A stretch of 64,000 nt of DNA from the NCBI RefSeq assembly GCF_001969445.1, contig NZ_CP017297.1:186001-250000 (forward strand), given 5' to 3'. Under the pieces are notes generated by a model. That model did no database searches and had not been told where the DNA came from. It was given only the letters and a program-made list of their open reading frames with translations. A program made the translations under genes and the position numbers. Below are positions 1 to 64,000 of the stretch, piece by piece. The DNA comes from Brachybacterium sp. P6-10-X1 (GTDB taxonomy: Bacteria; Actinomycetota; Actinomycetes; Actinomycetales; Dermabacteraceae). Within the stretch, counting starts at the first letter, position 1. The number at the start of each line of letters is the position of its first letter.

Positions 1-178
1 CTTCCAGCACGAGACCGACCACCTGGAGGGGACGCTGTGCCATGACCTGATGGTGCCGCGCTCCTTCATCGACGCCGGCTACGCGGCCCACTACACGGAC
101 CTCTCCGAGGCCGTGCGCCGCCTCGGACTGCGCGGGGAGGTCACCGAGCTCGATCCCGGCGAGGTCATCGCCCGGTGA
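1..178 (+). CDS. def: Peptide deformylase, C-terminal fragment
   Basis: Open frame entering the window from the left (frame begins at base 2) and ending at TGA 176-178; 58 residues are visible. The first residues read QHETDHLEG, which fits the third conserved motif of peptide deformylases (HExDHxxG), where the two histidines bind the catalytic metal and the glutamate is the catalytic base. The enzyme removes the N-formyl group from nascent proteins in the cytosol. The tail after the motif (about 45 residues) is normal for actinobacterial deformylases. The start and motifs 1 and 2 are outside the window. Confidence 0.8.
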   Translation, partial: FQHETDHLEGTLCHDLMVPRSFIDAGYAAHYTDLSEAVRRLGLRGEVTELDPGEVIAR

Positions 179-259
179 GACGCGCGGCACGGGGCCCGGC
201 GGCGCACAGGCCCACGCGATAGCTTGGGCTCGATCACGACCACGAACAGGACGGAGCCG

Positions 260-1000
260 ATGGTGAGCACGAGCGATCCGAACACCCCGGGAACCGAGCA
301 GGAGGACGGCGGTGAGTTCCGCGAGCAGCTCGACGAGCGCTGGCTCGACGTCATCGACGCCGCGCTGAAGGTCCAGACGCCGCTCGCCCACGCCTACGTC
401 GAGCGTCTGCGCGCCCAGCATCCCGAGGCGACGCAGCGCCAGCTGCTCCAGAAGGTCACCGGCCGCTTCACGCTGCTGATGACCGCCACCGGCGCCGGTA
501 TCGGGGGCGTGGCCGCGCTGCCCGGGCTCGGCACCGCCGCGGCCCTCGGCCTGACGGTCGGCGAGGGCGTCTCCTTCGCGGAGGGCTGTGCCTTCCTCAC
601 CCTGTCCGTCGCGGACATCTACGACGTGGACATGTCCGATGAGCACACGCGCCGCCTGGTGCTGATGGGTGTTCTCAGCGGCGATCGCGGCGCCGAGATC
701 ATCGCCCGCGCCCTGGGCCAGCAGGGGCTGCAGTGGAATGCGGTCCTCGGCGGGGGCGGCGGATTCCTGCCCGGCCTGGTCAGCAAGCAGATCTCGCGGT
801 ATGTGCGCCGTCGTGTGATCGCCCGCACCGGGAAGCTGTGGCTCATGCGGCTGCTGCCCTTCGGGATCGGAGCCGTGATCGGCGGGCTGGGGGCGCGGTC
901 GGTCTCGCGCTCCGTGGTCGAGGCGATGCTGGAGATCTTCTCCCAGGCCCCCACCCTCGACGGGGAGCTCGCGGACGACCGGAGCTCCTTGGAGGGCTGA
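260..1000 (+). CDS. Membrane-associated protein, possibly EcsC-like
   Basis: 246 residues. I chose ATG 260 because AGGACGGAG lies just upstream; an in-frame ATG at 224 has no ribosome-binding site and would place the start next to the TAGCTT (220-225) that looks like a -10 element. The first 35 residues are acidic and hydrophilic. A glycine/alanine-rich hydrophobic segment (about residues 77-105) and another near 205-225 suggest membrane association. The overall pattern, with a central G-rich hydrophobic stretch after a helical region, recalls EcsC-family proteins, but I cannot confirm this by eye. The gene stands alone, downstream of def and ahead of a repeat-rich intergenic region. Function unknown. 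Confidence 0.6.
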   Translation: MVSTSDPNTPGTEQEDGGEFREQLDERWLDVIDAALKVQTPLAHAYVERLRAQHPEATQRQLLQKVTGRFTLLMTATGAGIGGVAALPGLGTAAALGLTVGEGVSFAEGCAFLTLSVADIYDVDMSDEHTRRLVLMGVLSGDRGAEIIARALGQQGLQWNAVLGGGGGFLPGLVSKQISRYVRRRVIARTGKLWLMRLLPFGIGAVIGGLGARSVSRSVVEAMLEIFSQAPTLDGELADDRSSLEG

Positions 1001-1079
1001 CAGAACCTCCGGGGAGGGTCGGCTCCGGCCCGCCGGGCGGGCCCAGCCCTCCACGGGCCGGCCCGGTCCTCCCCCTGTG

Positions 1080-1137
1080 CCGAGCTCTGCGTACCTGGTG
1101 CTTCCGGCGATCTTGACAACGGGAGCGCAGAGCTCGG
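1080..1137. repeat. 12-bp perfect inverted repeat with 34-bp loop
   Basis: CCGAGCTCTGCG at 1080-1091 and its exact reverse complement CGCAGAGCTCGG at 1126-1137. It lies in the intergenic region between two convergent genes (the 260-1000 gene on plus and ppa on minus), so it could act as a bidirectional terminator, but the 34-nt loop is long and there is no T tract. The loop contains TTGACA. Confidence 0.6.
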
Positions 1138-1273
1138 TGCGGGTGGGGCCACGCTCGGTGCGGGTGGGACCACCGGGTGGGGCCACCGGGCGGGGCCACC
1201 GGGCGGGGCCACCGGGCAGTCCGGCGAGACGCCGGATGGGGAGGTCAGATGGGGTCGCCGGATGGGGTCGCCG
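1132..1273. repeat. Cluster of short tandem repeats
   Basis: Three kinds of tandem repeat in one noncoding stretch: a 21-bp unit twice (1132-1152 and 1153-1173, one mismatch), a 13-bp unit CACCGGGYGGGGC about 3.6 times (1171-1217), and a perfect 13-bp unit GATGGGGTCGCCG twice (1248-1260, 1261-1273). The units are not multiples of three except the first, and the open frames crossing them look like translated repeat, so I treat the region as noncoding. Together with the inverted repeat upstream it fills the 290-bp gap before ppa. Confidence 0.75.
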
Positions 1274-1290
1274 GGAGCCGGCGCGAGGGG

Positions 1291-1803
1291 TCAGGCGTCC
1301 TGCGTGAACTCGTTGGCGTGCTCGGTGCCGGCGGCGCGGCGGTAGGACTCGTTGATCTCGGCCTCGGCGTCGCTGCGGCCCTCCCAGTGGGCGCCCTCCA
1401 CGCTCTTGCCCGGCTCGAGGTCCTTGTAGACCTCGAAGAAGTGCTGGATCTCGAGGCGATGGAACTCGGAGACGTCGGTGAGCTCCTGTCGCCGCACCTG
1501 GCGGCGGTCCCCGACCGGCACCGCGATGATCTTGTCGTCGCCGCCGGCCTCGTCGCGCATGCGGAACATGCCGAGCGCCCGGCAGCGGATCAGGCATCCC
1601 GGGAACGTCGGCTCCTCGAGCAGGACCAGACAGTCCAGCGGGTCGCCGTCCTCACCGAGGGTGCCCTCGATGAATCCGTAGTCGTCCGGGTAGCGGGTGG
1701 CGGTGAACAGCATCCGGTCCAGCCTGATGCGCCCGTTGTGGTGGTCCACCTCGTACTTGTTCCGGTTCCCGCGAGGGATCTCGATGGTCACGTCGAATTC
1801 CAC
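1291..1803 (-). CDS. ppa: Inorganic pyrophosphatase (family I)
   Basis: 170 residues, the usual length for a hexameric bacterial family I enzyme. It hydrolyses pyrophosphate to two phosphates with Mg2+, pulling biosynthetic reactions forward. The motif [18 protein letters not shown] (about residues 40-57) contains the metal-binding aspartates of the family signature DGDPxD, and the N-terminal [11 protein letters not shown] holds the Lys/Glu that contact phosphate. The start is GTG at 1803, with GGAG about 10 nt upstream. It diverges from dacB (1886); the ppa-dacB-tilS-hpt order is the same as in M. tuberculosis Rv3628c-Rv3624c. Confidence 0.95.
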
Positions 1804-1885
1804 GACAGCCGCTCCGTTGCTCCGGCCCTGTGGGCTCTGTTTCCAGTGGGCACTGGTTCTGACGCCGACACCTTATCGTGAGGTC

Positions 1886-3295
1886 ATGGCGAGACGGACA
1901 TCCGAGCGGATCTGGCGCACCACGGCGATGGTGCTGTGCGCCGCCGTCCCCGCCAGCTTCTATCTCCTCGGAGACCTCACCGACGCCTTCCCCGGCGTGC
2001 TCACCCTGAGGTCCTCCTCCGAGGCACCTGGCGCGGGGCCCGGCGCGCAGGCGGAGGACTGGGAGCGGGTCGCCGCTCCCGCACCGGGCCCGGAGGTCGC
2101 CCCGTCGACGAGCCCCGAACTGGCCGACGACCTGGAAGAACGCATGTCCGCCCTGGCCGATCTGCCCGTGGTGGACGGGAACCTGGCCTTCAGCGTGGTC
2201 GACGCCGACACCGGCGCGGTGCTCGCGGCGCGGGACGCCGAGACAGCCCGCACGCCCGCCTCCACGCTCAAGCTCCTGACCGCCGCCGCCGCGCTGCGCC
2301 TCTACACCGGGGACGAGGTGCTCACCACACGTGCCACCGTCGAGGACGGGCTGATCACCCTGCAGGGCGGCGGTGACATGACTCTCAGCGAGAAGCAGCT
2401 GGAGGATCTCGCGGCCCGGGCCGCGGATCTCGCGGCGGAGCAGGGCACCACCACCGTCTCCCTCGCCCTGGACGACACCTATCTCGTGGGCGGGGCGAAC
2501 CCCGCCTGGGGGAACAACGGACCGGCCGACGGGTGGGTGACGCCGACGGCCTCGCTCGCCGTGGAGGAGGGCTGGCTCGACGGCGAGCAGTACGGCCGCA
2601 AGTCCACCGACCCGGCGGGAGACGCCGCCGACCTGTTCGCCCAGCTGCTCGCCGAACAGGGCCTCACCGTTCGCGGCGAGGTCATCGCCGGGAAGGCCCC
2701 TGCCGAGGCGCCGAGCGTCGAGGTGCATTCCGAGCCGCTGGAGCAGATCGTGCGCCACACCCTGCTGATCTCCGACAACACCACCGCCGAACTGCTCGCC
2801 CACCTGGTCGCCGATGCCCGGGACGAGGAGACGACGCCCCAGGGAGCGGCCGCCGCGGTCGAGGCGGAGATCCGTGACCTGGCCGCCGAGCTGGGCCTGG
2901 ATCCGCAGGTGCTCGAGGGCCTCGAGATCCGGGACGGCTCCGGGCTCTCCACGCACGACCGGGTCCCGCCGGCGCTGCTGGCGGCCGTGCTCGGCGAGGC
3001 CGCCTCCGGCGATGCCCCGGTGCTCGAGCAGATCCTCTTCGACATCCCGATCGCCGGCCTGTCCGGCACCCTGATCGACCGCTTCGACGAGGGCGACACC
3101 CAGGTCGCGCGCGGCCTGGTGCGCGGGAAGACGGGCTACCTCGGGGGATCCGCCACCCTGGCCGGTGTCGTCGTCCTGCCCGACGGCCGCACCGCCGGCT
3201 ACTCCATCGTGGTGCACGGCTTCGACGGAGCCGATGCCGTCGCCGCGCGGGCCGCGGTCGACGAGGTCGCCGCCGAGATGGTGGAGGCGCCCTGA
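1886..3295 (+). CDS. dacB: D-alanyl-D-alanine carboxypeptidase/endopeptidase (PBP4, peptidase S13)
   Basis: 469 residues. An uncleaved signal anchor or signal peptide spans about residues 10-29, followed by a Pro/Ala/Ser-rich linker. The three penicillin-binding motifs are present: STLK (SxxK, nucleophile Ser near residue 126), SDN (in ISDNTTAELL) and KTG (RGKTGYLGG). The enzyme acts outside the membrane, trimming D-Ala from muropeptides or cutting cross-links. I chose ATG 1886 over upstream in-frame starts because TATCGT (1874-1879) ends 6 nt before it, the spacing expected of a leaderless transcript. The stop overlaps the tilS start. Confidence 0.92.
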   Translation: MARRTSERIWRTTAMVLCAAVPASFYLLGDLTDAFPGVLTLRSSSEAPGAGPGAQAEDWERVAAPAPGPEVAPSTSPELADDLEERMSALADLPVVDGNLAFSVVDADTGAVLAARDAETARTPASTLKLLTAAAALRLYTGDEVLTTRATVEDGLITLQGGGDMTLSEKQLEDLAARAADLAAEQGTTTVSLALDDTYLVGGANPAWGNNGPADGWVTPTASLAVEEGWLDGEQYGRKSTDPAGDAADLFAQLLAEQGLTVRGEVIAGKAPAEAPSVEVHSEPLEQIVRHTLLISDNTTAELLAHLVADARDEETTPQGAAAAVEAEIRDLAAELGLDPQVLEGLEIRDGSGLSTHDRVPPALLAAVLGEAASGDAPVLEQILFDIPIAGLSGTLIDRFDEGDTQVARGLVRGKTGYLGGSATLAGVVVLPDGRTAGYSIVVHGFDGADAVAARAAVDEVAAEMVEAP

Positions 3296-4401
3296 TGGCC
3301 GGGCCGCCTCCTGTCGTGGCGCGTGCACGCACCGCCGTGCGCGTCGCCGTCACCGCCCGTCTCGAGCAGCTGGCCGACGACACCGCCGCCGGTCAGCTCG
3401 CCCCGCGCCTGCTGGTCGGTCTCAGCGGCGGCGCCGACTCCCTCGCCCTGCTCGCGACCACGGCCTGGGTCGGATCCCGGATGGGTCTGGAGACCGAGGC
3501 GGCGATCGTCGACCACGGCCTCCGAGAAGACTCGGACCAGGTCGCCGAGCGCGCCCGCACGCAGGCCGAACGACTCGGGGTGACCGCACACGTGCTGGCC
3601 GTGAGCGTCGACACCGCCGCCGCCGGCGGGCTCGAGAACGCCGCCCGCCGGGCCCGTCACGACGCCCTGGACCACCTGCTCACCGACCGCGGCGCCCTCG
3701 CCCTGCTCATGGCCCACACCCTCGACGACCAGGCGGAACAGGTGCTCATGGGTATGGCACGGGGAGCGGGCCCCCGCGCGCTGGCCGGCATCCCCCGGGC
3801 CCGCGGGTCCCTGCTGCGCCCCTTCCTGGGCAGCGGACGCGACGAGACCACCGCGCTGCGCCGCGCCGACACCGAGGAGATCTGCCGCCTGCACGACCTC
3901 CAGTGGTGGCAGGATCCGATGAACGCGGACACGACGATGCTGCGTGCCCGCGTGCGGCACCGGGCGCTGCCGCTTCTCCGGGAGCTGCTCGGCGAGCAGC
4001 TCGACGAGAACCTCGCCCGCACCGCCGATCTGCTCCGGCCCGACGTCGACCACCTCGATGCCGAGGCCCGCGAGCTGCTCGACGCCCTGCGCCGGGACGG
4101 GGGCCAGGCGCGCGAGGAGGGCGACCTGCTCCTGCTCGACGTCCACGCGCTCGCGGCCGCACCCGCCCCGCTGCGCACCCGCGTCCTGCGCGATGGCTCA
4201 CGTTCCGCCGAGAGCGCAGCGCGGTCCGCCGGGGCCCCGGGCGCGACGAAGTCCCTGCTGCGCAGACAGGTGCTCGCCCTCGACGCCCTGGTCGTCTCAT
4301 GGCACGGTCAGGCACCTGTACCCGTTCCGGGTAGGATCGAGGTCGCTCGTCGCGACGGCCTGCTGGTGTGGCGCTGCACGGACTCGCGCACAGACACGTG
4401 A
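3295..4401 (+). CDS. tilS: tRNA(Ile)-lysidine synthetase
   Basis: 368 residues. The PP-loop motif SGGADS (about residues 44-49) binds ATP. TilS adenylates C34 of the CAU-anticodon tRNA-Ile and attaches lysine, converting it to read AUA. The protein has the N-terminal catalytic domain and a shortened C-terminal part, as in other actinobacteria. The ATG overlaps the last base of the dacB stop (TGATG), so translation is probably coupled. hpt follows 44 nt downstream. TilS-Hpt-FtsH is a widely conserved order, and TilS and Hpt interact in Bacillus. Confidence 0.93.
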   Translation: MAGPPPVVARARTAVRVAVTARLEQLADDTAAGQLAPRLLVGLSGGADSLALLATTAWVGSRMGLETEAAIVDHGLREDSDQVAERARTQAERLGVTAHVLAVSVDTAAAGGLENAARRARHDALDHLLTDRGALALLMAHTLDDQAEQVLMGMARGAGPRALAGIPRARGSLLRPFLGSGRDETTALRRADTEEICRLHDLQWWQDPMNADTTMLRARVRHRALPLLRELLGEQLDENLARTADLLRPDVDHLDAEARELLDALRRDGGQAREEGDLLLLDVHALAAAPAPLRTRVLRDGSRSAESAARSAGAPGATKSLLRRQVLALDALVVSWHGQAPVPVPGRIEVARRDGLLVWRCTDSRTDT

Positions 4402-4445
4402 GCCGCGCCGACCGCACCCCACCACGTCCCCTGGAGGAGATCCGC

Positions 4446-5000
4446 GTGCCCCAGACGCCCCCCCACCCTGATGTCGAACGGGTCCTGCTGGACGAACAGC
4501 AGATCCGTGATCGGCTCGCCGAACTCGGAGAGAGGATCACCGCGGACTACGCGGACGAGCCGCCGATCCTCGTGGGCGTGCTCAAGGGGGCCGTGATGGT
4601 GATGGCGGACCTCGCCCGCCAGGTCGACCTGAAGGTCGAGATGGACTGGATGGCGGTCTCCTCCTACGGCTCGGGCACCAAGTCCTCCGGCGTCGTGCGG
4701 ATCCTCAAGGACCTCTCCGCGGACATCTCCGGACGCAACGTGCTCATCGTCGAGGACATCATCGACTCCGGCCTGACCTTGAAGTGGCTGCTGTCCAACC
4801 TCCGCTCGCGCGGGCCCCGCAGCGTCGAGATCGCCACCCTGCTGCGCAAGCCGGAGGCCGCACGGGTCGAGATCGACGTCAAGTACGTCGGCTTCGAGAT
4901 CCCCAGCGAGTTCGTCGTCGGCTACGGGCTCGACTACGCAGAGAACTACCGGAACCTTCCCTACGTGGGCGTCCTCGAGCGCTCCATCTACGAGGACTGA
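4446..5000 (+). CDS. hpt: Hypoxanthine phosphoribosyltransferase
   Basis: 184 residues, normal for bacterial HPRT. It makes IMP/GMP from hypoxanthine/guanine and PRPP. The PRPP-binding motif is [14 protein letters not shown] (about residues 99-112), and the KYVGF/YGLDY segment is typical of the C-terminal base-binding part. I chose GTG 4446 because GGAGGAGA ends about 6 nt upstream; the longer open frame from 4368 is inside tilS. One base separates its stop from ftsH. Confidence 0.95.
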
Positions 5001-5001
5001 T

Positions 5002-7194
<2,193 letters not shown>

Positions 7195-7195
7195 G

Positions 7196-7762
7196 ATGGC
7201 CGTCGACCACGCCCGCGTCGAGGCCGCGGTCCGGGAGATCCTCGCCGGCATCGGCGAGGACCCGGACCGCGACGGGCTGCAGGAGACCCCCGCCCGGGTC
7301 GCCCGCATGTACGCCGAGGTCTTCGAGGGGCTGGACCAGGACCCGCGCCAGCCGCTGTCGACCACCTTCGACATCGATCACCAGGAGCTGGTGCTGGTGC
7401 GCGACATCGGCTTCCACTCGATGTGCGAGCACCACCTGCTGCCCTTCGTCGGCGTCGCCCACGTCGGATACATCCCCGACGGGGGAGCGGTGACCGGGCT
7501 GAGCAAGCTCGCCCGCCTGGTGAATGTGTACGCGCGGCGACCGCAGGTCCAGGAGCGGCTGACCTCCCAGGTCGCCGATGCCCTGATGACGGAGCTCGAG
7601 GCGGGCGGCGCGATCGTCGTGATCGAGGCCGAGCACATGTGCATGTCGATGCGCGGCGTGCGCGCCGAGGGCGCCCGCACCGTCACCAGCGCGGTGCGCG
7701 GCATGCTGCGCGAGAACTCGAGCACCCGGGCCGAGGCCATGAGCCTCATCAACAGGGGCTGA
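7196..7762 (+). CDS. folE: GTP cyclohydrolase I
   Basis: 188 residues. It converts GTP to 7,8-dihydroneopterin triphosphate, the first step of tetrahydrofolate synthesis. Zinc ligands are visible in [10 protein letters not shown] (Cys and His) and in the C-terminal [13 protein letters not shown] chose ATG 7196, one base after the ftsH stop, because the longer open frame is a shadow of ftsH. This is the first gene of a folE-folP-folBK run in which the next genes follow within 4 bp or overlap. Confidence 0.95.
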
Positions 7763-7766
7763 CGGC

Positions 7767-8630
7767 GTGAGCACCGCGGCGCCGCGCCCCTGCCCGGACG
7801 GGCTCCCCGAGCGACTCCGGGGGGACGACACCCTGGTGATGGGCGTCCTGAACGTCACCCCGGACTCGTTCTCCGACGGCGGGGAGCACTTCGCGTCGGC
7901 CGACGCGATCGCGCACGGCCGCCTGCTCACCTCCCAGGGGGCGGCGATCGTCGACGTCGGCGGAGAGTCCACCCGCCCGGGGGCGCCCCGGGTCGACGAG
8001 GACGAGGAGCTGCGCCGGGTCCTGCCCGTGGTCGAGGCCCTGGCCGCCGAGGACGTCGTGATCAGCGTCGACACCATGCGCTCGTCCGTCGCGGCCGCGA
8101 GCGTCGCCGCCGGTGCCCTCATCGTCAACGACGTCTCCGCCGGCCGGGCCGACGCGGACATGGGCGCCGAAGCGGCGCGCCTGCGCACCCGTCACGGCAC
8201 CCCGCCCGTGTTCATCGCCATGCACTGGCGCGGGCACAGCGACGTCATGAACGAGCTCGCGGTCTACGACGACGCCTCGCGCGAGGCCGCCACGGAGCTC
8301 GAGGACCGCCTGACCGCCCTGCGCGAGGCCGGGGTGGAGGACCGCTTCCTGGTGGCCGATCCCGGGCTCGGGTTCTCCAAGACCGGCGAGCAGAACTGGG
8401 ACGTGCTGGCCGACTGGGCGGGGATCGCCTCCCACGAGCTGCCGATCCTCATCGGAGCCTCCCGCAAACGCTTCGTCAGCTCCCTGGGGGTCGACCGCGA
8501 CGCCGCCACCGCTGCGATCAGCGCCTACAGCGCCGAGCACGGGGCCTGGGCCGTCCGGGTCCACGAGGTCCCCTCCTCGCTGGCCGCCGTCCGCGTCGGG
8601 GACCGTCTGCGCCGGAGCATGCGCCGATGA
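7767..8630 (+). CDS. folP: Dihydropteroate synthase
   Basis: 287 residues. It condenses 6-hydroxymethyl-dihydropterin pyrophosphate with p-aminobenzoate and is the sulfonamide target. Signature sequences are VMGVLNVTPDSFSDGG (residues 24-39) and DVGGESTRPGA; the C-terminal IGASRKRF contributes substrate-binding Lys/Arg. The start is GTG 7767, four bases after folE. Its stop overlaps the next start by 4 bp (ATGA), indicating coupling. Confidence 0.95.
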   Translation: MSTAAPRPCPDGLPERLRGDDTLVMGVLNVTPDSFSDGGEHFASADAIAHGRLLTSQGAAIVDVGGESTRPGAPRVDEDEELRRVLPVVEALAAEDVVISVDTMRSSVAAASVAAGALIVNDVSAGRADADMGAEAARLRTRHGTPPVFIAMHWRGHSDVMNELAVYDDASREAATELEDRLTALREAGVEDRFLVADPGLGFSKTGEQNWDVLADWAGIASHELPILIGASRKRFVSSLGVDRDAATAAISAYSAEHGAWAVRVHEVPSSLAAVRVGDRLRRSMRR

Positions 8631-9568
8631 CCGCCGACGCGCGTCCCGACCCCTCCCGCGCCGGGTCCGAGCACGGGTCCGATCGCGGCTGGCTCGACCG
8701 CATCGAGGTCACCGGGATCCGGGCCTGGGGACACCACGGCGTGCTCGCCGCGGAGAAGGAGCTGGGCCAGCAGTTCGTCGTCGACGTGACGCTGCACCTC
8801 TGGACCGCCCCGGCCGGACGCGCCGATGACCTCTCGCGCACCGTCAACTACGCCGAGGTCGCCGCCGCGGTGGCCGACGAGATCCGCGGCGGTCCCCACG
8901 ACCTGGTGGAGACCCTGGCCGAGTCGATCGCGACGCGGATCCTCACCGGCGTCGGCCGCCCGCTGGTGCGCCGCGTCGGGGTGCGGGTGCACAAGCCCGC
9001 GGCCCCCGTCGGACTGCCGGTCGGGGACGTCGCGATCACCATCGAACGGGACGCCGCGCCGGTCCCGGCCGTGCTCGCCCTCGGCACCAATCTCGGGGAC
9101 CGCCAGGAGCATCTGGTCCGTGCCCTCGAGCTGCTCGGGCACACCGACGGCATCGAGATCGAGTGGACGGGACCCGTTCTGGAGACCGCCCCCGTGGGCG
9201 GTCCCGACGGGCAGGGCGCCTTCCTCAACTCGGCGCTCGGCGTCCTCACCACACTGGGGCCCTTCGAACTGCTCGAGGCGGCCCGCCGGGCCGAGCGCGA
9301 CGCCCGTCGCGAGCGCCTCGTGCGCTGGGGGCCGCGCACCCTGGACGTCGACGTGATCACCTACGGCGACGTCCGCAGCGACGACGAGGACCTGACCCTC
9401 CCGCACCCCCGCGCGCACCAGCGCGCCTTCGTCCTCGCGCCCTGGCATGCTGCCCGTCCCACCGCGGAGCTGCCGGGCCACGGTTCCGTGGCCGCCCTGC
9501 TGGCGGAGGCCGCGGACCGCGACGACCTGGCCGCCGGCCCTGCCCTGCCGGGGTTCGACCGACCGTGA
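8627..9568 (+). CDS. folBK: Fused dihydroneopterin aldolase / HPPK
   Basis: 313 residues with two enzymes in one chain. Residues about 25-145 match dihydroneopterin aldolase (IEVTGIRAWGHHGVLAAEKELGQ, then the LVETLAESIA segment), which makes 6-hydroxymethyl-dihydropterin. From about residue 147 (VLALGTNLGDRQEHL) to the end is 6-hydroxymethyl-dihydropterin pyrophosphokinase, with GPRTLDVDVITYGD and LPHPRAHQRAFVLAP motifs. In M. tuberculosis these are separate genes (folB, folK). The first 20 or so residues are hydrophilic and non-conserved. Coupled to folP upstream and to the next gene by 4-bp overlaps. Confidence 0.94.
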   Translation: MTADARPDPSRAGSEHGSDRGWLDRIEVTGIRAWGHHGVLAAEKELGQQFVVDVTLHLWTAPAGRADDLSRTVNYAEVAAAVADEIRGGPHDLVETLAESIATRILTGVGRPLVRRVGVRVHKPAAPVGLPVGDVAITIERDAAPVPAVLALGTNLGDRQEHLVRALELLGHTDGIEIEWTGPVLETAPVGGPDGQGAFLNSALGVLTTLGPFELLEAARRAERDARRERLVRWGPRTLDVDVITYGDVRSDDEDLTLPHPRAHQRAFVLAPWHAARPTAELPGHGSVAALLAEAADRDDLAAGPALPGFDRP

Positions 9569-10074
9569 AGCCGCTGAACGTCCCGCTCCTGGCGCTGATC
9601 GTCGTGGTCGGCGCAGGTTTCGGAGCGCAGATGCTGGAGACCCTCGCCGCCCGCGGCCACTCGCTGCCGATCGCCGGCTGGCTGACCACGGTGGTGCTGC
9701 TCGTGCTGGTGGGGGTGCTGCTGGCCTATGGACTCCCGCTGCGCCGCTACATGCTCGAGAGCGAGGAGCGCCATCTGCATCCGAGCCTCGCCCCGCGCCG
9801 GCACCAGATCGACCTCCCCACCGCGTTCCGGACCGTGCTGCTCGCACGGGCCTGCGCCTACACCGGCGCCGTCGTCGGGGGCATCTTCACCGGGCAGGTG
9901 CTGTACCTGCTCCTGACCGGCACCGGTGACCTGCTGCGGGCGACGCTGCCCACCGGGTCCGCCGCGATCTCCGGGATCGTGCTCGGGGTGCTCGGCGTCC
10001 TCGTCGAGCGCTGGGGCCGCCTGCCCCCGGAGGACGGCGAGAGCCCGACCGAGGGCGCCGGAGCCGGCCACTGA
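9565..10074 (+). CDS. DUF3180 membrane protein
   Basis: 169 residues. Four likely membrane segments: about residues 5-24, 33-55, 90-115 and 128-150. It matches, by position and pattern, the DUF3180 protein next to folK in other actinobacteria (Rv3605c in M. tuberculosis). The start GTG overlaps the folBK stop (GTGA), so an N terminus at KPLNVPLLALIV is well supported. Function unknown; constant linkage to folate genes hints at a related role, but nothing in the sequence shows it. Confidence 0.8.
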   Translation: MKPLNVPLLALIVVVGAGFGAQMLETLAARGHSLPIAGWLTTVVLLVLVGVLLAYGLPLRRYMLESEERHLHPSLAPRRHQIDLPTAFRTVLLARACAYTGAVVGGIFTGQVLYLLLTGTGDLLRATLPTGSAAISGIVLGVLGVLVERWGRLPPEDGESPTEGAGAGH

Positions 10075-10203
10075 ATCTCGGGGCCGGGTGAGCCCGGCAG
10101 CGCGATGAGCCGTCCCGGAGGGAGGGCCCCGCGGCGGGACCGACCTTCGACGGAGGACATGCCCACCGGGGTCGGAGCGCCCGGGGCGCGGCGAGGTGAC
10201 ACG

Positions 10204-10782
10204 ATGGTGCTCATGAGCACCGTCCCTGACCCCGCCGCGCGATCCGCCCGGTCGGTGCGTCCCGCCCCCGCAGGAGACCTGATGAGCGACGATCCCGAGG
10301 GTCTCCTCGGCGCCGACGCGCTGCGCCCGGTCTCCCCGCGCCTGGTCCGCGCCCGCTACGTGGCGAGCGTCGCCGCCTACATCATCTGGGTGCTCATGAT
10401 CGCCGGCGCGATCGTCGCCGCGGTGCTGACCACCTGGTGGTGGCTCGCTCTGATCGGCCTGCTGCCCCTGATCATCCTGCTCCAGAGCCTCCTGCTGACC
10501 CCGCGCCGGGTGCGGGCCATCGGCTACCTGGACGCCGAGGAGGACCTCTCGATCGCCAGCGGCATCATGTTCCGCGCCGTGCACACCATCCCCTACGGAC
10601 GCGTGCAGTCCGTGAAGATCGACGAGGGCCCCGTGGACCGCCGCTACGGACTCGCGAAGCTCACGGTCAGCACCGCGGCCGGCGGGTCGACCGTGGTGCT
10701 GCCCGGCCTGCCCAAGCAGGAGGCCGAACGCCTGCGCGCTCTGCTGACCGACCGCGGCATCGAGATCATGGCCGCGCTGTGA
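10204..10782 (+). CDS. Bacterial PH-domain membrane protein (YdbS-like)
   Basis: 192 residues from ATG 10204 (GAGGTGAC about 4-8 nt upstream). An alternative start is ATG 10282 after GGAGAC, which would trim 26 poorly ordered residues. Two membrane segments (about residues 60-82 and 88-105) precede a bPH domain (IASGIMFRAVHTIPYGRVQSVKIDEGPVDRRYGLAKLTVSTAAG pattern, about residues 118-165). It is the short partner of a YdbS/YdbT-type pair and overlaps the larger partner by 4 bp (GTGA). Role at the membrane unknown. Confidence 0.8.
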   Translation: MVLMSTVPDPAARSARSVRPAPAGDLMSDDPEGLLGADALRPVSPRLVRARYVASVAAYIIWVLMIAGAIVAAVLTTWWWLALIGLLPLIILLQSLLLTPRRVRAIGYLDAEEDLSIASGIMFRAVHTIPYGRVQSVKIDEGPVDRRYGLAKLTVSTAAGGSTVVLPGLPKQEAERLRALLTDRGIEIMAAL

Positions 10783-12428
10783 GCACGCCCGAACCGCCTT
10801 CGGACCGCGTCCCGTCAGCCCCCGCCCCGGCGGGCGATGCCCCGTCGGCTCCCCGGAGCCGCACCCACCCGATCACGCCGCTGGTGACCGGCTGGAAGAT
10901 CGTCGTCGGCATCGTCGCGGTGATCACGGCGCAGAACATCGCGCGGCTGATCGACGACTTCACCGTGACCCGTGCGCTCATCGGCGCCGGTGTGCTGCTC
11001 GCCGCGATCGTCGTCGCCATCGTGCTGTCCGGCGTCAGCTGGTGGTTCATGACCTATGCGGTCGATGACGACGGGGTCTCGCTGCACACCGGGATGATCA
11101 GCAAGTCCCGGCAGTACGCCCCCCGCGCCCGCATCGAGTCCGTCTCCGTGGAGCGCCCGCTGCTGGCACGGGTGCTGGGCCTGGCCAAGGTGCGCATCGA
11201 GCTCGCCGGCGGCGGCGAGTCCTATCTCGACATCGAGTACATCCGCTCCGCCGACGCCGAGCGGCTGCGTCGGCAGATCCTCGGCGTCGCCGCCCTCGCC
11301 GGGCCGTCCGCCCCGGGGACCTCGACCGGCCCCGCGGAATCCGGACCCGGCGCGGATATCGGAACGGGTGCGGATACCGGGACGGGCGCGGAGTCGGGAG
11401 CCGGGACGGAGCGTGCCCGGGACGAGCAGGCTGCACCTGCCGGCACCGGCACGCTCGAGGACGTGCTCTACGACGGCGTGACCGACGGCGAGCTGATCGC
11501 GAAGATCCCCACGGGGCGACTGATGCGCTCGCTGCTGCGAGATCTCGGGTTCCTCATCGGCACGATCATGAGTGTCGTGGGCGTCGTCGTCGCGATCGCC
11601 CTGGCCCTCTGGCAGGACGGCTTCTCCGTCGGCGTGATCATCGCGCTGCTGCCCACGGCGATCACGATCCCGAAGTACATCTTCGGACGGGTCGAGTCCG
11701 GCTGGGGCTTCGTCTCCCGCCACACCGAACGCGGCCTGCGGATGCGCCGCGGGCTCGCGAACACCCGCACCGACAACATCGCCTCGGGGCGCATCCAACG
11801 ATTCGTGATGCGTCGGCCGCTGCTGTGGCGCGGCCCCGCCTGGACCGCCGTGTCCGTGACCGTCTCCGGGATCGACGACGCCGGCGAGAACGGCGCCGAG
11901 AACGTCCTTCCCGTCGGCACCCCGGAGGAGCTGGGCGCCACGCTCGGCCACCTCGCCGTCCCGCTGGGGACGAGCGACGACCTCGGGACGCTCGAGCACC
12001 TGATCACGGCGCGAGCACGCGACATCGACGGACTCCGCACCCCGGTGCGGCCGTTCTGGATCGCCCGTCGTACCGAGGTCACCGTGCTGCTGCCGGGAGC
12101 GCTGATCCACCGCAGCGGCCTGCTGGCCAGGACCGTGGCGATCATCCCGCGCGAACGCGTCCAGGAGCTCACGCTCGAGGACGACCCGTTCGGCCACCGG
12201 CTCGGGGTGCTCGACCTGGCCGTGGGCGTCGCGGGGGACACCCCCCAGCGCCTCACCTCGCTCGCCCGCGAGAACGCCCGTGCTCTGCATGCCGTCCTGG
12301 CCCGCGATGCGCGCACCCTGCGACGTCATCGGGATCGCGAGCACTGGCCGCATCCCGCGCTGGGTCGCCCGGTCACCGACGCCCCTGCTGCTGACGCCAC
12401 GGCCGAGGCGTTCCGGGAGGATCGATGA
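10779..12428 (+). CDS. Multi-bPH-domain membrane protein (YdbT-like)
   Basis: 549 residues. Two hydrophobic hairpins (about residues 36-95 and 255-295) alternate with bPH-type segments: residues about 100-150 (TGMISKSRQYAPRARIESV), 310-360 (RRGLANTRTDNIASGRIQRF) and 430-500 (SGLLARTVAIIPRERVQELTLEDD). The repeated pattern of two TMs plus a PH domain matches YdbT. A linker at about 170-225 is rich in Gly/Ala/Asp/Thr with short repeats (GADTGTGAESGAG). Coupled to the upstream YdbS-like gene and overlapping the next start by ATGA. Confidence 0.8.
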   Translation: MSTPEPPSDRVPSAPAPAGDAPSAPRSRTHPITPLVTGWKIVVGIVAVITAQNIARLIDDFTVTRALIGAGVLLAAIVVAIVLSGVSWWFMTYAVDDDGVSLHTGMISKSRQYAPRARIESVSVERPLLARVLGLAKVRIELAGGGESYLDIEYIRSADAERLRRQILGVAALAGPSAPGTSTGPAESGPGADIGTGADTGTGAESGAGTERARDEQAAPAGTGTLEDVLYDGVTDGELIAKIPTGRLMRSLLRDLGFLIGTIMSVVGVVVAIALALWQDGFSVGVIIALLPTAITIPKYIFGRVESGWGFVSRHTERGLRMRRGLANTRTDNIASGRIQRFVMRRPLLWRGPAWTAVSVTVSGIDDAGENGAENVLPVGTPEELGATLGHLAVPLGTSDDLGTLEHLITARARDIDGLRTPVRPFWIARRTEVTVLLPGALIHRSGLLARTVAIIPRERVQELTLEDDPFGHRLGVLDLAVGVAGDTPQRLTSLARENARALHAVLARDARTLRRHRDREHWPHPALGRPVTDAPAADATAEAFREDR

Positions 12429-13327
12429 GCACACCCCGACTCGGGATCGGCGTCATCGGCGCCGGTCGCGTCGGCGCCGTGCTCGGCGCCGCCCTGCGGG
12501 CCGAGGGGCACGCCATCACCGGTGCCTACGCCGTCTCGGACGCCTCCCGCGAACGCGCCGAGGGCCTGCTGCCGGGCGTTCCGCTGCTGGACGTGCCGGC
12601 GATCGTCGAGCGCAGCGAGATGCTGCTGCTCGCCGTCCCCGACGACCAGCTGGGTCCGCTCGCCGCCGGCATCGCCGAGACCGGCCTGGCCCGGGGGGGA
12701 CAGCTCGTCGTGCACACCTCCGGCCGCTACGGGACACAGGTGCTCGAGCCCCTGGCCGGGGCGGGCAGCGCCACCCTCGCCCTCCACCCCGCCATGACCT
12801 TCACCGGCACCCGCGCGGACCTGTCCCGGCTGATCGGCTGCCCGATGGCGATCACCGGCTCACCCACCTTCCTCCCGGTCGCCGGCGCCCTCGTCGTCGA
12901 GCTCGGGGGCGAGGCCGTGGTGCTGGCCGAAGGTGATCGTCCGCTCTACCACGCCTCCCTCGCCCACGCGGCGAACCATCTCGTGGTCCTCGTGGACCAG
13001 GCCCGCGAGGCGCTGGCGCGGCTCGGGGTCGAGGACCCCGGGGCGTATCTGCGCCCGTTGCTGGAGGCCGCGCTCGACGAATCCCTGCGGCACGGCTCAC
13101 GGGCGCTCACCGGCCCGGTGATGCGCGGCGACACCGGGACCGTGACCGCGCACCTCGAGGCGCTCGACGACCTCGACGCGACCGGGATCGACGGGGAACG
13201 CGGCGACACCGGCGACACCTACCGCGCCCTGGCGCGGGCGGCCCTGACCCGTGCGAGACTCCCGGAGGGCACCCGGGTTCAGATCCGGGAGCTGCTCGCC
13301 GAGGACCCGCCGACGGAGGACGCATGA
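12425..13327 (+). CDS. Rossmann-fold DUF2520 protein
   Basis: 300 residues. The N terminus LGIGVIGAGRVGAVLGAAL is a dinucleotide-binding GxGxxG motif; LLLAVPDDQLGPLA and LHPAMTFTG are typical of the DUF2520/6-phosphogluconate-dehydrogenase-like fold. It is the counterpart of Rv3603c, which also sits directly ahead of panC, so a redox role near pantothenate synthesis is plausible but not shown. Its start overlaps the upstream gene by 4 bp. The end lies in a short tandem duplication that carries the panC start. Confidence 0.82.
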   Translation: MSTPRLGIGVIGAGRVGAVLGAALRAEGHAITGAYAVSDASRERAEGLLPGVPLLDVPAIVERSEMLLLAVPDDQLGPLAAGIAETGLARGGQLVVHTSGRYGTQVLEPLAGAGSATLALHPAMTFTGTRADLSRLIGCPMAITGSPTFLPVAGALVVELGGEAVVLAEGDRPLYHASLAHAANHLVVLVDQAREALARLGVEDPGAYLRPLLEAALDESLRHGSRALTGPVMRGDTGTVTAHLEALDDLDATGIDGERGDTGDTYRALARAALTRARLPEGTRVQIRELLAEDPPTEDA

Positions 13328-13356
13328 GACAGGACCGGAACGCATGAGCCAGGACC
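13321..13356 (+). repeat. Tandem duplication of the panC start region
   Basis: CGCATGAGACAGGACC (13321-13336) and CGCATGAGCCAGGACC (13341-13356) differ at one base, with a 20-bp period. The first copy gives an ATGA overlap with the DUF2520 stop; that frame runs seven codons and stops at TGA 13345-13347, which itself overlaps the real panC ATG (13344). Confidence 0.75.
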
Positions 13357-14249
13357 CCGAGACGGAACCGCTCGCGAGCTCCCACCGTGCGCGAGGCGGG
13401 ACCGTGCGTCCGGCCACCACGGTGGTGACCACGAAAGCGCAGCTGCGCGACGCGCGAGTCGCCCTGGACGGAACCGTCGCCGCCGTGTTCACCATGGGCG
13501 CTCTCCACGCCGGCCACCTGGCGCTGGTCCAGCGTGCCCGGGAGATCGCCGATCACGTGATCCTGACCGACTTCGTCAACCCGCTCCAGTTCGGCCCGGG
13601 GGAGGACTACGAGGCCTACCCGCGTCCTCTCGCGGAGGACCTCGCCCTCGTCGACGGGCTGGTGGACCTCGTCTTCGCCCCGAGCGTCGAGGAGATGTAC
13701 CCGGTGCTGCCGCCGACTGTCTCGGTGACCGCGGGGCGCGCCGGCACGGTGCTCGAGGGAGCGGCCCGTCCGGGGCATTTCGACGGCGTGGTCACCGTCG
13801 TCGCGAAGCTGCTGCACCTGACGGCGCCGGACGTGACCGTGTTCGGTCGCAAGGACGCCCAGCAGCTCGCGATCATCCAGCGTCTGGTCGCCGACCTCGA
13901 CCTGCCGGTGAGGATCGAACCGGTCGAGATCCAGCGAGAGCCCACGGGCCTGGCTCGTTCCAGCCGCAACGTCTACCTCACCGAGGCGGGGCGGGAGCGG
14001 GCCCTGGCCCTGTCCCGCACGATCATGGCCGCTCGGGCCGCGGCGCCGTCGGTCGCGGCGATCCGTGCGGTGCTGGAGGAGGCGACGGCCCGCGCCGAGA
14101 TCGACTGGGTCTACGCCCTGGCGCTGGATCCCGCGACCCTCGAGGAGATCACCGAGGATCATCGCGGCGAGGTGCTCGTGACCCTGGCCGGACGGGTCGA
14201 GGGCACCCGCCTGCTGGACGCCGCTGTGGTGGTGGTGACAGCACCCTGA
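13344..14249 (+). CDS. panC: Pantoate-beta-alanine ligase
   Basis: 301 residues. It adenylates pantoate and joins it to beta-alanine to give pantothenate. Motifs: [11 protein letters not shown] (nucleotidyltransferase HxGH), [30 protein letters not shown] and [10 protein letters not shown] (KMSKS-like SSRN). About 25 extra residues precede the core. ATG 13344 is the only in-frame start with the core intact apart from upstream shadow sequence in DUF2520. Unlike M. tuberculosis, panD and coaX do not follow; lysS comes next. Confidence 0.94.
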
Positions 14250-14283
14250 GCCGGCGGACGCTTCGCAGGGCGGTGATGCGACA

Positions 14284-15801
14284 ATGGAGACCATGAACGA
14301 GAACGCGCCTGCCTCCGACCCGACGGACACCTCCGACCAGGTCGCGGTCCGCAAGTCCAAGCGGGAGCGACTGCTGGAACGCGGGGAGGAGCCGTACCCG
14401 GTCTCGGTCCCGGTGACCACGACGATCGCCGCGGTGCGCGAGGGCTACGGTCATCTGGAGGCCGGCCAGGAGACGGACGACCTCGTCGGCGTCGCCGGCC
14501 GCGTCGTGTTCCAGCGCAGCACCGGCAAGCTCGCGTTCGTCACCCTCCAGGACGGCGAGGGCCGACGCCTGCAGATCATGGCCTCCCTCGCAGTGCTCGG
14601 GGAGCAGCGTCTGGCCGATCTGAAGACCGACGTCGACCTCGGCGACCACGTCTTCTTCCACGGTCGCGTGGGAGCCTCCCGCCGCGGCGAGCTGAGCGTG
14701 TTCGCCGACTCCTGGCGGATGGCCGCCAAGGCCGTCCGGCCGCTGCCGGTGCTGCACGCGGAGCTGTCCGAGGAGTCGCAGGTCCGCCACCGCTACGTCG
14801 ACCTCATCGTGCGCCAGCAGGCGCGGGACACCGTGCGCCGGCGCGCCGAGGTGATGCATTCGCTGCGCACCTCCTTCCACGACCGCGACTTCGTCGAGGT
14901 CGAGACGCCAATGCTGCAGGTGATCCCCTCGGGGGCTGCGGCGCGGCCGTTCGTGACCCACATGAACGCCTTCGACCTGGACCTCTACCTGCGGATCGCT
15001 CCCGAGCTGTTCCTGAAGCGGGCAGCCGTCGGCGGCCTCGAGCGCGTCTTCGAGATCAACCGGAACTTCCGCAACGAGGGCGCTGATTCCACTCATTCCC
15101 CGGAGTTCGCGATGCTCGAGGCGTATCAGGCGTACGGGGATTACGACACGATCGGCGATCTGACCCGCACCCTCGTCCAGGAGGCGGCCGAGCGCGCGAC
15201 CGGGTCCCAGGTGGTGACCCTCGCCGATGGCAGCGAATACGACTTCTCCGGAGAATGGGCGAACATCACCGTCTACGGTTCCCTCTCCGAGTCCCTCGGC
15301 GAGGAGATCACCCCCGAGACCGCTCCAGAGCGTCTGCGCGGGATCGCCCGTTCCCTGGGACTGGAGCTCGACCACCCCAAGTACGGGCACGGCAAGCTCG
15401 TCGAGGAACTGTTCGAGAACCGGGTCGGCGACGGCCTGTACGAGCCGACGTTCGTCCGGGACTTCCCTGTCGAGACCAGCCCGCTGGTGCGCGAGCACCG
15501 CTCGACGCCGGGCGTGGTCGAGAAGTGGGACCTGTACGTGCGCGGTTTCGAGCTGGGCACCGGGTACTCCGAGCTCGTCGACCCCGTCATCCAGCGCGAA
15601 CGCTTCGCCCAGCAGGCCGCCCTGGCGGCCCAGGGAGACGACGAGGCGATGCGCCTGGACGAGGACTTCCTCGAGGCCATGGAGTACGCCCTGCCGCCGA
15701 CGGGCGGCATGGGCATGGGCCTGGACCGCCTGCTCATGGCCCTGACCGGGCTGGGGATCCGCGAGACCATCCTGTTCCCCCTCGTGAAGCCGGAGGCCTG
15801 A
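14284..15801 (+). CDS. lysS: Lysyl-tRNA synthetase, class II
   Basis: 505 residues. OB-fold anticodon-binding domain (about 60-150), then the class II catalytic core with motif 1 (FVEVETPML), motif 2 ([11 protein letters not shown]) and motif 3 ([11 protein letters not shown]). It charges tRNA-Lys. ATG 14284 and ATG 14293 are both possible; the second has GGAG 4 nt upstream, so the first three residues are uncertain. A 55-codon membrane-protein gene follows by two bases. Confidence 0.96.
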
Positions 15802-15802
15802 G

Positions 15803-15970
15803 ATGGACAGCGGATTCTGGTACGAAGCGGGTTCCCTGCTCCCGTCGATCGGCGTGGGACTGTTGTTCTGGTTCGTGATGCGTGCCATTCTGCGCTCCGA
15901 TCGACGGGAACGGGAGGCTCAGCGCCAGGCCGATCAGGATTACCGGGAACGGAACGACTCGGATGAATAG
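15803..15970 (+). CDS. Small single-pass membrane protein
   Basis: 55 residues: a hydrophobic helix (about residues 10-31, GSLLPSIGVGLLFWFVMRAIL) followed by a charged tail rich in Arg, Gln, Asp and Glu. Its ATG is two bases after the lysS TGA, so it is probably co-translated; the GGAGG in the last lysS codons (15791-15795) can serve as ribosome-binding site. Small proteins of this kind are often found after actinobacterial lysS. Function unknown. Confidence 0.75.
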   Translation: MDSGFWYEAGSLLPSIGVGLLFWFVMRAILRSDRREREAQRQADQDYRERNDSDE

Positions 15971-16003
15971 TGTCACCGTGCTTCCACATTCCTGGGTGTC
16001 GGA

Positions 16004-16032
16004 TTGATATCTGTCCGTTATTCGTTGATACT
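16004..16032 (+). promoter_or_regulatory. Predicted sigma-A promoter of lsr2
   Basis: TTGATA (16004-16009), 17-bp spacer, GATACT (16027-16032). It lies in a clearly A/T-richer stretch between the lysS-linked genes and lsr2, about 70 bp ahead of the lsr2 ATG. Confidence 0.5.
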
Positions 16033-16100
16033 GGCTCACGCCGACGGCGCCGCATGGCATCGTCGGACCTGAATACCCACATCAGCGAGGGAGAACCCCT

Positions 16101-16430
16101 ATGGCACGGAAGACTTACGTGGAGCTCGTCGACGATCTCGACGGCGGCACCGCCGCGGAGACCGTGAGCTTCGCCGTCGACGGCGTCGCCTATGAGATCG
16201 ATCTGTCCGAGGACAACGCCCGGAAGCTCCGCGAGGAGCTCGACGGCTGGGTCACGAAGGCCCGCCGCGTCGGCGGCCGCCGCAGCCGCGGCACGGGCTC
16301 TCGCTCGGGCAGCTCCAACGACTCCGCGCGGATCCGCGAGTGGGCCCGCTCGGCCGGCTACGAGGTCCCCGACCGTGGCCGCATCTCGGGCACGATCCGC
16401 ACGGCCTACGAGGAGGCGCACGCGAACTGA
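16101..16430 (+). CDS. lsr2: Lsr2 nucleoid-associated silencer
   Basis: 109 residues. The N-terminal half (YVELVDDLDGG...ETVSFAVDGVAYEIDLSEDNARKLREEL) is the dimerisation domain. The C-terminal half has the DNA-binding helix pair with the AT-hook-like RGR in VPDRGRISGTI, which inserts into AT-rich minor groove. Lsr2 is the H-NS-like silencer of horizontally acquired DNA. GCGAGGGAGA lies upstream of ATG 16101. It borders the accessory island that follows; in M. tuberculosis the next gene in this direction is clpC1. Confidence 0.95.
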   Translation: MARKTYVELVDDLDGGTAAETVSFAVDGVAYEIDLSEDNARKLREELDGWVTKARRVGGRRSRGTGSRSGSSNDSARIREWARSAGYEVPDRGRISGTIRTAYEEAHAN

Positions 16431-16491
16431 TCGCGTCCCCCTCGTCCGGGGATCATCCCCCGACAGCACGAGGCAGCGGTCACCAGCCCGG

Positions 16492-17448
16492 TCACCAACC
16501 CCGGATCGACCAGCCGGCGCTGCTCTCCGCCCCCGGTGCCAGGGACACCACATCGATCCCGCTGCGGAACGCGTCGGGCGGGCAGGTCATCGGTTCGACG
16601 GCGAGGCCGAGACGGTTGTTCTCCGGCTCCGGACGGTCTCCGGTGTGCACCTGCAGCCAACCGCACTCCTGCCCGGCGCTGAGCGCCACCCCGGTGCCGC
16701 CGGGCGCGGTCACCGTGACCGACAGCCGACCGGCCTCGTCCCGGCCCAGATCGGTGAAGGCGTGGTCGATGAACGTCTCACCGATGACCCGGGGCTCGCG
16801 GAAGTCGAAGGCGCTGCCGGGGGCGACGGGCTCGGTCCCTGTCGGCAGCAGGCGATCCTCGGTGACGGTGAGCACCGTCCCGGCGGTGACCTGCAGCGAC
16901 CACGCATCCAGAGCCCCCGGCCCCGCCACCAGATACGGATGTGGGCACACGCCGTACGGGGCGTCCCGGTCGCCGAGGTTGCGGGCGGTCACCGTGGTGG
17001 TGAGCCCGTCCTCGGCGTCCAGGGAGTGCTGGACGGTCAGCAGCAGGTGGAAGGGATACCCGGGGGAGGGGACCAGCTCGGTGCGCAGCACGATCGTGTC
17101 CTCGGCGACCGTGACCGGGGTGAAGGACTGGAAGGAGACCAGCCCGTGCAGGGCGTTCCCGCGCTCGGGTTCGTTCAGGGCCGTCTGGATCCGCTGCCCG
17201 TCCCAGGTGTAGGCCCCGTCGCCGATCCGATTCGGCCACGGCGCGACGACCGCGCCGCGGTAGAACTGCATCGGTCCCTGCTCGGGATTGCGCACCAGCA
17301 GGTCCCGCCCCCCGACGGTGAGGGACTCGAGGATCGCGCCGACCGTGGAGACCTCCGCCCGGTAGGTCCCGGCGGCGAGGGTGTACAGGTCTCCGCGGTC
17401 CCGGACGCCGACGACGTCCGTCCCCTCGGTGCTCGCGCTGGTGCTCAT
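16492..17448 (-). CDS. Aldose 1-epimerase family protein
   Basis: 318 residues. It fits the GalM/YihR-like mutarotase fold: NALHGL (catalytic His region, about residue 100), CPHPYL (second His) and AVEPMTCPPDAF (catalytic Glu). Such enzymes interconvert alpha and beta sugar anomers in the cytosol. Its ATG overlaps the lutC stop (ATGA), so it is the last gene of the lutA-lutB-lutC unit, an unusual partner for lactate oxidation but sensible beside fucose genes. Substrate cannot be told from sequence. Confidence 0.88.
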   Translation of the reverse strand: MSTSASTEGTDVVGVRDRGDLYTLAAGTYRAEVSTVGAILESLTVGGRDLLVRNPEQGPMQFYRGAVVAPWPNRIGDGAYTWDGQRIQTALNEPERGNALHGLVSFQSFTPVTVAEDTIVLRTELVPSPGYPFHLLLTVQHSLDAEDGLTTTVTARNLGDRDAPYGVCPHPYLVAGPGALDAWSLQVTAGTVLTVTEDRLLPTGTEPVAPGSAFDFREPRVIGETFIDHAFTDLGRDEAGRLSVTVTAPGGTGVALSAGQECGWLQVHTGDRPEPENNRLGLAVEPMTCPPDAFRSGIDVVSLAPGAESSAGWSIRGW

Positions 17449-18245
17449 GCTGTCCTCTCCTGGGCCTCGGTCAGATCGTGCTGCTCATCGTGGTGCTGGT
17501 CCTGTACCTGCTGCTCGTCGTGGTGCTGGTCCTGATCCTGCTGCGGGGCCGGGGGCTCGATCAGGACCACCTCGAGCCGACGCGGGCCGTGCACGCCCTC
17601 GACCCGGCTGAGCTCGATGTCGCTGGTGGCGCTCGGCCCGGAGATCATGGTCCAGGGAGCTCCCGGGTCGGTGCCCATGCGCTCGACCGCTTTGGGGACG
17701 CCGAGGACCACCTGCTCAGCGTCGACCACCACCACGTGGCGGTCCGGCACCAGTGAGATCGCTCGCCGTCCCCCGAGCTCGTCGCCGCGCAGGACGATCG
17801 TGCCGGTCACGGCGATCGCGGTGTGGCAGCCGGTCAGGACCGCGTCGATCCGGTCGAGGGCCCGGGGGCCGGTGCTGCCGTCGTCCCGGGACACCGCGAT
17901 CTCCAGCTCGTCCGTCCACGAGGCGGGGACCCCGGGCGATGCGATGACGCTGCGGGCGTCTCCGAGCGCCTCGGCGATGGTCGCGGAGAGCTTGGCGGGC
18001 GTCGTGCGGTGGACGACGGCGGTGTAGTCCTCCAGGCGTCGGACCAGCACGTCGCGCATCTTCGCCGGCTCCGTCGTGACCTCCGGCTTGCCGTCGGCGC
18101 GCTGGTAGGTGCGGGGGACGTCCTCCGCCTCGGTGACCTGGTCGCGGCGCGGCGCCGCCAGCGCCGTGCGCACCCGGGCCAGGATCTCGTCCTTCGCGCT
18201 CAGCCCCGGGGTGCGGGCAGGACGCTGGTCGTCCCAGTCGTTCAT
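17445..18245 (-). CDS. lutC: L-lactate utilisation protein LutC (LUD domain)
   Basis: 266 residues. The LUD domain runs from about residue 45 to 225 (AVTGTIVLRGDELGGRRAISLVPD, then GVHGPRRLEVVLIE near the end). With LutA and LutB it forms the non-flavin complex oxidising L-lactate to pyruvate. I chose ATG 18245 because it overlaps the lutB stop (ATGA). The C-terminal 33 residues are unusual: a Gln/His/Asp-rich tail from a 30-bp duplication (QDQHHDEQ twice). Confidence 0.92.
   Translation of the reverse strand: MNDWDDQRPARTPGLSAKDEILARVRTALAAPRRDQVTEAEDVPRTYQRADGKPEVTTEPAKMRDVLVRRLEDYTAVVHRTTPAKLSATIAEALGDARSVIASPGVPASWTDELEIAVSRDDGSTGPRALDRIDAVLTGCHTAIAVTGTIVLRGDELGGRRAISLVPDRHVVVVDAEQVVLGVPKAVERMGTDPGAPWTMISGPSATSDIELSRVEGVHGPRRLEVVLIEPPAPQQDQDQHHDEQQVQDQHHDEQHDLTEAQERTA
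17481..17537. repeat. 30-bp period duplication inside the lutC 3' end
   Basis: Plus-strand 17481-17504 and 17511-17534 match at 23 of 24 bases with a 30-bp period. In frame, it duplicates ten residues of the LutC tail. Confidence 0.7.
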
Positions 18246-19795
18246 GCCTGCTCCTCGCCCTGCGGGCCGTCCGAGCCGGCGTCGTCGGAGCGGGTCTTCT
18301 CCCGGGCGTCCCACCAGCTGCGGAACGAGGGGCCCGGCTTGGGCAGATCGCGGTGATCGGTCCACCCCGGCACCAGGGGGACGATGCCTGGCAGCTTGCC
18401 GATGTTCGTACCGGGCAGGAGCTTGGTCAGCGGCCCGGCCGAGCGCACGGCCTTGTCGTAGGCGCCCGGGGAGGACATCAGCGTGCTCGCCCCCTTCATG
18501 GCGACGTCCCATCTCCCGCGGAACTGTCCGCGGGTGTCGCGACGCCCGTCGACGTCCTCGGCGCGCAGGTGCACCAGGATCTTGGGGATGTCGATCTTGA
18601 CCGGGCACACGTCGTAGCAGGCACCGCAGAGGCTCGAGGCGTAGGGCAGGGACGTGCTCGGATCGTCCGGTCCGTTCATCCCCGTCATCTGGGGCGAGAG
18701 GATGGCGCCGATCGGGCCGGGGTAGGTCGAGCCGTAGGCGTGCCCTCCCGTCCGGGCGTAGACGGGGCACACGTTCAGGCAGGCGGAACAGCGGATGCAG
18801 TGCAGGGCGCTGCGCCCCTCGGGGTCCTCCAGCACCGCGCTGCGCCCGTTGTCCAGCAGCACCAGATGGAACTCCTCGGGACCGTCCCCCTCGGTCAGCC
18901 CGCTGAACAAGGTGGTGTAGGGGTTCATCCGCTCTCCGGTCGAGGAGCGCGGCAACAACTGCAGGAACACCTCGAGGTCCTCGAAGGTGGGGACGATCTT
19001 CTCGATCCCCACCACAGAGATGAGCGTCTTGGGCAGCGTGAGGCACATGCGGCCATTGCCCTCGGACTCCACGACCACCATCGTGCCGGTCTCGGCGACG
19101 GCGAAGTTCGCCCCGGAGATCGCGACCGATCCCGGCATGTCCAGGAACTTCTCGCGCAGGAAGCGACGGGCGGCCTCGGCGAGCTCCGCCGGGTCGTCGG
19201 TGATCGACTCGTCCAGATCGGGCATCGCCGCCAGGAAGATCTCCCGGATCTCGGCGCGATTGCGGTGGATCGCCGGGACCAGGATGTGACTGGGGGTGTC
19301 ATCGGCCAGCTGCACGATGAGCTCGGCGAGATCGGACTCCACGGCGCGGATCCCGGCGTGGGCGAGCGTCTCGTTCAGGCCGATCTCCTGAGTAGCCATC
19401 GACTTGACCTTGAGCACCTCCTCGGCACCGCGCTCGAGAGCGAGACCGGTGATGATCTCTCCGGCCTCCTCGGCATCGCGAGCCCAGTGCACCACGCCAC
19501 CGGCGGCGGTCACCGACTCCTCGAGCTGTTCGAGCAGCTCCGGCAGATGATCGGTGACCTGCCACTTCAGGGCGCTGCCGGCGTCGCGCAGCTTCTGCCA
19601 GTCGCGCACCTCGCGCACCGCCGAGGCACGCTTGGAACCGATGGTGGCGGTGGCCGTGCGGAGGTTCTCGCGCAGCGTCGCATCGTCCAGCTCGTCCCTC
19701 GCCGCCTCGGGGAAGGAGCGCGATCCGCGCAGGTTCGAGGACGGTGAGGCGTGCTGGGGACGGACGGACGGGATGCCGAGGTCGATCGTGTTCAT
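18242..19795 (-). CDS. lutB: L-lactate utilisation iron-sulfur protein LutB
   Basis: 517 residues. An N-terminal LUD-like domain (GLALERGAEEVLKVKSMATQEIGLNE, VAISGANFAVAETGTMVVVE) is followed by two 4Fe-4S clusters, CIRCSACLNVCPV and CGACYDVCPVK (about residues 330-400), and a C-terminal Pro-rich part. It is the electron-transfer subunit of the LutABC complex. The ATG is overlapped by the stop of a 43-codon ORF that bridges from lutA; no strong ribosome-binding site other than AGGAGGAGA inside that ORF, which is well placed. Confidence 0.95.
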   Translation of the reverse strand: MNTIDLGIPSVRPQHASPSSNLRGSRSFPEAARDELDDATLRENLRTATATIGSKRASAVREVRDWQKLRDAGSALKWQVTDHLPELLEQLEESVTAAGGVVHWARDAEEAGEIITGLALERGAEEVLKVKSMATQEIGLNETLAHAGIRAVESDLAELIVQLADDTPSHILVPAIHRNRAEIREIFLAAMPDLDESITDDPAELAEAARRFLREKFLDMPGSVAISGANFAVAETGTMVVVESEGNGRMCLTLPKTLISVVGIEKIVPTFEDLEVFLQLLPRSSTGERMNPYTTLFSGLTEGDGPEEFHLVLLDNGRSAVLEDPEGRSALHCIRCSACLNVCPVYARTGGHAYGSTYPGPIGAILSPQMTGMNGPDDPSTSLPYASSLCGACYDVCPVKIDIPKILVHLRAEDVDGRRDTRGQFRGRWDVAMKGASTLMSSPGAYDKAVRSAGPLTKLLPGTNIGKLPGIVPLVPGWTDHRDLPKPGPSFRSWWDAREKTRSDDAGSDGPQGEEQA

Positions 19796-19923
19796 GCGGC
19801 CGTCTCCTCCTGTTCGTTCCTCGCAGCTCGTCGACCGATGCTGACTTCTGCGGTGTCGTTGCCATCGAGCGCTGTCGCAACGACACCGCAGATCTCGGTC
19901 GGAGAGAGTGGACGGATGGTCAT
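19792..19923 (-). CDS. Putative 43-residue bridging ORF between lutA and lutB
   Basis: Reading on the minus strand, ATG 19923-19921 overlaps the lutA TGA (ATGA), and the TGA at 19794-19792 overlaps the lutB ATG (ATGA). It encodes 43 residues with no recognisable domain. It contains a perfect 16-bp inverted repeat. It may be a real small protein, or a means of carrying ribosomes through a hairpin so that lutB is translated. The double coupling is what I see; a product is not established. Confidence 0.4.
   Translation of the reverse strand: MTIRPLSPTEICGVVATALDGNDTAEVSIGRRAARNEQEETAA
19847..19892 (-). repeat. Perfect 16-bp stem-loop between lutA and lutB
   Basis: TCTGCGGTGTCGTTGC at 19847-19862 and its exact reverse complement at 19877-19892, with a 14-nt loop. 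In the transcript it forms a strong hairpin 50 to 95 nt before the lutB start. No T tract follows, so it is not a typical terminator; stability, processing or ribosome-controlled expression are possible. Confidence 0.75.
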
Positions 19924-20705
19924 GAGGCCTTCCCCAGGATGGTCTCGGCCGGGACGAAGGGGTCCTCCCGGGTCGAGGCGAGGATCTGCGCGAGGTGGAT
20001 GGCGCGCGGTGCAGCGTCGGTGCGGCGCAGCTTGCCGCCGATGTTCATCAGGCAGGAGGCGTCGCCGGCGACCACGTACTCCGCGCCGGAGGAGACCACG
20101 TTCGCGGCCTTGTCGGTGACCATCGCATCCGAGGTGGCGTCGTTCTTGACCGAGAAGGTGCCCCCGAAGCCGCAGCAGGTGTCCGACTCCTCCAGCCGCT
20201 TCATCTCGAGCCCCTCGACCGCGCGCAGCAGCTTCAGCGGTCGCGGACCGACCTTGAGCACCCGCATCGAATGGCAGGTGGGGTGGTAGGTGACGCTGTG
20301 CGGGAAGTAGGCCCCGACGTCGGACACCTTCAGCACGTCCACCAGAAGCTCGGAGAGCTCGTAGGTCTTCGCCGAGACCGCCGCAGCCCGCTGCTCGAGC
20401 TCCTCATCGCCTTCGTGCCGGGCCACCAGCCGGTGCTGATCGCGCACACAGCCCGCGCAGGACCCCGAGGGCATCACGATCGCGTCGACCGAGTCCAGGG
20501 ACGGCTCGAAGGTGTCCACGAAGCTGCGCACCACCGGCGCCGCCTCCGTGTAGTAGCCGGTGTTGGTGTGCATCTGCCCGCAGCAGGTCTGGCGCTTGTC
20601 GAACACGACCTCATGGCCCAGTCGCTCCAGCACGGTCACGGTGGCCCGGGCGACGTCCGGGGCCATCACGTCCACCAAGCACGTGGTCATCAGCGAGATG
20701 CGCAT
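19920..20705 (-). CDS. lutA: L-lactate utilisation protein LutA
   Basis: 261 residues with two cysteine-rich CCG-type motifs, TCCGQMH (about residue 41) and DTCCGFGGTF (about residue 180), plus SCAGCVR and YHPTCHSMR. These are the ligands of the heterodisulfide-reductase-like [4Fe-4S] site of LutA/GlcF-type subunits. First gene of lutA-ORF43-lutB-lutC-epimerase. AGGAAGAAGGAT precedes ATG 20705. A terminator-like hairpin separates it from mqo upstream. Confidence 0.93.
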   Translation of the reverse strand: MRISLMTTCLVDVMAPDVARATVTVLERLGHEVVFDKRQTCCGQMHTNTGYYTEAAPVVRSFVDTFEPSLDSVDAIVMPSGSCAGCVRDQHRLVARHEGDEELEQRAAAVSAKTYELSELLVDVLKVSDVGAYFPHSVTYHPTCHSMRVLKVGPRPLKLLRAVEGLEMKRLEESDTCCGFGGTFSVKNDATSDAMVTDKAANVVSSGAEYVVAGDASCLMNIGGKLRRTDAAPRAIHLAQILASTREDPFVPAETILGKAS

Positions 20706-20745
20706 CCGACATCCTTCTTCCTGGGGGTTCCTGCGGTCGTCCCGA

Positions 20746-20770
20746 GCGCCGGGAGGGTGGCTCCCGGCGC
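20746..20770 (-). terminator. Stem-loop after mqo
   Basis: GCGCCGGGA (20746-20754) pairs perfectly with TCCCGGCGC (20762-20770), loop 7 nt, 11 nt past the mqo stop. No clear T run, as is common in high-GC genomes. It lies between mqo and lutA, which are on the same strand. Confidence 0.5.
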
Positions 20771-20780
20771 ACCGGGTGGA

Positions 20781-22265
20781 TCAGCGGTGCTCGAGGCCCA
20801 GTGCCGCGGCGGTGTCGGCGAGGCTGCGGTGCGCGGCGTCGGGATCGTCCGAGAGAAGCGTGCCCCAGCTCGGCACCATCTGGGCGATGCCGGGGCGCCA
20901 GCCCTCGATGCGGTCGGGGAACATGCGCTCGAGGAGGTTCAGCATGATGCTGGTCGCGGTCGAAGCACCCGGGGACGCACCCAGCATGCCGCCGATCGAC
21001 CCGTCGGCCGCGGTGATCACCTGGGTGCCGAACTGGAGCACGCCGCGCTTGTCGGCATCGGGGGCGATCACCTGGACGCGCTGGCCCGCGGTGACCTCCT
21101 CCCAGTCCTCCATCTGCGCCGAGGGCATGTACTCCAGCAGCGCCTCGAAGCGCTGGCGACGCGTCGCGGCGAGCTGGGAGCCCAGGTAGACCATGAGATC
21201 GAGGTTGGGAGGGGCGACGGCCATCATCTGCGTGATGTTGGAGGGCTTCATCGAGGCGAACAGGTCCATGTAGCTGCCGGACTTGAGGAACTTCGGGGAC
21301 CAGCCGGCGTAGGGGCCGAACATCAGCGAGCGGCGGCCCTCGACGTACCGGGTGTCGAGGTGGGGGACGCTCATCGGCGGGGCGCCGACGCCGGCCTTGC
21401 CGTAGACCTTCGCATCGTGGCGGGCGATCACGTCCTCGTCGGTGCAGCGCAGCCACTGGCCGGAGATCGGGAACCCGCCGAAGCCGCGGATCTCCTCGAT
21501 GCCGGACTTCTGCAGCAGCGGCAGGGCGGCGCCGCCGGCCCCGACGAAGACGAAGGGGGCGCGGATCACGCGGACCTCGTCGTCGGAGGTGTCGCGGACC
21601 ATGACGCCCCAGTCGCTGCCCATCCGGCGCAGGTCGATGACCTCGCTGCCGGTCGAGACCGTGGTGCCCACGCGGCCGGCGTGCTGCAGCAGCTGATGGG
21701 TCAGCGAGCCGAAGTCGACGTCGGTGCCGTCGGGCGAGCGGGTCGCACCGATGGTCTCGGTGACGGGCCGCGACTCGGTCACCAGCGGGGCCCAGTCGCT
21801 CAGCTGCGCATGCTCGGAGGTGAACTCCATACGGTCGAACAGCGGGTTCGCCGTGAGCGCCTCGTGCCGGCGGCGCAGGTAGTCCACGTTCTCGATGCCG
21901 TGCACGAAGCTCATGTGCGGCACCGGGTGGATGAAGGTGGAGGGGTCGCCGATCTTGTCGTTCTCCACCAGGTGCGCCCAGAACTGGCGCGAGACCTGGA
22001 ACTGCTCGTTGATGGTGATCGCCTTGGCGGGGCTCACCGAGCCGTCGACGTCCTGCGGCGTGTAGTTCAGCTCGCACAGGGCGCTGTGCCCGGTGCCGGC
22101 GTTGTTCCACCCTTGGCTGGACTCCCGGCCGAGATCGTCCAGCTTCTCGAGCACCACCACGTTCCAGTCGGGTTCGAGTTCGGTGAGCATCGCGGCCAGG
22201 GTGGCGCTCGCGACCCCGCCGCCGATCAGCACCGCATCCGCACGGGTCACATCCAGGTCTGCCAT
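20781..22265 (-). CDS. mqo: Malate:quinone oxidoreductase
   Basis: 494 residues, normal length. The N-terminal FAD motif is VLIGGGVASATLAAML; GRESSQGWNNAGTGHSALCELNYTP and the C-terminal GASPGASTA are hallmarks of the Mqo family. It oxidises malate to oxaloacetate and passes electrons to menaquinone at the membrane face. I chose ATG 22265 after GGAGAGAC; the upstream extension is not Mqo-like. Mqo is a TCA enzyme and need not belong to the sugar pathway beside it. Confidence 0.95.
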   Translation of the reverse strand: MADLDVTRADAVLIGGGVASATLAAMLTELEPDWNVVVLEKLDDLGRESSQGWNNAGTGHSALCELNYTPQDVDGSVSPAKAITINEQFQVSRQFWAHLVENDKIGDPSTFIHPVPHMSFVHGIENVDYLRRRHEALTANPLFDRMEFTSEHAQLSDWAPLVTESRPVTETIGATRSPDGTDVDFGSLTHQLLQHAGRVGTTVSTGSEVIDLRRMGSDWGVMVRDTSDDEVRVIRAPFVFVGAGGAALPLLQKSGIEEIRGFGGFPISGQWLRCTDEDVIARHDAKVYGKAGVGAPPMSVPHLDTRYVEGRRSLMFGPYAGWSPKFLKSGSYMDLFASMKPSNITQMMAVAPPNLDLMVYLGSQLAATRRQRFEALLEYMPSAQMEDWEEVTAGQRVQVIAPDADKRGVLQFGTQVITAADGSIGGMLGASPGASTATSIMLNLLERMFPDRIEGWRPGIAQMVPSWGTLLSDDPDAAHRSLADTAAALGLEHR

Positions 22266-22401
22266 GTCTCTCCGTTCCAGCTGTCTCGGGGCGCGCCCGA
22301 GGGTGGGGCGCGATCCTCGCGCAGCCCCGGGTGGTCTGCCGTCCAGGGTATCCCGTGTCCCGGCGGCTCGACCGCATGGCCCGGACCGGAGCCGTCGGAG
22401 C

Positions 22402-23079
22402 TCAACCGGCAACGCCGCGGCGGGCCTCCAGGTCCGTCAGCAGCAGTTCGATGCGCCGGCCCAGCAGCACCGTCGCACCCTCGATCGCGGTTGCGGCGCC
22501 CACCAGGAGCCCGACCGGCCAGACCAGGGAGCATACGGCGATCCAGGCGGCCAGCCCGAGGACGACGGCGATGAAGTGCACGGGCAGGGTGCCGGGCAGC
22601 AGCAGAGCGAGGCGCCAGGAGACCGGCAGGTCCTGACGGCGCACCCGGGGCACGGCGACGAGGACGGCGGCGGAGACGGTGGACCAGGCGGCGCTGATCA
22701 CGGCGAGACCGGCCAGGACGATGGTGGCCGCCGAGCTCGGAACCGCTCCTCCGAGCACGATCCAGAGCATCGCTGCGGAGCCGGTCTGCACCACCATCAG
22801 GGGGAGAAGTCGCAGGTTCGCACTGACCAGCTGGTGTCGCCAGCTCTCCCACATCACCGTCGACACCCTCACCTTCGCTCCGTATCGGGAGGCGCGGAAG
22901 GCATCGGCCGCGGCGACGCTGGCCGGTGCGATTCCCAGCACGACCAGACCCAGGAGGCTGAGCAGGGACCAGACGAGGTTCACGCGCAGCACCAGCCAGA
23001 CCTGGTCCACGGCCTCGTTGAATCGTGTGACCCAGACGGGTACCTCGGCGGGCCCACGGGACGGGCGGGAAGTCGTCAT
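22402..23079 (-). CDS. YesL-like (DUF624) membrane protein
   Basis: 225 residues, about five hydrophobic segments (near 25-50, 88-110, 113-138, 150-175, 180-205). A YesL/DUF624 pattern is suggested by the aromatic N-terminal helix with WLVLRVNLVWSLLSLLGLVVLGIAPASVAAADAFR. YesL proteins often accompany oligosaccharide ABC transporters of the LplABC type, which fits this cluster. It diverges from the first fucosidase gene across a 79-bp region holding two operator-like repeats. Function unknown. Confidence 0.75.
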   Translation of the reverse strand: MTTSRPSRGPAEVPVWVTRFNEAVDQVWLVLRVNLVWSLLSLLGLVVLGIAPASVAAADAFRASRYGAKVRVSTVMWESWRHQLVSANLRLLPLMVVQTGSAAMLWIVLGGAVPSSAATIVLAGLAVISAAWSTVSAAVLVAVPRVRRQDLPVSWRLALLLPGTLPVHFIAVVLGLAAWIAVCSLVWPVGLLVGAATAIEGATVLLGRRIELLLTDLEARRGVAG

Positions 23080-23105
23080 GGGCTGAGGCTACACGTGCCC
23101 CCACA

Positions 23106-23144
23106 AGACACCCGATGTCTTCTTGCCACAGACACCCGATGTTT
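23106..23144. promoter_or_regulatory. Two operator-like direct repeats between DUF624 and fucosidase genes
   Basis: AGACACCCGATGTCT (23106-23120) and AGACACCCGATGTTT (23130-23144), 24 bp apart. The first is nearly palindromic (AGACA...TGTCT). On the minus strand the second reads ATCGGGTGTCTGTG, 11 of 14 identical to ATCCGAGGTCTGTG near the fuconate dehydratase promoter (30467). A plausible operator for the FadR-type regulator at 34976-35668. Confidence 0.5.
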
Positions 23145-23158
23145 GATGGGATGGAGGG

Positions 23159-24463
23159 ATGGAAACAGCTCCGCACGGCATCGCCGTCGACCCTGAGCCC
23201 CTCCGTCCCACCCCTGAGCAGCTGCAATGGCAGAGGGATGGTCTCGGCGTCTTCTTCCACTTCGGGATCAACACCTTCGCCCAGAAGGAGTGGAGCAACG
23301 GTTCCGTGCCCTCCGACCTCTTCGCGCCGACGGATCTCGATACCGATCAGTGGGTGCGCACCGCCAAGGACCTCGGCGCCGTGTACGTGATCCTCACCGC
23401 CAAGCATCATGACGGCTTCTGCCTGTGGCCCACCGCGACCACCGACTACTCGGTGGCCTCCTCCCCGTGGCTCGGTGGCGAGGGCGACGTGGTGGGGGAG
23501 CTGGCTGCATCCTGCCGAAAGTACGAGATGAAGCTCGGACTGTATCTCTCGCCCTGGGACCGCAATGCCCCGCAGTACGAGGACCCCGAGGCCTACGACG
23601 AGTTCTACCTCGCCCAGCTGCGGGAGGTGTGCACGAACTACGGCGAGCTGCATGAGCTGTGGTTCGACGGTGCTGGCTCGGCGGGTCGCGAGTACGCCTG
23701 GGACCGCATCGGCTCGCTCATCGCCGAGCTGCAGCCGCAGGCGATGGTGTTCAACATGGGCCCGGCCACCATCCGCTGGATCGGCAACGAGGACGGGCTC
23801 GCCTCGGACCCGGTCCAGTACGTCACCCGCTCGACCGACCTGAACCAGTACGACCCGGACGTGGTTGATCTCGGCGCGGCCCGTTACCTGCCCCCGGAGT
23901 GCGACGTCTCCCTGCGCAACGGCTGGTTCTGGCAGGAGGCGGAATCACCCAAAGAGCTCGCTCACCTGCTGGGGATCCACGACCGGTCGATCGGTTTGGG
24001 CGCGAACCTCCTGCTGAACGTCCCGCCGGACCGGACCGGACGCATCGGAGAGGACGACGCCGCACGCTGCCGCGAGCTGCGGGCCGCCCTCGACGCCCGG
24101 TTCGGGGCGCCGACCTCCGCGACCGTCCGGGCAGAGTCGGACGGTCACGTGCGCCTGGAACTGCCGGCGACGGCCGGGACCTGGTTCGACCATGTCGAGC
24201 TGCGGGAACGACTCGAGGATGGCCAGCGGGTCACCTCCCACCGGATCGTCACAGACGACGGGCAGCTGGTTGCCGAGGGCGGCACCGTGGGTGTCCGACG
24301 CATCCACCGGCTGGCCCGCCCGTTGAGCACGCGCACGCTCCTGGTCGAGCTGGTCGGTGACGGCGCGATGCTGGAGGCAGCCTGCGTCCACGACGCCAGC
24401 GGGGCGCCGGTCCCGCAGCTCGACGAGTCGAACAGGGCATCGTCGGCGGCACCGGTGGACTGA
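23159..24463 (+). CDS. Alpha-L-fucosidase (GH29)
   Basis: 434 residues. The GH29 barrel is recognisable from FFHFGINTFAQKEW, VILTAKHHDGFCLWPT and LWFDGAGS, where the Asp is in the position of the catalytic nucleophile. No signal peptide is present, so it acts on imported oligosaccharide in the cytosol. The LNVPPDRTGRI segment closes the barrel; a small C-terminal beta domain follows. ATG 23159 follows GATGGGATGGAGGG. It has its own control region shared with the DUF624 gene, apart from the second fucosidase gene at 31826. Linkage specificity cannot be told. Confidence 0.92.
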   Translation: METAPHGIAVDPEPLRPTPEQLQWQRDGLGVFFHFGINTFAQKEWSNGSVPSDLFAPTDLDTDQWVRTAKDLGAVYVILTAKHHDGFCLWPTATTDYSVASSPWLGGEGDVVGELAASCRKYEMKLGLYLSPWDRNAPQYEDPEAYDEFYLAQLREVCTNYGELHELWFDGAGSAGREYAWDRIGSLIAELQPQAMVFNMGPATIRWIGNEDGLASDPVQYVTRSTDLNQYDPDVVDLGAARYLPPECDVSLRNGWFWQEAESPKELAHLLGIHDRSIGLGANLLLNVPPDRTGRIGEDDAARCRELRAALDARFGAPTSATVRAESDGHVRLELPATAGTWFDHVELRERLEDGQRVTSHRIVTDDGQLVAEGGTVGVRRIHRLARPLSTRTLLVELVGDGAMLEAACVHDASGAPVPQLDESNRASSAAPVD

Positions 24464-24480
24464 GCCGGCGAGGAGCCGGC
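24464..24480. terminator. Hairpin between convergent genes
   Basis: GCCGGC (24464-24469), 5-nt loop, GCCGGC (24475-24480), directly after the fucosidase stop and facing the end of the solute-binding-protein gene at 24559. Short stem, no T tract. Confidence 0.35.
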
Positions 24481-24558
24481 GTTCTCGGGCACCGGCCCCT
24501 CGCTCTGATGCCTTCGGCTCCTCGCTCCGGGGCGAGCGGGAGGGTCACCGAGGATCGT

Positions 24559-26319
24559 TCAGGCCTGGTTCGTGTCGGCCTCCGAGAGGACCTGGAGGTA
24601 CTGGTCGACGCCGGCGTTGGACAGAGAGGTGAGGTAGGACTCCCAGTCCGCGTCGGAGTCCGGGTCGAGCTCGCCCAGGCACATGCTGGTCGCCCCGCGG
24701 ACGTAGGCGGCGTCGATGTTGGTGCGCAGTTCGCCGACCTGTGCGGCTTGGTCCTGATCGAAGAACGGGGCGATGAACAGCGCCTCGGGTTCGGCCCGGA
24801 ACTCCTCGTACAGCTTTCCGGCGCGGTAGAGCATCGGCTCGAAGCTGGTCATCTCGTCGACCGCCTCACCGTGGCGCACGTCCAGCGCCAAGTTGAACAC
24901 TCCGTGCTCCTCCCATCCGACGTTGCGGGTCTCCTTGCGCTGGGGCACCTTCTTGTACAGGGCAGGACGTTCGTCGATCCCGATGTCGCCCTCGGCCGCC
25001 CAGGTCCAGAAGTCCTCCTGCGGGCCCAGTCGCATCGACAGCGTCGACAGCAGCCCGAGCTGGAAGTCGGCCCAGCGCACCAGGGTCTCCGGATCGGCAC
25101 TGTCGGCCGGGATCACCATGCCCACCGATCCGGCACCGGGCGGGTCGTCCCAGGCGATGACGGGATCGCCCTCCGGGCCGGCGAAGGGACGCAGCGGCGC
25201 GAACTCGCGATAGCGCGCCTCGGGATCCGTGTAGTCGACGGTCGCGAAGTTGCCTTGGGACACGCCCTGGCACACCCCGATCCGGCTGCCTGCTCGAGCC
25301 ATGCCGAGCCGGATCAGCTGTTCGCTGGTCTGGGTGAAGGCATTGCGGTCCAGGAGATCGCCGCGCACCAGGCGGGCGGCGGCGCGGAAGACATCCCGCA
25401 TGGCAGGGTCCGTCGGCGTGAACACGATCGTGTCCCCGTCACGGCGCAGCTGGTTCACGCCGAGATCGAGGTGGGCGGCTCCCAGCAGCTGCAGCGGGAG
25501 GTTGTCCTTCCATCCCGACATCGGCCGGATCTCGGGGTCCGCCTCCTTCATCGCCGTGAGCATCTGCTCGAACTCCTCGAGCGTCGTGGGCTGCTCGCTG
25601 AACCCGGCCGCCTCCATCGACGGCGTGTGCACCCAGGTCCGGAAGGCGGAGGACTTGCAGTGATAGCACTGGTTCAGTGACGGGAAGGCGTACATCGCAC
25701 CGTCCGGGGCGGTCCACGCCGTGCGGAAGTCCGGGTTCTGGGCGAAGACCTCCTGGAGCTCGGGAGCCAGGCGGTCGATGAGCTCGTCCAGGGCCAGGAA
25801 CAGCCCCTGCTGCCCGTAGACGTACAGCTCCGACTTGGTGAAGCCGCCCATCCACTCCGGGCCCAGCATCAGCGCGTCGGGCAGCTCCCCGCCGGCGAGG
25901 ATGGCGTTGACCTTCGGGGCACCCTCGTCGCCGCGAGGCACGGTCCCGTACTCGATCTTCACCCCAGTCTTCTCCTCCAAATACTTCGAGAAGAGGTTTG
26001 TCGCCGGTTCGAAGTTGGCCACGCTGCGGGTGATCACCGACAGGGCGGTGCTGCCGTCGCCGAAGGGCTCGCTCTCCCGCGCCTTCGGGCCGACATAGCC
26101 TTCCGGGTAGGGGACTCCGTCGATCTCGGGGCCGAGCTGGACCTCGAGGGAGGCGCTGCCCTGCTCGTAGTCCACCTGGGGCACGGTCGCCGGGCCGGCG
26201 GCGTCGCCCCCGGAGCAGCTGGCGAGAGCGGCCCCGAGAGGCAGGGCGGAAGCGCCGGCCAGCAGGGTGCGGCGACGCAGTGGTGAGGTCGCGGTGGTGG
26301 GTTCGGGTCGTGGGGTCAT
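24559..26319 (-). CDS. Tat-type solute-binding lipoprotein 1 (oligosaccharide ABC transporter)
   Basis: 586 residues. The signal region has a twin-arginine motif (LRRRTLLAGAS) and a lipobox LASC (Cys near residue 35), so it is probably exported folded and lipid-anchored. The mature part resembles LplA-type binding proteins. It is a clear paralogue of the protein at 28371-30173, sharing EIDGV-YPE-YVGP, YGQQGLFL-LD-LID and CYHCK blocks. AGGAG precedes ATG 26319. It is the last gene of the operon, separated from the permease by 67 bp that include an 11-base G run. Confidence 0.9.
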   Translation of the reverse strand: MTPRPEPTTATSPLRRRTLLAGASALPLGAALASCSGGDAAGPATVPQVDYEQGSASLEVQLGPEIDGVPYPEGYVGPKARESEPFGDGSTALSVITRSVANFEPATNLFSKYLEEKTGVKIEYGTVPRGDEGAPKVNAILAGGELPDALMLGPEWMGGFTKSELYVYGQQGLFLALDELIDRLAPELQEVFAQNPDFRTAWTAPDGAMYAFPSLNQCYHCKSSAFRTWVHTPSMEAAGFSEQPTTLEEFEQMLTAMKEADPEIRPMSGWKDNLPLQLLGAAHLDLGVNQLRRDGDTIVFTPTDPAMRDVFRAAARLVRGDLLDRNAFTQTSEQLIRLGMARAGSRIGVCQGVSQGNFATVDYTDPEARYREFAPLRPFAGPEGDPVIAWDDPPGAGSVGMVIPADSADPETLVRWADFQLGLLSTLSMRLGPQEDFWTWAAEGDIGIDERPALYKKVPQRKETRNVGWEEHGVFNLALDVRHGEAVDEMTSFEPMLYRAGKLYEEFRAEPEALFIAPFFDQDQAAQVGELRTNIDAAYVRGATSMCLGELDPDSDADWESYLTSLSNAGVDQYLQVLSEADTNQA

Positions 26320-26347
26320 GATGATCTCCTGACGTCGTCGTGCGAGG

Positions 26348-26366
26348 AAAAAATAGGGGGGGGGGG
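26348..26366. repeat. Homopolymer pair A6-TA-G11
   Basis: Plus strand: six A (26348-26353), TA, then eleven G (26356-26366). On the transcribed (minus) strand it is C11-TA-T6, 29 to 47 nt upstream of the binding-protein start and 20 nt past the permease stop. Could vary in length by slippage, or reflect sequencing error. Confidence 0.8.
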
Positions 26367-26386
26367 CGCGATGATCCGAGGTGGGT

Positions 26387-27388
26387 TCAGAAGAGTCCGG
26401 CCTTGGTGGTCCGCCTGGCCAGGAAGTTCACGGCGATCAGCAGGAGCAGGCTGATGATGCTGCGGAAGAGACCGATCGCCGTGGCGTAGCTGTACTGCGG
26501 GATCGGGCTCTTCAGACCGACCTCGTAGACGTAGGTGTCGATCACCTGCGAGGTGGTGAGGTTCAGAGGGTTCTGCAGCAGCAGCACCTTCTCGAAGCCG
26601 ACGCTCATGATCGTGCCGACATTGAGGATCATCAGCACGACGGCGATCGGGATGATCGCCGGCAGATCGATGTGCCACATCCGACGCATCAGAGAGGCGC
26701 CGTCGACCTTCGCGGCTTCGTGCAACTCGGGCGGGACCGAGGACAGAGCCGCCAGGTAGATGATCGCGCTGAAGCCGGCGGTCTGCCAGATACCGGACCA
26801 GACGTACGTGTGGCGGAACCAGCCGGGATCGGTGAGGAACGCCGGCGGATCGATGCCGAGCAGGCTCAGCGCGTGCGGGAAGATCCCGCTGGAGGGGTCC
26901 AGCAGCATCACCAGGATGCCGACCACCACCACGACCGAAATGAAGTTCGGCGCATAGGTGATGAGCTGGACGACGCGCGAGAAGTACTTCTGGCGCACCG
27001 CGTTCAGCGCCAGCGCGAGAAGGATCGGGATGGGGAAGCCCGCGATCAGCTCGTAGAAGGCCAGCACGATCGTGTTGCGCAGCAGAGGCCAGAAATTGTA
27101 GCTCTCCACGAAGCGCTCGATGTGTTTCATCCCCACCCACTCGGACCCGGTGAGTCCTCCGACGGGGGTGAAGTCTCGGAACGCGATCTGAATGCCGTAC
27201 ATCGGCCAGTACATGAAGATCGCGACCCAGATCACGGCTGGCAGGACCAGCAGGTACAGTTGCCACGAGTGAGCGAGGCGGCGCCCGAGCGACTTCTTGC
27301 GCTGTCCTTCGAGCGTGATCTTCCTGCGAGATTTCTTGGTGTCGTCGACGCGCAGCTGGTCGACGAAGTTTCCCTGGTCTGTGCTCAT
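26387..27388 (-). CDS. ABC transporter permease, LplB type
   Basis: 333 residues with six predicted membrane helices after a 40-residue basic cytosolic N terminus. The EAA loop that contacts the ATPase is EAAKVDGASLMRRMWHIDLP (about residues 235-254). It belongs to the permease family that moves oligosaccharides in CUT1-type importers. Seven bases separate it from the companion permease upstream. No ATPase gene accompanies the pair. Confidence 0.92.
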   Translation of the reverse strand: MSTDQGNFVDQLRVDDTKKSRRKITLEGQRKKSLGRRLAHSWQLYLLVLPAVIWVAIFMYWPMYGIQIAFRDFTPVGGLTGSEWVGMKHIERFVESYNFWPLLRNTIVLAFYELIAGFPIPILLALALNAVRQKYFSRVVQLITYAPNFISVVVVVGILVMLLDPSSGIFPHALSLLGIDPPAFLTDPGWFRHTYVWSGIWQTAGFSAIIYLAALSSVPPELHEAAKVDGASLMRRMWHIDLPAIIPIAVVLMILNVGTIMSVGFEKVLLLQNPLNLTTSQVIDTYVYEVGLKSPIPQYSYATAIGLFRSIISLLLLIAVNFLARRTTKAGLF

Positions 27389-27395
27389 AGGTGCC

Positions 27396-28367
27396 TCAGC
27401 CCTTCAGCGAACCGATCATCATGCCCTTGACGAAGTGCTTCTGCACGAACGGGTAGGCGATGAGCGGAGGAACGGATGCGATGATGATCAATGCGTACTT
27501 CAGCTGGTCGGCCAGCTTCTGCATGGCCGCGATCCGCTCCGGATCCGCATTGGCCATCTGGGAGGGGTCGAAGGAGTTCTCCAGCAGGATGTTCCGCATC
27601 ACCAGCTGCAGCGGGTACAGCGACTCATCGGTGAGATAGATCAGCCCGTTGAAGTACGCGTTCCACGTGGCCACGCCGTACAGCAGCAGGTTCACGGCGA
27701 TGATCGGCTTGGACAGGGGCAGCACGATCTGCCCGAAGAAGCGCAGATCGTTGGCACCGTCGATCCGTGAGCACTCCAGCAGCTCATGGGGGATCGTGGT
27801 CTGGAAGAAGGTCCGGGTCACGATCAGCTGCCAGACGCTCACGCAGGTCGGCAGGATCATCGCCCAGATGGTGTTGAGCATCCCCAGGGACTGCACCACC
27901 AGGTAGGTGGGGATCATGCCCCCGGAGAACATCATGGTCAGCACGAAGACGATGGTCAGGGCATTCCGACCCACCAGATCGCTGCGGGAGAGCGCGTACC
28001 CCCCACCGATGGTGACCGCGGTCCCCAGGGTCATCGCCGCCGTCGAGTACAGCAGCGAGTTGAAGAAGCCGCGGGGGATCGCGGGGTAGTCGAGGATCGC
28101 TTCGTAGGCGTCGAAGCTGAACCCGACCGGCCATAGCCACATCTCTCCGGAGGTGACCGCCGCCGGCTGGGACAGGGAGGCGCTGACGATGTAGACGAAG
28201 GGATAGATGATCGTGGTGGTGAACAGCAGCAGAAGCACGGTCATCACGATGTTCAGGACCCGGTCCGAGAGCGGCTCCTTGATCCTGCGGCGTGACGGGG
28301 GTGCGGCGGCGGGAGTGGTGCTGTGGGCCGTCGCTTCGGGGTGGGAATGGGATCGGAGCAGCGTCAT
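27396..28367 (-). CDS. ABC transporter permease, YtcP/AraQ type
   Basis: 323 residues, six membrane helices (first about residues 38-60). The EAA-like loop is ECSRIDGANDLRFFGQIVLPL. It pairs with the LplB-type permease to form the channel. The N terminus is rich in Ser/His/Pro and probably disordered. Three bases separate it from the stop of the upstream binding-protein gene, so all four transporter genes form one operon (SBP2-permease-permease-SBP1). Confidence 0.92.
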   Translation of the reverse strand: MTLLRSHSHPEATAHSTTPAAAPPSRRRIKEPLSDRVLNIVMTVLLLLFTTTIIYPFVYIVSASLSQPAAVTSGEMWLWPVGFSFDAYEAILDYPAIPRGFFNSLLYSTAAMTLGTAVTIGGGYALSRSDLVGRNALTIVFVLTMMFSGGMIPTYLVVQSLGMLNTIWAMILPTCVSVWQLIVTRTFFQTTIPHELLECSRIDGANDLRFFGQIVLPLSKPIIAVNLLLYGVATWNAYFNGLIYLTDESLYPLQLVMRNILLENSFDPSQMANADPERIAAMQKLADQLKYALIIIASVPPLIAYPFVQKHFVKGMMIGSLKG

Positions 28368-28370
28368 GGC

Positions 28371-30173
28371 TCAGCCGTACTGCTGGTCGTACGCATCCTG
28401 GGCGATGCTGATGTACGTATCGACGCCGATGGCCCGGGCCTTGTCGAGATACGCGGTCCAGGAGGCGTCGTCGGCGGCGTCTGCGCGGCCGGTGGCGAAG
28501 TCCGCGATGGTCTGCTTCAGATGGTCCTCGAGATTGAGGATGATCTCTCCGGTCTGGGCGGACTGCTCCATGTCGTAGATCAGCGGGGGCACGCCGATCT
28601 TCTCAGGGGTGGCGAAGGGCTCGACGAGCTTGGTGCCCTCATAGAGGATCGGCTCGATCGAGGGGGAATCCGGGTCGAGAGCTTCCGAGTGGCGCTGTGA
28701 CGTCGACTTGTACAGAGGGCCCCACTCCCGCCAGGTGCGGTTCTTCAGCTCGTCGCCGGGGTTCAGCACCGTGTAGACGGCCTGCTGGCTGTCTATGCCG
28801 GTCTGGCCCTCGTCGGCCCAGTCCCAATCGGCGCCCTGTTCCCCGCGGGTGATGGAGACCGTCAGACCGAGCTCGAACTGGTAATCCGCCCAGCGGACCA
28901 TCTGCACCGGATCGGGGCACTGCGGGGTGATGACGAAGTTGGGGTAGCCGTAGGAGAAATGGTCCCACTGGCAGCTGCGTACGCCGCCCGGGCCCTCCAG
29001 CGGTTCCATCACCGTCATGATCCGGGAGATGTCCTCGGGATCGGAGGGATCCGAGGCGGTCGCGAAGTGGAAGGTGGAGTAGCCGTAGGCGATGCCGAAC
29101 TCAGGGCCGCCGGAAGCGTCGCCGAGGCTCTGGTACTGCTCGGGGGTGTTGGAGAGGATCCCGGGATCGAAGTTGCCGTCGGCGAACTGCTTCTGGATCC
29201 AGATCATGCCCTCCCGGAAGGCGGGGTCGTCCTGGACCCATTCGACCGTCGATCCGTTTCGGCGCAGGTTGATCTCCGGGATCTCGAGGAAGGAGCCCAG
29301 GAAGAACTGCATCAGCTGGAGCATGGTCTCGGCGCTGGCGGTGGTCAGGGCGGAGCCCTCGGGCTTACCGGAGTAGGTCCGGAACTCGTCCATGAGCTCC
29401 TCGTACTCGGTGATGCTCGTCGGCGCCTCGGCGCCGACACCCTCCAGCCAGCCGGAGTTGATCCAGGTGCGGACGTTCGCGGCCTTGCAGTGGTAGCAGT
29501 CGTTCATCGAGGGGACGGCGTAGAGCCTGCCGTCGGGGGAGGAGTACTGCTTGCGCATGTCGGGGAAGGACGCGAACATGTCCAGGATGTGCGGGGCATT
29601 CTCGTCGATCAGCCTGTCCAGCGGCAGGAACAGGCCCTGCTGGCCGTAGATGCTGATCTCGGAGAGGTTGAAGATGTCCTGGCCGACCATCATCGCATCG
29701 GGCAGGTCACCGCCGGCGACGATGGCGTTCACCTTGGTCTTTCCGTCTTCGCCGGCCGGGACCGTGAGGTAGGAGACGTTGACGCCGGTGGTCTCCTCGA
29801 GGTGCTGGGAGTAGTAGTTGGTCTCGAAATCCATCCCGGGATCGACCTGGCTGAGCACCGAGAAGTCAGTGTCGCCGTCACCGAAGGGTTCCAGCGCGCG
29901 CGCTCGCGGGCCGACGTAGTCCTCGGGGTAGTTGACTCCGTCGATCTCCGGGGCGAGATCGTATTTCAGGGTCGCGCTGCCGGGCTGGTAGTCCTCACCT
30001 CCCGTGATCTCGTCGTCCGCGTCGGCATCGCCCCCGCAGGCGCTCAGCACGAGCGGCGCCGTGACGGCTGCGGCACCGGCGGCCGCGCTGCGACCGAGGA
30101 AGGCACGTCGCGCCAGGGGTTCGGGCTGGGCGGGCGGAGCGTCGGGCTGATCCTGGTGGTCCTTGGCGTCCAC
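28371..30173 (-). CDS. Tat-type solute-binding lipoprotein 2
   Basis: 600 residues from GTG 30173, which follows GAAGGAG with 5-nt spacing; the open frame extends further but lacks a start with a ribosome-binding site. Tat motif RRAFLGRS and lipobox LSAC (Cys near residue 46) are present. The mature domain resembles the LplA family and is homologous to the protein at 24559-26319. First gene of the transporter operon, expressed from the divergent promoter region 30174-30528. Confidence 0.9.
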   Translation of the reverse strand: MDAKDHQDQPDAPPAQPEPLARRAFLGRSAAAGAAAVTAPLVLSACGGDADADDEITGGEDYQPGSATLKYDLAPEIDGVNYPEDYVGPRARALEPFGDGDTDFSVLSQVDPGMDFETNYYSQHLEETTGVNVSYLTVPAGEDGKTKVNAIVAGGDLPDAMMVGQDIFNLSEISIYGQQGLFLPLDRLIDENAPHILDMFASFPDMRKQYSSPDGRLYAVPSMNDCYHCKAANVRTWINSGWLEGVGAEAPTSITEYEELMDEFRTYSGKPEGSALTTASAETMLQLMQFFLGSFLEIPEINLRRNGSTVEWVQDDPAFREGMIWIQKQFADGNFDPGILSNTPEQYQSLGDASGGPEFGIAYGYSTFHFATASDPSDPEDISRIMTVMEPLEGPGGVRSCQWDHFSYGYPNFVITPQCPDPVQMVRWADYQFELGLTVSITRGEQGADWDWADEGQTGIDSQQAVYTVLNPGDELKNRTWREWGPLYKSTSQRHSEALDPDSPSIEPILYEGTKLVEPFATPEKIGVPPLIYDMEQSAQTGEIILNLEDHLKQTIADFATGRADAADDASWTAYLDKARAIGVDTYISIAQDAYDQQYG

Positions 30174-30203
30174 GGTGACTCCTTCGTCGGGGATGGTGCG
30201 GAG

Positions 30204-30232
30204 AATATGACATAGATCGGAGGTGTCGGCAA
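30204..30232 (-). promoter_or_regulatory. Predicted promoter and operator of the transporter operon
   Basis: Minus strand: -35 TTGCCG (30232-30227), 17-bp spacer, -10 CATATT (30209-30204), start point about 25 nt before GTG 30173. The plus-strand motif ATCGGAGGTGTCGG (30216-30229) overlaps the spacer and -35, a classical repressor position. Confidence 0.55.
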
Positions 30233-30428
30233 GGATAGATCGGATCATTGAGGGTGCGGGGTGATTCGGGGGTGAAGCCGCAGCCGGTCGACGACCGGCC
30301 TTGTCCGACGGCTGAACCTGCGATGCGCCCGTGGCGAAGGGTTCCCCCACTGTGTATTCGCGCCTCTCAGGGGATCCGAGCGGCGACGGCGCGACCGGAT
30401 GCCACGATGTTCTGCCGCGCCATCTCGC

Positions 30429-30479
30429 TTGATCAAAGGTCCGAGGTGTCGTAATCTCGTCGGAACATCCGAGGTCTGT
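30429..30479 (+). promoter_or_regulatory. Predicted promoter with two operator copies, fucose operon
   Basis: -35 TTGATC (30429-30434), 17-bp spacer, -10 TAATCT (30452-30457). The spacer contains GTCCGAGGTGTCG (30439-30451); a second copy, ATCCGAGGTCTGT, lies just downstream of the -10 (30467-30479). The same motif is in the divergent promoter at 30216. Between the two promoters (30233-30428) I see no gene. Confidence 0.6.
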
Positions 30480-30528
30480 GCCGATGCCGGATCGGCCGCG
30501 CACGACCTGTCCCAGGAGGAGCGTGCCC

Positions 30529-31842
30529 ATGGCCACGATCACGTCGCTCACCGTTCACGACGTCCGCTTCCCGACCTCTCGCGAACTCGACGGGTCTGAT
30601 GCGATGAATCCCGATCCCGACTATTCGGCCGCCTACGTCGAGCTGCGCACCAGCGACGGGGAAGCGGGCTACGGACTGGTCTTCACCATCGGTCGCGGCA
30701 ACGATGTGCAGGCGGCGGCGATCGAGGCGCTGTCCCTCCATGTGCTCGACCGTGACGTGGACACCCTGCTCGCCGATCTCGGCGGGTTCTCCCGTGCGCT
30801 GATCGGGGACTCCCAACTGCGGTGGCTGGGCCCCGAGAAGGGGGTCATGCACATGGCGATCGGAGCACTGGTCAACGCGGCCTGGGATCTGCGGGCACGC
30901 CGCGAGGACAAGCCGCTGTGGCTGCTGCTGGCCGAGCTCACGCCCGAACAGGTCGTCGAGCTGGTGGACTTCCGGTATCTCACCGACGCCCTCACCCGTG
31001 AGGAGGCCCTGGAGATCCTGCGCCGTGCCGAGCCCGGCAAAGCCGGGCGCATCGCGACACTGCAGAAGAGCGGCATCCCGGCGTACACCACGACGCCCGG
31101 ATGGCTCGGGTACAGCGATGGGAAGCTCGCCCACCTGCTGCGCGAAGCCCGTGCCGAAGGCTTCGAGATGGTCAAGCTCAAGGTCGGTGGCTCCGTCGAG
31201 GACGATGTGCGTCGGATGGCGGTCGCACGCGACGTTCTGGGAGCGGACTTCCCCATCGCGATCGATGCCAATCAGCGGTGGGACGTCGCCGAAGCAGTGC
31301 AGTGGCTGGGCCGGCTCGCCCCTTACCGCCCCGCCTGGATCGAGGAGCCGACCAGTCCCGACGACGTTCTCGCTCACGCGGCGATCCGACGGGCGGTCGC
31401 GCCCCTGCCGGTCGCCACCGGTGAGCAGGTGCAGAACAGGATCGTCGCCAAGCAGTTGATGCAGGCGGAGGCGATCGACGTGTTTCAGCTCGACGCTGCG
31501 CGCGTCGGGGGCGTCAACGAGAACATCGCCATCATGCTGCTGGCCGCCAAGTTCTCCGTGCCGGTATGTCCGCACGCCGGTGGGGTCGGGCTGTGCGAGC
31601 TGGTTCAGCACTACGCCTTCTTCGATGCCGCCGCGGTGAGCGGCGAACACGGTCACCGCTACATCGAGTACGTCGACCACTTGCACGAGCACTTCGAGGA
31701 CCCGGTGTCCATCGTCGACGGTGCGTACGAGGCGCCGCTGGCAGCGGGATCCGGAGCCCGCATGCATCCATCCACTGTCGAGTCGCACCTGTACCCGACC
31801 GGACCGGTCTGGACGGAGGAGAGTCATGTCCCTGTCGCCTGA
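30529..31842 (+). CDS. L-fuconate dehydratase (enolase superfamily)
   Basis: 437 residues. It dehydrates L-fuconate to 2-keto-3-deoxy-L-fuconate. Enolase-superfamily features: KLKVGG (KxK general base), [17 protein letters not shown] and GEQVQN as Mg ligands, and [11 protein letters not shown] near the C terminus. The N terminus with [22 protein letters not shown] is characteristic of fuconate dehydratases. CAGGAGGAG precedes ATG 30529. The adjacent fucosidase, fucose dehydrogenase and lactonase genes support the substrate. Overlaps the next gene by 17 bp. Confidence 0.92.
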
Positions 31843-33163
31843 ATCCACCCACGCCCGCTGCGACACCTCGCCTGCCGATGCGCTCGCCTGGTTCGACGAC
31901 GCCCGCTTCGGTCTGTTCGTCCACTTCGGGCTCTACGCGATCCCTGCTCGGCACGAGTGGATCATGACCCGTGAACGGCGCAGTCCCGAAGACTACGAGC
32001 GCTACGCCGAGCTGTTCGACCCGGACCGCTTCGACGCCCGCCGGATCGCGCGCATCGCGCGGGAGGCCGGGATGCGCTACGCGGTGCTGACCACCAAGCA
32101 CCACGAGGGCTTCTGCCTGTTCGACAGCGCACTGAGCGACTACACCTCCCAGCACGCCTGCGGTCGCGATCTGGTGCGGGAGTTCGTCGACGCTCTTCGG
32201 GAGGAAGGAGTGCGGGTCGGGTTCTACCACTCGGTGATCGACTGGCACCATCCCGACTTCCCGATCGATCGCCTGCATCCTCTGCGCGATCGCGAGGATC
32301 GCGAGGAGCTCGACCGGGGCCGTGACATCGCCCGGTACCGCGAGTACCTCCACGGCCAGGTCCGCGAGCTCTTGACCGGGTACGGCGAGGTGGACTACCT
32401 CTTCTTCGACTTCACCTACCCGGGTGGGAACGGCAAGGGGCCCGAGGACTGGGACTCCGAGCGTCTGCTGGCCATGGTGCGCGAGCTCCAGCCTGGCTGC
32501 GTGGTCAACGACCGCCTCGGGATTCCGGGTGACCTCGTCACCCCTGAGCAGTACCAGCCGGCCGAGCCTATGCGGGACGACGCCGGCGAGACGGTGCGCT
32601 GGGAGGCCTGCCAGACCACCAACGGTTCATGGGGCTACGACCGCGACAATCTCGAGTTCAAGTCGCCCGATCTGCTGCTGCGGATGCTGGTGGATACCGT
32701 CGGGAAGGGCGGGAACATGCTGTTGAACATCGGACCCGACGGCCGTGGCGGGCTGCGGCGCGAGGACACGGACTCGCTCGCGGAGATCGGGGAGTGGATG
32801 CAGCTGCACGAGGCGTCGGTCCATGGCGCCGGTGCGGTCGACCCTGCCCTCGGCATCCTCGCTCCGCCAGGGACCCTGCTGACCCAGCGCGGAGACCATC
32901 TGTACATCCATCTCACCTCCTGGCCGATGTCGCATCTGCACGTGCGCGGCCTGGCCGGGTCGGTCCGCTTCGCTCGCCTGCTGAACGACGGATCGGAGAT
33001 CGCCTTCTCGACCATCGACCCGGCGCAGAAGGGCAGTCATACCACCGTCGGCGGCATCAGCGACGACACCGTGACCTTCACCGTCCCGATCATGCGGCCC
33101 GACGTGCTGCTGCCGGTGATCGAGGTCTGGCTGGAGACCGGAGCGAGCGGAGCGGGCTCCTGA
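31826..33163 (+). CDS. Alpha-L-fucosidase (GH29), second copy
   Basis: 445 residues. GH29 motifs: [32 protein letters not shown] and YLFFDFTYP with the nucleophile-position Asp. It differs markedly from the GH29 protein at 23159, so the two probably prefer different linkages. No signal peptide, so cytosolic. ATG 31826 follows GGAGGAGA, inside the end of the fuconate dehydratase gene. Its stop is overlapped by the next gene. Confidence 0.92.
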
Positions 33164-34110
33164 GCGCGGCCGCCGCTGCGGAGCGGGCGCCCCTGCCCGC
33201 TCTCGGCTTCGGCGCCGCCCAGCTCGGAAACCTCTACCGGGTCACCACCGACGAGGAGGCGCGCGGCGCCGTCGACGCCGCCTGGGACGAAGGTGTCCGC
33301 CTGTTCGACACGGCACCGCACTACGGGATCGGCACCAGCGAGCGCCGGCTCGGCGCCCTGCTGGCCTCCTACCCCCGCGAGGACTACCTGCTCTCGACCA
33401 AGGTGGGGCGCCTGCTGGTGCCCGGCCCCGGCGACGGGGACGACATGGCCCACGGGTTCGCGGTCCCGAACTCCCATCGGCGGGTGTGGGACATGAGCGA
33501 GGCCGGGATCCGCCGCAGCCACGCCGAATCCCTGGAGCGGCTGGGGCTGGACCGGGTCGACGTGCTCTACCTCCACGACCCCGAGGAGAGCCCCACCGAA
33601 CAGGCCTTCGCCGAGGCGCTGCCGACCCTCGCCGCGATGCGCGAGGAGGGGCTGATCAGCCACGTCGGAGTCGGGTCCAAGGACGTCGACGTCCTGCTGC
33701 GCGCCGTGCGCACCGGGCTGCTCGACGTGATCATGCTGTCCGGGCGCTACACGCTGCTCGAGCAGCCCGCCGCCGCGGAGCTGCTGCCGGCCTGCCTCGA
33801 GCACGGGGTGGAGGTGGTCGCGGTCTCCGTGTTCAACTCCGGGATCCTCTCCCGGCCCGAGGTGCCCGACGACGCGAAGTACGAGTACGGTGCCGCGCCG
33901 GTCGAGCTCCTGCAGCGTGCCCGGCATCTCGCCGCGCTCGCCGCCGAGCACGGGGTCCAGCTGCCGGATCTCGCTCTCCGCTACCCGCTGCGCCACGAGG
34001 CGGTCTCCTCGGTGGTCCTCGGCATGCGCACCGCGGACCAGGTGCGGCAGAACCTGGAGCGGGTGGCCCGCACGATTCCCGAGGAGCTCTGGGAGCAGAT
34101 CGATGCCTGA
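33160..34110 (+). CDS. Aldo/keto reductase, probable L-fucose 1-dehydrogenase
   Basis: 316 residues if started at CTG 33160, which overlaps the fucosidase stop (CTGA) and follows GGAG by 7 nt. No ATG, GTG or TTG lies in frame near the conserved N terminus LPALGFGAAQLGNLYR. AKR catalytic residues are seen: Asp and Tyr in FDTAPHYG, Lys in STKVGR, His in LYLHDPEE. D-threo-aldose (L-fucose) dehydrogenases have this layout; the reaction gives fucono-lactone with NAD(P)+. Neighbours agree. Start codon is the main uncertainty. Confidence 0.85.
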   Translation: MSAAAAAERAPLPALGFGAAQLGNLYRVTTDEEARGAVDAAWDEGVRLFDTAPHYGIGTSERRLGALLASYPREDYLLSTKVGRLLVPGPGDGDDMAHGFAVPNSHRRVWDMSEAGIRRSHAESLERLGLDRVDVLYLHDPEESPTEQAFAEALPTLAAMREEGLISHVGVGSKDVDVLLRAVRTGLLDVIMLSGRYTLLEQPAAAELLPACLEHGVEVVAVSVFNSGILSRPEVPDDAKYEYGAAPVELLQRARHLAALAAEHGVQLPDLALRYPLRHEAVSSVVLGMRTADQVRQNLERVARTIPEELWEQIDA

Positions 34111-34972
34111 GGGGACCACCGATGCCCACCTGCACCTGTGGGACCTCAGCGGGGGAGGCTACCGCTGGCTCGGCGGGGCTGCGGAGGCCCTGCGCCGCGA
34201 TGCCCGTTGGGAGGAGGTCGCGCCCCAGCACGCGGCGCTCGGCGTCCAGCGCGTGGTCCTGGTGCAGGCCGATGACACCCACGCCGACACCGCCGCGATG
34301 CAGCGGGCCGCGGCCCGGATCGAGGCCGGCCCCGGTCCGGTGCGCCGGGCCGACGTGGTCGCCTGGCTGCCGCTGGCCGATCCCGCCCGCACCGCGGAGC
34401 TGCTGGACGATGCCACGGCGATGCGGCACGTCGTCGGGGTGCGCCATCTGATCCACGACGAGCCCGACCGGGGGTTCCTGGACCGCCCGGAGGTCCGTGA
34501 GTCCCTGGCCCTGCTGGCCGCCCGGGGCCTCCCGCTCGATGTTCCCGATGCCTTCCCCCGGCACCTGGACCAGGCAGTTCGCGTGGGATCGGAGGTCGAC
34601 TCCCTGGTGCTGGTGCTGGACCACCTCGGCAAGCCCCCGCTGGGCGAGGCCGCGGCGATGGGGGAGTGGGAACGCTCCCTGCGCGAGTTCGCGGGTCTCG
34701 GAACCAGCATCGCGAAGCTGTCCGGGCTCGCCACCAGCGGCGCGGGGTACGCGGCCGCGACGGACCTGCGCCGCGCCGTGGATCTGGCCGGGGAACTGTT
34801 CGGACCCGGTCGGCTGATGTTCGGCAGCGACTGGCCGATCGCCCCGACCGCCTTCGACCTCACCTCCGGGACCAGCGGTCTGATCGCACTGCTGGAGGAG
34901 CTGCCCGCCACCGATCGTGCTCAGATCCACCGCGGCACGGCGCAGCGCGTGTACCGGCGCCCGGCCGAGTGA
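34103..34972 (+). CDS. Amidohydrolase, probable L-fuconolactonase
   Basis: 289 residues. Amidohydrolase-2 family: DAHLHLWDL metal motif (HxH) at residues 7-14, VLDHLGKPPL and FGSDWPI with the catalytic Asp. It would hydrolyse L-fucono-1,5-lactone to L-fuconate, linking the dehydrogenase (33160) and dehydratase (30529). ATG overlaps the end of the reductase gene by 8 bp. Last gene of the plus-strand fucose operon, convergent with the regulator gene 3 bp away. Confidence 0.9.
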   Translation: MPEGTTDAHLHLWDLSGGGYRWLGGAAEALRRDARWEEVAPQHAALGVQRVVLVQADDTHADTAAMQRAAARIEAGPGPVRRADVVAWLPLADPARTAELLDDATAMRHVVGVRHLIHDEPDRGFLDRPEVRESLALLAARGLPLDVPDAFPRHLDQAVRVGSEVDSLVLVLDHLGKPPLGEAAAMGEWERSLREFAGLGTSIAKLSGLATSGAGYAAATDLRRAVDLAGELFGPGRLMFGSDWPIAPTAFDLTSGTSGLIALLEELPATDRAQIHRGTAQRVYRRPAE

Positions 34973-34975
34973 GGC

Positions 34976-35668
34976 TCAGTCGAGGCCGGCTCCCTTGAGG
35001 ATCCAGCTCTCGACGCCCCCGATGTGTGCGGCGGCGTGCACCCGGGCCAGGTCCCCTCGCCCCTGGCGCAGCGCGTCGAGGATGCGGCGATGCTCGGCCA
35101 GGGTGGAGTCCACGGCGGCGTTCTCGGTGAGCCCTCGCCAGACCCGCGCCCGCGCCGTCGCGCTGGCGAGGCCCTCGAGCATCGAGGAGAGGTAGGCGTT
35201 GGGGCAGCGACTGGTGATCAGCTGATGGAAGTCGATGTCCGCCTGCACCAGCTCCTCGACGCTGGAATGCTCGGAGAGGTCGACCATCAGCTGCTCGAGA
35301 CGCTCGAAGTCGTGCTCGCCCAGACGGGGGCAGGCCTGCTCCACCGCCGTGGGCTCCAGCAGCCGGCGCACCTCGAGGATCTGCTCCTCCCCGGAGCCGT
35401 GGTGGAGATCGAGGATGAAGCCGAGCGACTCGACCAGCAGGCTCGGGGCGAGGGACGTGACATAGGTGCCATCGCCCTGGCGCACGTCCAGCACGCGGAT
35501 CACGGACAGGGCCTTGACGGCCTCGCGCAGCGAGTTGCGGCTCACGCCGATCCGCTCGGAGAGCTCCTTCTCCGGCGGCAGGCGGTCGGCCGGGCCGAGC
35601 TCGCCGTCGATGATCATCTGCTTGATCGCGTCGATCGCGCGATCCGTCACGGCATGCGGTGCTGGCAT
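34976..35668 (-). CDS. GntR-family regulator, FadR (FCD) subfamily
   Basis: 230 residues. Winged helix at residues about 5-70 (LPPEKELSERIGVSRNSLREAVKAL, VRQGDGTYV). The C-terminal all-helical FCD domain has metal-site residues DIDFHQLI, EHRRILDA and AAHIGG. FCD regulators sense small carboxylates or sugar acids; here fuconate, 2-keto-3-deoxyfuconate or lactate are candidates. Position at the end of the fucose operon makes it the likely regulator of the motifs at 30216, 30439, 30467 and perhaps 23106/23130. Confidence 0.9.
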   Translation of the reverse strand: MPAPHAVTDRAIDAIKQMIIDGELGPADRLPPEKELSERIGVSRNSLREAVKALSVIRVLDVRQGDGTYVTSLAPSLLVESLGFILDLHHGSGEEQILEVRRLLEPTAVEQACPRLGEHDFERLEQLMVDLSEHSSVEELVQADIDFHQLITSRCPNAYLSSMLEGLASATARARVWRGLTENAAVDSTLAEHRRILDALRQGRGDLARVHAAAHIGGVESWILKGAGLD

Positions 35669-35847
35669 GGCGTCCTACTCCTCGCTGGGCCGGCGAAGAT
35701 GCCGGTCATCACATGATCGATGCTAGTTCACTTGTCCCGCGCACCGGGCGCGGAACCGCCGATCTCCCGTGTCCGGGTCCGAACCGGTCCCACCGCCCGT
35801 CTCGTGGCCCCCTCGCGGCGCCCATGCCTGCGGACCTCGCACGCTCG

Positions 35848-35898
35848 GTCACGCCCGCGGCGAACAGGCGGGGAATCCGCGTCGAACACGCGTAGTGT
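35848..35898 (+). promoter_or_regulatory. clpC control region with ClgR-like site
   Basis: GTCACGCCCGCGGCGAAC (35848-35865) fits the ClgR pattern described for Corynebacterium (CGCY-N3-RGCGWW) with two mismatches to the longer consensus. GGAAT (35872-35876), 18 nt, then GTG resembles a SigH/SigR promoter. TAGTGT (35893-35898) could be a -10. The region between the regulator start (35668) and clpC holds no gene. Confidence 0.35.
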
Positions 35899-35931
35899 CG
35901 AGCCAACATCACCACCGGACGGGGGAGGACC

Positions 35932-38514
<2,583 letters not shown>

Positions 38515-38519
38515 TCGGT

Positions 38520-38556
38520 ACGAGCCGGTCCCGTCTGCTCGGCGGGGCCGGCTCGT
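38520..38556 (+). terminator. Intrinsic terminator-like hairpin after clpC
   Basis: Arms 38520-38533 and 38543-38556 pair at 13 of 14 positions plus one G-U; loop 9 nt; followed by CCCCTT. Located 6 nt after the clpC stop. Confidence 0.65.
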
Positions 38557-38711
38557 CCCCTTCGGGGCGGAACCGTGCGCCGGTCGTGGGCGATCCGTCC
38601 CGAAGGGCCGGTCACGGGCTCTCGCGGGCGCGACGCCGGTGAGCGCATCGACGTGTCACCGGTCCGGTGTCGACCCCGGCCCGGACACCGAGGAATCGGA
38701 GGAGAGGACGC

Positions 38712-39593
38712 ATGGGCGGATCCATCGACTGGCTGCTGTCCCTGACCGGTCAGATCGAGGGCTGGATCATGGGCGTCGCCGATGCCTGGTGGATCTACCT
38801 GGTCGTCTACGCCTTCGCGGCCTTCGACGGCTTCTTCCCGACGGTGCCGAGCGAATCGACCATCGTCACCCTGTCCTCCCTGTGGTCCTCCTCGGGGCGC
38901 CCCCTGATCCTCCTGATCGGCTTCGCCGCCTGGATGGGTGCCTGGACCGGGGACAACCTGGGCTACTGGCTGGGCAGCAAGATCGGGTGGGAACGATTCA
39001 GGTTCCTGCGCGAGGGCAAGGGACGCCGCGCCGTCGAAGCGGCCGATCGCGGACTGCAGCGCCGCGCCCTGCTGTTCCTCATGACCGCCCGCTACATCCC
39101 CTTCGGCCGCACGGCGGTGAACCTGGTCGCGGGTGCCGTGCACTACCCCCACAAGGAGTTCTGGCCGCGCTCGCTGCTGTCCACCTTCGTGTGGGCCGTC
39201 TACTCCTGCGCCATCGGTGCTGTCGCCGGAGCCTGGTTCGGCGAGCACCATCTGCTCGCGATCACGGTCGCCCTGATCGCGGCCGTCGTGCTGGCCCTCA
39301 TCGTGGAGCGGCTGATCGCGGTCATGCACCGGGTCCTGGACCGTCGGGCCGAGCGCCGCGGCGAGATCGTCGAGGACCGACTGGGCATCACGGACACCGC
39401 GGAGGAGCCCGCCGCTGAGCGGGACGAGGCGCACCCGGGTGGCCAGGAACAGGACGGGGAGCAGCTGGAGGACCGGGGGCGGACCGGCCAGGACGGTCAC
39501 CACGAGCTCGCCGATCCGCGGGACGACCAGGACATCGACAGCGATCAGGGGGCGACGCCCCTGGCGTCCCAGGGACAGGACAGCCCGGCATGA
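38712..39593 (+). CDS. DedA-family membrane protein
   Basis: 293 residues. SNARE-associated/DedA domain at about residues 15-195 with hydrophobic segments and the motif RYIPFGRTAVNLVAGAVHYP (conserved Arg and Pro). DedA proteins are involved in lipid flipping and membrane potential. The last 80 residues are hydrophilic, rich in Asp, Glu, Gln and Gly, and unlike most DedA proteins. GGAGAGGA precedes ATG 38712. Overlaps argA by ATGA. Confidence 0.88.
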   Translation: MGGSIDWLLSLTGQIEGWIMGVADAWWIYLVVYAFAAFDGFFPTVPSESTIVTLSSLWSSSGRPLILLIGFAAWMGAWTGDNLGYWLGSKIGWERFRFLREGKGRRAVEAADRGLQRRALLFLMTARYIPFGRTAVNLVAGAVHYPHKEFWPRSLLSTFVWAVYSCAIGAVAGAWFGEHHLLAITVALIAAVVLALIVERLIAVMHRVLDRRAERRGEIVEDRLGITDTAEEPAAERDEAHPGGQEQDGEQLEDRGRTGQDGHHELADPRDDQDIDSDQGATPLASQGQDSPA

Positions 39594-40099
39594 TCCCCAC
39601 CATCCGCCCGGCCCTGCCGGCCGACGTCCGCGGCATCAACCGGCTCGTCGAGCCGATGACCCACACCGGCATCCTGCTGGGCAAGGACATGGTCTCCTAC
39701 TACGAAGCGGTCCAGGAGTTCCTCGTCGCCATCGATGACGACGGGACGGTCGTGGGCTGCGGTGCCCTCCACGTCATGTGGGAGGACCTCGCCGAGGTGC
39801 GCACTCTCGCCGTCGCCGACGACCAGCGCGGCACCGGGCTGGGGCACCGGATGCTGGCCTCCCTGCTTCAGCGGGCGGTCCAGCTCGGGCTCAGCCGAGT
39901 GTTCTGCCTGACCTTCGAGGTCGAGTTCTTCTCCCGCCACGGGTTCGAGGTGATGGCCGACGAGGTCGACCCGGAGGTCTACAACCAGCTGCTGCGGTCT
40001 CCGGACGAAGGCATCGCGGAATTCCTCGATCTCGCCCGCGTCAAGCCCAACACCCTCGGCAACACCCGGATGATCAGGGCGCTCGACGGAGACGGGTGA
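39590..40099 (+). CDS. argA: Amino-acid N-acetyltransferase (N-acetylglutamate synthase)
   Basis: 169 residues, a single GNAT domain. The acetyl-CoA loop is DDQRGTGLGHRML. Sequence blocks YEAVQEFLVA, VGCGALHVMWEDLAEVRTLAV, FCLTFEVEFFSRHGF and EFLDLARVKPNTLGNTRM match the stand-alone actinobacterial ArgA (Rv2747 type), which makes N-acetylglutamate for arginine synthesis. ATGA overlap with the DedA gene. Convergent with mutY. Confidence 0.88.
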   Translation: MIPTIRPALPADVRGINRLVEPMTHTGILLGKDMVSYYEAVQEFLVAIDDDGTVVGCGALHVMWEDLAEVRTLAVADDQRGTGLGHRMLASLLQRAVQLGLSRVFCLTFEVEFFSRHGFEVMADEVDPEVYNQLLRSPDEGIAEFLDLARVKPNTLGNTRMIRALDGDG

Positions 40100-40170
40100 C
40101 GGGATCCGCCAGCTCGGGGGAAGTCTCCGCCGGCCGGCGAGGACTCCACCGGCCGCGGGACGGCTGCGGC

Positions 40171-40187
40171 GGCCGAGGAACGGCCGA
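40171..40187. terminator. Hairpin between argA and mutY
   Basis: CGGCCG (40171-40176), loop AGGAA, CGGCCG (40182-40187), in the 108-bp gap between convergent genes. Several overlapping GC-rich stems are possible there. Confidence 0.35.
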
Positions 40188-40207
40188 GCCGGCGCGCGGC
40201 AGCCCGT

Positions 40208-41065
40208 TCAGGGCAGGCGAAGCCGCTCCCCGGCGCGCGCTGCGAGCCCGTCCCGGAGCAAGGACGCGGTGCAGCGCTCCACCCGGGTCGGATCCGACGG
40301 GTCCAGGGCGAGCAGATCGGCGGGGGCCGCCTCGCCCTCGCGTCGCAGCACCGCCATGATCTTCCCGCGCATCTGCCGGTCGGTCCCCTCGAAACGCTGC
40401 CGGCGTCGACCGTCCTCGGCAGCAGCGGGTCGTCCCGCCGCGTACCAGGTGCACCCGGCCCCGGCCAGCGGGCACCGCTGGCACTGGGGCGAGCGCGCCG
40501 TGCACACGAGGGCGCCCAGCTCCATCACCGCCTGATTCCAGGCGACGGAGCGTTCACGGCCGGTCGGCAGACTCCGGGTGGCCAGGGCGCGTTCGGCCGC
40601 GGAGTACGACGCATCGGGCAGTGCGGTCCCGCGCACGGAGCGGGCCAGCACCCGGCGGATGTTGGTGTCGGCCACCACCGCGCGCCCGTGGTGCGCGAAG
40701 GCGGTGACGGCGGCGGCGGTGTACTCGCCGATACCGGGCAGGGAGCGCAGGGCTTCGATGCCGCGGGGGACGGCGCCGCCGTGCTCGCGGACGATGGCGC
40801 GCGCGCACTCCTGCAGGCGGAGAGCCCGGCGCGGATAACCGAGCCGGTCCCAGCGCCGCAATACCTCAGCCGTCGGGGCATCCGCGAGGTCGGCCGGCGT
40901 GGGCCAGTGCCCCATCCAGTCGAGCCAACGCGGGAGGACCCGGACCACCGGGGTCTGCTGCAGCATGACCTCGGAGACGAGGATCGCCCAGGGCGAGGTG
41001 TCCGGGCGTCGCCAAGGGAGGTCGCGGCCCTGGACGCCGAACCAGTCGATCACCGCGTCGACCAT
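40208..41065 (-). CDS. mutY: A/G-specific adenine DNA glycosylase
   Basis: 285 residues from ATG 41065. MutY removes A opposite 8-oxoG. HhH-GPD motif LPGIGEYTAAAV and ADTNIRRVLAR; the catalytic Glu lies in SEVMLQQTPV. The iron-sulfur motif CTARSPQCQRCPLAGAGC supplies four cysteines. The start is uncertain: no ribosome-binding site precedes ATG 41065, and the open frame continues upstream through an Asp-rich repeat tract without an ATG/GTG. The position after clpC matches the M. tuberculosis order. Confidence 0.88.
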   Translation of the reverse strand: MVDAVIDWFGVQGRDLPWRRPDTSPWAILVSEVMLQQTPVVRVLPRWLDWMGHWPTPADLADAPTAEVLRRWDRLGYPRRALRLQECARAIVREHGGAVPRGIEALRSLPGIGEYTAAAVTAFAHHGRAVVADTNIRRVLARSVRGTALPDASYSAAERALATRSLPTGRERSVAWNQAVMELGALVCTARSPQCQRCPLAGAGCTWYAAGRPAAAEDGRRRQRFEGTDRQMRGKIMAVLRREGEAAPADLLALDPSDPTRVERCTASLLRDGLAARAGERLRLP

Positions 41066-41075
41066 GGTGTCGTCG

Positions 41076-41145
41076 GCGTGGTCGTTCGGGTCGTTCTGGT
41101 CGTTCTGGTCGGTCCGGTCGGCGAGGTCGGTCCGGTCGTCGGTCC
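41076..41145. repeat. Degenerate 9-bp repeats upstream of mutY
   Basis: Plus strand shows GGTCGTTCT/GGTCGTTCG/GGTCGGTCC units repeated about eight times. In the mutY frame it would encode Asp/Asn/Arg/Thr repeats (DRTDQNDQNDPND). It covers the place where a ribosome-binding site is expected. Confidence 0.65.
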
Positions 41146-41160
41146 TCAGGGGTCCATGAG

Positions 41161-41198
41161 CGACGCGGGACGGGACCGCTCGGTCCCGTCCCGCGTCG
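41161..41198 (-). terminator. Perfect 18-bp hairpin after mscL
   Basis: Arms 41161-41178 and 41181-41198 are exact reverse complements (GACGCGGGACGGGACC core). It lies 35 nt past the mscL stop and ahead of mutY on the same strand. Confidence 0.75.
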
Positions 41199-41232
41199 AG
41201 GGAGTGAGGCGCCGTGGCCCCTGGTCCGTCGG

Positions 41233-41661
41233 TCAGGCCTGCGGCCCTGCCTGCCGGTCGGAGGACGGGTCGCGCTGCGACGACAGCAGGTCGCGGATCT
41301 CGGTGAGCAGCAGGATGTCCTCGGACAGAGGGGTCTCCTCCTCCTCCGGGAGCCCGCGACGCTTGCGGTCCAGGGCGCGAGCCTTGGAGATCGGCAGCAC
41401 GAACACGAAGTACACGACGGCTGCCGTGATGAGGAAGGCGATGACCGCGGAGAGGATCGCCCCGACGTCGACCCGCGTCGACTCGTTGGTGATCAGGAAC
41501 GCGAGGCCATGGACGTTGCCGCCGCCGAAGACATTGATGATGGGCTGGATCAAGTTGTCCACGAAGGCCCCGATCAGCGCGGTGAACGCGGAGCCGATGA
41601 CGAGACCGACCGCGAGGTCGATGACGTTGCCCTGCATGATGAAGTCCTTGAAACCCTTCAT
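41233..41661 (-). CDS. mscL: Large-conductance mechanosensitive channel
   Basis: 142 residues. The N-terminal amphipathic helix MKGFKDFIMQGNVIDLAVGLVIGSAF is diagnostic, with TM1 at about 15-43 and TM2 at about 68-93; a charged C-terminal bundle follows. It opens under membrane tension to release solutes in hypoosmotic shock. AAGGA precedes the ATG. The SAF-domain gene is upstream on the same strand. Confidence 0.95.
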   Translation of the reverse strand: MKGFKDFIMQGNVIDLAVGLVIGSAFTALIGAFVDNLIQPIINVFGGGNVHGLAFLITNESTRVDVGAILSAVIAFLITAAVVYFVFVLPISKARALDRKRRGLPEEEETPLSEDILLLTEIRDLLSSQRDPSSDRQAGPQA

Positions 41662-41697
41662 GGGTCATCCTTACTGGGATCTGGGATCGGGATCATG

Positions 41698-42354
41698 TCA
41701 CCGAGGCGACACCTCGGGACTGTAGCCGACGATCGAGACCGAGACCCATCCTTCCCGCATGGCGTGAGCCACTTCTCGGGCGCGGGGCCGCTCGACAGAG
41801 ACCAGCACCTGCGCCGCCCCGGTCGTGCCCTGCCCGAGCACGTCCTCGGTGCCACCGGCGTCCGGGAGCTCGACGACGACGGCGGGGACCGCGGCGACGG
41901 AGGCGGGGTCGGGGCCCGAGGTGAGGACGTCGAGATGTGCGCCAGGGACCAGACGCGGCACCAGCACCGCCGGCACGGGCAGCGCCATCAGCGCGGAACC
42001 CTCGGGGACCGCCGCGGCGCCGTCCCCGATGAGCAGGCCGGGCAGCAGTGGGGTGCGGGCCGGGATGTCGAGCGCGATCTCGCGGCCCACGAGCTGCTTC
42101 GGCGTGCTCGAGCTCCCCGCCGGGACGAGCTCGGTGGCGACCCGCACCGTGCGCAGGTGCTGGTCGGTCAGGACCGTCCCGGCCGGCAGGTCGTCCGCCG
42201 CGGCCACCACCGGGACGCCGCGCGTGCTCGGCGGCAGCAGAGAAGGGACGATCAGGGCCAGGGTCAGGGCGAGGGCGAGCACGAGCAGTGTGCGGCGGCG
42301 GCGCCGCAGGGCACGCCGCCAGGCGGGGAGGGATGCGCGGATCCGGGTGAGCAT
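41698..42354 (-). CDS. SAF-domain protein (CpaB/RcpC-like)
   Basis: 218 residues. A strongly basic N terminus (RRALRRRRR), one membrane anchor (about 22-42), then a SAF-type domain (VPVVAAADDLPAGTVLTDQHLRTVRV, residues 47-110). Such proteins are related to the Flp-pilus factor CpaB, but no pilus genes are near, and mscL-linked SAF proteins are common in actinobacteria. Function unknown. Confidence 0.8.
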   Translation of the reverse strand: MLTRIRASLPAWRRALRRRRRTLLVLALALTLALIVPSLLPPSTRGVPVVAAADDLPAGTVLTDQHLRTVRVATELVPAGSSSTPKQLVGREIALDIPARTPLLPGLLIGDGAAAVPEGSALMALPVPAVLVPRLVPGAHLDVLTSGPDPASVAAVPAVVVELPDAGGTEDVLGQGTTGAAQVLVSVERPRAREVAHAMREGWVSVSIVGYSPEVSPR

Positions 42355-42434
42355 GCCCCGAACCTAGAGGGCACCGCGCCCTCCAGCCCGCCGTGCGGCT
42401 GTGCTGTGGACGACGGGACGCTGGGGAGGAAGGA

Positions 42435-42833
42435 TCAGGAGGAGGCTGCTGCGGCCGCCGGCTGCGCGCTCGGGGAGGAGCCGCCGGCAGAGGACCCGGA
42501 CGTGCCCGAGCCGCCGCTCGCCGCGCCGTCCGAGGAGGAGCTGGACGAGGACGAGCTGGACGAGGACGCACCGTCGGAAGCCGCGGAGGGGCCGTCCGAG
42601 GACGAGGAGTCGCTGCTGGACGAGCCCGAGGAGGACTGCGAGGACGCCGCGGAGTTCGCGGAGTCGGTGGAGTAGAAACCAGATCCCTTGAAGACGATGC
42701 CCACCGAATCGAAGACCTTCCGCAGTGCATCCTGCGCGCACTCGGGGCAGGTCACCAGCGAGTCCTCGCTGAAGCTCTGGTACTGCTCGAACCGGTGCCC
42801 GCAGCTCTTGCAGGCGTAGACATAGGTGGGCAC
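42435..42833 (-). CDS. FmdB-family zinc-ribbon protein with Ser-rich tail
   Basis: 132 residues from GTG 42833, preceded by GGAGG. Residues 1-55 form the FmdB regulatory domain with two cysteine pairs (CKSCG, CPECA) and the VFKGSGFYSTD end. The remaining 75 residues are mostly Ser with Ala, Gly and Asp, including a run of 12 Ser. Corresponds in position to Rv0991c, beside the cyclo-ligase gene. Confidence 0.88.
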   Translation of the reverse strand: MPTYVYACKSCGHRFEQYQSFSEDSLVTCPECAQDALRKVFDSVGIVFKGSGFYSTDSANSAASSQSSSGSSSSDSSSSDGPSAASDGASSSSSSSSSSSSDGAASGGSGTSGSSAGGSSPSAQPAAAAASS

Positions 42834-42916
42834 GAGGCATCCTCCGGGATCTTCTCTCAGCGACCGCTGGCGCGGCGACCGGAGCGATTCTACGTCCGGG
42901 AGCCGGGTTCCGGGGC

Positions 42917-43585
42917 TCAGGAGCCCTCGAGCGTGACCAAGCGGACGAGCCCGTCGGCCGTGAGGACGGTGGGGATCGGCACGTCGTGCTCCCCACGGGG
43001 CAGGCTGCCCGCCTCCAGCAGCTCGTCGGGATGGATCACCGTGACCACCCGGGTGTCCGTGCCCGACGCCGCGAGCGCCCGGTCGTAGTACCCGGCGCCG
43101 TGCCCGATCCGGGTCCCGGAGCGATCCACCGCCACCGCCGGGGTCAGCACGAGGAACGCGTCGGCGAGCGCATCGGGGCCCAGACGCTCCCCGTCGGGCT
43201 CTGGGCCGAAGCCCCGTCCCGGGGACGGGAGGAAGGGGGAGTGGCCGTCCCAGGTGATCCACTCGAGCCGGCGCCCCGCGGAGGCGGGGAAGATCAGCCG
43301 GGCCCCGAGCGCGACGAGCTCGTCGACCAGGGGCATGACGTCGGCCTCGAGAGACGAGGGGTGGTACGCCGCCACCAGCGGCGCCCTGCCCCCGTCGCCC
43401 TCCTCCGCCACCGAGAGGACTGCTTCGCGCACCTGCGCGAGCAGCGGGGCGGCATGGTCGAGGAGCTGCAGTGCCTCCCAGGCCCGACGCGCGCTGCCCG
43501 CCTCGCCCCCGTAGGCCCGGGAACGCCGGGCCCGCAGCTCTGTGCGCAGCTGCTTCTTGCGAGCCGCCATCGCCTCGGTGTCCAT
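42917..43585 (-). CDS. 5-formyltetrahydrofolate cyclo-ligase
   Basis: 222 residues. It converts 5-formyl-THF to 5,10-methenyl-THF with ATP. The signature GTRIGHGAGYYDRAL and the N-terminal RKKQLRTELRARR are typical. ATG 43585 is used; ATG 43570 is an alternative. The upstream sequence is a four-copy 13-bp repeat, so the longer frame to 43642 is a translated repeat. Divergent from the acetyltransferase gene. Confidence 0.92.
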   Translation of the reverse strand: MDTEAMAARKKQLRTELRARRSRAYGGEAGSARRAWEALQLLDHAAPLLAQVREAVLSVAEEGDGGRAPLVAAYHPSSLEADVMPLVDELVALGARLIFPASAGRRLEWITWDGHSPFLPSPGRGFGPEPDGERLGPDALADAFLVLTPAVAVDRSGTRIGHGAGYYDRALAASGTDTRVVTVIHPDELLEAGSLPRGEHDVPIPTVLTADGLVRLVTLEGS

Positions 43586-43591
43586 GCCCCC

Positions 43592-43643
43592 AGGCTCCCA
43601 CACCAGGCTCCCACACCGGGCTCCCACACCGGGCTCCCACACC
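43592..43643. repeat. Four 13-bp tandem repeats
   Basis: RGGCTCCCACACC at 43592-43604, 43605-43617, 43618-43630 and 43631-43643; only the first base varies. It fills the promoter region between two divergent genes. Confidence 0.9.
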
Positions 43644-43703
43644 GGGCTTCTTGCCGGAGCGCCTGCGCACGCCCGGGATCAGGAGTCCGTCTACGATGGC
43701 GCG

Positions 43704-44330
43704 ATGGTTCACGTCTGGCCGCTCACCCTGCGCGACGAGGAGCTCGTGCTGCGGCCCCTGCGACGGCGGGACCGCCCCGAGTTCGACCGCCTGCGGGAGC
43801 GCAACCGTGCCTGGCTGCGACCGTGGGATGCGACCGATCCCGAGCGTGCCGCCCGCCAGCTGCCGTTCACCGCGCTGCGTCGGTGGAACGACCGACAAGC
43901 CCGGCTCGGCTGGTACCTGCCGCTGGCGATCACCGCCGGCGGTCGCCTCGCGGGGCAGATCACGGCCGGACCGATCCAGTACGGCGCGCTGCGCTCGACG
44001 GTGCTGGGGTACTGGATCGACCGCGAGCGGGCCGGGGCCGGTCTGGTCCCCCGCGCGACAGCGCTGATGATCGATCACCTCTTCGCCGAGCTCGGGCTGC
44101 ACCGCATCGAGGTCACGGTGCGCCCGGAGAACACGGCGAGCCTGCGCGTGGTGGAGAAGCTCCACCTGCGTCCCGAGGGGCTGCGCCGCTCGGCGATCCA
44201 TGTCGACGGCGCGTGGCGGGACCACCTGGTGTTCGCGCTCACCGCCGAGGAGGTCACCACGGGCGCGGACGGCCACGGGGTGCTCGCACGGCTTCATCGC
44301 GAGTTCCCGTCCGACACGCCCACGGGATGA
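43704..44330 (+). CDS. GNAT N-acetyltransferase (RimJ-like)
   Basis: 208 residues. RimJ/RimL-type GNAT: LRPLRRRDRPEFDRLRERN at the N terminus, GYWIDRERAGAGLVPRATALMIDHLF (acetyl-CoA site), HRIEVTVRPENTASLRVVEKLHLRPEG. Counterpart of rimJ (Rv0995) near mscL/cyclo-ligase in M. tuberculosis; the substrate is probably a protein N terminus but is not proven. TACGAT (43692-43697) ends 6 nt before ATG 43704, suggesting a leaderless message. Confidence 0.88.
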   Translation: MVHVWPLTLRDEELVLRPLRRRDRPEFDRLRERNRAWLRPWDATDPERAARQLPFTALRRWNDRQARLGWYLPLAITAGGRLAGQITAGPIQYGALRSTVLGYWIDRERAGAGLVPRATALMIDHLFAELGLHRIEVTVRPENTASLRVVEKLHLRPEGLRRSAIHVDGAWRDHLVFALTAEEVTTGADGHGVLARLHREFPSDTPTG

Positions 44331-44366
44331 CCAGGGAAGTCACATCGCTGTCATTACTGTAGCGGT

Positions 44367-45251
44367 GTGGAGTCGATCAACCTCGGAGCCGTCCTCTTCG
44401 GCCTCTTGCTGCTGCTGTGGGTGGCCTACGCCCTGCCGCGCACCGCGCGCCGACGCGACGTGATGGGCCGTGCCCGCACCACCGAGCTCACCGAGATGAC
44501 CTCGGAGGCCCGGGACCTGTCCGAGGCCGTCCACACCCGCCGCTCCTCCCGTGAGGTGAATGCCGCCATGTCCCAGGACCGCCTGTTGCTGCGACCCGCC
44601 GATCCCACCAGCCGCCCCCGCTTCGACGCCGTCCCCGGCGCCCGCATCGACGTCCTGGAGGAGAGGGCGCGTTCGCGCCGGGTGATGCGAGCCGTGCTCG
44701 CGCTGCTGGCCGGGGTCACCCTCGCCCTGATCGGTCTCGCTCTCGCGCAGGTCATCGCCGGGTGGGTGCCGCTGATCGGGGTCGCCGGCCTCGCCGCGTA
44801 CCTCGTCGGCCTGCGCCGCGCCGAGCTCGAGCGCCGCGCCCGCACCACCCGCACCGCGACCCGTGCCCGCCAGGAGCGCGCCGAACGGGAGACCGCCCGT
44901 CGGGCCGATGCCGCGAGGACCGCGGCCCCCGTCGCGGAGCCGGAGGCCCCGCATGCCCCGCCCGAGGCGCCCGGACGGCGCGAACGCCTGGAGACCACCA
45001 CCGAGCGCGCCGCCCACCAGGTCTCCGCGCCGGGGGAGTGGATGCCGCGACCGGTCCCGCGTCCCACCTACACCCTTCGCGGCGAGGTCGACGACCTCGC
45101 CAGCCGTCATGCCGCTCACCGCCGGAGCATGCAGGCCACGTCGGTCCCGCTCGAGAGCGAAGGGGTCGAGGAGCTCGAGGCGGCCGACGAGAGCTACGCC
45201 CCTGCGCAGGACCTGCAGCTCGACGAGATCCTCGCCCGCCGCCGCGCCTGA
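44367..45251 (+). CDS. Conserved membrane protein, unknown function
   Basis: 294 residues from GTG. One N-terminal hydrophobic helix (about 6-24) and a helix pair (about 113-150) are separated by a charged segment; the C-terminal half is Arg/Glu/Ala-rich and likely helical or disordered. It occupies the place of Rv0996, after rimJ. TACTGT (44355-44360) ends 6 nt before the GTG and there is no ribosome-binding site, so it may be leaderless. One base separates its stop from the next gene. Confidence 0.75.
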   Translation: MESINLGAVLFGLLLLLWVAYALPRTARRRDVMGRARTTELTEMTSEARDLSEAVHTRRSSREVNAAMSQDRLLLRPADPTSRPRFDAVPGARIDVLEERARSRRVMRAVLALLAGVTLALIGLALAQVIAGWVPLIGVAGLAAYLVGLRRAELERRARTTRTATRARQERAERETARRADAARTAAPVAEPEAPHAPPEAPGRRERLETTTERAAHQVSAPGEWMPRPVPRPTYTLRGEVDDLASRHAAHRRSMQATSVPLESEGVEELEAADESYAPAQDLQLDEILARRRA

Positions 45252-45252
45252 G

Positions 45253-46458
45253 ATGGACGGGTCCGCACGCCTGGACGCGATCGACCGGGTGCTGGCCCGC
45301 GACGGCTGGGCCGAGCGGCCGCTGGCGGTGCTCGATCTCGACGCCTTCGACGCGAACCTCGCGGAACTGGCCCGTCGCGCCGACGGCACCCCGCTGCGGG
45401 TCGCCTCGAAATCCCTGCGCGTGCGCGCCCTGCTGGAGCGAGCACTGACGCACCCGGGATACCGCGGTGTCCTCGCGTACACGCTGCCGGAGGCCCTCTG
45501 GCTCGTGGGTCACGGGATCGAGGACCTGGTGGTCGCCTATCCCACCGCCGAGCGCGCCGCACTGCGCCGGCTGGTGGGCGATCCGTCGGCGCTGGCTGCG
45601 GTCACCCTGATGGTCGACGAGGTCGCCCAGCTCGAGCTGATCCTGGACGCGACGTCGGATGTGCGCGGCGGGGCGCTGCCGATCCGGGTCGCACTCGAGC
45701 TCGACGTCTCCTACGCGCCGCTGCCGGGCGTCCGCTTCGGCGCCCATCGCTCCCCGGTGCACACCCCCGAGCACGCCCGCGCCCTGGCTCAGGAGATCGT
45801 GCGTCGCCCGGGGCTCGAGCTGGTCGGCCTGATGGCCTACGAAGGGCACATCGCCGGGGTCGCCGACGCGGCCCGCACCCCGTACGGCGCCGCCGTGCGC
45901 ACCATGAAGACCCTCTCCAGACCCGACATCGCCGCCCGCCGGGCCGAGGCGGTCGCCGCGGTGCGCGAGGTCGCGGACCTCGAGTTCGTCAACGGCGGCG
46001 GCACGGGATCGATCGAGTCCACCGGCGCCGGGGGCGCCGTCACCGAGATCGCCGCCGGCTCCGGGCTCATCGGCCCCGGGCTGTTCGACCACTACCGCGA
46101 CTTCCGCCCTCGGCCGGCTCTCCACCTGGGGTTCTCCGTCGTCAGACGGCCTGGACCCGGGATCGCCACGCTGCTGGGCGGCGGGTGGATCGCCAGCGGG
46201 GTGCCCGGGGAGGACCGCCTGCCCACCATCGCGCATCCTGCCGGACTGTCCTACGCGCCGCAGGAGGCGGCCGGTGAGGTGCAGACCCCGGTCGTGGGTG
46301 CCGCCGCCGACGATCTGCGCGTCGGAGGGACCGTCTGGCTGCGGCACGCGAAAGCGGGGGAACCTGCGGAGCACGTGGCGACCTATGTGCTGATCTCCGG
46401 CGACGAGGTGGTCGCAGCCGTCCCCACCTACCGCGGAGAGGGGGCAGCCTTCCTCTGA
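45253..46458 (+). CDS. Alanine-racemase-fold PLP enzyme (amino-acid deaminase/aldolase)
   Basis: 401 residues. Fold III PLP domain: the likely Schiff-base Lys is in RVASKSLRV (about residue 53); LVAYPTAER and LMAYEGHI follow the barrel. The C-terminal domain with PTIAHPAGLSYAPQEAAGEVQTPV resembles D-threonine aldolase/D-serine dehydratase proteins. Acts on a D- or beta-hydroxy amino acid; which one is not clear. It is followed by a lactone-oxidase gene 40 bp on, perhaps in the same operon. Confidence 0.83.
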   Translation: MDGSARLDAIDRVLARDGWAERPLAVLDLDAFDANLAELARRADGTPLRVASKSLRVRALLERALTHPGYRGVLAYTLPEALWLVGHGIEDLVVAYPTAERAALRRLVGDPSALAAVTLMVDEVAQLELILDATSDVRGGALPIRVALELDVSYAPLPGVRFGAHRSPVHTPEHARALAQEIVRRPGLELVGLMAYEGHIAGVADAARTPYGAAVRTMKTLSRPDIAARRAEAVAAVREVADLEFVNGGGTGSIESTGAGGAVTEIAAGSGLIGPGLFDHYRDFRPRPALHLGFSVVRRPGPGIATLLGGGWIASGVPGEDRLPTIAHPAGLSYAPQEAAGEVQTPVVGAAADDLRVGGTVWLRHAKAGEPAEHVATYVLISGDEVVAAVPTYRGEGAAFL

Positions 46459-46498
46459 GGGGGGTCCTCACCCGGCGCTGCAGGAAGGAGAACCCATC

Positions 46499-47809
46499 GT
46501 GCTGATCCCGCGACCCACCCACCGCACCTGGAGCGGGAAGGTCCGCTGGAGTCCGAAGCAGGTCCTCGCCCCGAGCGGCGAGGACGAGATCCTCGCGGCG
46601 CTGCGCACCGCCCGCGAGGCCGGATCGGGCCTGCGGGTGATCGGCGGCGGGCACTCCTTCTCCGCACTGGTGGCGACCGATGGTGTGATGGTCACCCTCG
46701 ACGGCTGCCGGGGCCTGGTGCGGGCCGATACGGACTCGGGCCTCGTCACCCTGCGCGGCGGGACCCGGCTGTGGGAGATCGCCGATCTGCTCGCCCCGCT
46801 CGGCCTCGCGCTGCCGGTGATGGGGGACATCGACCACCAGTCCATCGCCGGGGCGATCCAGACCGGCACCCATGGAACCGGGGCGCGCTGCACCGGCTTC
46901 GCGGGCATGGTCCGCGGGCTCCGCCTCGCCCTGCCCGACGGGTCCGTCGTGGACACCTCGCCGTCGCAGGATGCGGATCTGTTCGAGGCCGCCCGGCTCG
47001 GGCTCGGCACGATCGGCGTGGTCCTCGAGGTCACGCTGGCCTGTGTGCCCCGGTACCGGCTGGATCTCGTCGAGGCCACCGTCGATCTCGAGGAGGCGCT
47101 CGGCAGTTTCCTCGCGGACTCCGCGATCATCGACCACCACGAGCTGTTCTGGTTCCCGCGCACCGCCCGCGCGACGGCGCGGACCATGCGCCGCGTCCCC
47201 CAGGACACCGCGGTCCGGGGCCCCGGCCGGCTGGTCGGGACGCTCCAGCGGGAGGTGCTCGGCAACGGCGCCTGGGAGCTGCTGTGCCGTGGGGCCTCGC
47301 TCGCGCCGGCTCTCAGCCGGCCCGCCGCCGAGCTCGCCTCCCGGGTCCTTGCCGGGCCGCGCGTGCTGGACGACTCCTCCGCCGTGTTCACCGCGCCGCG
47401 CCGGGTGCGCTTCCACGAGTCCGAGTGGGCGATCCCCGCCGAGCGTCTCGGGGAGGCTGTCGCCGCGCTGCGGACTCGATTCGACGCCGAGGACGTGCGC
47501 GTCAGCTTTCCGCTGGAGATCCGGCGGGCCGCTCCCGACGACGTCTGGCTGTCCACCGCCTACGGCCGCGACACCGTGTACCTCGCCGCCCACCGCTACC
47601 ACCGGGAGGACCCCGGGCCGTACCTGCTGCTCGTCCAGCGCACGCTCGCACCCTTCGCGGCGCGGCCGCACTGGGGCAAGCAGCACTGGCTCGGGTCCCG
47701 GGAGCTGGGTGAGCTGTATCCGCGCTTCGAGGACTTCCGAGCTGTGCGTGCGGCGGCAGACCCCGACCGGATGCTGCTGACCCCGTATCTGGACCACCTG
47801 CTGGGGTGA
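46499..47809 (+). CDS. FAD-linked sugar-lactone oxidase (D-arabinono-1,4-lactone oxidase family)
   Basis: 436 residues. FAD-binding PCMH domain: VIGGGHSFSAL, GAIQTGTHGTGA; C-terminal ALO domain with HWGKQHWL near the end. Oxidises aldonolactones or alditols with oxygen or a carrier. Neither the substrate nor the link with the upstream PLP enzyme can be shown. AAGGAGA precedes GTG 46499. Confidence 0.85.
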   Translation: MLIPRPTHRTWSGKVRWSPKQVLAPSGEDEILAALRTAREAGSGLRVIGGGHSFSALVATDGVMVTLDGCRGLVRADTDSGLVTLRGGTRLWEIADLLAPLGLALPVMGDIDHQSIAGAIQTGTHGTGARCTGFAGMVRGLRLALPDGSVVDTSPSQDADLFEAARLGLGTIGVVLEVTLACVPRYRLDLVEATVDLEEALGSFLADSAIIDHHELFWFPRTARATARTMRRVPQDTAVRGPGRLVGTLQREVLGNGAWELLCRGASLAPALSRPAAELASRVLAGPRVLDDSSAVFTAPRRVRFHESEWAIPAERLGEAVAALRTRFDAEDVRVSFPLEIRRAAPDDVWLSTAYGRDTVYLAAHRYHREDPGPYLLLVQRTLAPFAARPHWGKQHWLGSRELGELYPRFEDFRAVRAAADPDRMLLTPYLDHLLG

Positions 47810-47935
47810 GAGGTGGGCGCTCCAGCGACCCGGTGATGTCGGCGATCCGGGCCATCCGGCGCGATCCGTGCGGCGGCCCGGTCCGGCCTGCGGCGGGTTC
47901 AGCACCCGGATCCGCCTCGGCCTAGGCTGACGGCG

Positions 47936-48823
47936 ATGAACACCTCCGCACCCCGCACCCCGCCCTCGTCCGTCCCGAGCCCGACGCGCCTGCTGGAGAT
48001 CGCGACCACCGCGTCCGGCGCCGCGGCCGATTACATCCGGTCCCTGGACCGCGACCACCTCGGCCGCGAGTACAAGACCTCCAGCCACGACATCGTCACC
48101 GAGCACGACCGGGCCAGCGAGGAGATCATCGTCTCCGAGCTGCGGCGCCTGCTGCCGACCTGCCGCATCGTCGGCGAGGAGGGTGGGGAGCGCCCGGCTG
48201 GGGAGGGGTCCGCCGAGGCGGGGGGACCGGTGGTGAGCTTCTACGTCGACCCCATCGACGGAACCAGCAACTTCGCGGCCGGTCTGCCGCTGTTCTGCGT
48301 CTCGATCGGGGTCGCGGTCGACGACGAGCTGGTCGCCGGGGTGATCGATGCGCCGATCCTCGGCCAGATCTTCTCCGCGGCCGACGGGCCCGCGATGCTG
48401 AACGGCGTCCCGATCAGCCCGCGCTCGACGAATGCCCCGGCCGATGCCCTGCTGCTGACCGGCTTCCCCGGGCAGCGCGATGCCCTCGAGTTCCCCGAGC
48501 TCGCCGCCCGCGCCCACGTCGAGATCCATCAGGAGCATTCCGCCGTCCGCCATCTCGGCACGGCGGCCCTCGAACTCGCCTATGTCGCCGCCGGCTGGGC
48601 CGATGCCACCGCGCTGGCCTCCATCAACGCCTGGGACATCGCCGCCGGGTTCCACCTGATCGAGCGTGCCGGCGGATCGATCCGCACCTGGCCGGGTCGG
48701 GACCGCAGCGACCGGCCCGCTCACCTCCATCCCGCCTACGTCGCGTGCACGGGGCCGGAGCGCCTGGGGCTGCTCGACCAACTGCACGAGCAGGTCCAGG
48801 AGGTCCGCGACGCGGATCTGTGA
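47936..48823 (+). CDS. Inositol monophosphatase family protein
   Basis: 295 residues. Li+-sensitive phosphatase fold: GEEGGE, DPIDGTSNFAAGLPLF (metal-binding DPIDGT) and WDIAAGFHLIERAGG. Dephosphorylates myo-inositol phosphate or a related sugar phosphate, needed for phosphatidylinositol lipids. TAGGCT (47923-47928) lies 7 nt before ATG 47936, suggesting leaderless expression. Confidence 0.9.
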   Translation: MNTSAPRTPPSSVPSPTRLLEIATTASGAAADYIRSLDRDHLGREYKTSSHDIVTEHDRASEEIIVSELRRLLPTCRIVGEEGGERPAGEGSAEAGGPVVSFYVDPIDGTSNFAAGLPLFCVSIGVAVDDELVAGVIDAPILGQIFSAADGPAMLNGVPISPRSTNAPADALLLTGFPGQRDALEFPELAARAHVEIHQEHSAVRHLGTAALELAYVAAGWADATALASINAWDIAAGFHLIERAGGSIRTWPGRDRSDRPAHLHPAYVACTGPERLGLLDQLHEQVQEVRDADL

Positions 48824-48872
48824 TCCTCGTCAAGGCGGCCCTGTCGGTTCGTCGCCCGGTGCCGACCGATGC

Positions 48873-48878
48873 TAATCT
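48873..48878 (+). promoter_or_regulatory. -10 element ahead of tRNA-Ala
   Basis: TAATCT, 22 nt before the mature 5' end; TTCGTC (48848-48853) is a weak -35 with 19-bp spacing. Confidence 0.45.
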
Positions 48879-48899
48879 GTCGAGGTCGCCACGCGACAT

Positions 48900-48972
48900 G
48901 GGGCTATGGCGCAGTTGGTAGCGCGTCTCGTTCGCAATGAGAAGGTCGGGGGTTCGAATCCCCCTAGCTCCA
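48900..48972 (+). tRNA. tRNA-Ala (anticodon CGC)
   Basis: 73 nt. Acceptor GGGGCTA/TAGCTCC, D stem GCGC/GCGC, anticodon loop TTCGCAA giving CGC (reads GCG), T stem GGGGG/CCCCC with loop TTCGAAT. The G3-U70 pair, the alanine identity element, is present. CCA is not encoded. Confidence 0.95.
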
Positions 48973-48979
48973 CCCACGG

Positions 48980-49010
48980 AACCCCTGGTCAGCAAGCTGA
49001 TCGGGGGTTT
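48980..49010 (+). terminator. Terminator after tRNA-Ala
   Basis: AACCCC...GGGGTT outer stem with GTCAGC/GCTGAT inner pairing, followed by TTTCTTC. Good rho-independent form. Confidence 0.7.
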
Positions 49011-49017
49011 CTTCGTG

Positions 49018-49364
49018 CTCGCGGGAGGTGCGGTCGTCCTGGGTCGGGGGTCGTGTGGTGGGACGGACGGACGCCCGGTCGGTCGATGGCCGCCGACCTC
49101 GGGGCGCGCCCCGGCGCTCCCCGGACCATCGTCCCGAGATGATCGAGTACCAGGCCCGCGCCGGGGCGACGGCCATGTCCCTCGAGGCCTTCGCCCCGAG
49201 AGTTCTCGGATTCCCCACGATCCGGTGCTCTGGAGAGCCGGTGCTCTCGGCGAGCCGGAGCTCGCGCTCCCGAGCGCGTCCTCGGACTCGCCGTTCTGAC
49301 CGGTGCGCGCTACGGTGCGACGACGCCGAGAACCACCTCGGACCGGACCCCGAAGGAGGCCGCC
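49018..49364. other. Gene-free stretch between tRNA-Ala and the SDR gene
   Basis: About 350 bp. Open frames here have no ribosome-binding sites or protein-like composition and are read-through of GC-rich sequence. TACGGT at 49312-49317 could be a -10 for the SDR gene. No integrase or att-like repeat of the tRNA end is seen. Confidence 0.5.
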
Positions 49365-50237
49365 GTGGTCGGAGCCGCCCGAGCCGTCGGCCCCGTCGTC
49401 GACACTGCCCCGGTCGTCGCCGGCGCACGTGTGCTCGTCACCGGGGCCGCCCAGGGGATGGGGGCGCTGTTCGCGCGTCGTGCAGCACAGGAGGGCGCTC
49501 GAGCGATCGCGCTGTGGGACGTCGACGACGAGGCGGCGATGCGCCTGGCGGCGGAGCTCTCGCGCTCCGGGACGGCGGTCCATGCCGTCGGCGTCGACCT
49601 CTCGCGGTACGAGGAGATCGGGGTCGCCGCAGCCCGCTCCCGTGAGCAGATCGGCGATCCCGACATCGTGATCAACAATGCCGGGATCGTGCGCGGCATC
49701 CCCTTCTGGGAGCACGACCCCGTCCAGGACATCGAGCGGACCATGCGGATCAACGCCCTGGCACCGATGTGGCTGACCCGGGAGGTGCTTCCGGCGATGA
49801 GGCAGGACCGCTCCCGCCCCAAGCGCCTGCTGAACATCGCCTCCGCCGCCGGCACGCTCGCGAACCCCGGGATGAGCGTCTACGCCGCCTCGAAATGGGC
49901 GATGATCGGCTGGAGCGACTCTCTGCGGCTCGAACTCGAGCGCAGCGACCACGGCCACCTCGCCGTCACCACCTTCTGCCCCAGCTTCGTCTCCACCGGC
50001 ATGTTCGAGGGCGCTCGCGGACCACGCCTGACCCCGATCATGTCGCCCGAGGAGGCGGTCGAGAAGGCCTGGGCCGGGATGCTCGCCGGGCGCCTCCTGG
50101 TGACGGCGCCCTGGAGCGTGAAGGCCGCGATGGCCGCTCGCGGCGTCCTGCCCACCCGGGCGTGGGATCTGCTCGCCGGAGGGTTCCTGCGGATCCACTC
50201 CTCGATGGACCGCTTCTCCGGGCATCCGGGCGCGTGA
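49365..50237 (+). CDS. Short-chain dehydrogenase/reductase
   Basis: 290 residues. Classical SDR: VLVTGAAQGMGALFA (NAD(P) binding), NNAG, catalytic Ser in NIASAAG and YAASK. The C-terminal 60 residues (KAWAGMLAGRLLVTAPWSVKAAMAARGVLP) resemble lipid-acting SDRs. GAAGGAGG precedes GTG 49365. Substrate unknown; it is not evidently connected to the fucose cluster 14 kb away. Confidence 0.88.
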   Translation: MVGAARAVGPVVDTAPVVAGARVLVTGAAQGMGALFARRAAQEGARAIALWDVDDEAAMRLAAELSRSGTAVHAVGVDLSRYEEIGVAAARSREQIGDPDIVINNAGIVRGIPFWEHDPVQDIERTMRINALAPMWLTREVLPAMRQDRSRPKRLLNIASAAGTLANPGMSVYAASKWAMIGWSDSLRLELERSDHGHLAVTTFCPSFVSTGMFEGARGPRLTPIMSPEEAVEKAWAGMLAGRLLVTAPWSVKAAMAARGVLPTRAWDLLAGGFLRIHSSMDRFSGHPGA

Positions 50238-50283
50238 GGACGGGCGCTCCCGGGATCCGGGAGCTTCGCGGCGTCCCGGTCGC

Positions 50284-50691
50284 TCAGTCGGGCAGGTGAC
50301 CGGTGCGCAGAAGATGCTCGAAGGCCTGGACGAAACGTTCCGCGTCGGCCTTCCGATTCGGCATCATCGCGATGTCCCGAGCCCCCTCGACCTGGATCTT
50401 CACCCGCGAGAAGATGCCGGGCCGGTAGGCGATGCCGGTGATCTGGTCGGCGCGCGCCTCCTTCTTGACCTTCACGCCCGTGAAGCCGCCGGTCACCTTC
50501 GCCACCAGCAGCCGACGCACGGTCGCGATCATCACGTCCGGGTAGTCGCCGGCGACCCCCGGCAGAGCGAGCAGAACCTCCTCCTGCGGGTCCAGCGCCC
50601 TGGGGACATCGCGCCGCAGGCCGGGTGAGGAGAACAGCTCGTTGCGGTTCAGCGCGGTGGCGTAGGACATGGAAGCGCGGGACGTGGCCAT
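50284..50691 (-). CDS. Small PH-like domain protein
   Basis: 135 residues from ATG 50691. The middle (EEVLLALPGVAGDYPDVMIATVRRLLVAKVTGGFTGVKVKKEARADQITGIAY) has the alternating strand pattern of YokE-like bacterial PH domains, followed by DAERFVQAFEHLL helix. TACGAT ends 6 nt before the ATG, indicating a leaderless start; the longer frame is not used. Divergent from the WXG100 gene across a 32-bp palindrome. Confidence 0.7.
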   Translation of the reverse strand: MATSRASMSYATALNRNELFSSPGLRRDVPRALDPQEEVLLALPGVAGDYPDVMIATVRRLLVAKVTGGFTGVKVKKEARADQITGIAYRPGIFSRVKIQVEGARDIAMMPNRKADAERFVQAFEHLLRTGHLPD

Positions 50692-50770
50692 GGCGCCATC
50701 GTAGAGCCACAGCTCGGCGGGCACCGGGACGAGCAGCTGCGCCCGCGCGACGCACAGGTCGGGTCCGGGA

Positions 50771-50802
50771 TCCGCCCATGGGGACTTGTCCCCATGGGCG
50801 GA
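50771..50802. promoter_or_regulatory. 32-bp perfect palindrome in a divergent promoter region
   Basis: TCCGCCCATGGGGAC (50771-50785), TT, then its exact reverse complement (50788-50802). It lies 80 bp from the PH-protein start and 86 bp before the WXG100 gene start. Could be an operator or a hairpin in either leader. Confidence 0.75.
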
Positions 50803-50887
50803 ACCCTCGGGCGCATATACCGTCGAGGACGACACGGATGACGAGGTGCCGCTCCGCAGGGGAGCCGGCCAGGACGGTGGGGCGGGC

Positions 50888-51940
50888 ATGAGCGGATTCT
50901 TCGGGGCGGACACCGATCAGCTGCGGGAGCACGCGAGCATGCTGCAGGGGAAGGCGCAGCGCCTCATGGAGCTGCGCGACAGTCTCGAACCTCTGGTCAT
51001 GGACGAGTCGATCTGGCAGGGCCAGGATGCCGACAGCTTCCGCCAGAGCTGGAGCGGGGTCACGGAGCCGCTGTTCGCCGGCAGCGGGGAGGACCTCACG
51101 CGCCGCGGCCGGGATCTCGAGGAGCATGCCGAACAGCAGGACACCGCCTCCGGAGCAGATGGCGGCTCCGGAGCGGGTGACGGCTCCGGCGGGGGATCGG
51201 ACGAGGCATTCAACCCGCTGTCGTTCCTCGGTGAGTTCGCGAGCAAGGCGCAGGGCATCTTCAAGAACTCGACGAAGATGCTCGATTTCCTCAAGCGCAT
51301 CCCCTCGGCCGCCGACGAATACGCCCAGCTCGCCGAACGCGGGCTGCAGGGACTGTGGAAGTCCTCGTACCTCGATGAGCTGTTCAACGGCGGAAAGGGA
51401 TGGCAGACGGCCGCGGAGAGCGCCCTGGACAAGCTCAACATTCCCTCGTCGTTCGGCAATTTCGAGCCGGGGAAGTACCTCAACAAGCTCGACGAGGTCG
51501 CTCCGTTCCTCAAGACCGGCGGCAAACTGCTCGGCAAGGCGGTGCCCTTCGTCGACATCGGCTTCGGACTCCATCAGGCCTTCACCGCCGACAACGCCTA
51601 CGACCGCTGGAGCGGCGGCATCGGGGCGGCCGGCGGCACCCTCCTCGCGATCGCCCCGCTGACCGGCCCGGCCGCCCCGATCGTGGGAGCGATCGGCGCG
51701 GGCCTCGGCATCGTCTCCCTCGGCATGGACGTCGGCAAGCTCGTCTATGAGAACTGGGACGACATCACCGGCGCGGTCGGCGACGCCTGGGACGCCACCA
51801 CAGGGGCGATCAGCGACACGGCCGGAGCCGTGAGCGATGCCGTCGGGAACGCCGCCGATACGGTGACCGACACCGTCAGCGACGTCGGCTCCGCCATCAG
51901 CGACGGCATCGGAGCGGTCGGCGATGCCTTCGGCTTCTGA
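50888..51940 (+). CDS. WXG100-type protein with C-terminal hydrophobic and repeat regions
   Basis: 350 residues. Residues 1-90 form a helical hairpin with WQG in the turn (IWQGQDADSFRQSW), the WXG100 hallmark of type VII secretion substrates. A Gly/Ser/Asp linker (about 92-108) leads to a middle helical region and a Gly/Ala-rich hydrophobic stretch (about 228-290). The end carries repeats of the form DTxGAVSDAVGxAxD. The shape is that of an LXG/WXG effector that could act on membranes. No T7SS machinery genes are in the window. Confidence 0.65.
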   Translation: MSGFFGADTDQLREHASMLQGKAQRLMELRDSLEPLVMDESIWQGQDADSFRQSWSGVTEPLFAGSGEDLTRRGRDLEEHAEQQDTASGADGGSGAGDGSGGGSDEAFNPLSFLGEFASKAQGIFKNSTKMLDFLKRIPSAADEYAQLAERGLQGLWKSSYLDELFNGGKGWQTAAESALDKLNIPSSFGNFEPGKYLNKLDEVAPFLKTGGKLLGKAVPFVDIGFGLHQAFTADNAYDRWSGGIGAAGGTLLAIAPLTGPAAPIVGAIGAGLGIVSLGMDVGKLVYENWDDITGAVGDAWDATTGAISDTAGAVSDAVGNAADTVTDTVSDVGSAISDGIGAVGDAFGF

Positions 51941-52038
51941 GCACGGCCCCGGCCGATCACGGCGGCGGTCTCTGGCGACGGACCACCGCAGCTCTCGCAC
52001 CGACGTGCCCCAGCCCTCGTGACCCTAGGATGACGGAC

Positions 52039-52857
52039 ATGACTCAGCAGACCCTCCGCACCGAGCGCGACGCCGCCGGTGCCTACGAGATCCTCGCCGC
52101 CGCCACCGCGGAGCCCGACGTCCTGGTGGTCCTGACCGACGAGGAGCTGGTCGCGCTGGCCGGCACGGAGGCCGCGGAGCTCGCCGGCACGCCGTTCCTC
52201 GACACGGCGGGCCTCGAGCGCGATCCGGCCGCCGCCGTGGCGCTGCGATCCCTGGTCGCCCGCGGGCTCGTCGTGCTCGAGGAGGACGGGCGGGAGAACG
52301 ACGGGGAGGACCTCGCGGACGGGTCCCCGGCCCAGCGCACCGCACAGCTGGATCGCACCCTCGCCGGACTGCTCACGCTGCGCTCGTCCCCGCTGGCTCT
52401 GGCGAACCTCACGCGCCGAGTCGCCGATCAGACCACCTCGCTCATGGTGTACCTGTTCCCCCACGGCGGTGTGCTGGAGGAATTCATCACCGCCGACGGG
52501 TTCCATCATTTCAGCGTCCCCGCCCGCGAGGCCGTTCCCGGGCGGCTCGCCCGCTACGCGGACGCTGCGGAGGTCGCCGGCGCGGCCGACGGCGGCAGCG
52601 TCGAGGGCACGGTCACCGAGATCGAGACGTCGACCGACCCGCTCGCCGCCCGTCTGCAGGACACCCGTGCCCTGACCGTGCTGACCACGGTGCACGACGA
52701 CGTCTCCGCACAGGTCTCGATCATGGCCACCTCCGACGGCGTGCTGGTGATGGACACGCCGCAGGACGAGGCCGAGCAGACGCTCGTGCGGGAGATCGGG
52801 GCGGACACCCTGCTGGAGCTGTTGGACGGCGCGCTTCCTCGGCCCGCGGGTCTGTGA
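52039..52857 (+). CDS. Unrecognised protein, companion of the WXG100 gene
   Basis: 272 residues. I do not recognise it firmly. It has an N-terminal helical part with VAARGL-like text (ALRSLVARGLVVLEEDG), a second half with alternating strands (TSLMVYLFPHGGVLEEFITADGFHHFSV; ALTVLTTVHDDVSAQVSIMATSDGVLVMD). This arrangement is reminiscent of EspG-type chaperones of ESX systems, a guess from pattern only. TAGGAT (52026-52031) ends 7 nt before ATG 52039, favouring this start over ATG 52030. Confidence 0.6.
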   Translation: MTQQTLRTERDAAGAYEILAAATAEPDVLVVLTDEELVALAGTEAAELAGTPFLDTAGLERDPAAAVALRSLVARGLVVLEEDGRENDGEDLADGSPAQRTAQLDRTLAGLLTLRSSPLALANLTRRVADQTTSLMVYLFPHGGVLEEFITADGFHHFSVPAREAVPGRLARYADAAEVAGAADGGSVEGTVTEIETSTDPLAARLQDTRALTVLTTVHDDVSAQVSIMATSDGVLVMDTPQDEAEQTLVREIGADTLLELLDGALPRPAGL

Positions 52858-52901
52858 ACTCCGGCGGGACCGTCGGCGCCCTCGCCCCGTAGGCTGGGGG
52901 C

Positions 52902-53447
52902 ATGACTCGCCCCGTGCTGCGCGTCGGCTTCGTGCCGGGCGTCGAACCGGACCGCTTCGTGCGCCGCTGGCGCGCCGGACGCCGCCCGGCCTTCCTGGAG
53001 ACCGTGTCCGTGCCGCTCTCGACCCAGCGCGAGGCGCTCGACCGCGGTGACGTCGACATGTGCTTCGTGCGCCTCCCGGTTCCCGCTGACGACCTGCACC
53101 TGATCCCCCTGTGGGAGGAGCGGCCCATGATCGTCGTCAGCGGCGAGAGCGTGCTGAGCCTGTACGACGAGCTGACCGAGGCCGAGCTGACCGAGGAGAC
53201 GGAGATCCCCGCCGACGGGCCCGACGACGCCGCGCAGCGGGTCGCCGTCGCCGCGAGCGGAGTCGGCTACACCCGGCTCCCGATGTCGCTGGCCCGCCTG
53301 CACCACCGCAAGGACGTCGTCCACCGTCCCCTGACCGACGCCGAGCCCACCCGCATCGCCCTGGCCTGGCCCCGCGCCGCCGACGACGACCTGCGTCAGG
53401 AGTTCGTCGGCGTCGTCCGGGGCCGCACCCCGCGCTCCAGCCGCTGA
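52902..53447 (+). CDS. LysR-type ligand-binding domain without DNA-binding domain
   Basis: 181 residues. VGFVPGVEPDRFVRRWR, VPLSTQREALDRGDVDMCFVRLP and LIPLWEERPMIVVS follow the periplasmic-binding-like effector domain of LysR regulators; the HTH is absent. Stand-alone domains of this kind are common in actinobacteria, with unknown role. TAGGCT (52890-52895) ends 6 nt before ATG 52902 (leaderless). Confidence 0.75.
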   Translation: MTRPVLRVGFVPGVEPDRFVRRWRAGRRPAFLETVSVPLSTQREALDRGDVDMCFVRLPVPADDLHLIPLWEERPMIVVSGESVLSLYDELTEAELTEETEIPADGPDDAAQRVAVAASGVGYTRLPMSLARLHHRKDVVHRPLTDAEPTRIALAWPRAADDDLRQEFVGVVRGRTPRSSR

Positions 53448-53470
53448 GGCGGCGGACCCTGTCCCACCCG

Positions 53471-53521
53471 TTCTTCCCGCCGCTGACGCGGCACATGTTC
53501 TGCCCGCCGCTGACGCGGCAC
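53471..53521 (+). repeat. Two 24-bp repeats ahead of luxS
   Basis: 53471-53494 and 53498-53521 match at 23 of 24 bases with a 27-bp period. Each holds GCCGC-TGAC-GCGGC, so the luxS leader can form two tandem hairpins. Confidence 0.7.
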
Positions 53522-53544
53522 CCGGACGACCGAGGAGAGTCCCC

Positions 53545-54018
53545 ATGACCGAGCAGCCCCGCATGAACGTCGAGAGCTTCAACCTCGACCATCGCACCGT
53601 CGCCGCCCCGTACCTGCGCATCGCCGACCGCAAGGAGCTGCCCGGCGGCGACGTGCTGACCAAGTTCGACGTGCGCTTCACCCAGCCCAACACCGAGCAC
53701 CTGGACTCCGAGACCGTGCATTCGCTCGAGCACCTCATGGCCGAGCACATGCGCAACCACACCGGCGACGTCCTGGACGTCTCCCCGATGGGATGCCGCA
53801 CCGGCTTCTACGTGCTGCTGGTCGGGGACCACACGACCGAGGGCTTCGCCCCCATCCTGGAGGCGACGCTGGTCGACCTGCTCGCGGCCGACGAGGTGCC
53901 CGCAGCCAACGAGATCCAGTGCGGTTGGGGCGCCCACCACACGCTGCAGGGCGCGAAGGACGCTGCCCGTACCTTCCTCGACGCCCGCGAGCGCTGGGGG
54001 CAGGTCACCGCGCGCTGA
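53545..54018 (+). CDS. luxS: S-ribosylhomocysteine lyase
   Basis: 157 residues. The iron-binding HSLEH motif (about residues 55-59) and the downstream Cys in NEIQCGWGAHH are present. It cleaves S-ribosylhomocysteine to homocysteine and the AI-2 precursor, recycling S-adenosylhomocysteine. GAGGAGAG precedes ATG 53545. It overlaps malQ by 14 bp tail to tail. Leader repeats are noted above. Confidence 0.96.
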   Translation: MTEQPRMNVESFNLDHRTVAAPYLRIADRKELPGGDVLTKFDVRFTQPNTEHLDSETVHSLEHLMAEHMRNHTGDVLDVSPMGCRTGFYVLLVGDHTTEGFAPILEATLVDLLAADEVPAANEIQCGWGAHHTLQGAKDAARTFLDARERWGQVTAR

Positions 54019-56128
54019 GGCCCTCGCGCACCGCGGCCAGCAATCGCGCGGTGCGCGGGTCGTCCGCGATCTCGTCGACGCCGATCACCTGTCCGTCGGG
54101 GTCGGCCAGCGGGATGCGCCAGTTGGGGTACTCCTCGTCGGTGCCCGGCTGATTCTGGATACGGCGCTCGCCGACGCAGTCCACCAGCGAGACTCCCAAC
54201 AGCATCGACGGCGTGCGCGCGAGATGTCGGTGCAGGGCGATCACCGTGGCCTCGAGATCCGCCCCGGGCTCCAGCAGCCCCTCCTCGCGCAGGACGTCCA
54301 GGACCTGATCGCGCCCGGCGGCATCGGCCGCCAGCTCCTGGTCCAGAGGACGTTCGAGCAGGCCCAGCTCATGGCGCAGCGTGACGTGGTCCCCGGCGAG
54401 GTACCCGGCCGTCGGGGGCAGGTCGTGCGTGTTCACCGACGCCATGCACAGCGCACGGTAGTGCTCCGCGCGCAGCGGGCGCCCCTCGCCGTCGTGCTCG
54501 AACCACAGGATCGAGGTGCCGAGGATCCCGCGATCGACCAGGTGATCGCGCACCCACGGCTCGAAGGTGCCCAGGTCCTCACCGACCACGACGGTGCCGG
54601 AGCGCTGCGCCTCCAGCGCCAGGATGCCGATCATCGCCTCGTGGTCGTAGGAGACGTAGGCGCCGTCGGACGCCTCGTGGCCCTCGGGGATCCACCACAG
54701 GCGGAAGAGACCCAGCACATGATCGATGCGCAGGGCGCCCGCGTGGCGCATCAGGGTGCGCAGCATGTCGCGCCAGGGCCGGTAGGAGGCCTCGCGCAGC
54801 TGTTCGGGGTGCCAGGGCGGCTGATGCCAGTTCTGGCCCTGCTGGTTGTACTGGTCGGCCGGAGCCCCGACCGCGGCGCCCCGGGCGAGCACGTGGCGCA
54901 GGCGCCAGGAGTCCGCACCGATCTGCTCCACGCCGACGGCGAGGTCGTGCATGATGCCGACGCGCATGCCTGCTTCGCGGGCGGCGGACTGCGCCGCCGC
55001 CAGCTGCTCGTCCAGCAGCCACTGGGTCCAGATGTGGAACTCGACCCGCTCAGCCAGCTCGATCCGAGCCCGCTCGACGGCGGCGTCCCCGAGATCCCCC
55101 AGGACGGGTTCCTCGGCGGTGCCGTGCACCTGCTCCGCGATCGCGGACCACAGCGCGAAGTCCTCCAGACCCCTGCCCTCGCGCCGGCGGTAGGCGTCCA
55201 GCAGGGCGCGCCGCCCCGCCGTCAGCGGCACCGCGAAGAGCTCCTCGAGGGCCTCCAGCTTCGCCGCGAGCACCTCGTCGCGCTCGAGATGGTCCGCCCG
55301 GGCATTCCATCCCTCGACGCCGCGGCGCAGAAGCAGCACCTTCTGCCGGGCGACCTCCGACAGGTCCCGGTGCTCCGGGACGTCCTCGATGCGCAGGTAG
55401 AGCACACTGGTGAAGCGACGCGTCACCGGCAGGTACGGGGAGGGCTCGACCGGCGGGGTCGGGTAGGACGCGTGCAGCGGGTTCACCAGCAGGAAGTCCG
55501 CGCCGTGGCGGGCGGCGGAGATCGCCGCCAGATCGCGCATGTCCCCGAGGTCGCCGATGCCCCAGGACCGCTGCGAGCGCACCGAGTACAGCTGCGCCTG
55601 GACCCCGAAGCCGGGCCGGGCGGCGACGGGGTCCTGGACGGTGAGCCGGGCAGGGGTGACGACGACGTCCGCCTCGGTCGGTCCGGCCGACGTCGCCGCG
55701 ACCAACCGGTGCCAGCCCAGGGGCAGACCGGCGGGCAGACGGAACCTCGCGCGCCCGCGCAGCTGCCCGTCCAGATCGTAGGGCGGGGTGAAGTCCTCGA
55801 CCTGCTCGAGATCGCGCCGACCGCCGTCCTCCAGCAGCAGATGCGCCGTCACGGCCGTGCCGTGGTCGACGTGGACGGGGACCGTGGTGCCGAGGTCCTC
55901 ACGCAGCACGGTCACCGGAGGCAGGGTGCGTCGCCACGGGGCTCGCTCGTGCTCGCCGCGGATGCGGGCGATGTCCGTCTCGGAGGCGACGTCCTCGCCG
56001 AGCGCGGCGAGGACCGCGCGCAGGGTCTCGTCGGCGACGTCCCGGCGGGTGCCGTCCCAGCCCCAGTAGTCCGTGCTGACCCCGAGGTCGCGGGCGAGAT
56101 CGCGCAGCGGTGAGGATTCCGAAGCCAT
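54005..56128 (-). CDS. malQ: 4-alpha-glucanotransferase
   Basis: 707 residues. Actinobacterial MalQ with an N-terminal extension (about 170 residues) before the GH77 barrel. Motifs: YSVRSQRSWGIGDLGD, GIMHDLAVGVEQIGADSW, LRIDHVLGLFRLWWIPEG (Asp nucleophile) and VGEDLGT (Glu acid/base), then NTHDLPPTAGY. It transfers maltooligosaccharide units. TACGAT ends 7 nt before ATG 56128, a leaderless signal; upstream ATG 56137 overlaps it. Confidence 0.94.
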   Translation of the reverse strand: MASESSPLRDLARDLGVSTDYWGWDGTRRDVADETLRAVLAALGEDVASETDIARIRGEHERAPWRRTLPPVTVLREDLGTTVPVHVDHGTAVTAHLLLEDGGRRDLEQVEDFTPPYDLDGQLRGRARFRLPAGLPLGWHRLVAATSAGPTEADVVVTPARLTVQDPVAARPGFGVQAQLYSVRSQRSWGIGDLGDMRDLAAISAARHGADFLLVNPLHASYPTPPVEPSPYLPVTRRFTSVLYLRIEDVPEHRDLSEVARQKVLLLRRGVEGWNARADHLERDEVLAAKLEALEELFAVPLTAGRRALLDAYRRREGRGLEDFALWSAIAEQVHGTAEEPVLGDLGDAAVERARIELAERVEFHIWTQWLLDEQLAAAQSAAREAGMRVGIMHDLAVGVEQIGADSWRLRHVLARGAAVGAPADQYNQQGQNWHQPPWHPEQLREASYRPWRDMLRTLMRHAGALRIDHVLGLFRLWWIPEGHEASDGAYVSYDHEAMIGILALEAQRSGTVVVGEDLGTFEPWVRDHLVDRGILGTSILWFEHDGEGRPLRAEHYRALCMASVNTHDLPPTAGYLAGDHVTLRHELGLLERPLDQELAADAAGRDQVLDVLREEGLLEPGADLEATVIALHRHLARTPSMLLGVSLVDCVGERRIQNQPGTDEEYPNWRIPLADPDGQVIGVDEIADDPRTARLLAAVREGLSAR

Positions 56129-56175
56129 GCGGGTCATCGTAGCGGGGATCACACCGGGGGCGGACGTTCCAGCAG

Positions 56176-57777
56176 CTACGTCCAGGACGGCAGCCACATG
56201 CGGTACCTCCACTGCTCGAGGTCGATCACCTGACCGCTCCAGATCGGCCAGAAGAACGCGGAGACCAGGACGATGAGCACCAGCAGGGAGCCCGCGAACA
56301 ATCCGCCGGCCAGGCGTCTCTCCCGGTCGGACCCGGGTGGGCCGATCACCAGGGACAGCACGTAGGCCAAGCACATGATCAGCCACGGCTCGAAGGCGAT
56401 CGCGTAGAACGTGAAGATGGTGCGGTCCATGTACAGCAGCCACGGCAGGTACCCGGCCGCGATCCCCGCCAGCGCCGCCCAGGCCCGACCATCGAAGCGG
56501 ACCACCGCGATCACCAGGCTGACCAGTACCGCGATGGTGCCCAGCCACCAGATCAGCGGATTGCCGACCGAGAGGATGTGCGAGGCGCACTGGGCGACCT
56601 GGCAGCCGTCCTCCCCGTACTCGGAGGAGCGGTAGTAGAAGTTCGTCGGCCGCAGCATAAGCGGCCACCCCAGCGGATTCGCCTCGTAGGGGTGCTCGCT
56701 GTCCAGACCGATATGGAACTCGTAGGCCTGCCGGTGGTACAGCCAGAGCGACAGCAGCGAGTCCAGCGCCCCGTTCCCGGTGCCGATGCCCTCCTGCTCC
56801 GCCGCGTGCCGGTCGTATCCCACCGCAGAGGCGAACCAGCCGGCCCACGAGGCGACGTAGACCACCAGCGCCGTGCCCACCATGGCGAAGAACGCCGGGA
56901 TCGCGTCGCGCACCAGCCCACCGAGCAGCCAGTTCTTCTGGGCGATGGTGCGCCGGGCCCACCAGTCCCACAGCACGGTCATGATCCCGAAGACCGCCAG
57001 GAAGTACAGACCCGACCATTTCACCGAGCAGGACATCCCCAGCAGCACCCCGGCCGCCAGCCGCCACGGTCTCAGCCCGCCGGAGATCCCCAGCGGGGCG
57101 GCGACCTCGGCGCTGGTGTGCAATCGGGCGGCCTGGAGCGCCAGGTGCTCCCGGAAACGGTCACGGTCGATCAGCAGCGCCCCGAAGCCGGCGAGGGCGA
57201 AGACCATCAGGAACGGGTCGAGCAGACTGGTGCGCGAGTGCACGATGGCCAGACCGTCGACCGCCAGCAGCAGCCCTGCGATGAGTCCGGCGGTGGTCGA
57301 GCGGAACAGCCGGCGCGCGATGAACGTCAGCATCAGCACGGCGGCGGCCCCGAGCACGGCCGAGGAGATGCGCCATCCGACGGGGTTGTCGGCCCCCAGC
57401 AGCATCATGCCCAGGCCGATCAGCCATTTGCCCAGCGGCGGATGGACCACGTAGGAGCCGGAGTCCTCGTAGGTGTCGACGCGGCCGGACTCGAAGACGG
57501 CATCGTGGTCGTCCGGCCAGTCCATCTCCACGCCCTGCTGGGTGAGGGTGTAGCCGTCCTTGACGTAGTAGGTCTCGTCGAAGATCAGCTCGTCGATCGT
57601 GCCCAGCCCCCACAGCCGCAGCACGAGGGCGAGGCCGACGAGAGCCATCGCCCCGGCCCAGGCCATGCGGGAGACCGGCAGGTCGAACGTCTTCAACCGG
57701 CGGCGATAGGAGGCGGCGAGAGCGCCGGGCTCGTCCTGGACATCGGCGCGGTGATGCGTCCCCTCCTCCGTGTGCAC
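56176..57777 (-). CDS. pmt: Protein O-mannosyltransferase (GT39)
   Basis: 533 residues, about ten membrane helices. The first loop FDETYYVKDGYTL contains the catalytic Asp-Glu, and HPPLGKWLIGLGM is typical of GT39. It transfers mannose from polyprenyl-phosphomannose to exported proteins. Adjacent and divergent to rsmI, as in M. tuberculosis Rv1002c/Rv1003. GTG 57777 lies 6 nt after TAGCAT (leaderless). Confidence 0.94.
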   Translation of the reverse strand: MHTEEGTHHRADVQDEPGALAASYRRRLKTFDLPVSRMAWAGAMALVGLALVLRLWGLGTIDELIFDETYYVKDGYTLTQQGVEMDWPDDHDAVFESGRVDTYEDSGSYVVHPPLGKWLIGLGMMLLGADNPVGWRISSAVLGAAAVLMLTFIARRLFRSTTAGLIAGLLLAVDGLAIVHSRTSLLDPFLMVFALAGFGALLIDRDRFREHLALQAARLHTSAEVAAPLGISGGLRPWRLAAGVLLGMSCSVKWSGLYFLAVFGIMTVLWDWWARRTIAQKNWLLGGLVRDAIPAFFAMVGTALVVYVASWAGWFASAVGYDRHAAEQEGIGTGNGALDSLLSLWLYHRQAYEFHIGLDSEHPYEANPLGWPLMLRPTNFYYRSSEYGEDGCQVAQCASHILSVGNPLIWWLGTIAVLVSLVIAVVRFDGRAWAALAGIAAGYLPWLLYMDRTIFTFYAIAFEPWLIMCLAYVLSLVIGPPGSDRERRLAGGLFAGSLLVLIVLVSAFFWPIWSGQVIDLEQWRYRMWLPSWT

Positions 57778-57783
57778 CTGGTC

Positions 57784-57864
57784 ATGCTAGGACATCGGCC
57801 TCCGCGGCCAGGCGAGGATCCCACGCAGGAGCCTGCGGTGGCCCCAGCGGCGAGTGGCTAGCAT
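57784..57864. promoter_or_regulatory. Divergent leaderless promoters of pmt and rsmI
   Basis: TAGCAT on the minus strand (57789-57784) and on the plus strand (57859-57864), each 6 nt ahead of its gene's start codon. The two -10 hexamers are identical and 69 bp apart. Confidence 0.5.
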
Positions 57865-57870
57865 GGCCGG

Positions 57871-58713
57871 ATGCTCGAGCCCGGAGTCCTCACCCTCGCC
57901 GCCACGCCGATCGGCAACCCGCTGGACGCCTCGGTGCGCCTGATGCGGGCGCTGGAGGAGGCCGACCTCATCGCCGCGGAGGACACTCGGCGCCTCGCCC
58001 GGCTCGTGTCCGCCCTCGAGGTCGAGACCACCGGCAGGATCATCTCCTACCACGAGCACAACGAGGCCGAGCGCACCGACGTGCTGCTCGAGGCGCTCGC
58101 GGAGGACCGACGGGTCCTGATCGTCACCGACGCCGGGATGCCCGTGGTCTCCGACCCGGGATTCCGCGCGGTGCGCGCTGCGACCGAGGCGGGATACCCG
58201 ACCACCGTGATCCCCGGGCCCTCCGCCGTGCTCACGGCCCTGGCGGCGTCGGGGATCGCCCCGGACCGGTTCGTCTTCGAAGGATTCCCGCCGCGGCGCG
58301 CAGGCCGACGGGCCAGTGCGCTCGAGCCGCTCGCCGACGAGCGGCGCACGATGGTGTTCTTCGAGTCGCCGCGCCGCACCGCCGCCACCCTCGCCGCCAT
58401 GGCCGAGGCCTTCGGGTCGCAGCGCGAGGCCGCCGTCGCCCGGGAGCTGACCAAGACCTACGAGGACGTGGTGCGCGGATCTCTCGCGGAGCTCGCCGAC
58501 TGGGCCGGGAGCACCGAGGTGCTGGGCGAGATTGTGATCGTGGTGGCCGGGGCGGAACCGGTCACGGCGAGCGCCGAGGACCTCGTCGAGCAGGTCCTGG
58601 CCCGGGCGGCGACCGGGGAGCGGCTCAAGACCGTGGCGAAGGAGCTGGCCAAGGACGATCCGGGCGTGAGCGCGAGCGAGCTGTACGATCTCGCGCTGCG
58701 ACGACGTGGGTGA
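57871..58713 (+). CDS. rsmI: 16S rRNA (cytidine1402-2'-O)-methyltransferase
   Basis: 280 residues. LAATPIGNPLDAS (N-terminal signature), AAEDTRRLARLV, IVTDAGMPVVSDPG (SAM site) and EGFPPRRAGRR are diagnostic of RsmI, which 2'-O-methylates C1402 of 16S rRNA. Position beside pmt agrees. Terminated by a hairpin at 58839-58875 shared with rpmF. Confidence 0.95.
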   Translation: MLEPGVLTLAATPIGNPLDASVRLMRALEEADLIAAEDTRRLARLVSALEVETTGRIISYHEHNEAERTDVLLEALAEDRRVLIVTDAGMPVVSDPGFRAVRAATEAGYPTTVIPGPSAVLTALAASGIAPDRFVFEGFPPRRAGRRASALEPLADERRTMVFFESPRRTAATLAAMAEAFGSQREAAVARELTKTYEDVVRGSLAELADWAGSTEVLGEIVIVVAGAEPVTASAEDLVEQVLARAATGERLKTVAKELAKDDPGVSASELYDLALRRRG

Positions 58714-58838
58714 GGCGACGTCGACGGGACGACGTGGGTCACGGGGGAGCGGCGGTCCGGGGCGTCTCTCCGTGGCCGGCCCGGAGCCCCTCGGGGTGCC
58801 GGCTCCAGGGCACCCCTCTCCGCGCTCGGCCCGGACGC

Positions 58839-58875
58839 GACGAAGCCCCCGGCACCAGATGCCGGGGGCTTCGTC
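58839..58875. terminator. Bidirectional terminator between rsmI and rpmF
   Basis: 16-bp perfect stem: GACGAAGCCCCCGGCA (58839-58854), 5-nt loop, reverse complement (58860-58875). Convergent genes share it. Confidence 0.85.
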
Positions 58876-58910
58876 AAAGGATCACTGCGCGGGCCGAGAA
58901 CCCGCGGGGA

Positions 58911-59081
58911 TCAGTCCTCGATCTGGAGGAGACCGCGCTGGTAGGCCTTGGCCAGACGACGCGGGACGGAGGCGGTGCGGCCGCGGACCGTCACCTGCAC
59001 GAGGCCGGGGTTGTTGGCCTTCCACTGCGAGCGACGGGCGTGGGTCCGAGCGCGGGACATCTTGAACTTGGGCACTGCCAT
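58911..59081 (-). CDS. rpmF: Ribosomal protein L32
   Basis: 56 residues: [21 protein letters not shown] is a typical L32 N terminus. No cysteines are present, so it is a zinc-independent form. I chose ATG 59081; the frame extends to 59195 without conservation. A -10-like TATCGT (59185-59180 on minus) lies about 100 nt upstream. Confidence 0.9.
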
Positions 59082-59396
59082 GAGGACGCTCCTTGACGGT
59101 CCGGAGGATGAACGGGCGCTGGCATCCGTCCCGAGCAGCGACCCGAACCCGGTCCAGCGTAATCGGGGCGCTCGGGTGCACGATAGGACGCGCAACGACG
59201 ACCCATCTTGTCACATGGGGCGTGATCTCGCGCCCCCGGGCCCTCGTGAGCTATCCCACCGCCTCCCCGTCGGCCGCCGAGACCGGAACAGGGCCGGAAC
59301 AGCGTCGGGCCGGGAATCGGACCAGCACCGGACCGGGACCAGTACCGCGTCGGCCGGGCGCGACGATGGGCTCAGCGATCCTTCTACCATGGTCGC
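59082..59396. other. Intergenic region between rpmF and tatD
   Basis: 315 bp. Holds the putative rpmF promoter and, at its right end, TACCAT (59385-59390), the -10 of tatD. GGACCGG/CCGGAAC-rich short repeats around 59280-59360 are degenerate. No gene seen. Confidence 0.5.
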
Positions 59397-60359
59397 ATGC
59401 CGTCATCGCATGAGACAGAGTCCCCCGCCCCGGTGCGCAGCCGTGAGGACATCGACCCCCGCGGGCGCTCCCGTGACCGCTCCTGGCCGCCGGCACCCGA
59501 CCCCCTGCCGTTCCCGGTGATCGACAACCACTGTCATCTCGACTTCGCCGATGGCGAGCAGTCCCTCAGCGTCGATGACCACGTGGCCCACGCGGCCGCA
59601 GCGGGCATCGACGCGCAGATCACCATCGGCTCGGACCTCGAAGCGGTGCGCTGGACCGCCGCTCTCCTGGCCTCCGACGCCTGCCCGCCATCATTGCGCG
59701 GGGGCGTCGCCGTCCATCCCAACGAGGCGGCGCTGCACGCCCGTGGCACCGACCACCACGGCGCGGCGCTGATCGGCCTCGACGCCGCGATCGCCGAGGT
59801 CTCGGAGCTGCTGCGGGGTCCCGGCATGGTCGTGGTGGGCGAGACCGGGCTGGACTGGTTCCGCACCTCCCGCACGGACGAGCAGGCGCGCGCCGCGCAG
59901 ATCGAGTCGTTCCGCGCGCACATCGCCCTCGCCAAGGAGCTCGATCTGCCGCTGCAGATCCACGACCGCGACGCCCACCGCGACGTGCTCGAGGTGCTGG
60001 AGGCCGACGGGGCGCCCGAGCGCACCGTGTTCCACTGCTTCTCCGGGGACGCCGAGTTCGCGCGCACCTGCGTGGATCGCGGGTGGTACCTCTCCTTCGC
60101 CGGCACCGTGACGTTCAAGAATGCCGCCGACCTGCGCGATGCGCTCGCCGAGGTGGGTCTGGGGCGCGTGATGGTCGAGACCGACGCCCCGTTCCTCACG
60201 CCCGTGCCCTATCGGGGTCGGCCGAACTCCTCGTACCTGATCCCGCTGACCATGGCGACCATCGCCGAGGTCACCGATACCGCGTTGGAGGAGGCCTGCC
60301 GCACGATCCGCGCCACCACCGAACAGGTCTACGGCTGGCCGGGAACGGTCGGAGCATGA
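59397..60359 (+). CDS. tatD: TatD-family metal-dependent hydrolase
   Basis: 320 residues. IDNHCHLDFAD (HxH), VGETGLDWF, IHDRDAHRDV, FHCFSG and VETDAPFLTP are the metal-site motifs of TatD DNases. The 40-residue N-terminal extension is Pro/Arg/Asp-rich. Leaderless start (TACCAT 6 nt before ATG). The stop overlaps rsmA by ATGA; tatD-rsmA adjacency is common in actinobacteria. Confidence 0.92.
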   Translation: MPSSHETESPAPVRSREDIDPRGRSRDRSWPPAPDPLPFPVIDNHCHLDFADGEQSLSVDDHVAHAAAAGIDAQITIGSDLEAVRWTAALLASDACPPSLRGGVAVHPNEAALHARGTDHHGAALIGLDAAIAEVSELLRGPGMVVVGETGLDWFRTSRTDEQARAAQIESFRAHIALAKELDLPLQIHDRDAHRDVLEVLEADGAPERTVFHCFSGDAEFARTCVDRGWYLSFAGTVTFKNAADLRDALAEVGLGRVMVETDAPFLTPVPYRGRPNSSYLIPLTMATIAEVTDTALEEACRTIRATTEQVYGWPGTVGA

Positions 60360-61321
60360 GCAGCCCGACGGGGGAGGGGGCGCGAGGGGCCGCCGAGGGC
60401 GAGACCCCGTCGAACGCGGGCGGGGACTCATCGCGGGACGGGCAGGACCCGTCGGCCCCGGACCTGCTGCTGACCGCCCGGGACGTCCGCGAGCTCGCGG
60501 AGGCAGCGGGAATCCATCCCTCGAAGCAGCGCGGCCAGAACTTCGTGATGGATCCCAACACCGTGCGCACCATCGTCGGCCGCGCCGGCATCGAGCCGGG
60601 CCAGGCGGCGCTCGAGGTGGGGCCGGGTCTCGGCTCCCTCACCCTCGGGCTGCTCGACGCCGGGGCCGACGTCGTGGCGGTCGAGCTGGACCGCGGTCTC
60701 GCCCAGCTGCTGCCGCAGACGCTGCGGGCCCGGGGGATCGGCGAGGACCGCTTCCGCCTGGTGCACGATGATGCTCTGCGCGTCGAAGAACTCCCCGAGC
60801 TGCCCCGGGCCGGAGCTCCGACCGTCCTGGTCGCGAACCTGCCCTACAACGTGGCGACTCCCATCCTGCTGACGGCTCTGGAGCGCTTCGCCTCCCTCCG
60901 CTCCGCGCTGGTCATGGTGCAGTCCGAGGTCGTCGACCGTCTCACCGCGGGGCCGGGGTCGCGCACCTATGGCGGCCCCAGCGTCAAAGCCGCCTGGTAC
61001 GGCCGTGCCGTGCATGCGGGACGCATCTCCCGGCAGATCTTCTGGCCGGTCCCCAACGTCGATTCCGCGCTGGTGGAGCTGGTGCGGCACGACGAGCCAC
61101 TGGGCACCGCGGCGGAGCGCGAACAGGTGTTCGCCGTGGTCGACGCGGCCTTCGCTCAGCGACGCAAGACCCTGCGCGCCGCCCTCGCGACCTGGGCGGG
61201 GAGCGCGCCCCGCGCCGAGGAGATCCTGCGCGCCGCCGGCATCGATCCGAGCGCACGGGGGGAGACGCTGGGGATCGAGCATTTCCGCGCGATCGCTCAG
61301 GCGAACGGCGCGACCAGCTGA
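60356..61321 (+). CDS. rsmA: 16S rRNA (A1518/A1519-N6)-dimethyltransferase
   Basis: 321 residues. KQRGQNFVMDPNTV, LEVGPGLGSLTLGLL (SAM), VANLPYNVATP (catalytic NLPY) and the C-terminal FAQRRKTLRAAL mark RsmA/KsgA. The first 40 residues are hydrophilic and non-conserved. Coupled to tatD. ispE, which often follows, is absent here; repeats and a broken HNH gene come next. Confidence 0.95.
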   Translation: MSSPTGEGARGAAEGETPSNAGGDSSRDGQDPSAPDLLLTARDVRELAEAAGIHPSKQRGQNFVMDPNTVRTIVGRAGIEPGQAALEVGPGLGSLTLGLLDAGADVVAVELDRGLAQLLPQTLRARGIGEDRFRLVHDDALRVEELPELPRAGAPTVLVANLPYNVATPILLTALERFASLRSALVMVQSEVVDRLTAGPGSRTYGGPSVKAAWYGRAVHAGRISRQIFWPVPNVDSALVELVRHDEPLGTAAEREQVFAVVDAAFAQRRKTLRAALATWAGSAPRAEEILRAAGIDPSARGETLGIEHFRAIAQANGATS

Positions 61322-61400
61322 GGACGGACGGGGGCCGCGCGCAGACAGGACCTTCGCTCACCGATCACGGGGCGCCGGCCGATGTGCTGGGCCGTCTGCC

Positions 61401-61480
61401 GGGCGGAACCGCGTCCATCTACGCGGAACGGCGTCTATCTACGCGGAACGGCGCCTATCCGGGCGGAACCGCGTCTATCC
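61401..61480. repeat. Four 20-bp tandem repeats after rsmA
   Basis: Units at 61401, 61421, 61441 and 61461, consensus RSGCGGAACSGCGYCYATCY. Copies 1 and 4 are alike and copies 2 and 3 are alike. Noncoding. Confidence 0.8.
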
Positions 61481-61540
61481 GGGCGCTCGGGGTTGGTTCG
61501 TGGCGATTCCGGATGATTGCGAGTCCTCCACAATCTCTGG

Positions 61541-61732
61541 TTGTCCACTTTTTTGGAGTGTCTCTTGACGACGTTGGGGGGGGGGTCTGCTCTGCGGACG
61601 AGGAAATGTGCCTCTGACTGGACCGTGCGCGTCTGTGACCTGGGTGAGCGATGAGACGTTCGTGATGTTGGCGAGCCCGTCGCGGGATGCCCGCAGACTT
61701 CGATTATCCTCCCCAGAGGGTGGTTATCCACA
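61541..61732 (+). other. DnaA-box-like sites and G10 run upstream of the HNH gene
   Basis: TTGTCCACT (61541-61549) and TTATCCACA (61724-61732, perfect E. coli-type DnaA box). A run of ten G is at 61576-61585. The stretch 61490-61790 is A/T-richer than its surroundings and holds no convincing gene. Confidence 0.5.
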
Positions 61733-61789
61733 TTTCTCGGTGATCTTCGAGAGATTGCGTGGTGACTGTTCAGTACGTCGCACGGACAT

Positions 61790-63497
61790 GTGAAACTGGA
61801 TGGTATGGATGACGGGTTCGAGGGTGCGGAGACCGCGGGAGCAGGCGATGACTCCACCGGTGGCCCCGTCGAGTCCTCGACCGGCGCTCCCGCCGGGTCC
61901 TCGACGGGTGGGGTGGTGGTCACGGCCGGTGACGACGGGGTGGTGGTCGGGGGTGTGGAGCTGTCTGCGGTGATCGGGGTGTTCGCGGAGCTGGGCGCGC
62001 GAGGGTCGTCGTCAATGGAGGGACTCTCGGCGGCCGAGACGATCCGGGTGCTGACGGGGTTGCGGGAACTGTCCTCGGCGATGGCGGCGGTCCAGGCCCG
62101 GGCGCTGGTGCATCTGGAGGCGGCGGCGAAGGACGACGCGCTGGCGCGGGGCGAGAGGGGTCGGGCAGCGGTGAAGACAGCACGGTCGGAAGCATCGTTC
62201 GCGCTGAAGGCGTCCCCTGCCGCAGCGGGACAGACGATGTCCAGCTCCCGGCGCCGGGTCGCCTCGATGCCGGGGACGGTCGCGGCCCTGTCGCGGGGAC
62301 GGGCGTCACCGGCGGCCGCGCACCGGGTGGGCAAGGTCGTCGCCTCGGCCGGCCCGGCGCTGCGCAGTCAGGTCGATGAGATCCTCACGGAGCGTCTGGC
62401 CGAGCTGGAGGGCTGCGGGGTCGAGGAGTGGGGCAGCGAGGCCGAGAAGGTCTTGCACGCCCTGGACCCCGAGGGGGCGGCGGGTCGGCACCTGCGCGCT
62501 CATCAGCGGCGCTCGGTCACGATGCGGCGGGCGGAGGACGGGATGTGCACCCTGACCGCGCGGGTCAGCGCGATGGACGCGGCCCGGATCCGTAAACTGC
62601 TGTCGCTGGGGGCGGAGAAGGCCCGGGCCGGAGGGGACCGGCGCGGTCACCAGCAGATCATGGCCGATCAGTTCGTCGACGTGATGCTGGACCATGGCGC
62701 ACGCGAGGGGCCCGGCACAGTGGTGACGACGATGGAGATCGGGGTGATCATCACCGACCGGTCGCTGCTGGCCCCGGCCCATGCAGATGCGGTGGTGATC
62801 GAGGGCGTGGGGTCGGTGCCGTACGAGCACGTGCGGGAGCAGCCCGGCGTTGAAGCTGGCGCTGCGGAACCTGTACATCGATCCCGAGGACGGGCAGCTG
62901 GTCGCGGCCCAGTCCCGCTCGCGGGCGTTCCCGCCGGCCCTGTCGCGGTTCCTGCGGTGGTCTCACCTCACCTGCCGGGCACCGTACTGTGACGCGCCGA
63001 TCCGGCAGATCGACCACATCACCCCGCACTCCCGCGGTAGGGCGACGTCGCGGGACAACGGCAACAGCCTGTGCGCGGGGGACAACCAGAAGGAAGAAGT
63101 CGGCGTCACCGCACGGGTGATCACCGATGAGCAGGGCCGACGAGCCAGTGTGGAGTGGAGGAGCAGGTATGGGCAGAAAGCCCGCCGGGCGGGGCACAAC
63201 TTCGACCCGGTCGGTACCGCCCGCCACCGCCTGGCCCGACGCTCCGATCCCGGCGACCCCGCCACGACGGCGCGGACGCGGTGGACTCCCTGGATCATCG
63301 AAGGGTTGCACGGGCCGGTCCCCGCCAGGACCGGGACCACGGCCACCCTGGAACAGGGTCTGGACCGCCTCGGACGATCCCCGGCCGGCAGGCCTCACCA
63401 CGGCGGCAGCGGCTGGCCCGGATACCGCCGCTACCAGCTCACCGGCCGCACCGACCTCTCCTTCACCACCGACCACACTCCACCCCGGCACCCCTGA
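61790..63497 (+). pseudogene. DUF222/HNH endonuclease gene with a frameshift
   Basis: The DUF222 part (61790 to about 62846) and the HNH part (about 62850-63497) are in different frames. Homology runs VPYEHVREQ in the first frame, then LKLALRNLYIDPEDGQLV and CRAPYCDAPIRQIDHITPHSRG...NGNSLC (HNH) in the next. Removing one C from CCC at 62843-62845 joins them as EQPALKLALRNLY. Start is GTG 61790 or ATG 61805. Product would be a 569-residue putative nuclease; either broken or a sequencing error. Confidence 0.8.
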
Positions 63498-63617
63498 CCA
63501 GACACAGCGCGCGGCACGGGACGGCAGGACGCGAGGCATCATGCTCGGGTGGACACGAGCTCAGGGGCGGTCGCGGGCAGGCGGGCGTGGGCAGCGGGAG
63601 GCGGGGACTGAGCGCCG

Positions 63618-64000
63618 TCAGCCCACCAGGTCGGACAGCTCCAGCCAGCGCTCCTCGAGTCCCTCGATCTCGGCCTCGACCGCCCGCAGATCCTCGGTGA
63701 TCGTCTGCAGCCCCTGGTAATCGGACTGGTCATGCGCCGCAAGCTTCTCGTGGAGCGTCCCGGTCTGCCGGGACAGCTTCTCCATCCGACGCTCTACGGA
63801 GCTGAGCTCCTTCTGAGCGGAGCGCGCCTCGGCCCCGGAGAGAACCGGAGCGGCCGATCGGCCTCCGGCAGGCACACCGGTGTCGGCTCCCGCGGATGAT
63901 GCAGCCCCTCCCGGGGAGCGAGCAGAGCCGCCGTCCCGTGTCGGAGGCGACGTCGGCGCGCTCCCGCTCCCCGCGCCGCGTTCCGGTGCTGTTCCGGGAT
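63618..64000 (-). CDS. ABC-F ATPase, C-terminal part
   Basis: Minus-strand frame entering from the right edge and ending at 63618. Visible: a Gly/Ser/Ala/Pro linker, then SGAEARSAQKELSSVERRMEKLSRQTGTLHEKLAAHDQSDYQGLQTI, an alpha-hairpin typical of the C-terminal coiled coil of ABC-F/Uup proteins. The ATPase domains lie outside the window, so which ABC-F protein it is cannot be told. Confidence 0.75.
   Translation of the reverse strand, partial: PGTAPERGAGSGSAPTSPPTRDGGSARSPGGAASSAGADTGVPAGGRSAAPVLSGAEARSAQKELSSVERRMEKLSRQTGTLHEKLAAHDQSDYQGLQTITEDLRAVEAEIEGLEERWLELSDLVG

Follow-up and report, generated by a model that had tools for sequence, protein, structure and literature searches.

Does the gene set between lsr2 and clpC in Brachybacterium sp. 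P6-10-X1 constitute one pathway leading from fucose through L-lactate to pyruvate, or have units of different origin come to lie side by side? LutABC oxidises L-lactate to pyruvate, and a sequence-only reading of the window (the whole stretch of DNA analysed, 64,000 nucleotides of contig NZ_CP017297.1) had proposed that lutABC and 12 further genes for oligosaccharide import and fucose breakdown would form one pathway, inserted between two genes that are neighbours in M. tuberculosis.

Gene content of the interval

The inventory of that reading proved real, but the genes number 16 rather than 15, and the mqo gene between lutA and the fucose genes had gone unnamed. The interval contains galM, lutCBA, mqo and a fucose cassette (Table 1). 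The Pfam domains of the left border gene identify it as lsr2, as had been claimed, and the genome has three Lsr2 matches in all; the right border gene was likewise confirmed as clpC. The local dip in G+C content is modest (0.63-0.66 at 26-31 kb vs ~0.72), no integrase was recognised among the island proteins scanned, and the sole tRNA, at 48899, lies outside the island.

Domain searches recovered all three Lut subunits (CCG, LUD plus Fe-S, and LUD), which bears out the presence of lutABC, with lutB scoring just below the cut-off of TIGR00273 (439.3 vs 444.8 bits). The set is like the LutABC (LldEFG) L-lactate oxidation operon in having three genes with LUD, CCG and Fe-S domains, and unlike it in adjoining mqo and galM and in having no adjoining regulator gene in the window. 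The mqo product exceeds the curated cut-off of NCBIfam NF003610 (814 vs 745 bits); its assignment as an L-lactate:quinone oxidoreductase was rejected (Lac_Quin_Ox, 535 bits, curated cut-off 915).

Both predicted fucosidases are indeed GH29 proteins. The import genes comprise two solute-binding proteins and two permeases, but no ABC ATPase was recognised among the island genes; the transporter would carry a fucosylated glycan. The aldo/keto reductase is probably an L-fucose 1-dehydrogenase; among 80 named fucD loci, 71 have a homologue of it close to fucD. The island would carry oxidative fucose breakdown as far as 2-keto-3-deoxy-L-fuconate, but neither of the enzymes that finish the route (L-KDF 4-dehydrogenase, diketo-deoxyfuconate hydrolase) was found among the island genes scanned.

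Table 1. Features of the lsr2-clpC interval (window coordinates).
Feature	Position	Strand	Basis or remark
lsr2, left border	16101..16430	+	PF11774 + PF23359 (Lsr2 dimerization + DNA-binding domains)
galM, aldose 1-epimerase	16492..17448	-	PF01263
lutC, LUD-domain subunit	17445..18245	-	PF02589; start inferred
lutB, iron-sulfur L-lactate oxidation subunit	18242..19795	-	LUD + Fer4 + LutB_C
lutA, cysteine-rich (CCG) subunit	19920..20705	-	PF02754
mqo, malate:quinone oxidoreductase	20781..22265	-	ATG start at 22265 inferred
Promoter-like element GGGATACCCTGGACGGC	22338..22354	-	~90 bp upstream of mqo
DUF624 membrane protein	22402..23079	-	PF04854
Predicted fucose operator site	23106..23120	+	25.1 bits; training site
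Predicted fucose operator site	23130..23144	+	25.5 bits; training site
GH29 alpha-L-fucosidase a	23159..24463	+	PF01120
Solute-binding protein 1	24559..26319	-	PF01547
ABC permease 1 (UgpA-like)	26387..27388	-	PF00528; NF007852 below cut-off
ABC permease 2 (UgpE-like)	27396..28367	-	PF00528; NF008210 below cut-off
Solute-binding protein 2, AlgQ2-like	28371..30173	-	PDB 6jhx (AlgQ2), E 5e-19; GTG start at 30173 inferred
Fucose operator-like site	30212..30226	-	11.4 bits
Predicted fucose operator site	30235..30249	-	17.2 bits
Predicted fucose operator site	30435..30449	+	13.4 bits
Fucose operator-like site	30463..30477	+	9.0 bits; upstream of fucD
fucD, L-fuconate dehydratase	30529..31842	+	PDB 1yey, E 5e-189; start inferred
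GH29 alpha-L-fucosidase b	31826..33163	+	PF01120, E 2e-83; start inferred
Aldo/keto reductase	33160..34110	+	PF00248; start approximate
L-fuconolactonase-like amidohydrolase	34103..34972	+	Best NCBIfam FuconLaconase NF052480, 148 bits (cut-off 400); PDB 4dlf, E 3e-25; start inferred
GntR/FCD regulator, proposed fucose regulator	34976..35668	-	PF00392 + PF07729
clpC, right border	35932..38514	+	

Probable completion of the route at a remote locus

An L-fucose route of the Xanthomonas campestris type was reportedly described by Yew in 2006. According to PMC11199699, this non-phosphorylative route proceeds via 2,4-diketo-3-deoxyfuconate and ends in pyruvate and L-lactate; as in that system, aldo/keto reductase, lactonase and fuconate dehydratase are encoded in the island and SDR and FAH-fold homologues elsewhere, and unlike in that system the genes lie at two loci 2.86 Mb apart under one predicted operator. 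The best homologues of L-KDF 4-dehydrogenase (an SDR protein) and of 2,4-diketo-3-deoxyfuconate hydrolase (FAH fold) are encoded at this remote locus (G000:C1, 3064826 and 3068405). The SDR protein is 62% identical to its counterpart in a Streptomyces fucose operon (the next match by score reaching 38%) and the FAH protein 56%. Judged by this homology, the pair would convert 2-keto-3-deoxy-L-fuconate to pyruvate and L-lactate, and homologues for the claimed route to these products are encoded in the genome, by the island together with the remote pair. The remote locus also encodes other transporters and a Zn-dehydrogenase, the best family of its FAH protein is a rhamnonate-route hydrolase (below cut-off), and the locus could serve mainly L-rhamnonate or another acid. 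Two FMN_dh genes are present in the genome, one of them at a distance of ~9 kb from the remote gene for KDF dehydrogenase; both proteins score under the curated LldD cut-offs and their substrate is therefore uncertain.

A predicted GntR operator shared by the cassette and the remote locus

After alignments and pattern searches in the fucD region had given a faint first hint, comparison of the gap between the DUF624 and fucosidase genes yielded an operator-like palindrome, AGACATCSGATGTCT, from which a 15-bp matrix was trained solely on that gap (20 sites, two of which, from G257, are weak). The palindrome is present at the fucose promoters of the island and at the remote SDR/FAH locus. Outside the training gap the matrix recurs at this locus (14.7 and 19.8 bits) and in the gap between the solute-binding-protein and fucD genes, in which the block at 30463..30477 is conserved across six aligned genomes. 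The background held no site of at least 15 bits and two of at least 13 bits in 35 loci (548,292 bases), a set drawn mostly from other families with differing base composition and in which the ~9.9 kb shared by two overlapping loci (L229 and L243) is counted twice. A whole-genome scan with a degenerate pattern (up to one mismatch) gave 13 matches vs 0 for the reversed control; five of these, including all three exact ones, fall at fucose-route promoters, and of the exact matches that at FAH lies outside the training set. Among named fucD loci, a strong site was found in all 46 whose GntR resembles that of the island at 45% or more. Of the 34 loci in which no GntR reaches 45% identity, 11 also have a site of at least 15 bits; in some of these the GntR gene perhaps lies beyond the fetched stretch. 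The sites are separated only by the trained 15-bp matrix: ACATCSGAGGWCT was rejected as a motif, being no commoner than chance (59 vs 59.6 expected), the core ACATCSGRTGT by itself is not enriched across the whole window (29 vs 48 expected), and no motif common to the regions before gntR and before fucD emerged from counting exact palindromes. The ORF caller used in one step was a crude one.

In the window scan the surroundings of mqo, lut and galM showed no operator site of at least 9 bits, and the 250 bp preceding mqo reached 1.5 bits at best. Upstream of mqo the score stays at or below 8.0 bits in 33 of 34 loci, the exception being the sister genus, which has one operator-like site (13.6 bits) between GH29a and mqo. 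The predicted regulon therefore consists of the cassette and the remote dehydrogenase and hydrolase genes, without lut, and the link of lut to the fucose genes would here be metabolic and positional and not regulatory. Of 34 loci, 16 have a promoter-like element of class GATACNCTG before mqo, some of them with fucose genes and some without, and in the other 18 none was found at this place (the mqo start is approximate in 12 of the 34). The mqo-lutABC-galM unit appears to be older than the fucose cassette and to have its own promoter.

Parts of this arrangement have precedents. RhaR regulons of Actinomycetales and Rhodobacterales contain lldD or lldEFG (Rodionova 2013, PMC3870299), and they likewise take deoxyhexose catabolism to pyruvate through a recruited L-lactate dehydrogenase; they concern rhamnose and a phosphorylated route (RhaEW), as opposed to fucose, a diketo-hydrolase route and a GntR/FCD operator. 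Fucose/fuconate loci with predicted FucR sites are described in Halomonas, Rhodobacteraceae and A. marincola of mats (PMC5507952); these hosts are unlike that of the island, and the likeness is one of enzyme class (COG0179, COG1028, FucD) and of predicted regulator sites at the loci.

lut and fucose genes across the genus and beyond

Among 38 genomes of the genus, lutB is present in 32 and fucD in 27; 21 have both, six fucD only, 11 lutB only and none neither, and a phylogenetic-profile link between lut and fucD was rejected on these counts. All 33 genus loci read (32 read together, plus G254) contain galM and mqo, with lutCBA between them in 27 and fucose genes present, partial or absent. Seven genomes have lut-mqo with no recognised fucose cargo; in five of them lutCBA-mqo adjoins galM, fucD is lacking genome-wide and no fucose-type gene was recognised in the interval. 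These five, and the six fucD genomes with no lutB match, speak against insertion of lut and fucose genes as one unit. Of the 21 genomes with both, 10 have fucD beside lut, which is above the expectation for unlinked genes, and selection for proximity is therefore possible; in the other 11 fucD lies elsewhere. The fucD tree (from which that of G257 was left out) shows at least three changes in where fucD lies, so that the cassette has been re-assorted. Within the genus this GntR accompanies the fucose genes and was not found in lut-only intervals.

The flanks presumably correspond to M. tuberculosis, in which we take lsr2 and clpC1 to be neighbours. Outside the genus, clpC was found in 29 of 30 genomes searched, with lsr2 within ~1.5 kb upstream in nine and farther upstream, with or without intervening cargo, in five; lsr2 was unrecognised in the stretch read in 13, and only a short locus was read in two. 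Because of this tally, the adjacency assumed as the usual state can be called common but not universal among these genomes. In family f15, with no recognised fucose enzymes, lut lies between lsr2 and clpC in G049 and adjoins lsr2 in G093. A phylum-wide fucD survey (40 of 396 genomes) proved too thin for use on its own.

True operons joining lut and fucose genes, in keeping with the single-pathway idea, do occur in other lineages but not here. In Streptomyces (L100) and Peterkaempfera (L106), both Streptomycetaceae, lutABC sits inside a FAH-fucD-SDR-AKR-lutABC-rhaM-lac operon under the predicted operator. In another family, G108 has a second lut copy in the order lutCBA-fucD-AKR..SDR-FAH; in G172 lutABC lies within 10 kb of FAH-AKR-SDR-lac, and in G469 it adjoins SDR-FAH. 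Overall, in three of the 22 lutB neighbourhoods read, KDF-route genes lay no more than 10 kb from lut, vs ~0.2 expected by a rough hand estimate. In five of the 80 named fucD loci, four from Dyella and one from Luteibacter, fucD is followed at no more than 0.4 kb by an LldD-like gene.

Discussion

The explanation that we regard as quite probable is that a fucosylated-glycan cassette has come to lie between an older mqo-lutABC-galM unit and clpC. Its enzymes would take fucose as far as 2-keto-3-deoxy-L-fuconate, the remote SDR/FAH pair, which shares the predicted GntR operator, would yield pyruvate and L-lactate, and the latter would be turned into pyruvate by LutABC, by the two LldD-like enzymes encoded elsewhere, or by both, lut remaining outside the regulon. 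That the interval is instead one acquired fucose-to-lactate-to-pyruvate island, with LutABC as its dedicated last step kept with the fucose genes by selection, would agree with the 10 genomes in which fucD adjoins lut, with the lut-containing or lut-near fucose loci of the other lineages, and with three genomes (G160, G256, G104) in which FAH, SDR, GntR and cassette remnants share one stretch with mqo-lutABC. We consider it unlikely in view of the lut-mqo loci without fucose cargo, the fucD genomes without lutB or with fucD elsewhere, the lack of GntR in lut-only intervals and of an operator at mqo/lut in the window, and the shifting location of fucD. An equally improbable reading makes the lsr2-clpC interval a general insertion point for sugar genes, in which the lut neighbourhood is metabolically meaningless. 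In G059, of another family, the interval does hold galM and a sugar ABC transporter that seems different, judged from ORF sequences alone, and in the sister species G252 lut and mqo are retained (92-98% identical), yet the middle part differs and is shorter (fucD 78%, GH29a 71%), with no transporter recognised in the interval. The recognised cargo in the genus is nevertheless of one kind (GH29, DUF624, solute-binding proteins and permeases, fucose enzymes), although sought only as homologues of window genes, and the smallest intervals span a short 2.4-3.1 kb between lutB and clpC, lutA and mqo included.

A more serious contender, which we hold to be possible but somewhat short of an even chance, is that LldD-like FMN enzymes are the main oxidisers of fucose-derived lactate and LutABC deals with environmental lactate. 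The two FMN_dh genes of this genome, the position of one of them near the remote locus, the FMN_dh found in all six fucD genomes with no lutB match, and the LldD-like genes of Dyella and Luteibacter are in line with it, and against it stand five genomes with fucD and lut and no FMN_dh match, the sub-threshold LldD scores and the lack of a notable operator-like site near the FMN gene at 3054732 (a single site of 8.1 bits). FMN_dh or lutB was matched in all 38 genus genomes, and this pattern therefore does not discriminate.

More broadly, we see the case as evenly balanced that fucose operons ending in L-lactate have captured an L-lactate dehydrogenase repeatedly and independently (LutABC in several lineages of Actinobacteria and, in Dyella and Luteibacter, an LldD-like enzyme), giving two pyruvates per fucose, with the lsr2-clpC locus of this genus at a stage not fused, and with such fucose operons controlled across Actinobacteria by one GntR/FCD regulator acting at AGACATCSGATGTCT. 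The predicted operator common to the cassette and the distant pair, and not to lut, allows one apparent regulon to be told apart from mere neighbourhood, and provides a predicted regulator-operator pair for fucose use in Actinobacteria that is open to testing. In all, these loci suggest that the lactate end of the fucose route has been met by two unrelated enzymes recruited in different lineages.

Fucose Genes and lut in the lsr2–clpC Interval

The sequence-only reading had taken the fucose genes and lutABC between lsr2 and clpC as one island, encoding a single route from fucose through lactate to pyruvate. The catabolic neighborhood is real, although mqo was missing from that gene list, and 16 genes were counted in the interval. 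The single pathway holds metabolically as a prediction; however, lut and the fucose cassette appear to be distinct units here, as judged from the gene arrangements and predicted regulatory sites described below. No ABC ATPase was recognized in the interval; transporters of this type usually rely on a shared ATPase encoded elsewhere.

Features of the lsr2–clpC interval and of related positions in the genome (window positions unless marked otherwise)
Feature	Position	Strand	Remark
lsr2	16101–16430		one of three Lsr2 matches in the genome
galM, lutC, lutB, lutA, mqo, DUF624		−	in this order from the lsr2 side
GH29a		+	after DUF624
solute-binding protein, two permeases, second solute-binding protein		−	after GH29a
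fucD, GH29b, AKR (aldo/keto reductase), lactonase		+	after the second solute-binding protein
GntR/FCD regulator		−	last gene, clpC side
clpC	35932–38514
low-G+C stretch over the permease and solute-binding-protein genes	26001–31000		local G+C down to 0.63–0.66
operator sites of at least 9 bits	23106, 23130, 30212, 30235, 30435, 30463		all in fucose intergenic gaps
further operator site of at least 9 bits	57006
other Lsr2 matches	G000:C1:524960; G000:C1:873230		genome coordinates
SDR (dehydrogenase) homologue	3064826–3065569		genome coordinates
FAH (hydrolase) homologue	3068405–3069241		genome coordinates
remote locus (L178, L217)	G000:C1:3046000–3078400		genome coordinates

The genome is a single contig of 4.39 Mb and the window averages about 71% G+C, compared with which the transporter genes are locally depleted; this low-G+C stretch is a possible target of Lsr2.

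The Split Pathway and a Predicted Regulator–Operator Pair

Within the island the fucose pathway is incomplete, its predicted enzymes reaching 2-keto-3-deoxy-L-fuconate (for routes and enzymes, see PMC11199699). The fucose operon of a Streptomyces locus (L100) has an FAH-fold hydrolase and an SDR, and with these as queries the genome yielded one clear match each, at 62% identity for SDR (next by score 38%) and 56% for FAH (second match 39%). Some 2.8 kb separates the two genes, and the island is about 2.86 Mb away. Their locus, which may serve other sugar acids as well, also includes genes for a Zn-dehydrogenase and a GntP-type transporter, along with an LldD-like gene.

Only the DUF624/GH29a gap, with 20 sites from 11 genomes, was used to train a matrix for a predicted 15-bp palindromic operator. 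At the remote locus the matrix scores a 14.7-bit site in the gap separating the SDR gene from a divergently oriented dehydrogenase gene and a 19.8-bit site 110 bp upstream of FAH, with further sites of 13.5 and 15.1 bits at other positions of the 20-kb stretch. In related genomes sites precede FAH, fucD or GntR in island clusters and in clusters elsewhere alike, though not in each cluster; apart from contig-cut loci, sites of at least 13 bits are lacking in five elsewhere loci (L158, L162, L163, L166, L167) and in the short L169. A control set of 35 loci (548 kb) gave no site of at least 15 bits and two of at least 13 bits. Across the whole genome, a degenerate pattern allowing at most one mismatch had 13 matches against none for the reversed pattern; fucose-route promoters hold five of them, including all three exact ones, and seven of the other eight lie inside called reading frames. 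Of 80 named fucD loci, 46 have a GntR at least 45% identical to the island's, and every one of these carries a site of at least 15 bits; such a site also occurs in 11 of the other 34. We infer that the island-type GntR would bind the palindrome.

In the window no operator score upstream of mqo exceeds 1.5 bits, and 33 of 34 loci stay at or below 8.0 bits there; the single exception (13.6 bits) comes from the sister genus, in which GH29a and mqo are divergent genes sharing one gap. A promoter-like element about 90 bp before mqo is present in 16 of the 34 loci, whether or not they carry fucose genes; it was not found in the other 18.

Distribution and History of the Locus

Each of 38 genomes of the genus was searched for clpC (34 matches), lutB (32) and fucD (27). 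The galM–mqo stretch was read in 33 of them (all but G255, G260, G263, G265 and G266), and galM and mqo were recognized in every one (in G261 mqo is in pieces), lsr2 in 32 (exception G261) and lysS in 31 (exceptions G261 and G233). The arrangement galM-lutCBA-mqo occurs in 27; lutCBA is absent between galM and mqo in G132, whose sole lutB is a different copy elsewhere (59%), and in G244, G076, G222, G188 and G267. The distance between lutB and clpC is 2.4–20.6 kb in 24 of the 32 lutB genomes; it reaches 52 kb in G104 and 94 kb in G256; the two genes are on different contigs in G254 and G265, and clpC had no match at the cut-off in G255, G260 and G263. No fucose-type gene was recognized in the mqo–clpC stretch of eight genomes (G248, G253, G090, G250, G011, G233, G261, G132). 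Of the 27 fucD genomes, 10 carry the gene to the clpC side of mqo (clpC itself being on another contig in G254) and 17 carry it elsewhere. lutB and fucD, both present in 21 genomes, are together in 10 and apart in 11. SDR, FAH, fucD, AKR and lactonase are all together in 12 of the 17 elsewhere loci, the remainder being incomplete within the stretch or contig read, and lut was not seen in any of the 17 within the stretches read.

In G160, G256 and G104, FAH, SDR, GntR and cassette remnants share a stretch with mqo-lutABC, and fucD is short or not found. The sister genus (G062) has the order lysS-galM-lutCBA-mqo-GH29a ... GntR-clpC, with lsr2 not recognized and fucD not matched at the chosen cut-off, and in a third genus (G211, G174) lsr2-galM-mqo adjoins clpC. 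In another family (f15), G049 has lysS-lsr2 ... lutCBA ... clpC, placing lut between lsr2 and clpC, and G093 has lysS-lsr2 ... lutCBA, both without recognized fucose enzymes. Taken together, these loci indicate that the placement of lut near lsr2/clpC either predates the genus or arose twice, and that fucose-type cargo at this place predates the genus and has since been eroded and replaced. Between GntR and GH29a of G062 (L219, 4300–10300) there are further genes, some resembling, by eye only, a molybdopterin oxidoreductase set. Both f15 loci (L243, L246) carry a GntR-like gene beside lutA, about 30% identical to the island GntR. In yet another family, G059 (L224, 397–7698) shows a lsr2–clpC gap of about 7 kb with galM (44%) and, from ORF sequences only, an apparent different sugar ABC transporter.

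A quick-method fucD tree needs three location changes for 26 genus proteins; once the three outgroup rows are included, at least two changes are required by well-supported branches. The sister species G252 (L114) matches the window at 92–98% in lut and mqo and at 93–97% in AKR, lactonase and GntR, compared with 78% in fucD and 71% in GH29a; no transporter was recognized at its locus, and its fucose cassette is shorter and different from that at 22402–33163 of the window. Similar flanks around a divergent middle suggest that the middle of the cassette was swapped by recombination in conserved flanks, at a fixed site.

Lactate Dehydrogenase Genes With Fucose Genes in Other Lineages

Homologues of lutA, lutB and lutC occur near fucD in two of the 80 named loci (71 of them at least 20.9 kb long), both from Streptomycetaceae (L100, L106), as part of the run FAH-fucD-SDR-AKR-lutABC-mutarotase-lactonase, whose FAH is preceded by operator sites; a third, from Halopolyspora (L054), shows a weak lutA/lutB match some 9 kb from fucD. 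In five loci, four from Dyella and one from Luteibacter (L048, L061, L073, L103, L104; about 11359–12730), a gene for an LldD-like FMN dehydrogenase comes after fucD, at most 0.4 kb away. Outside the genus lutB is present in 23 of 75 fucD genomes, and three of 22 lutB neighborhoods read (excluding G082 and G138, with weak lutB at 39%) hold genes of the 2-keto-3-deoxy-L-fuconate route within 10 kb: G108 (lutCBA-fucD-AKR..SDR-FAH, lut being a second copy), G172 (lutABC followed by FAH-AKR-SDR-lactonase, beyond clpC) and G469 (lutABC-SDR-FAH). The other 19 do not.

In published rhamnose regulons of Actinomycetales and Rhodobacterales, lldD and lldEFG were recruited and the pathway extended to pyruvate (PMC3870299). 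Two other reports describe a lutABC operon with a rhamnulokinase gene (PMC11596606) and FucR-predicted fucose loci of mat bacteria (PMC5507952). In listings and excerpts from the open-access literature, which leaves subscription journals mostly uncovered, no description of lutABC within a fucose operon or of the present operator was found.

In all, with lut or LldD-like genes placed among fucose genes in other lineages, the proposed linkage from fucose through lactate to pyruvate is a recurrent, though uncommon, theme. What is new and useful here is the predicted regulator–operator pair, the split pathway and these lactate-dehydrogenase fusions.
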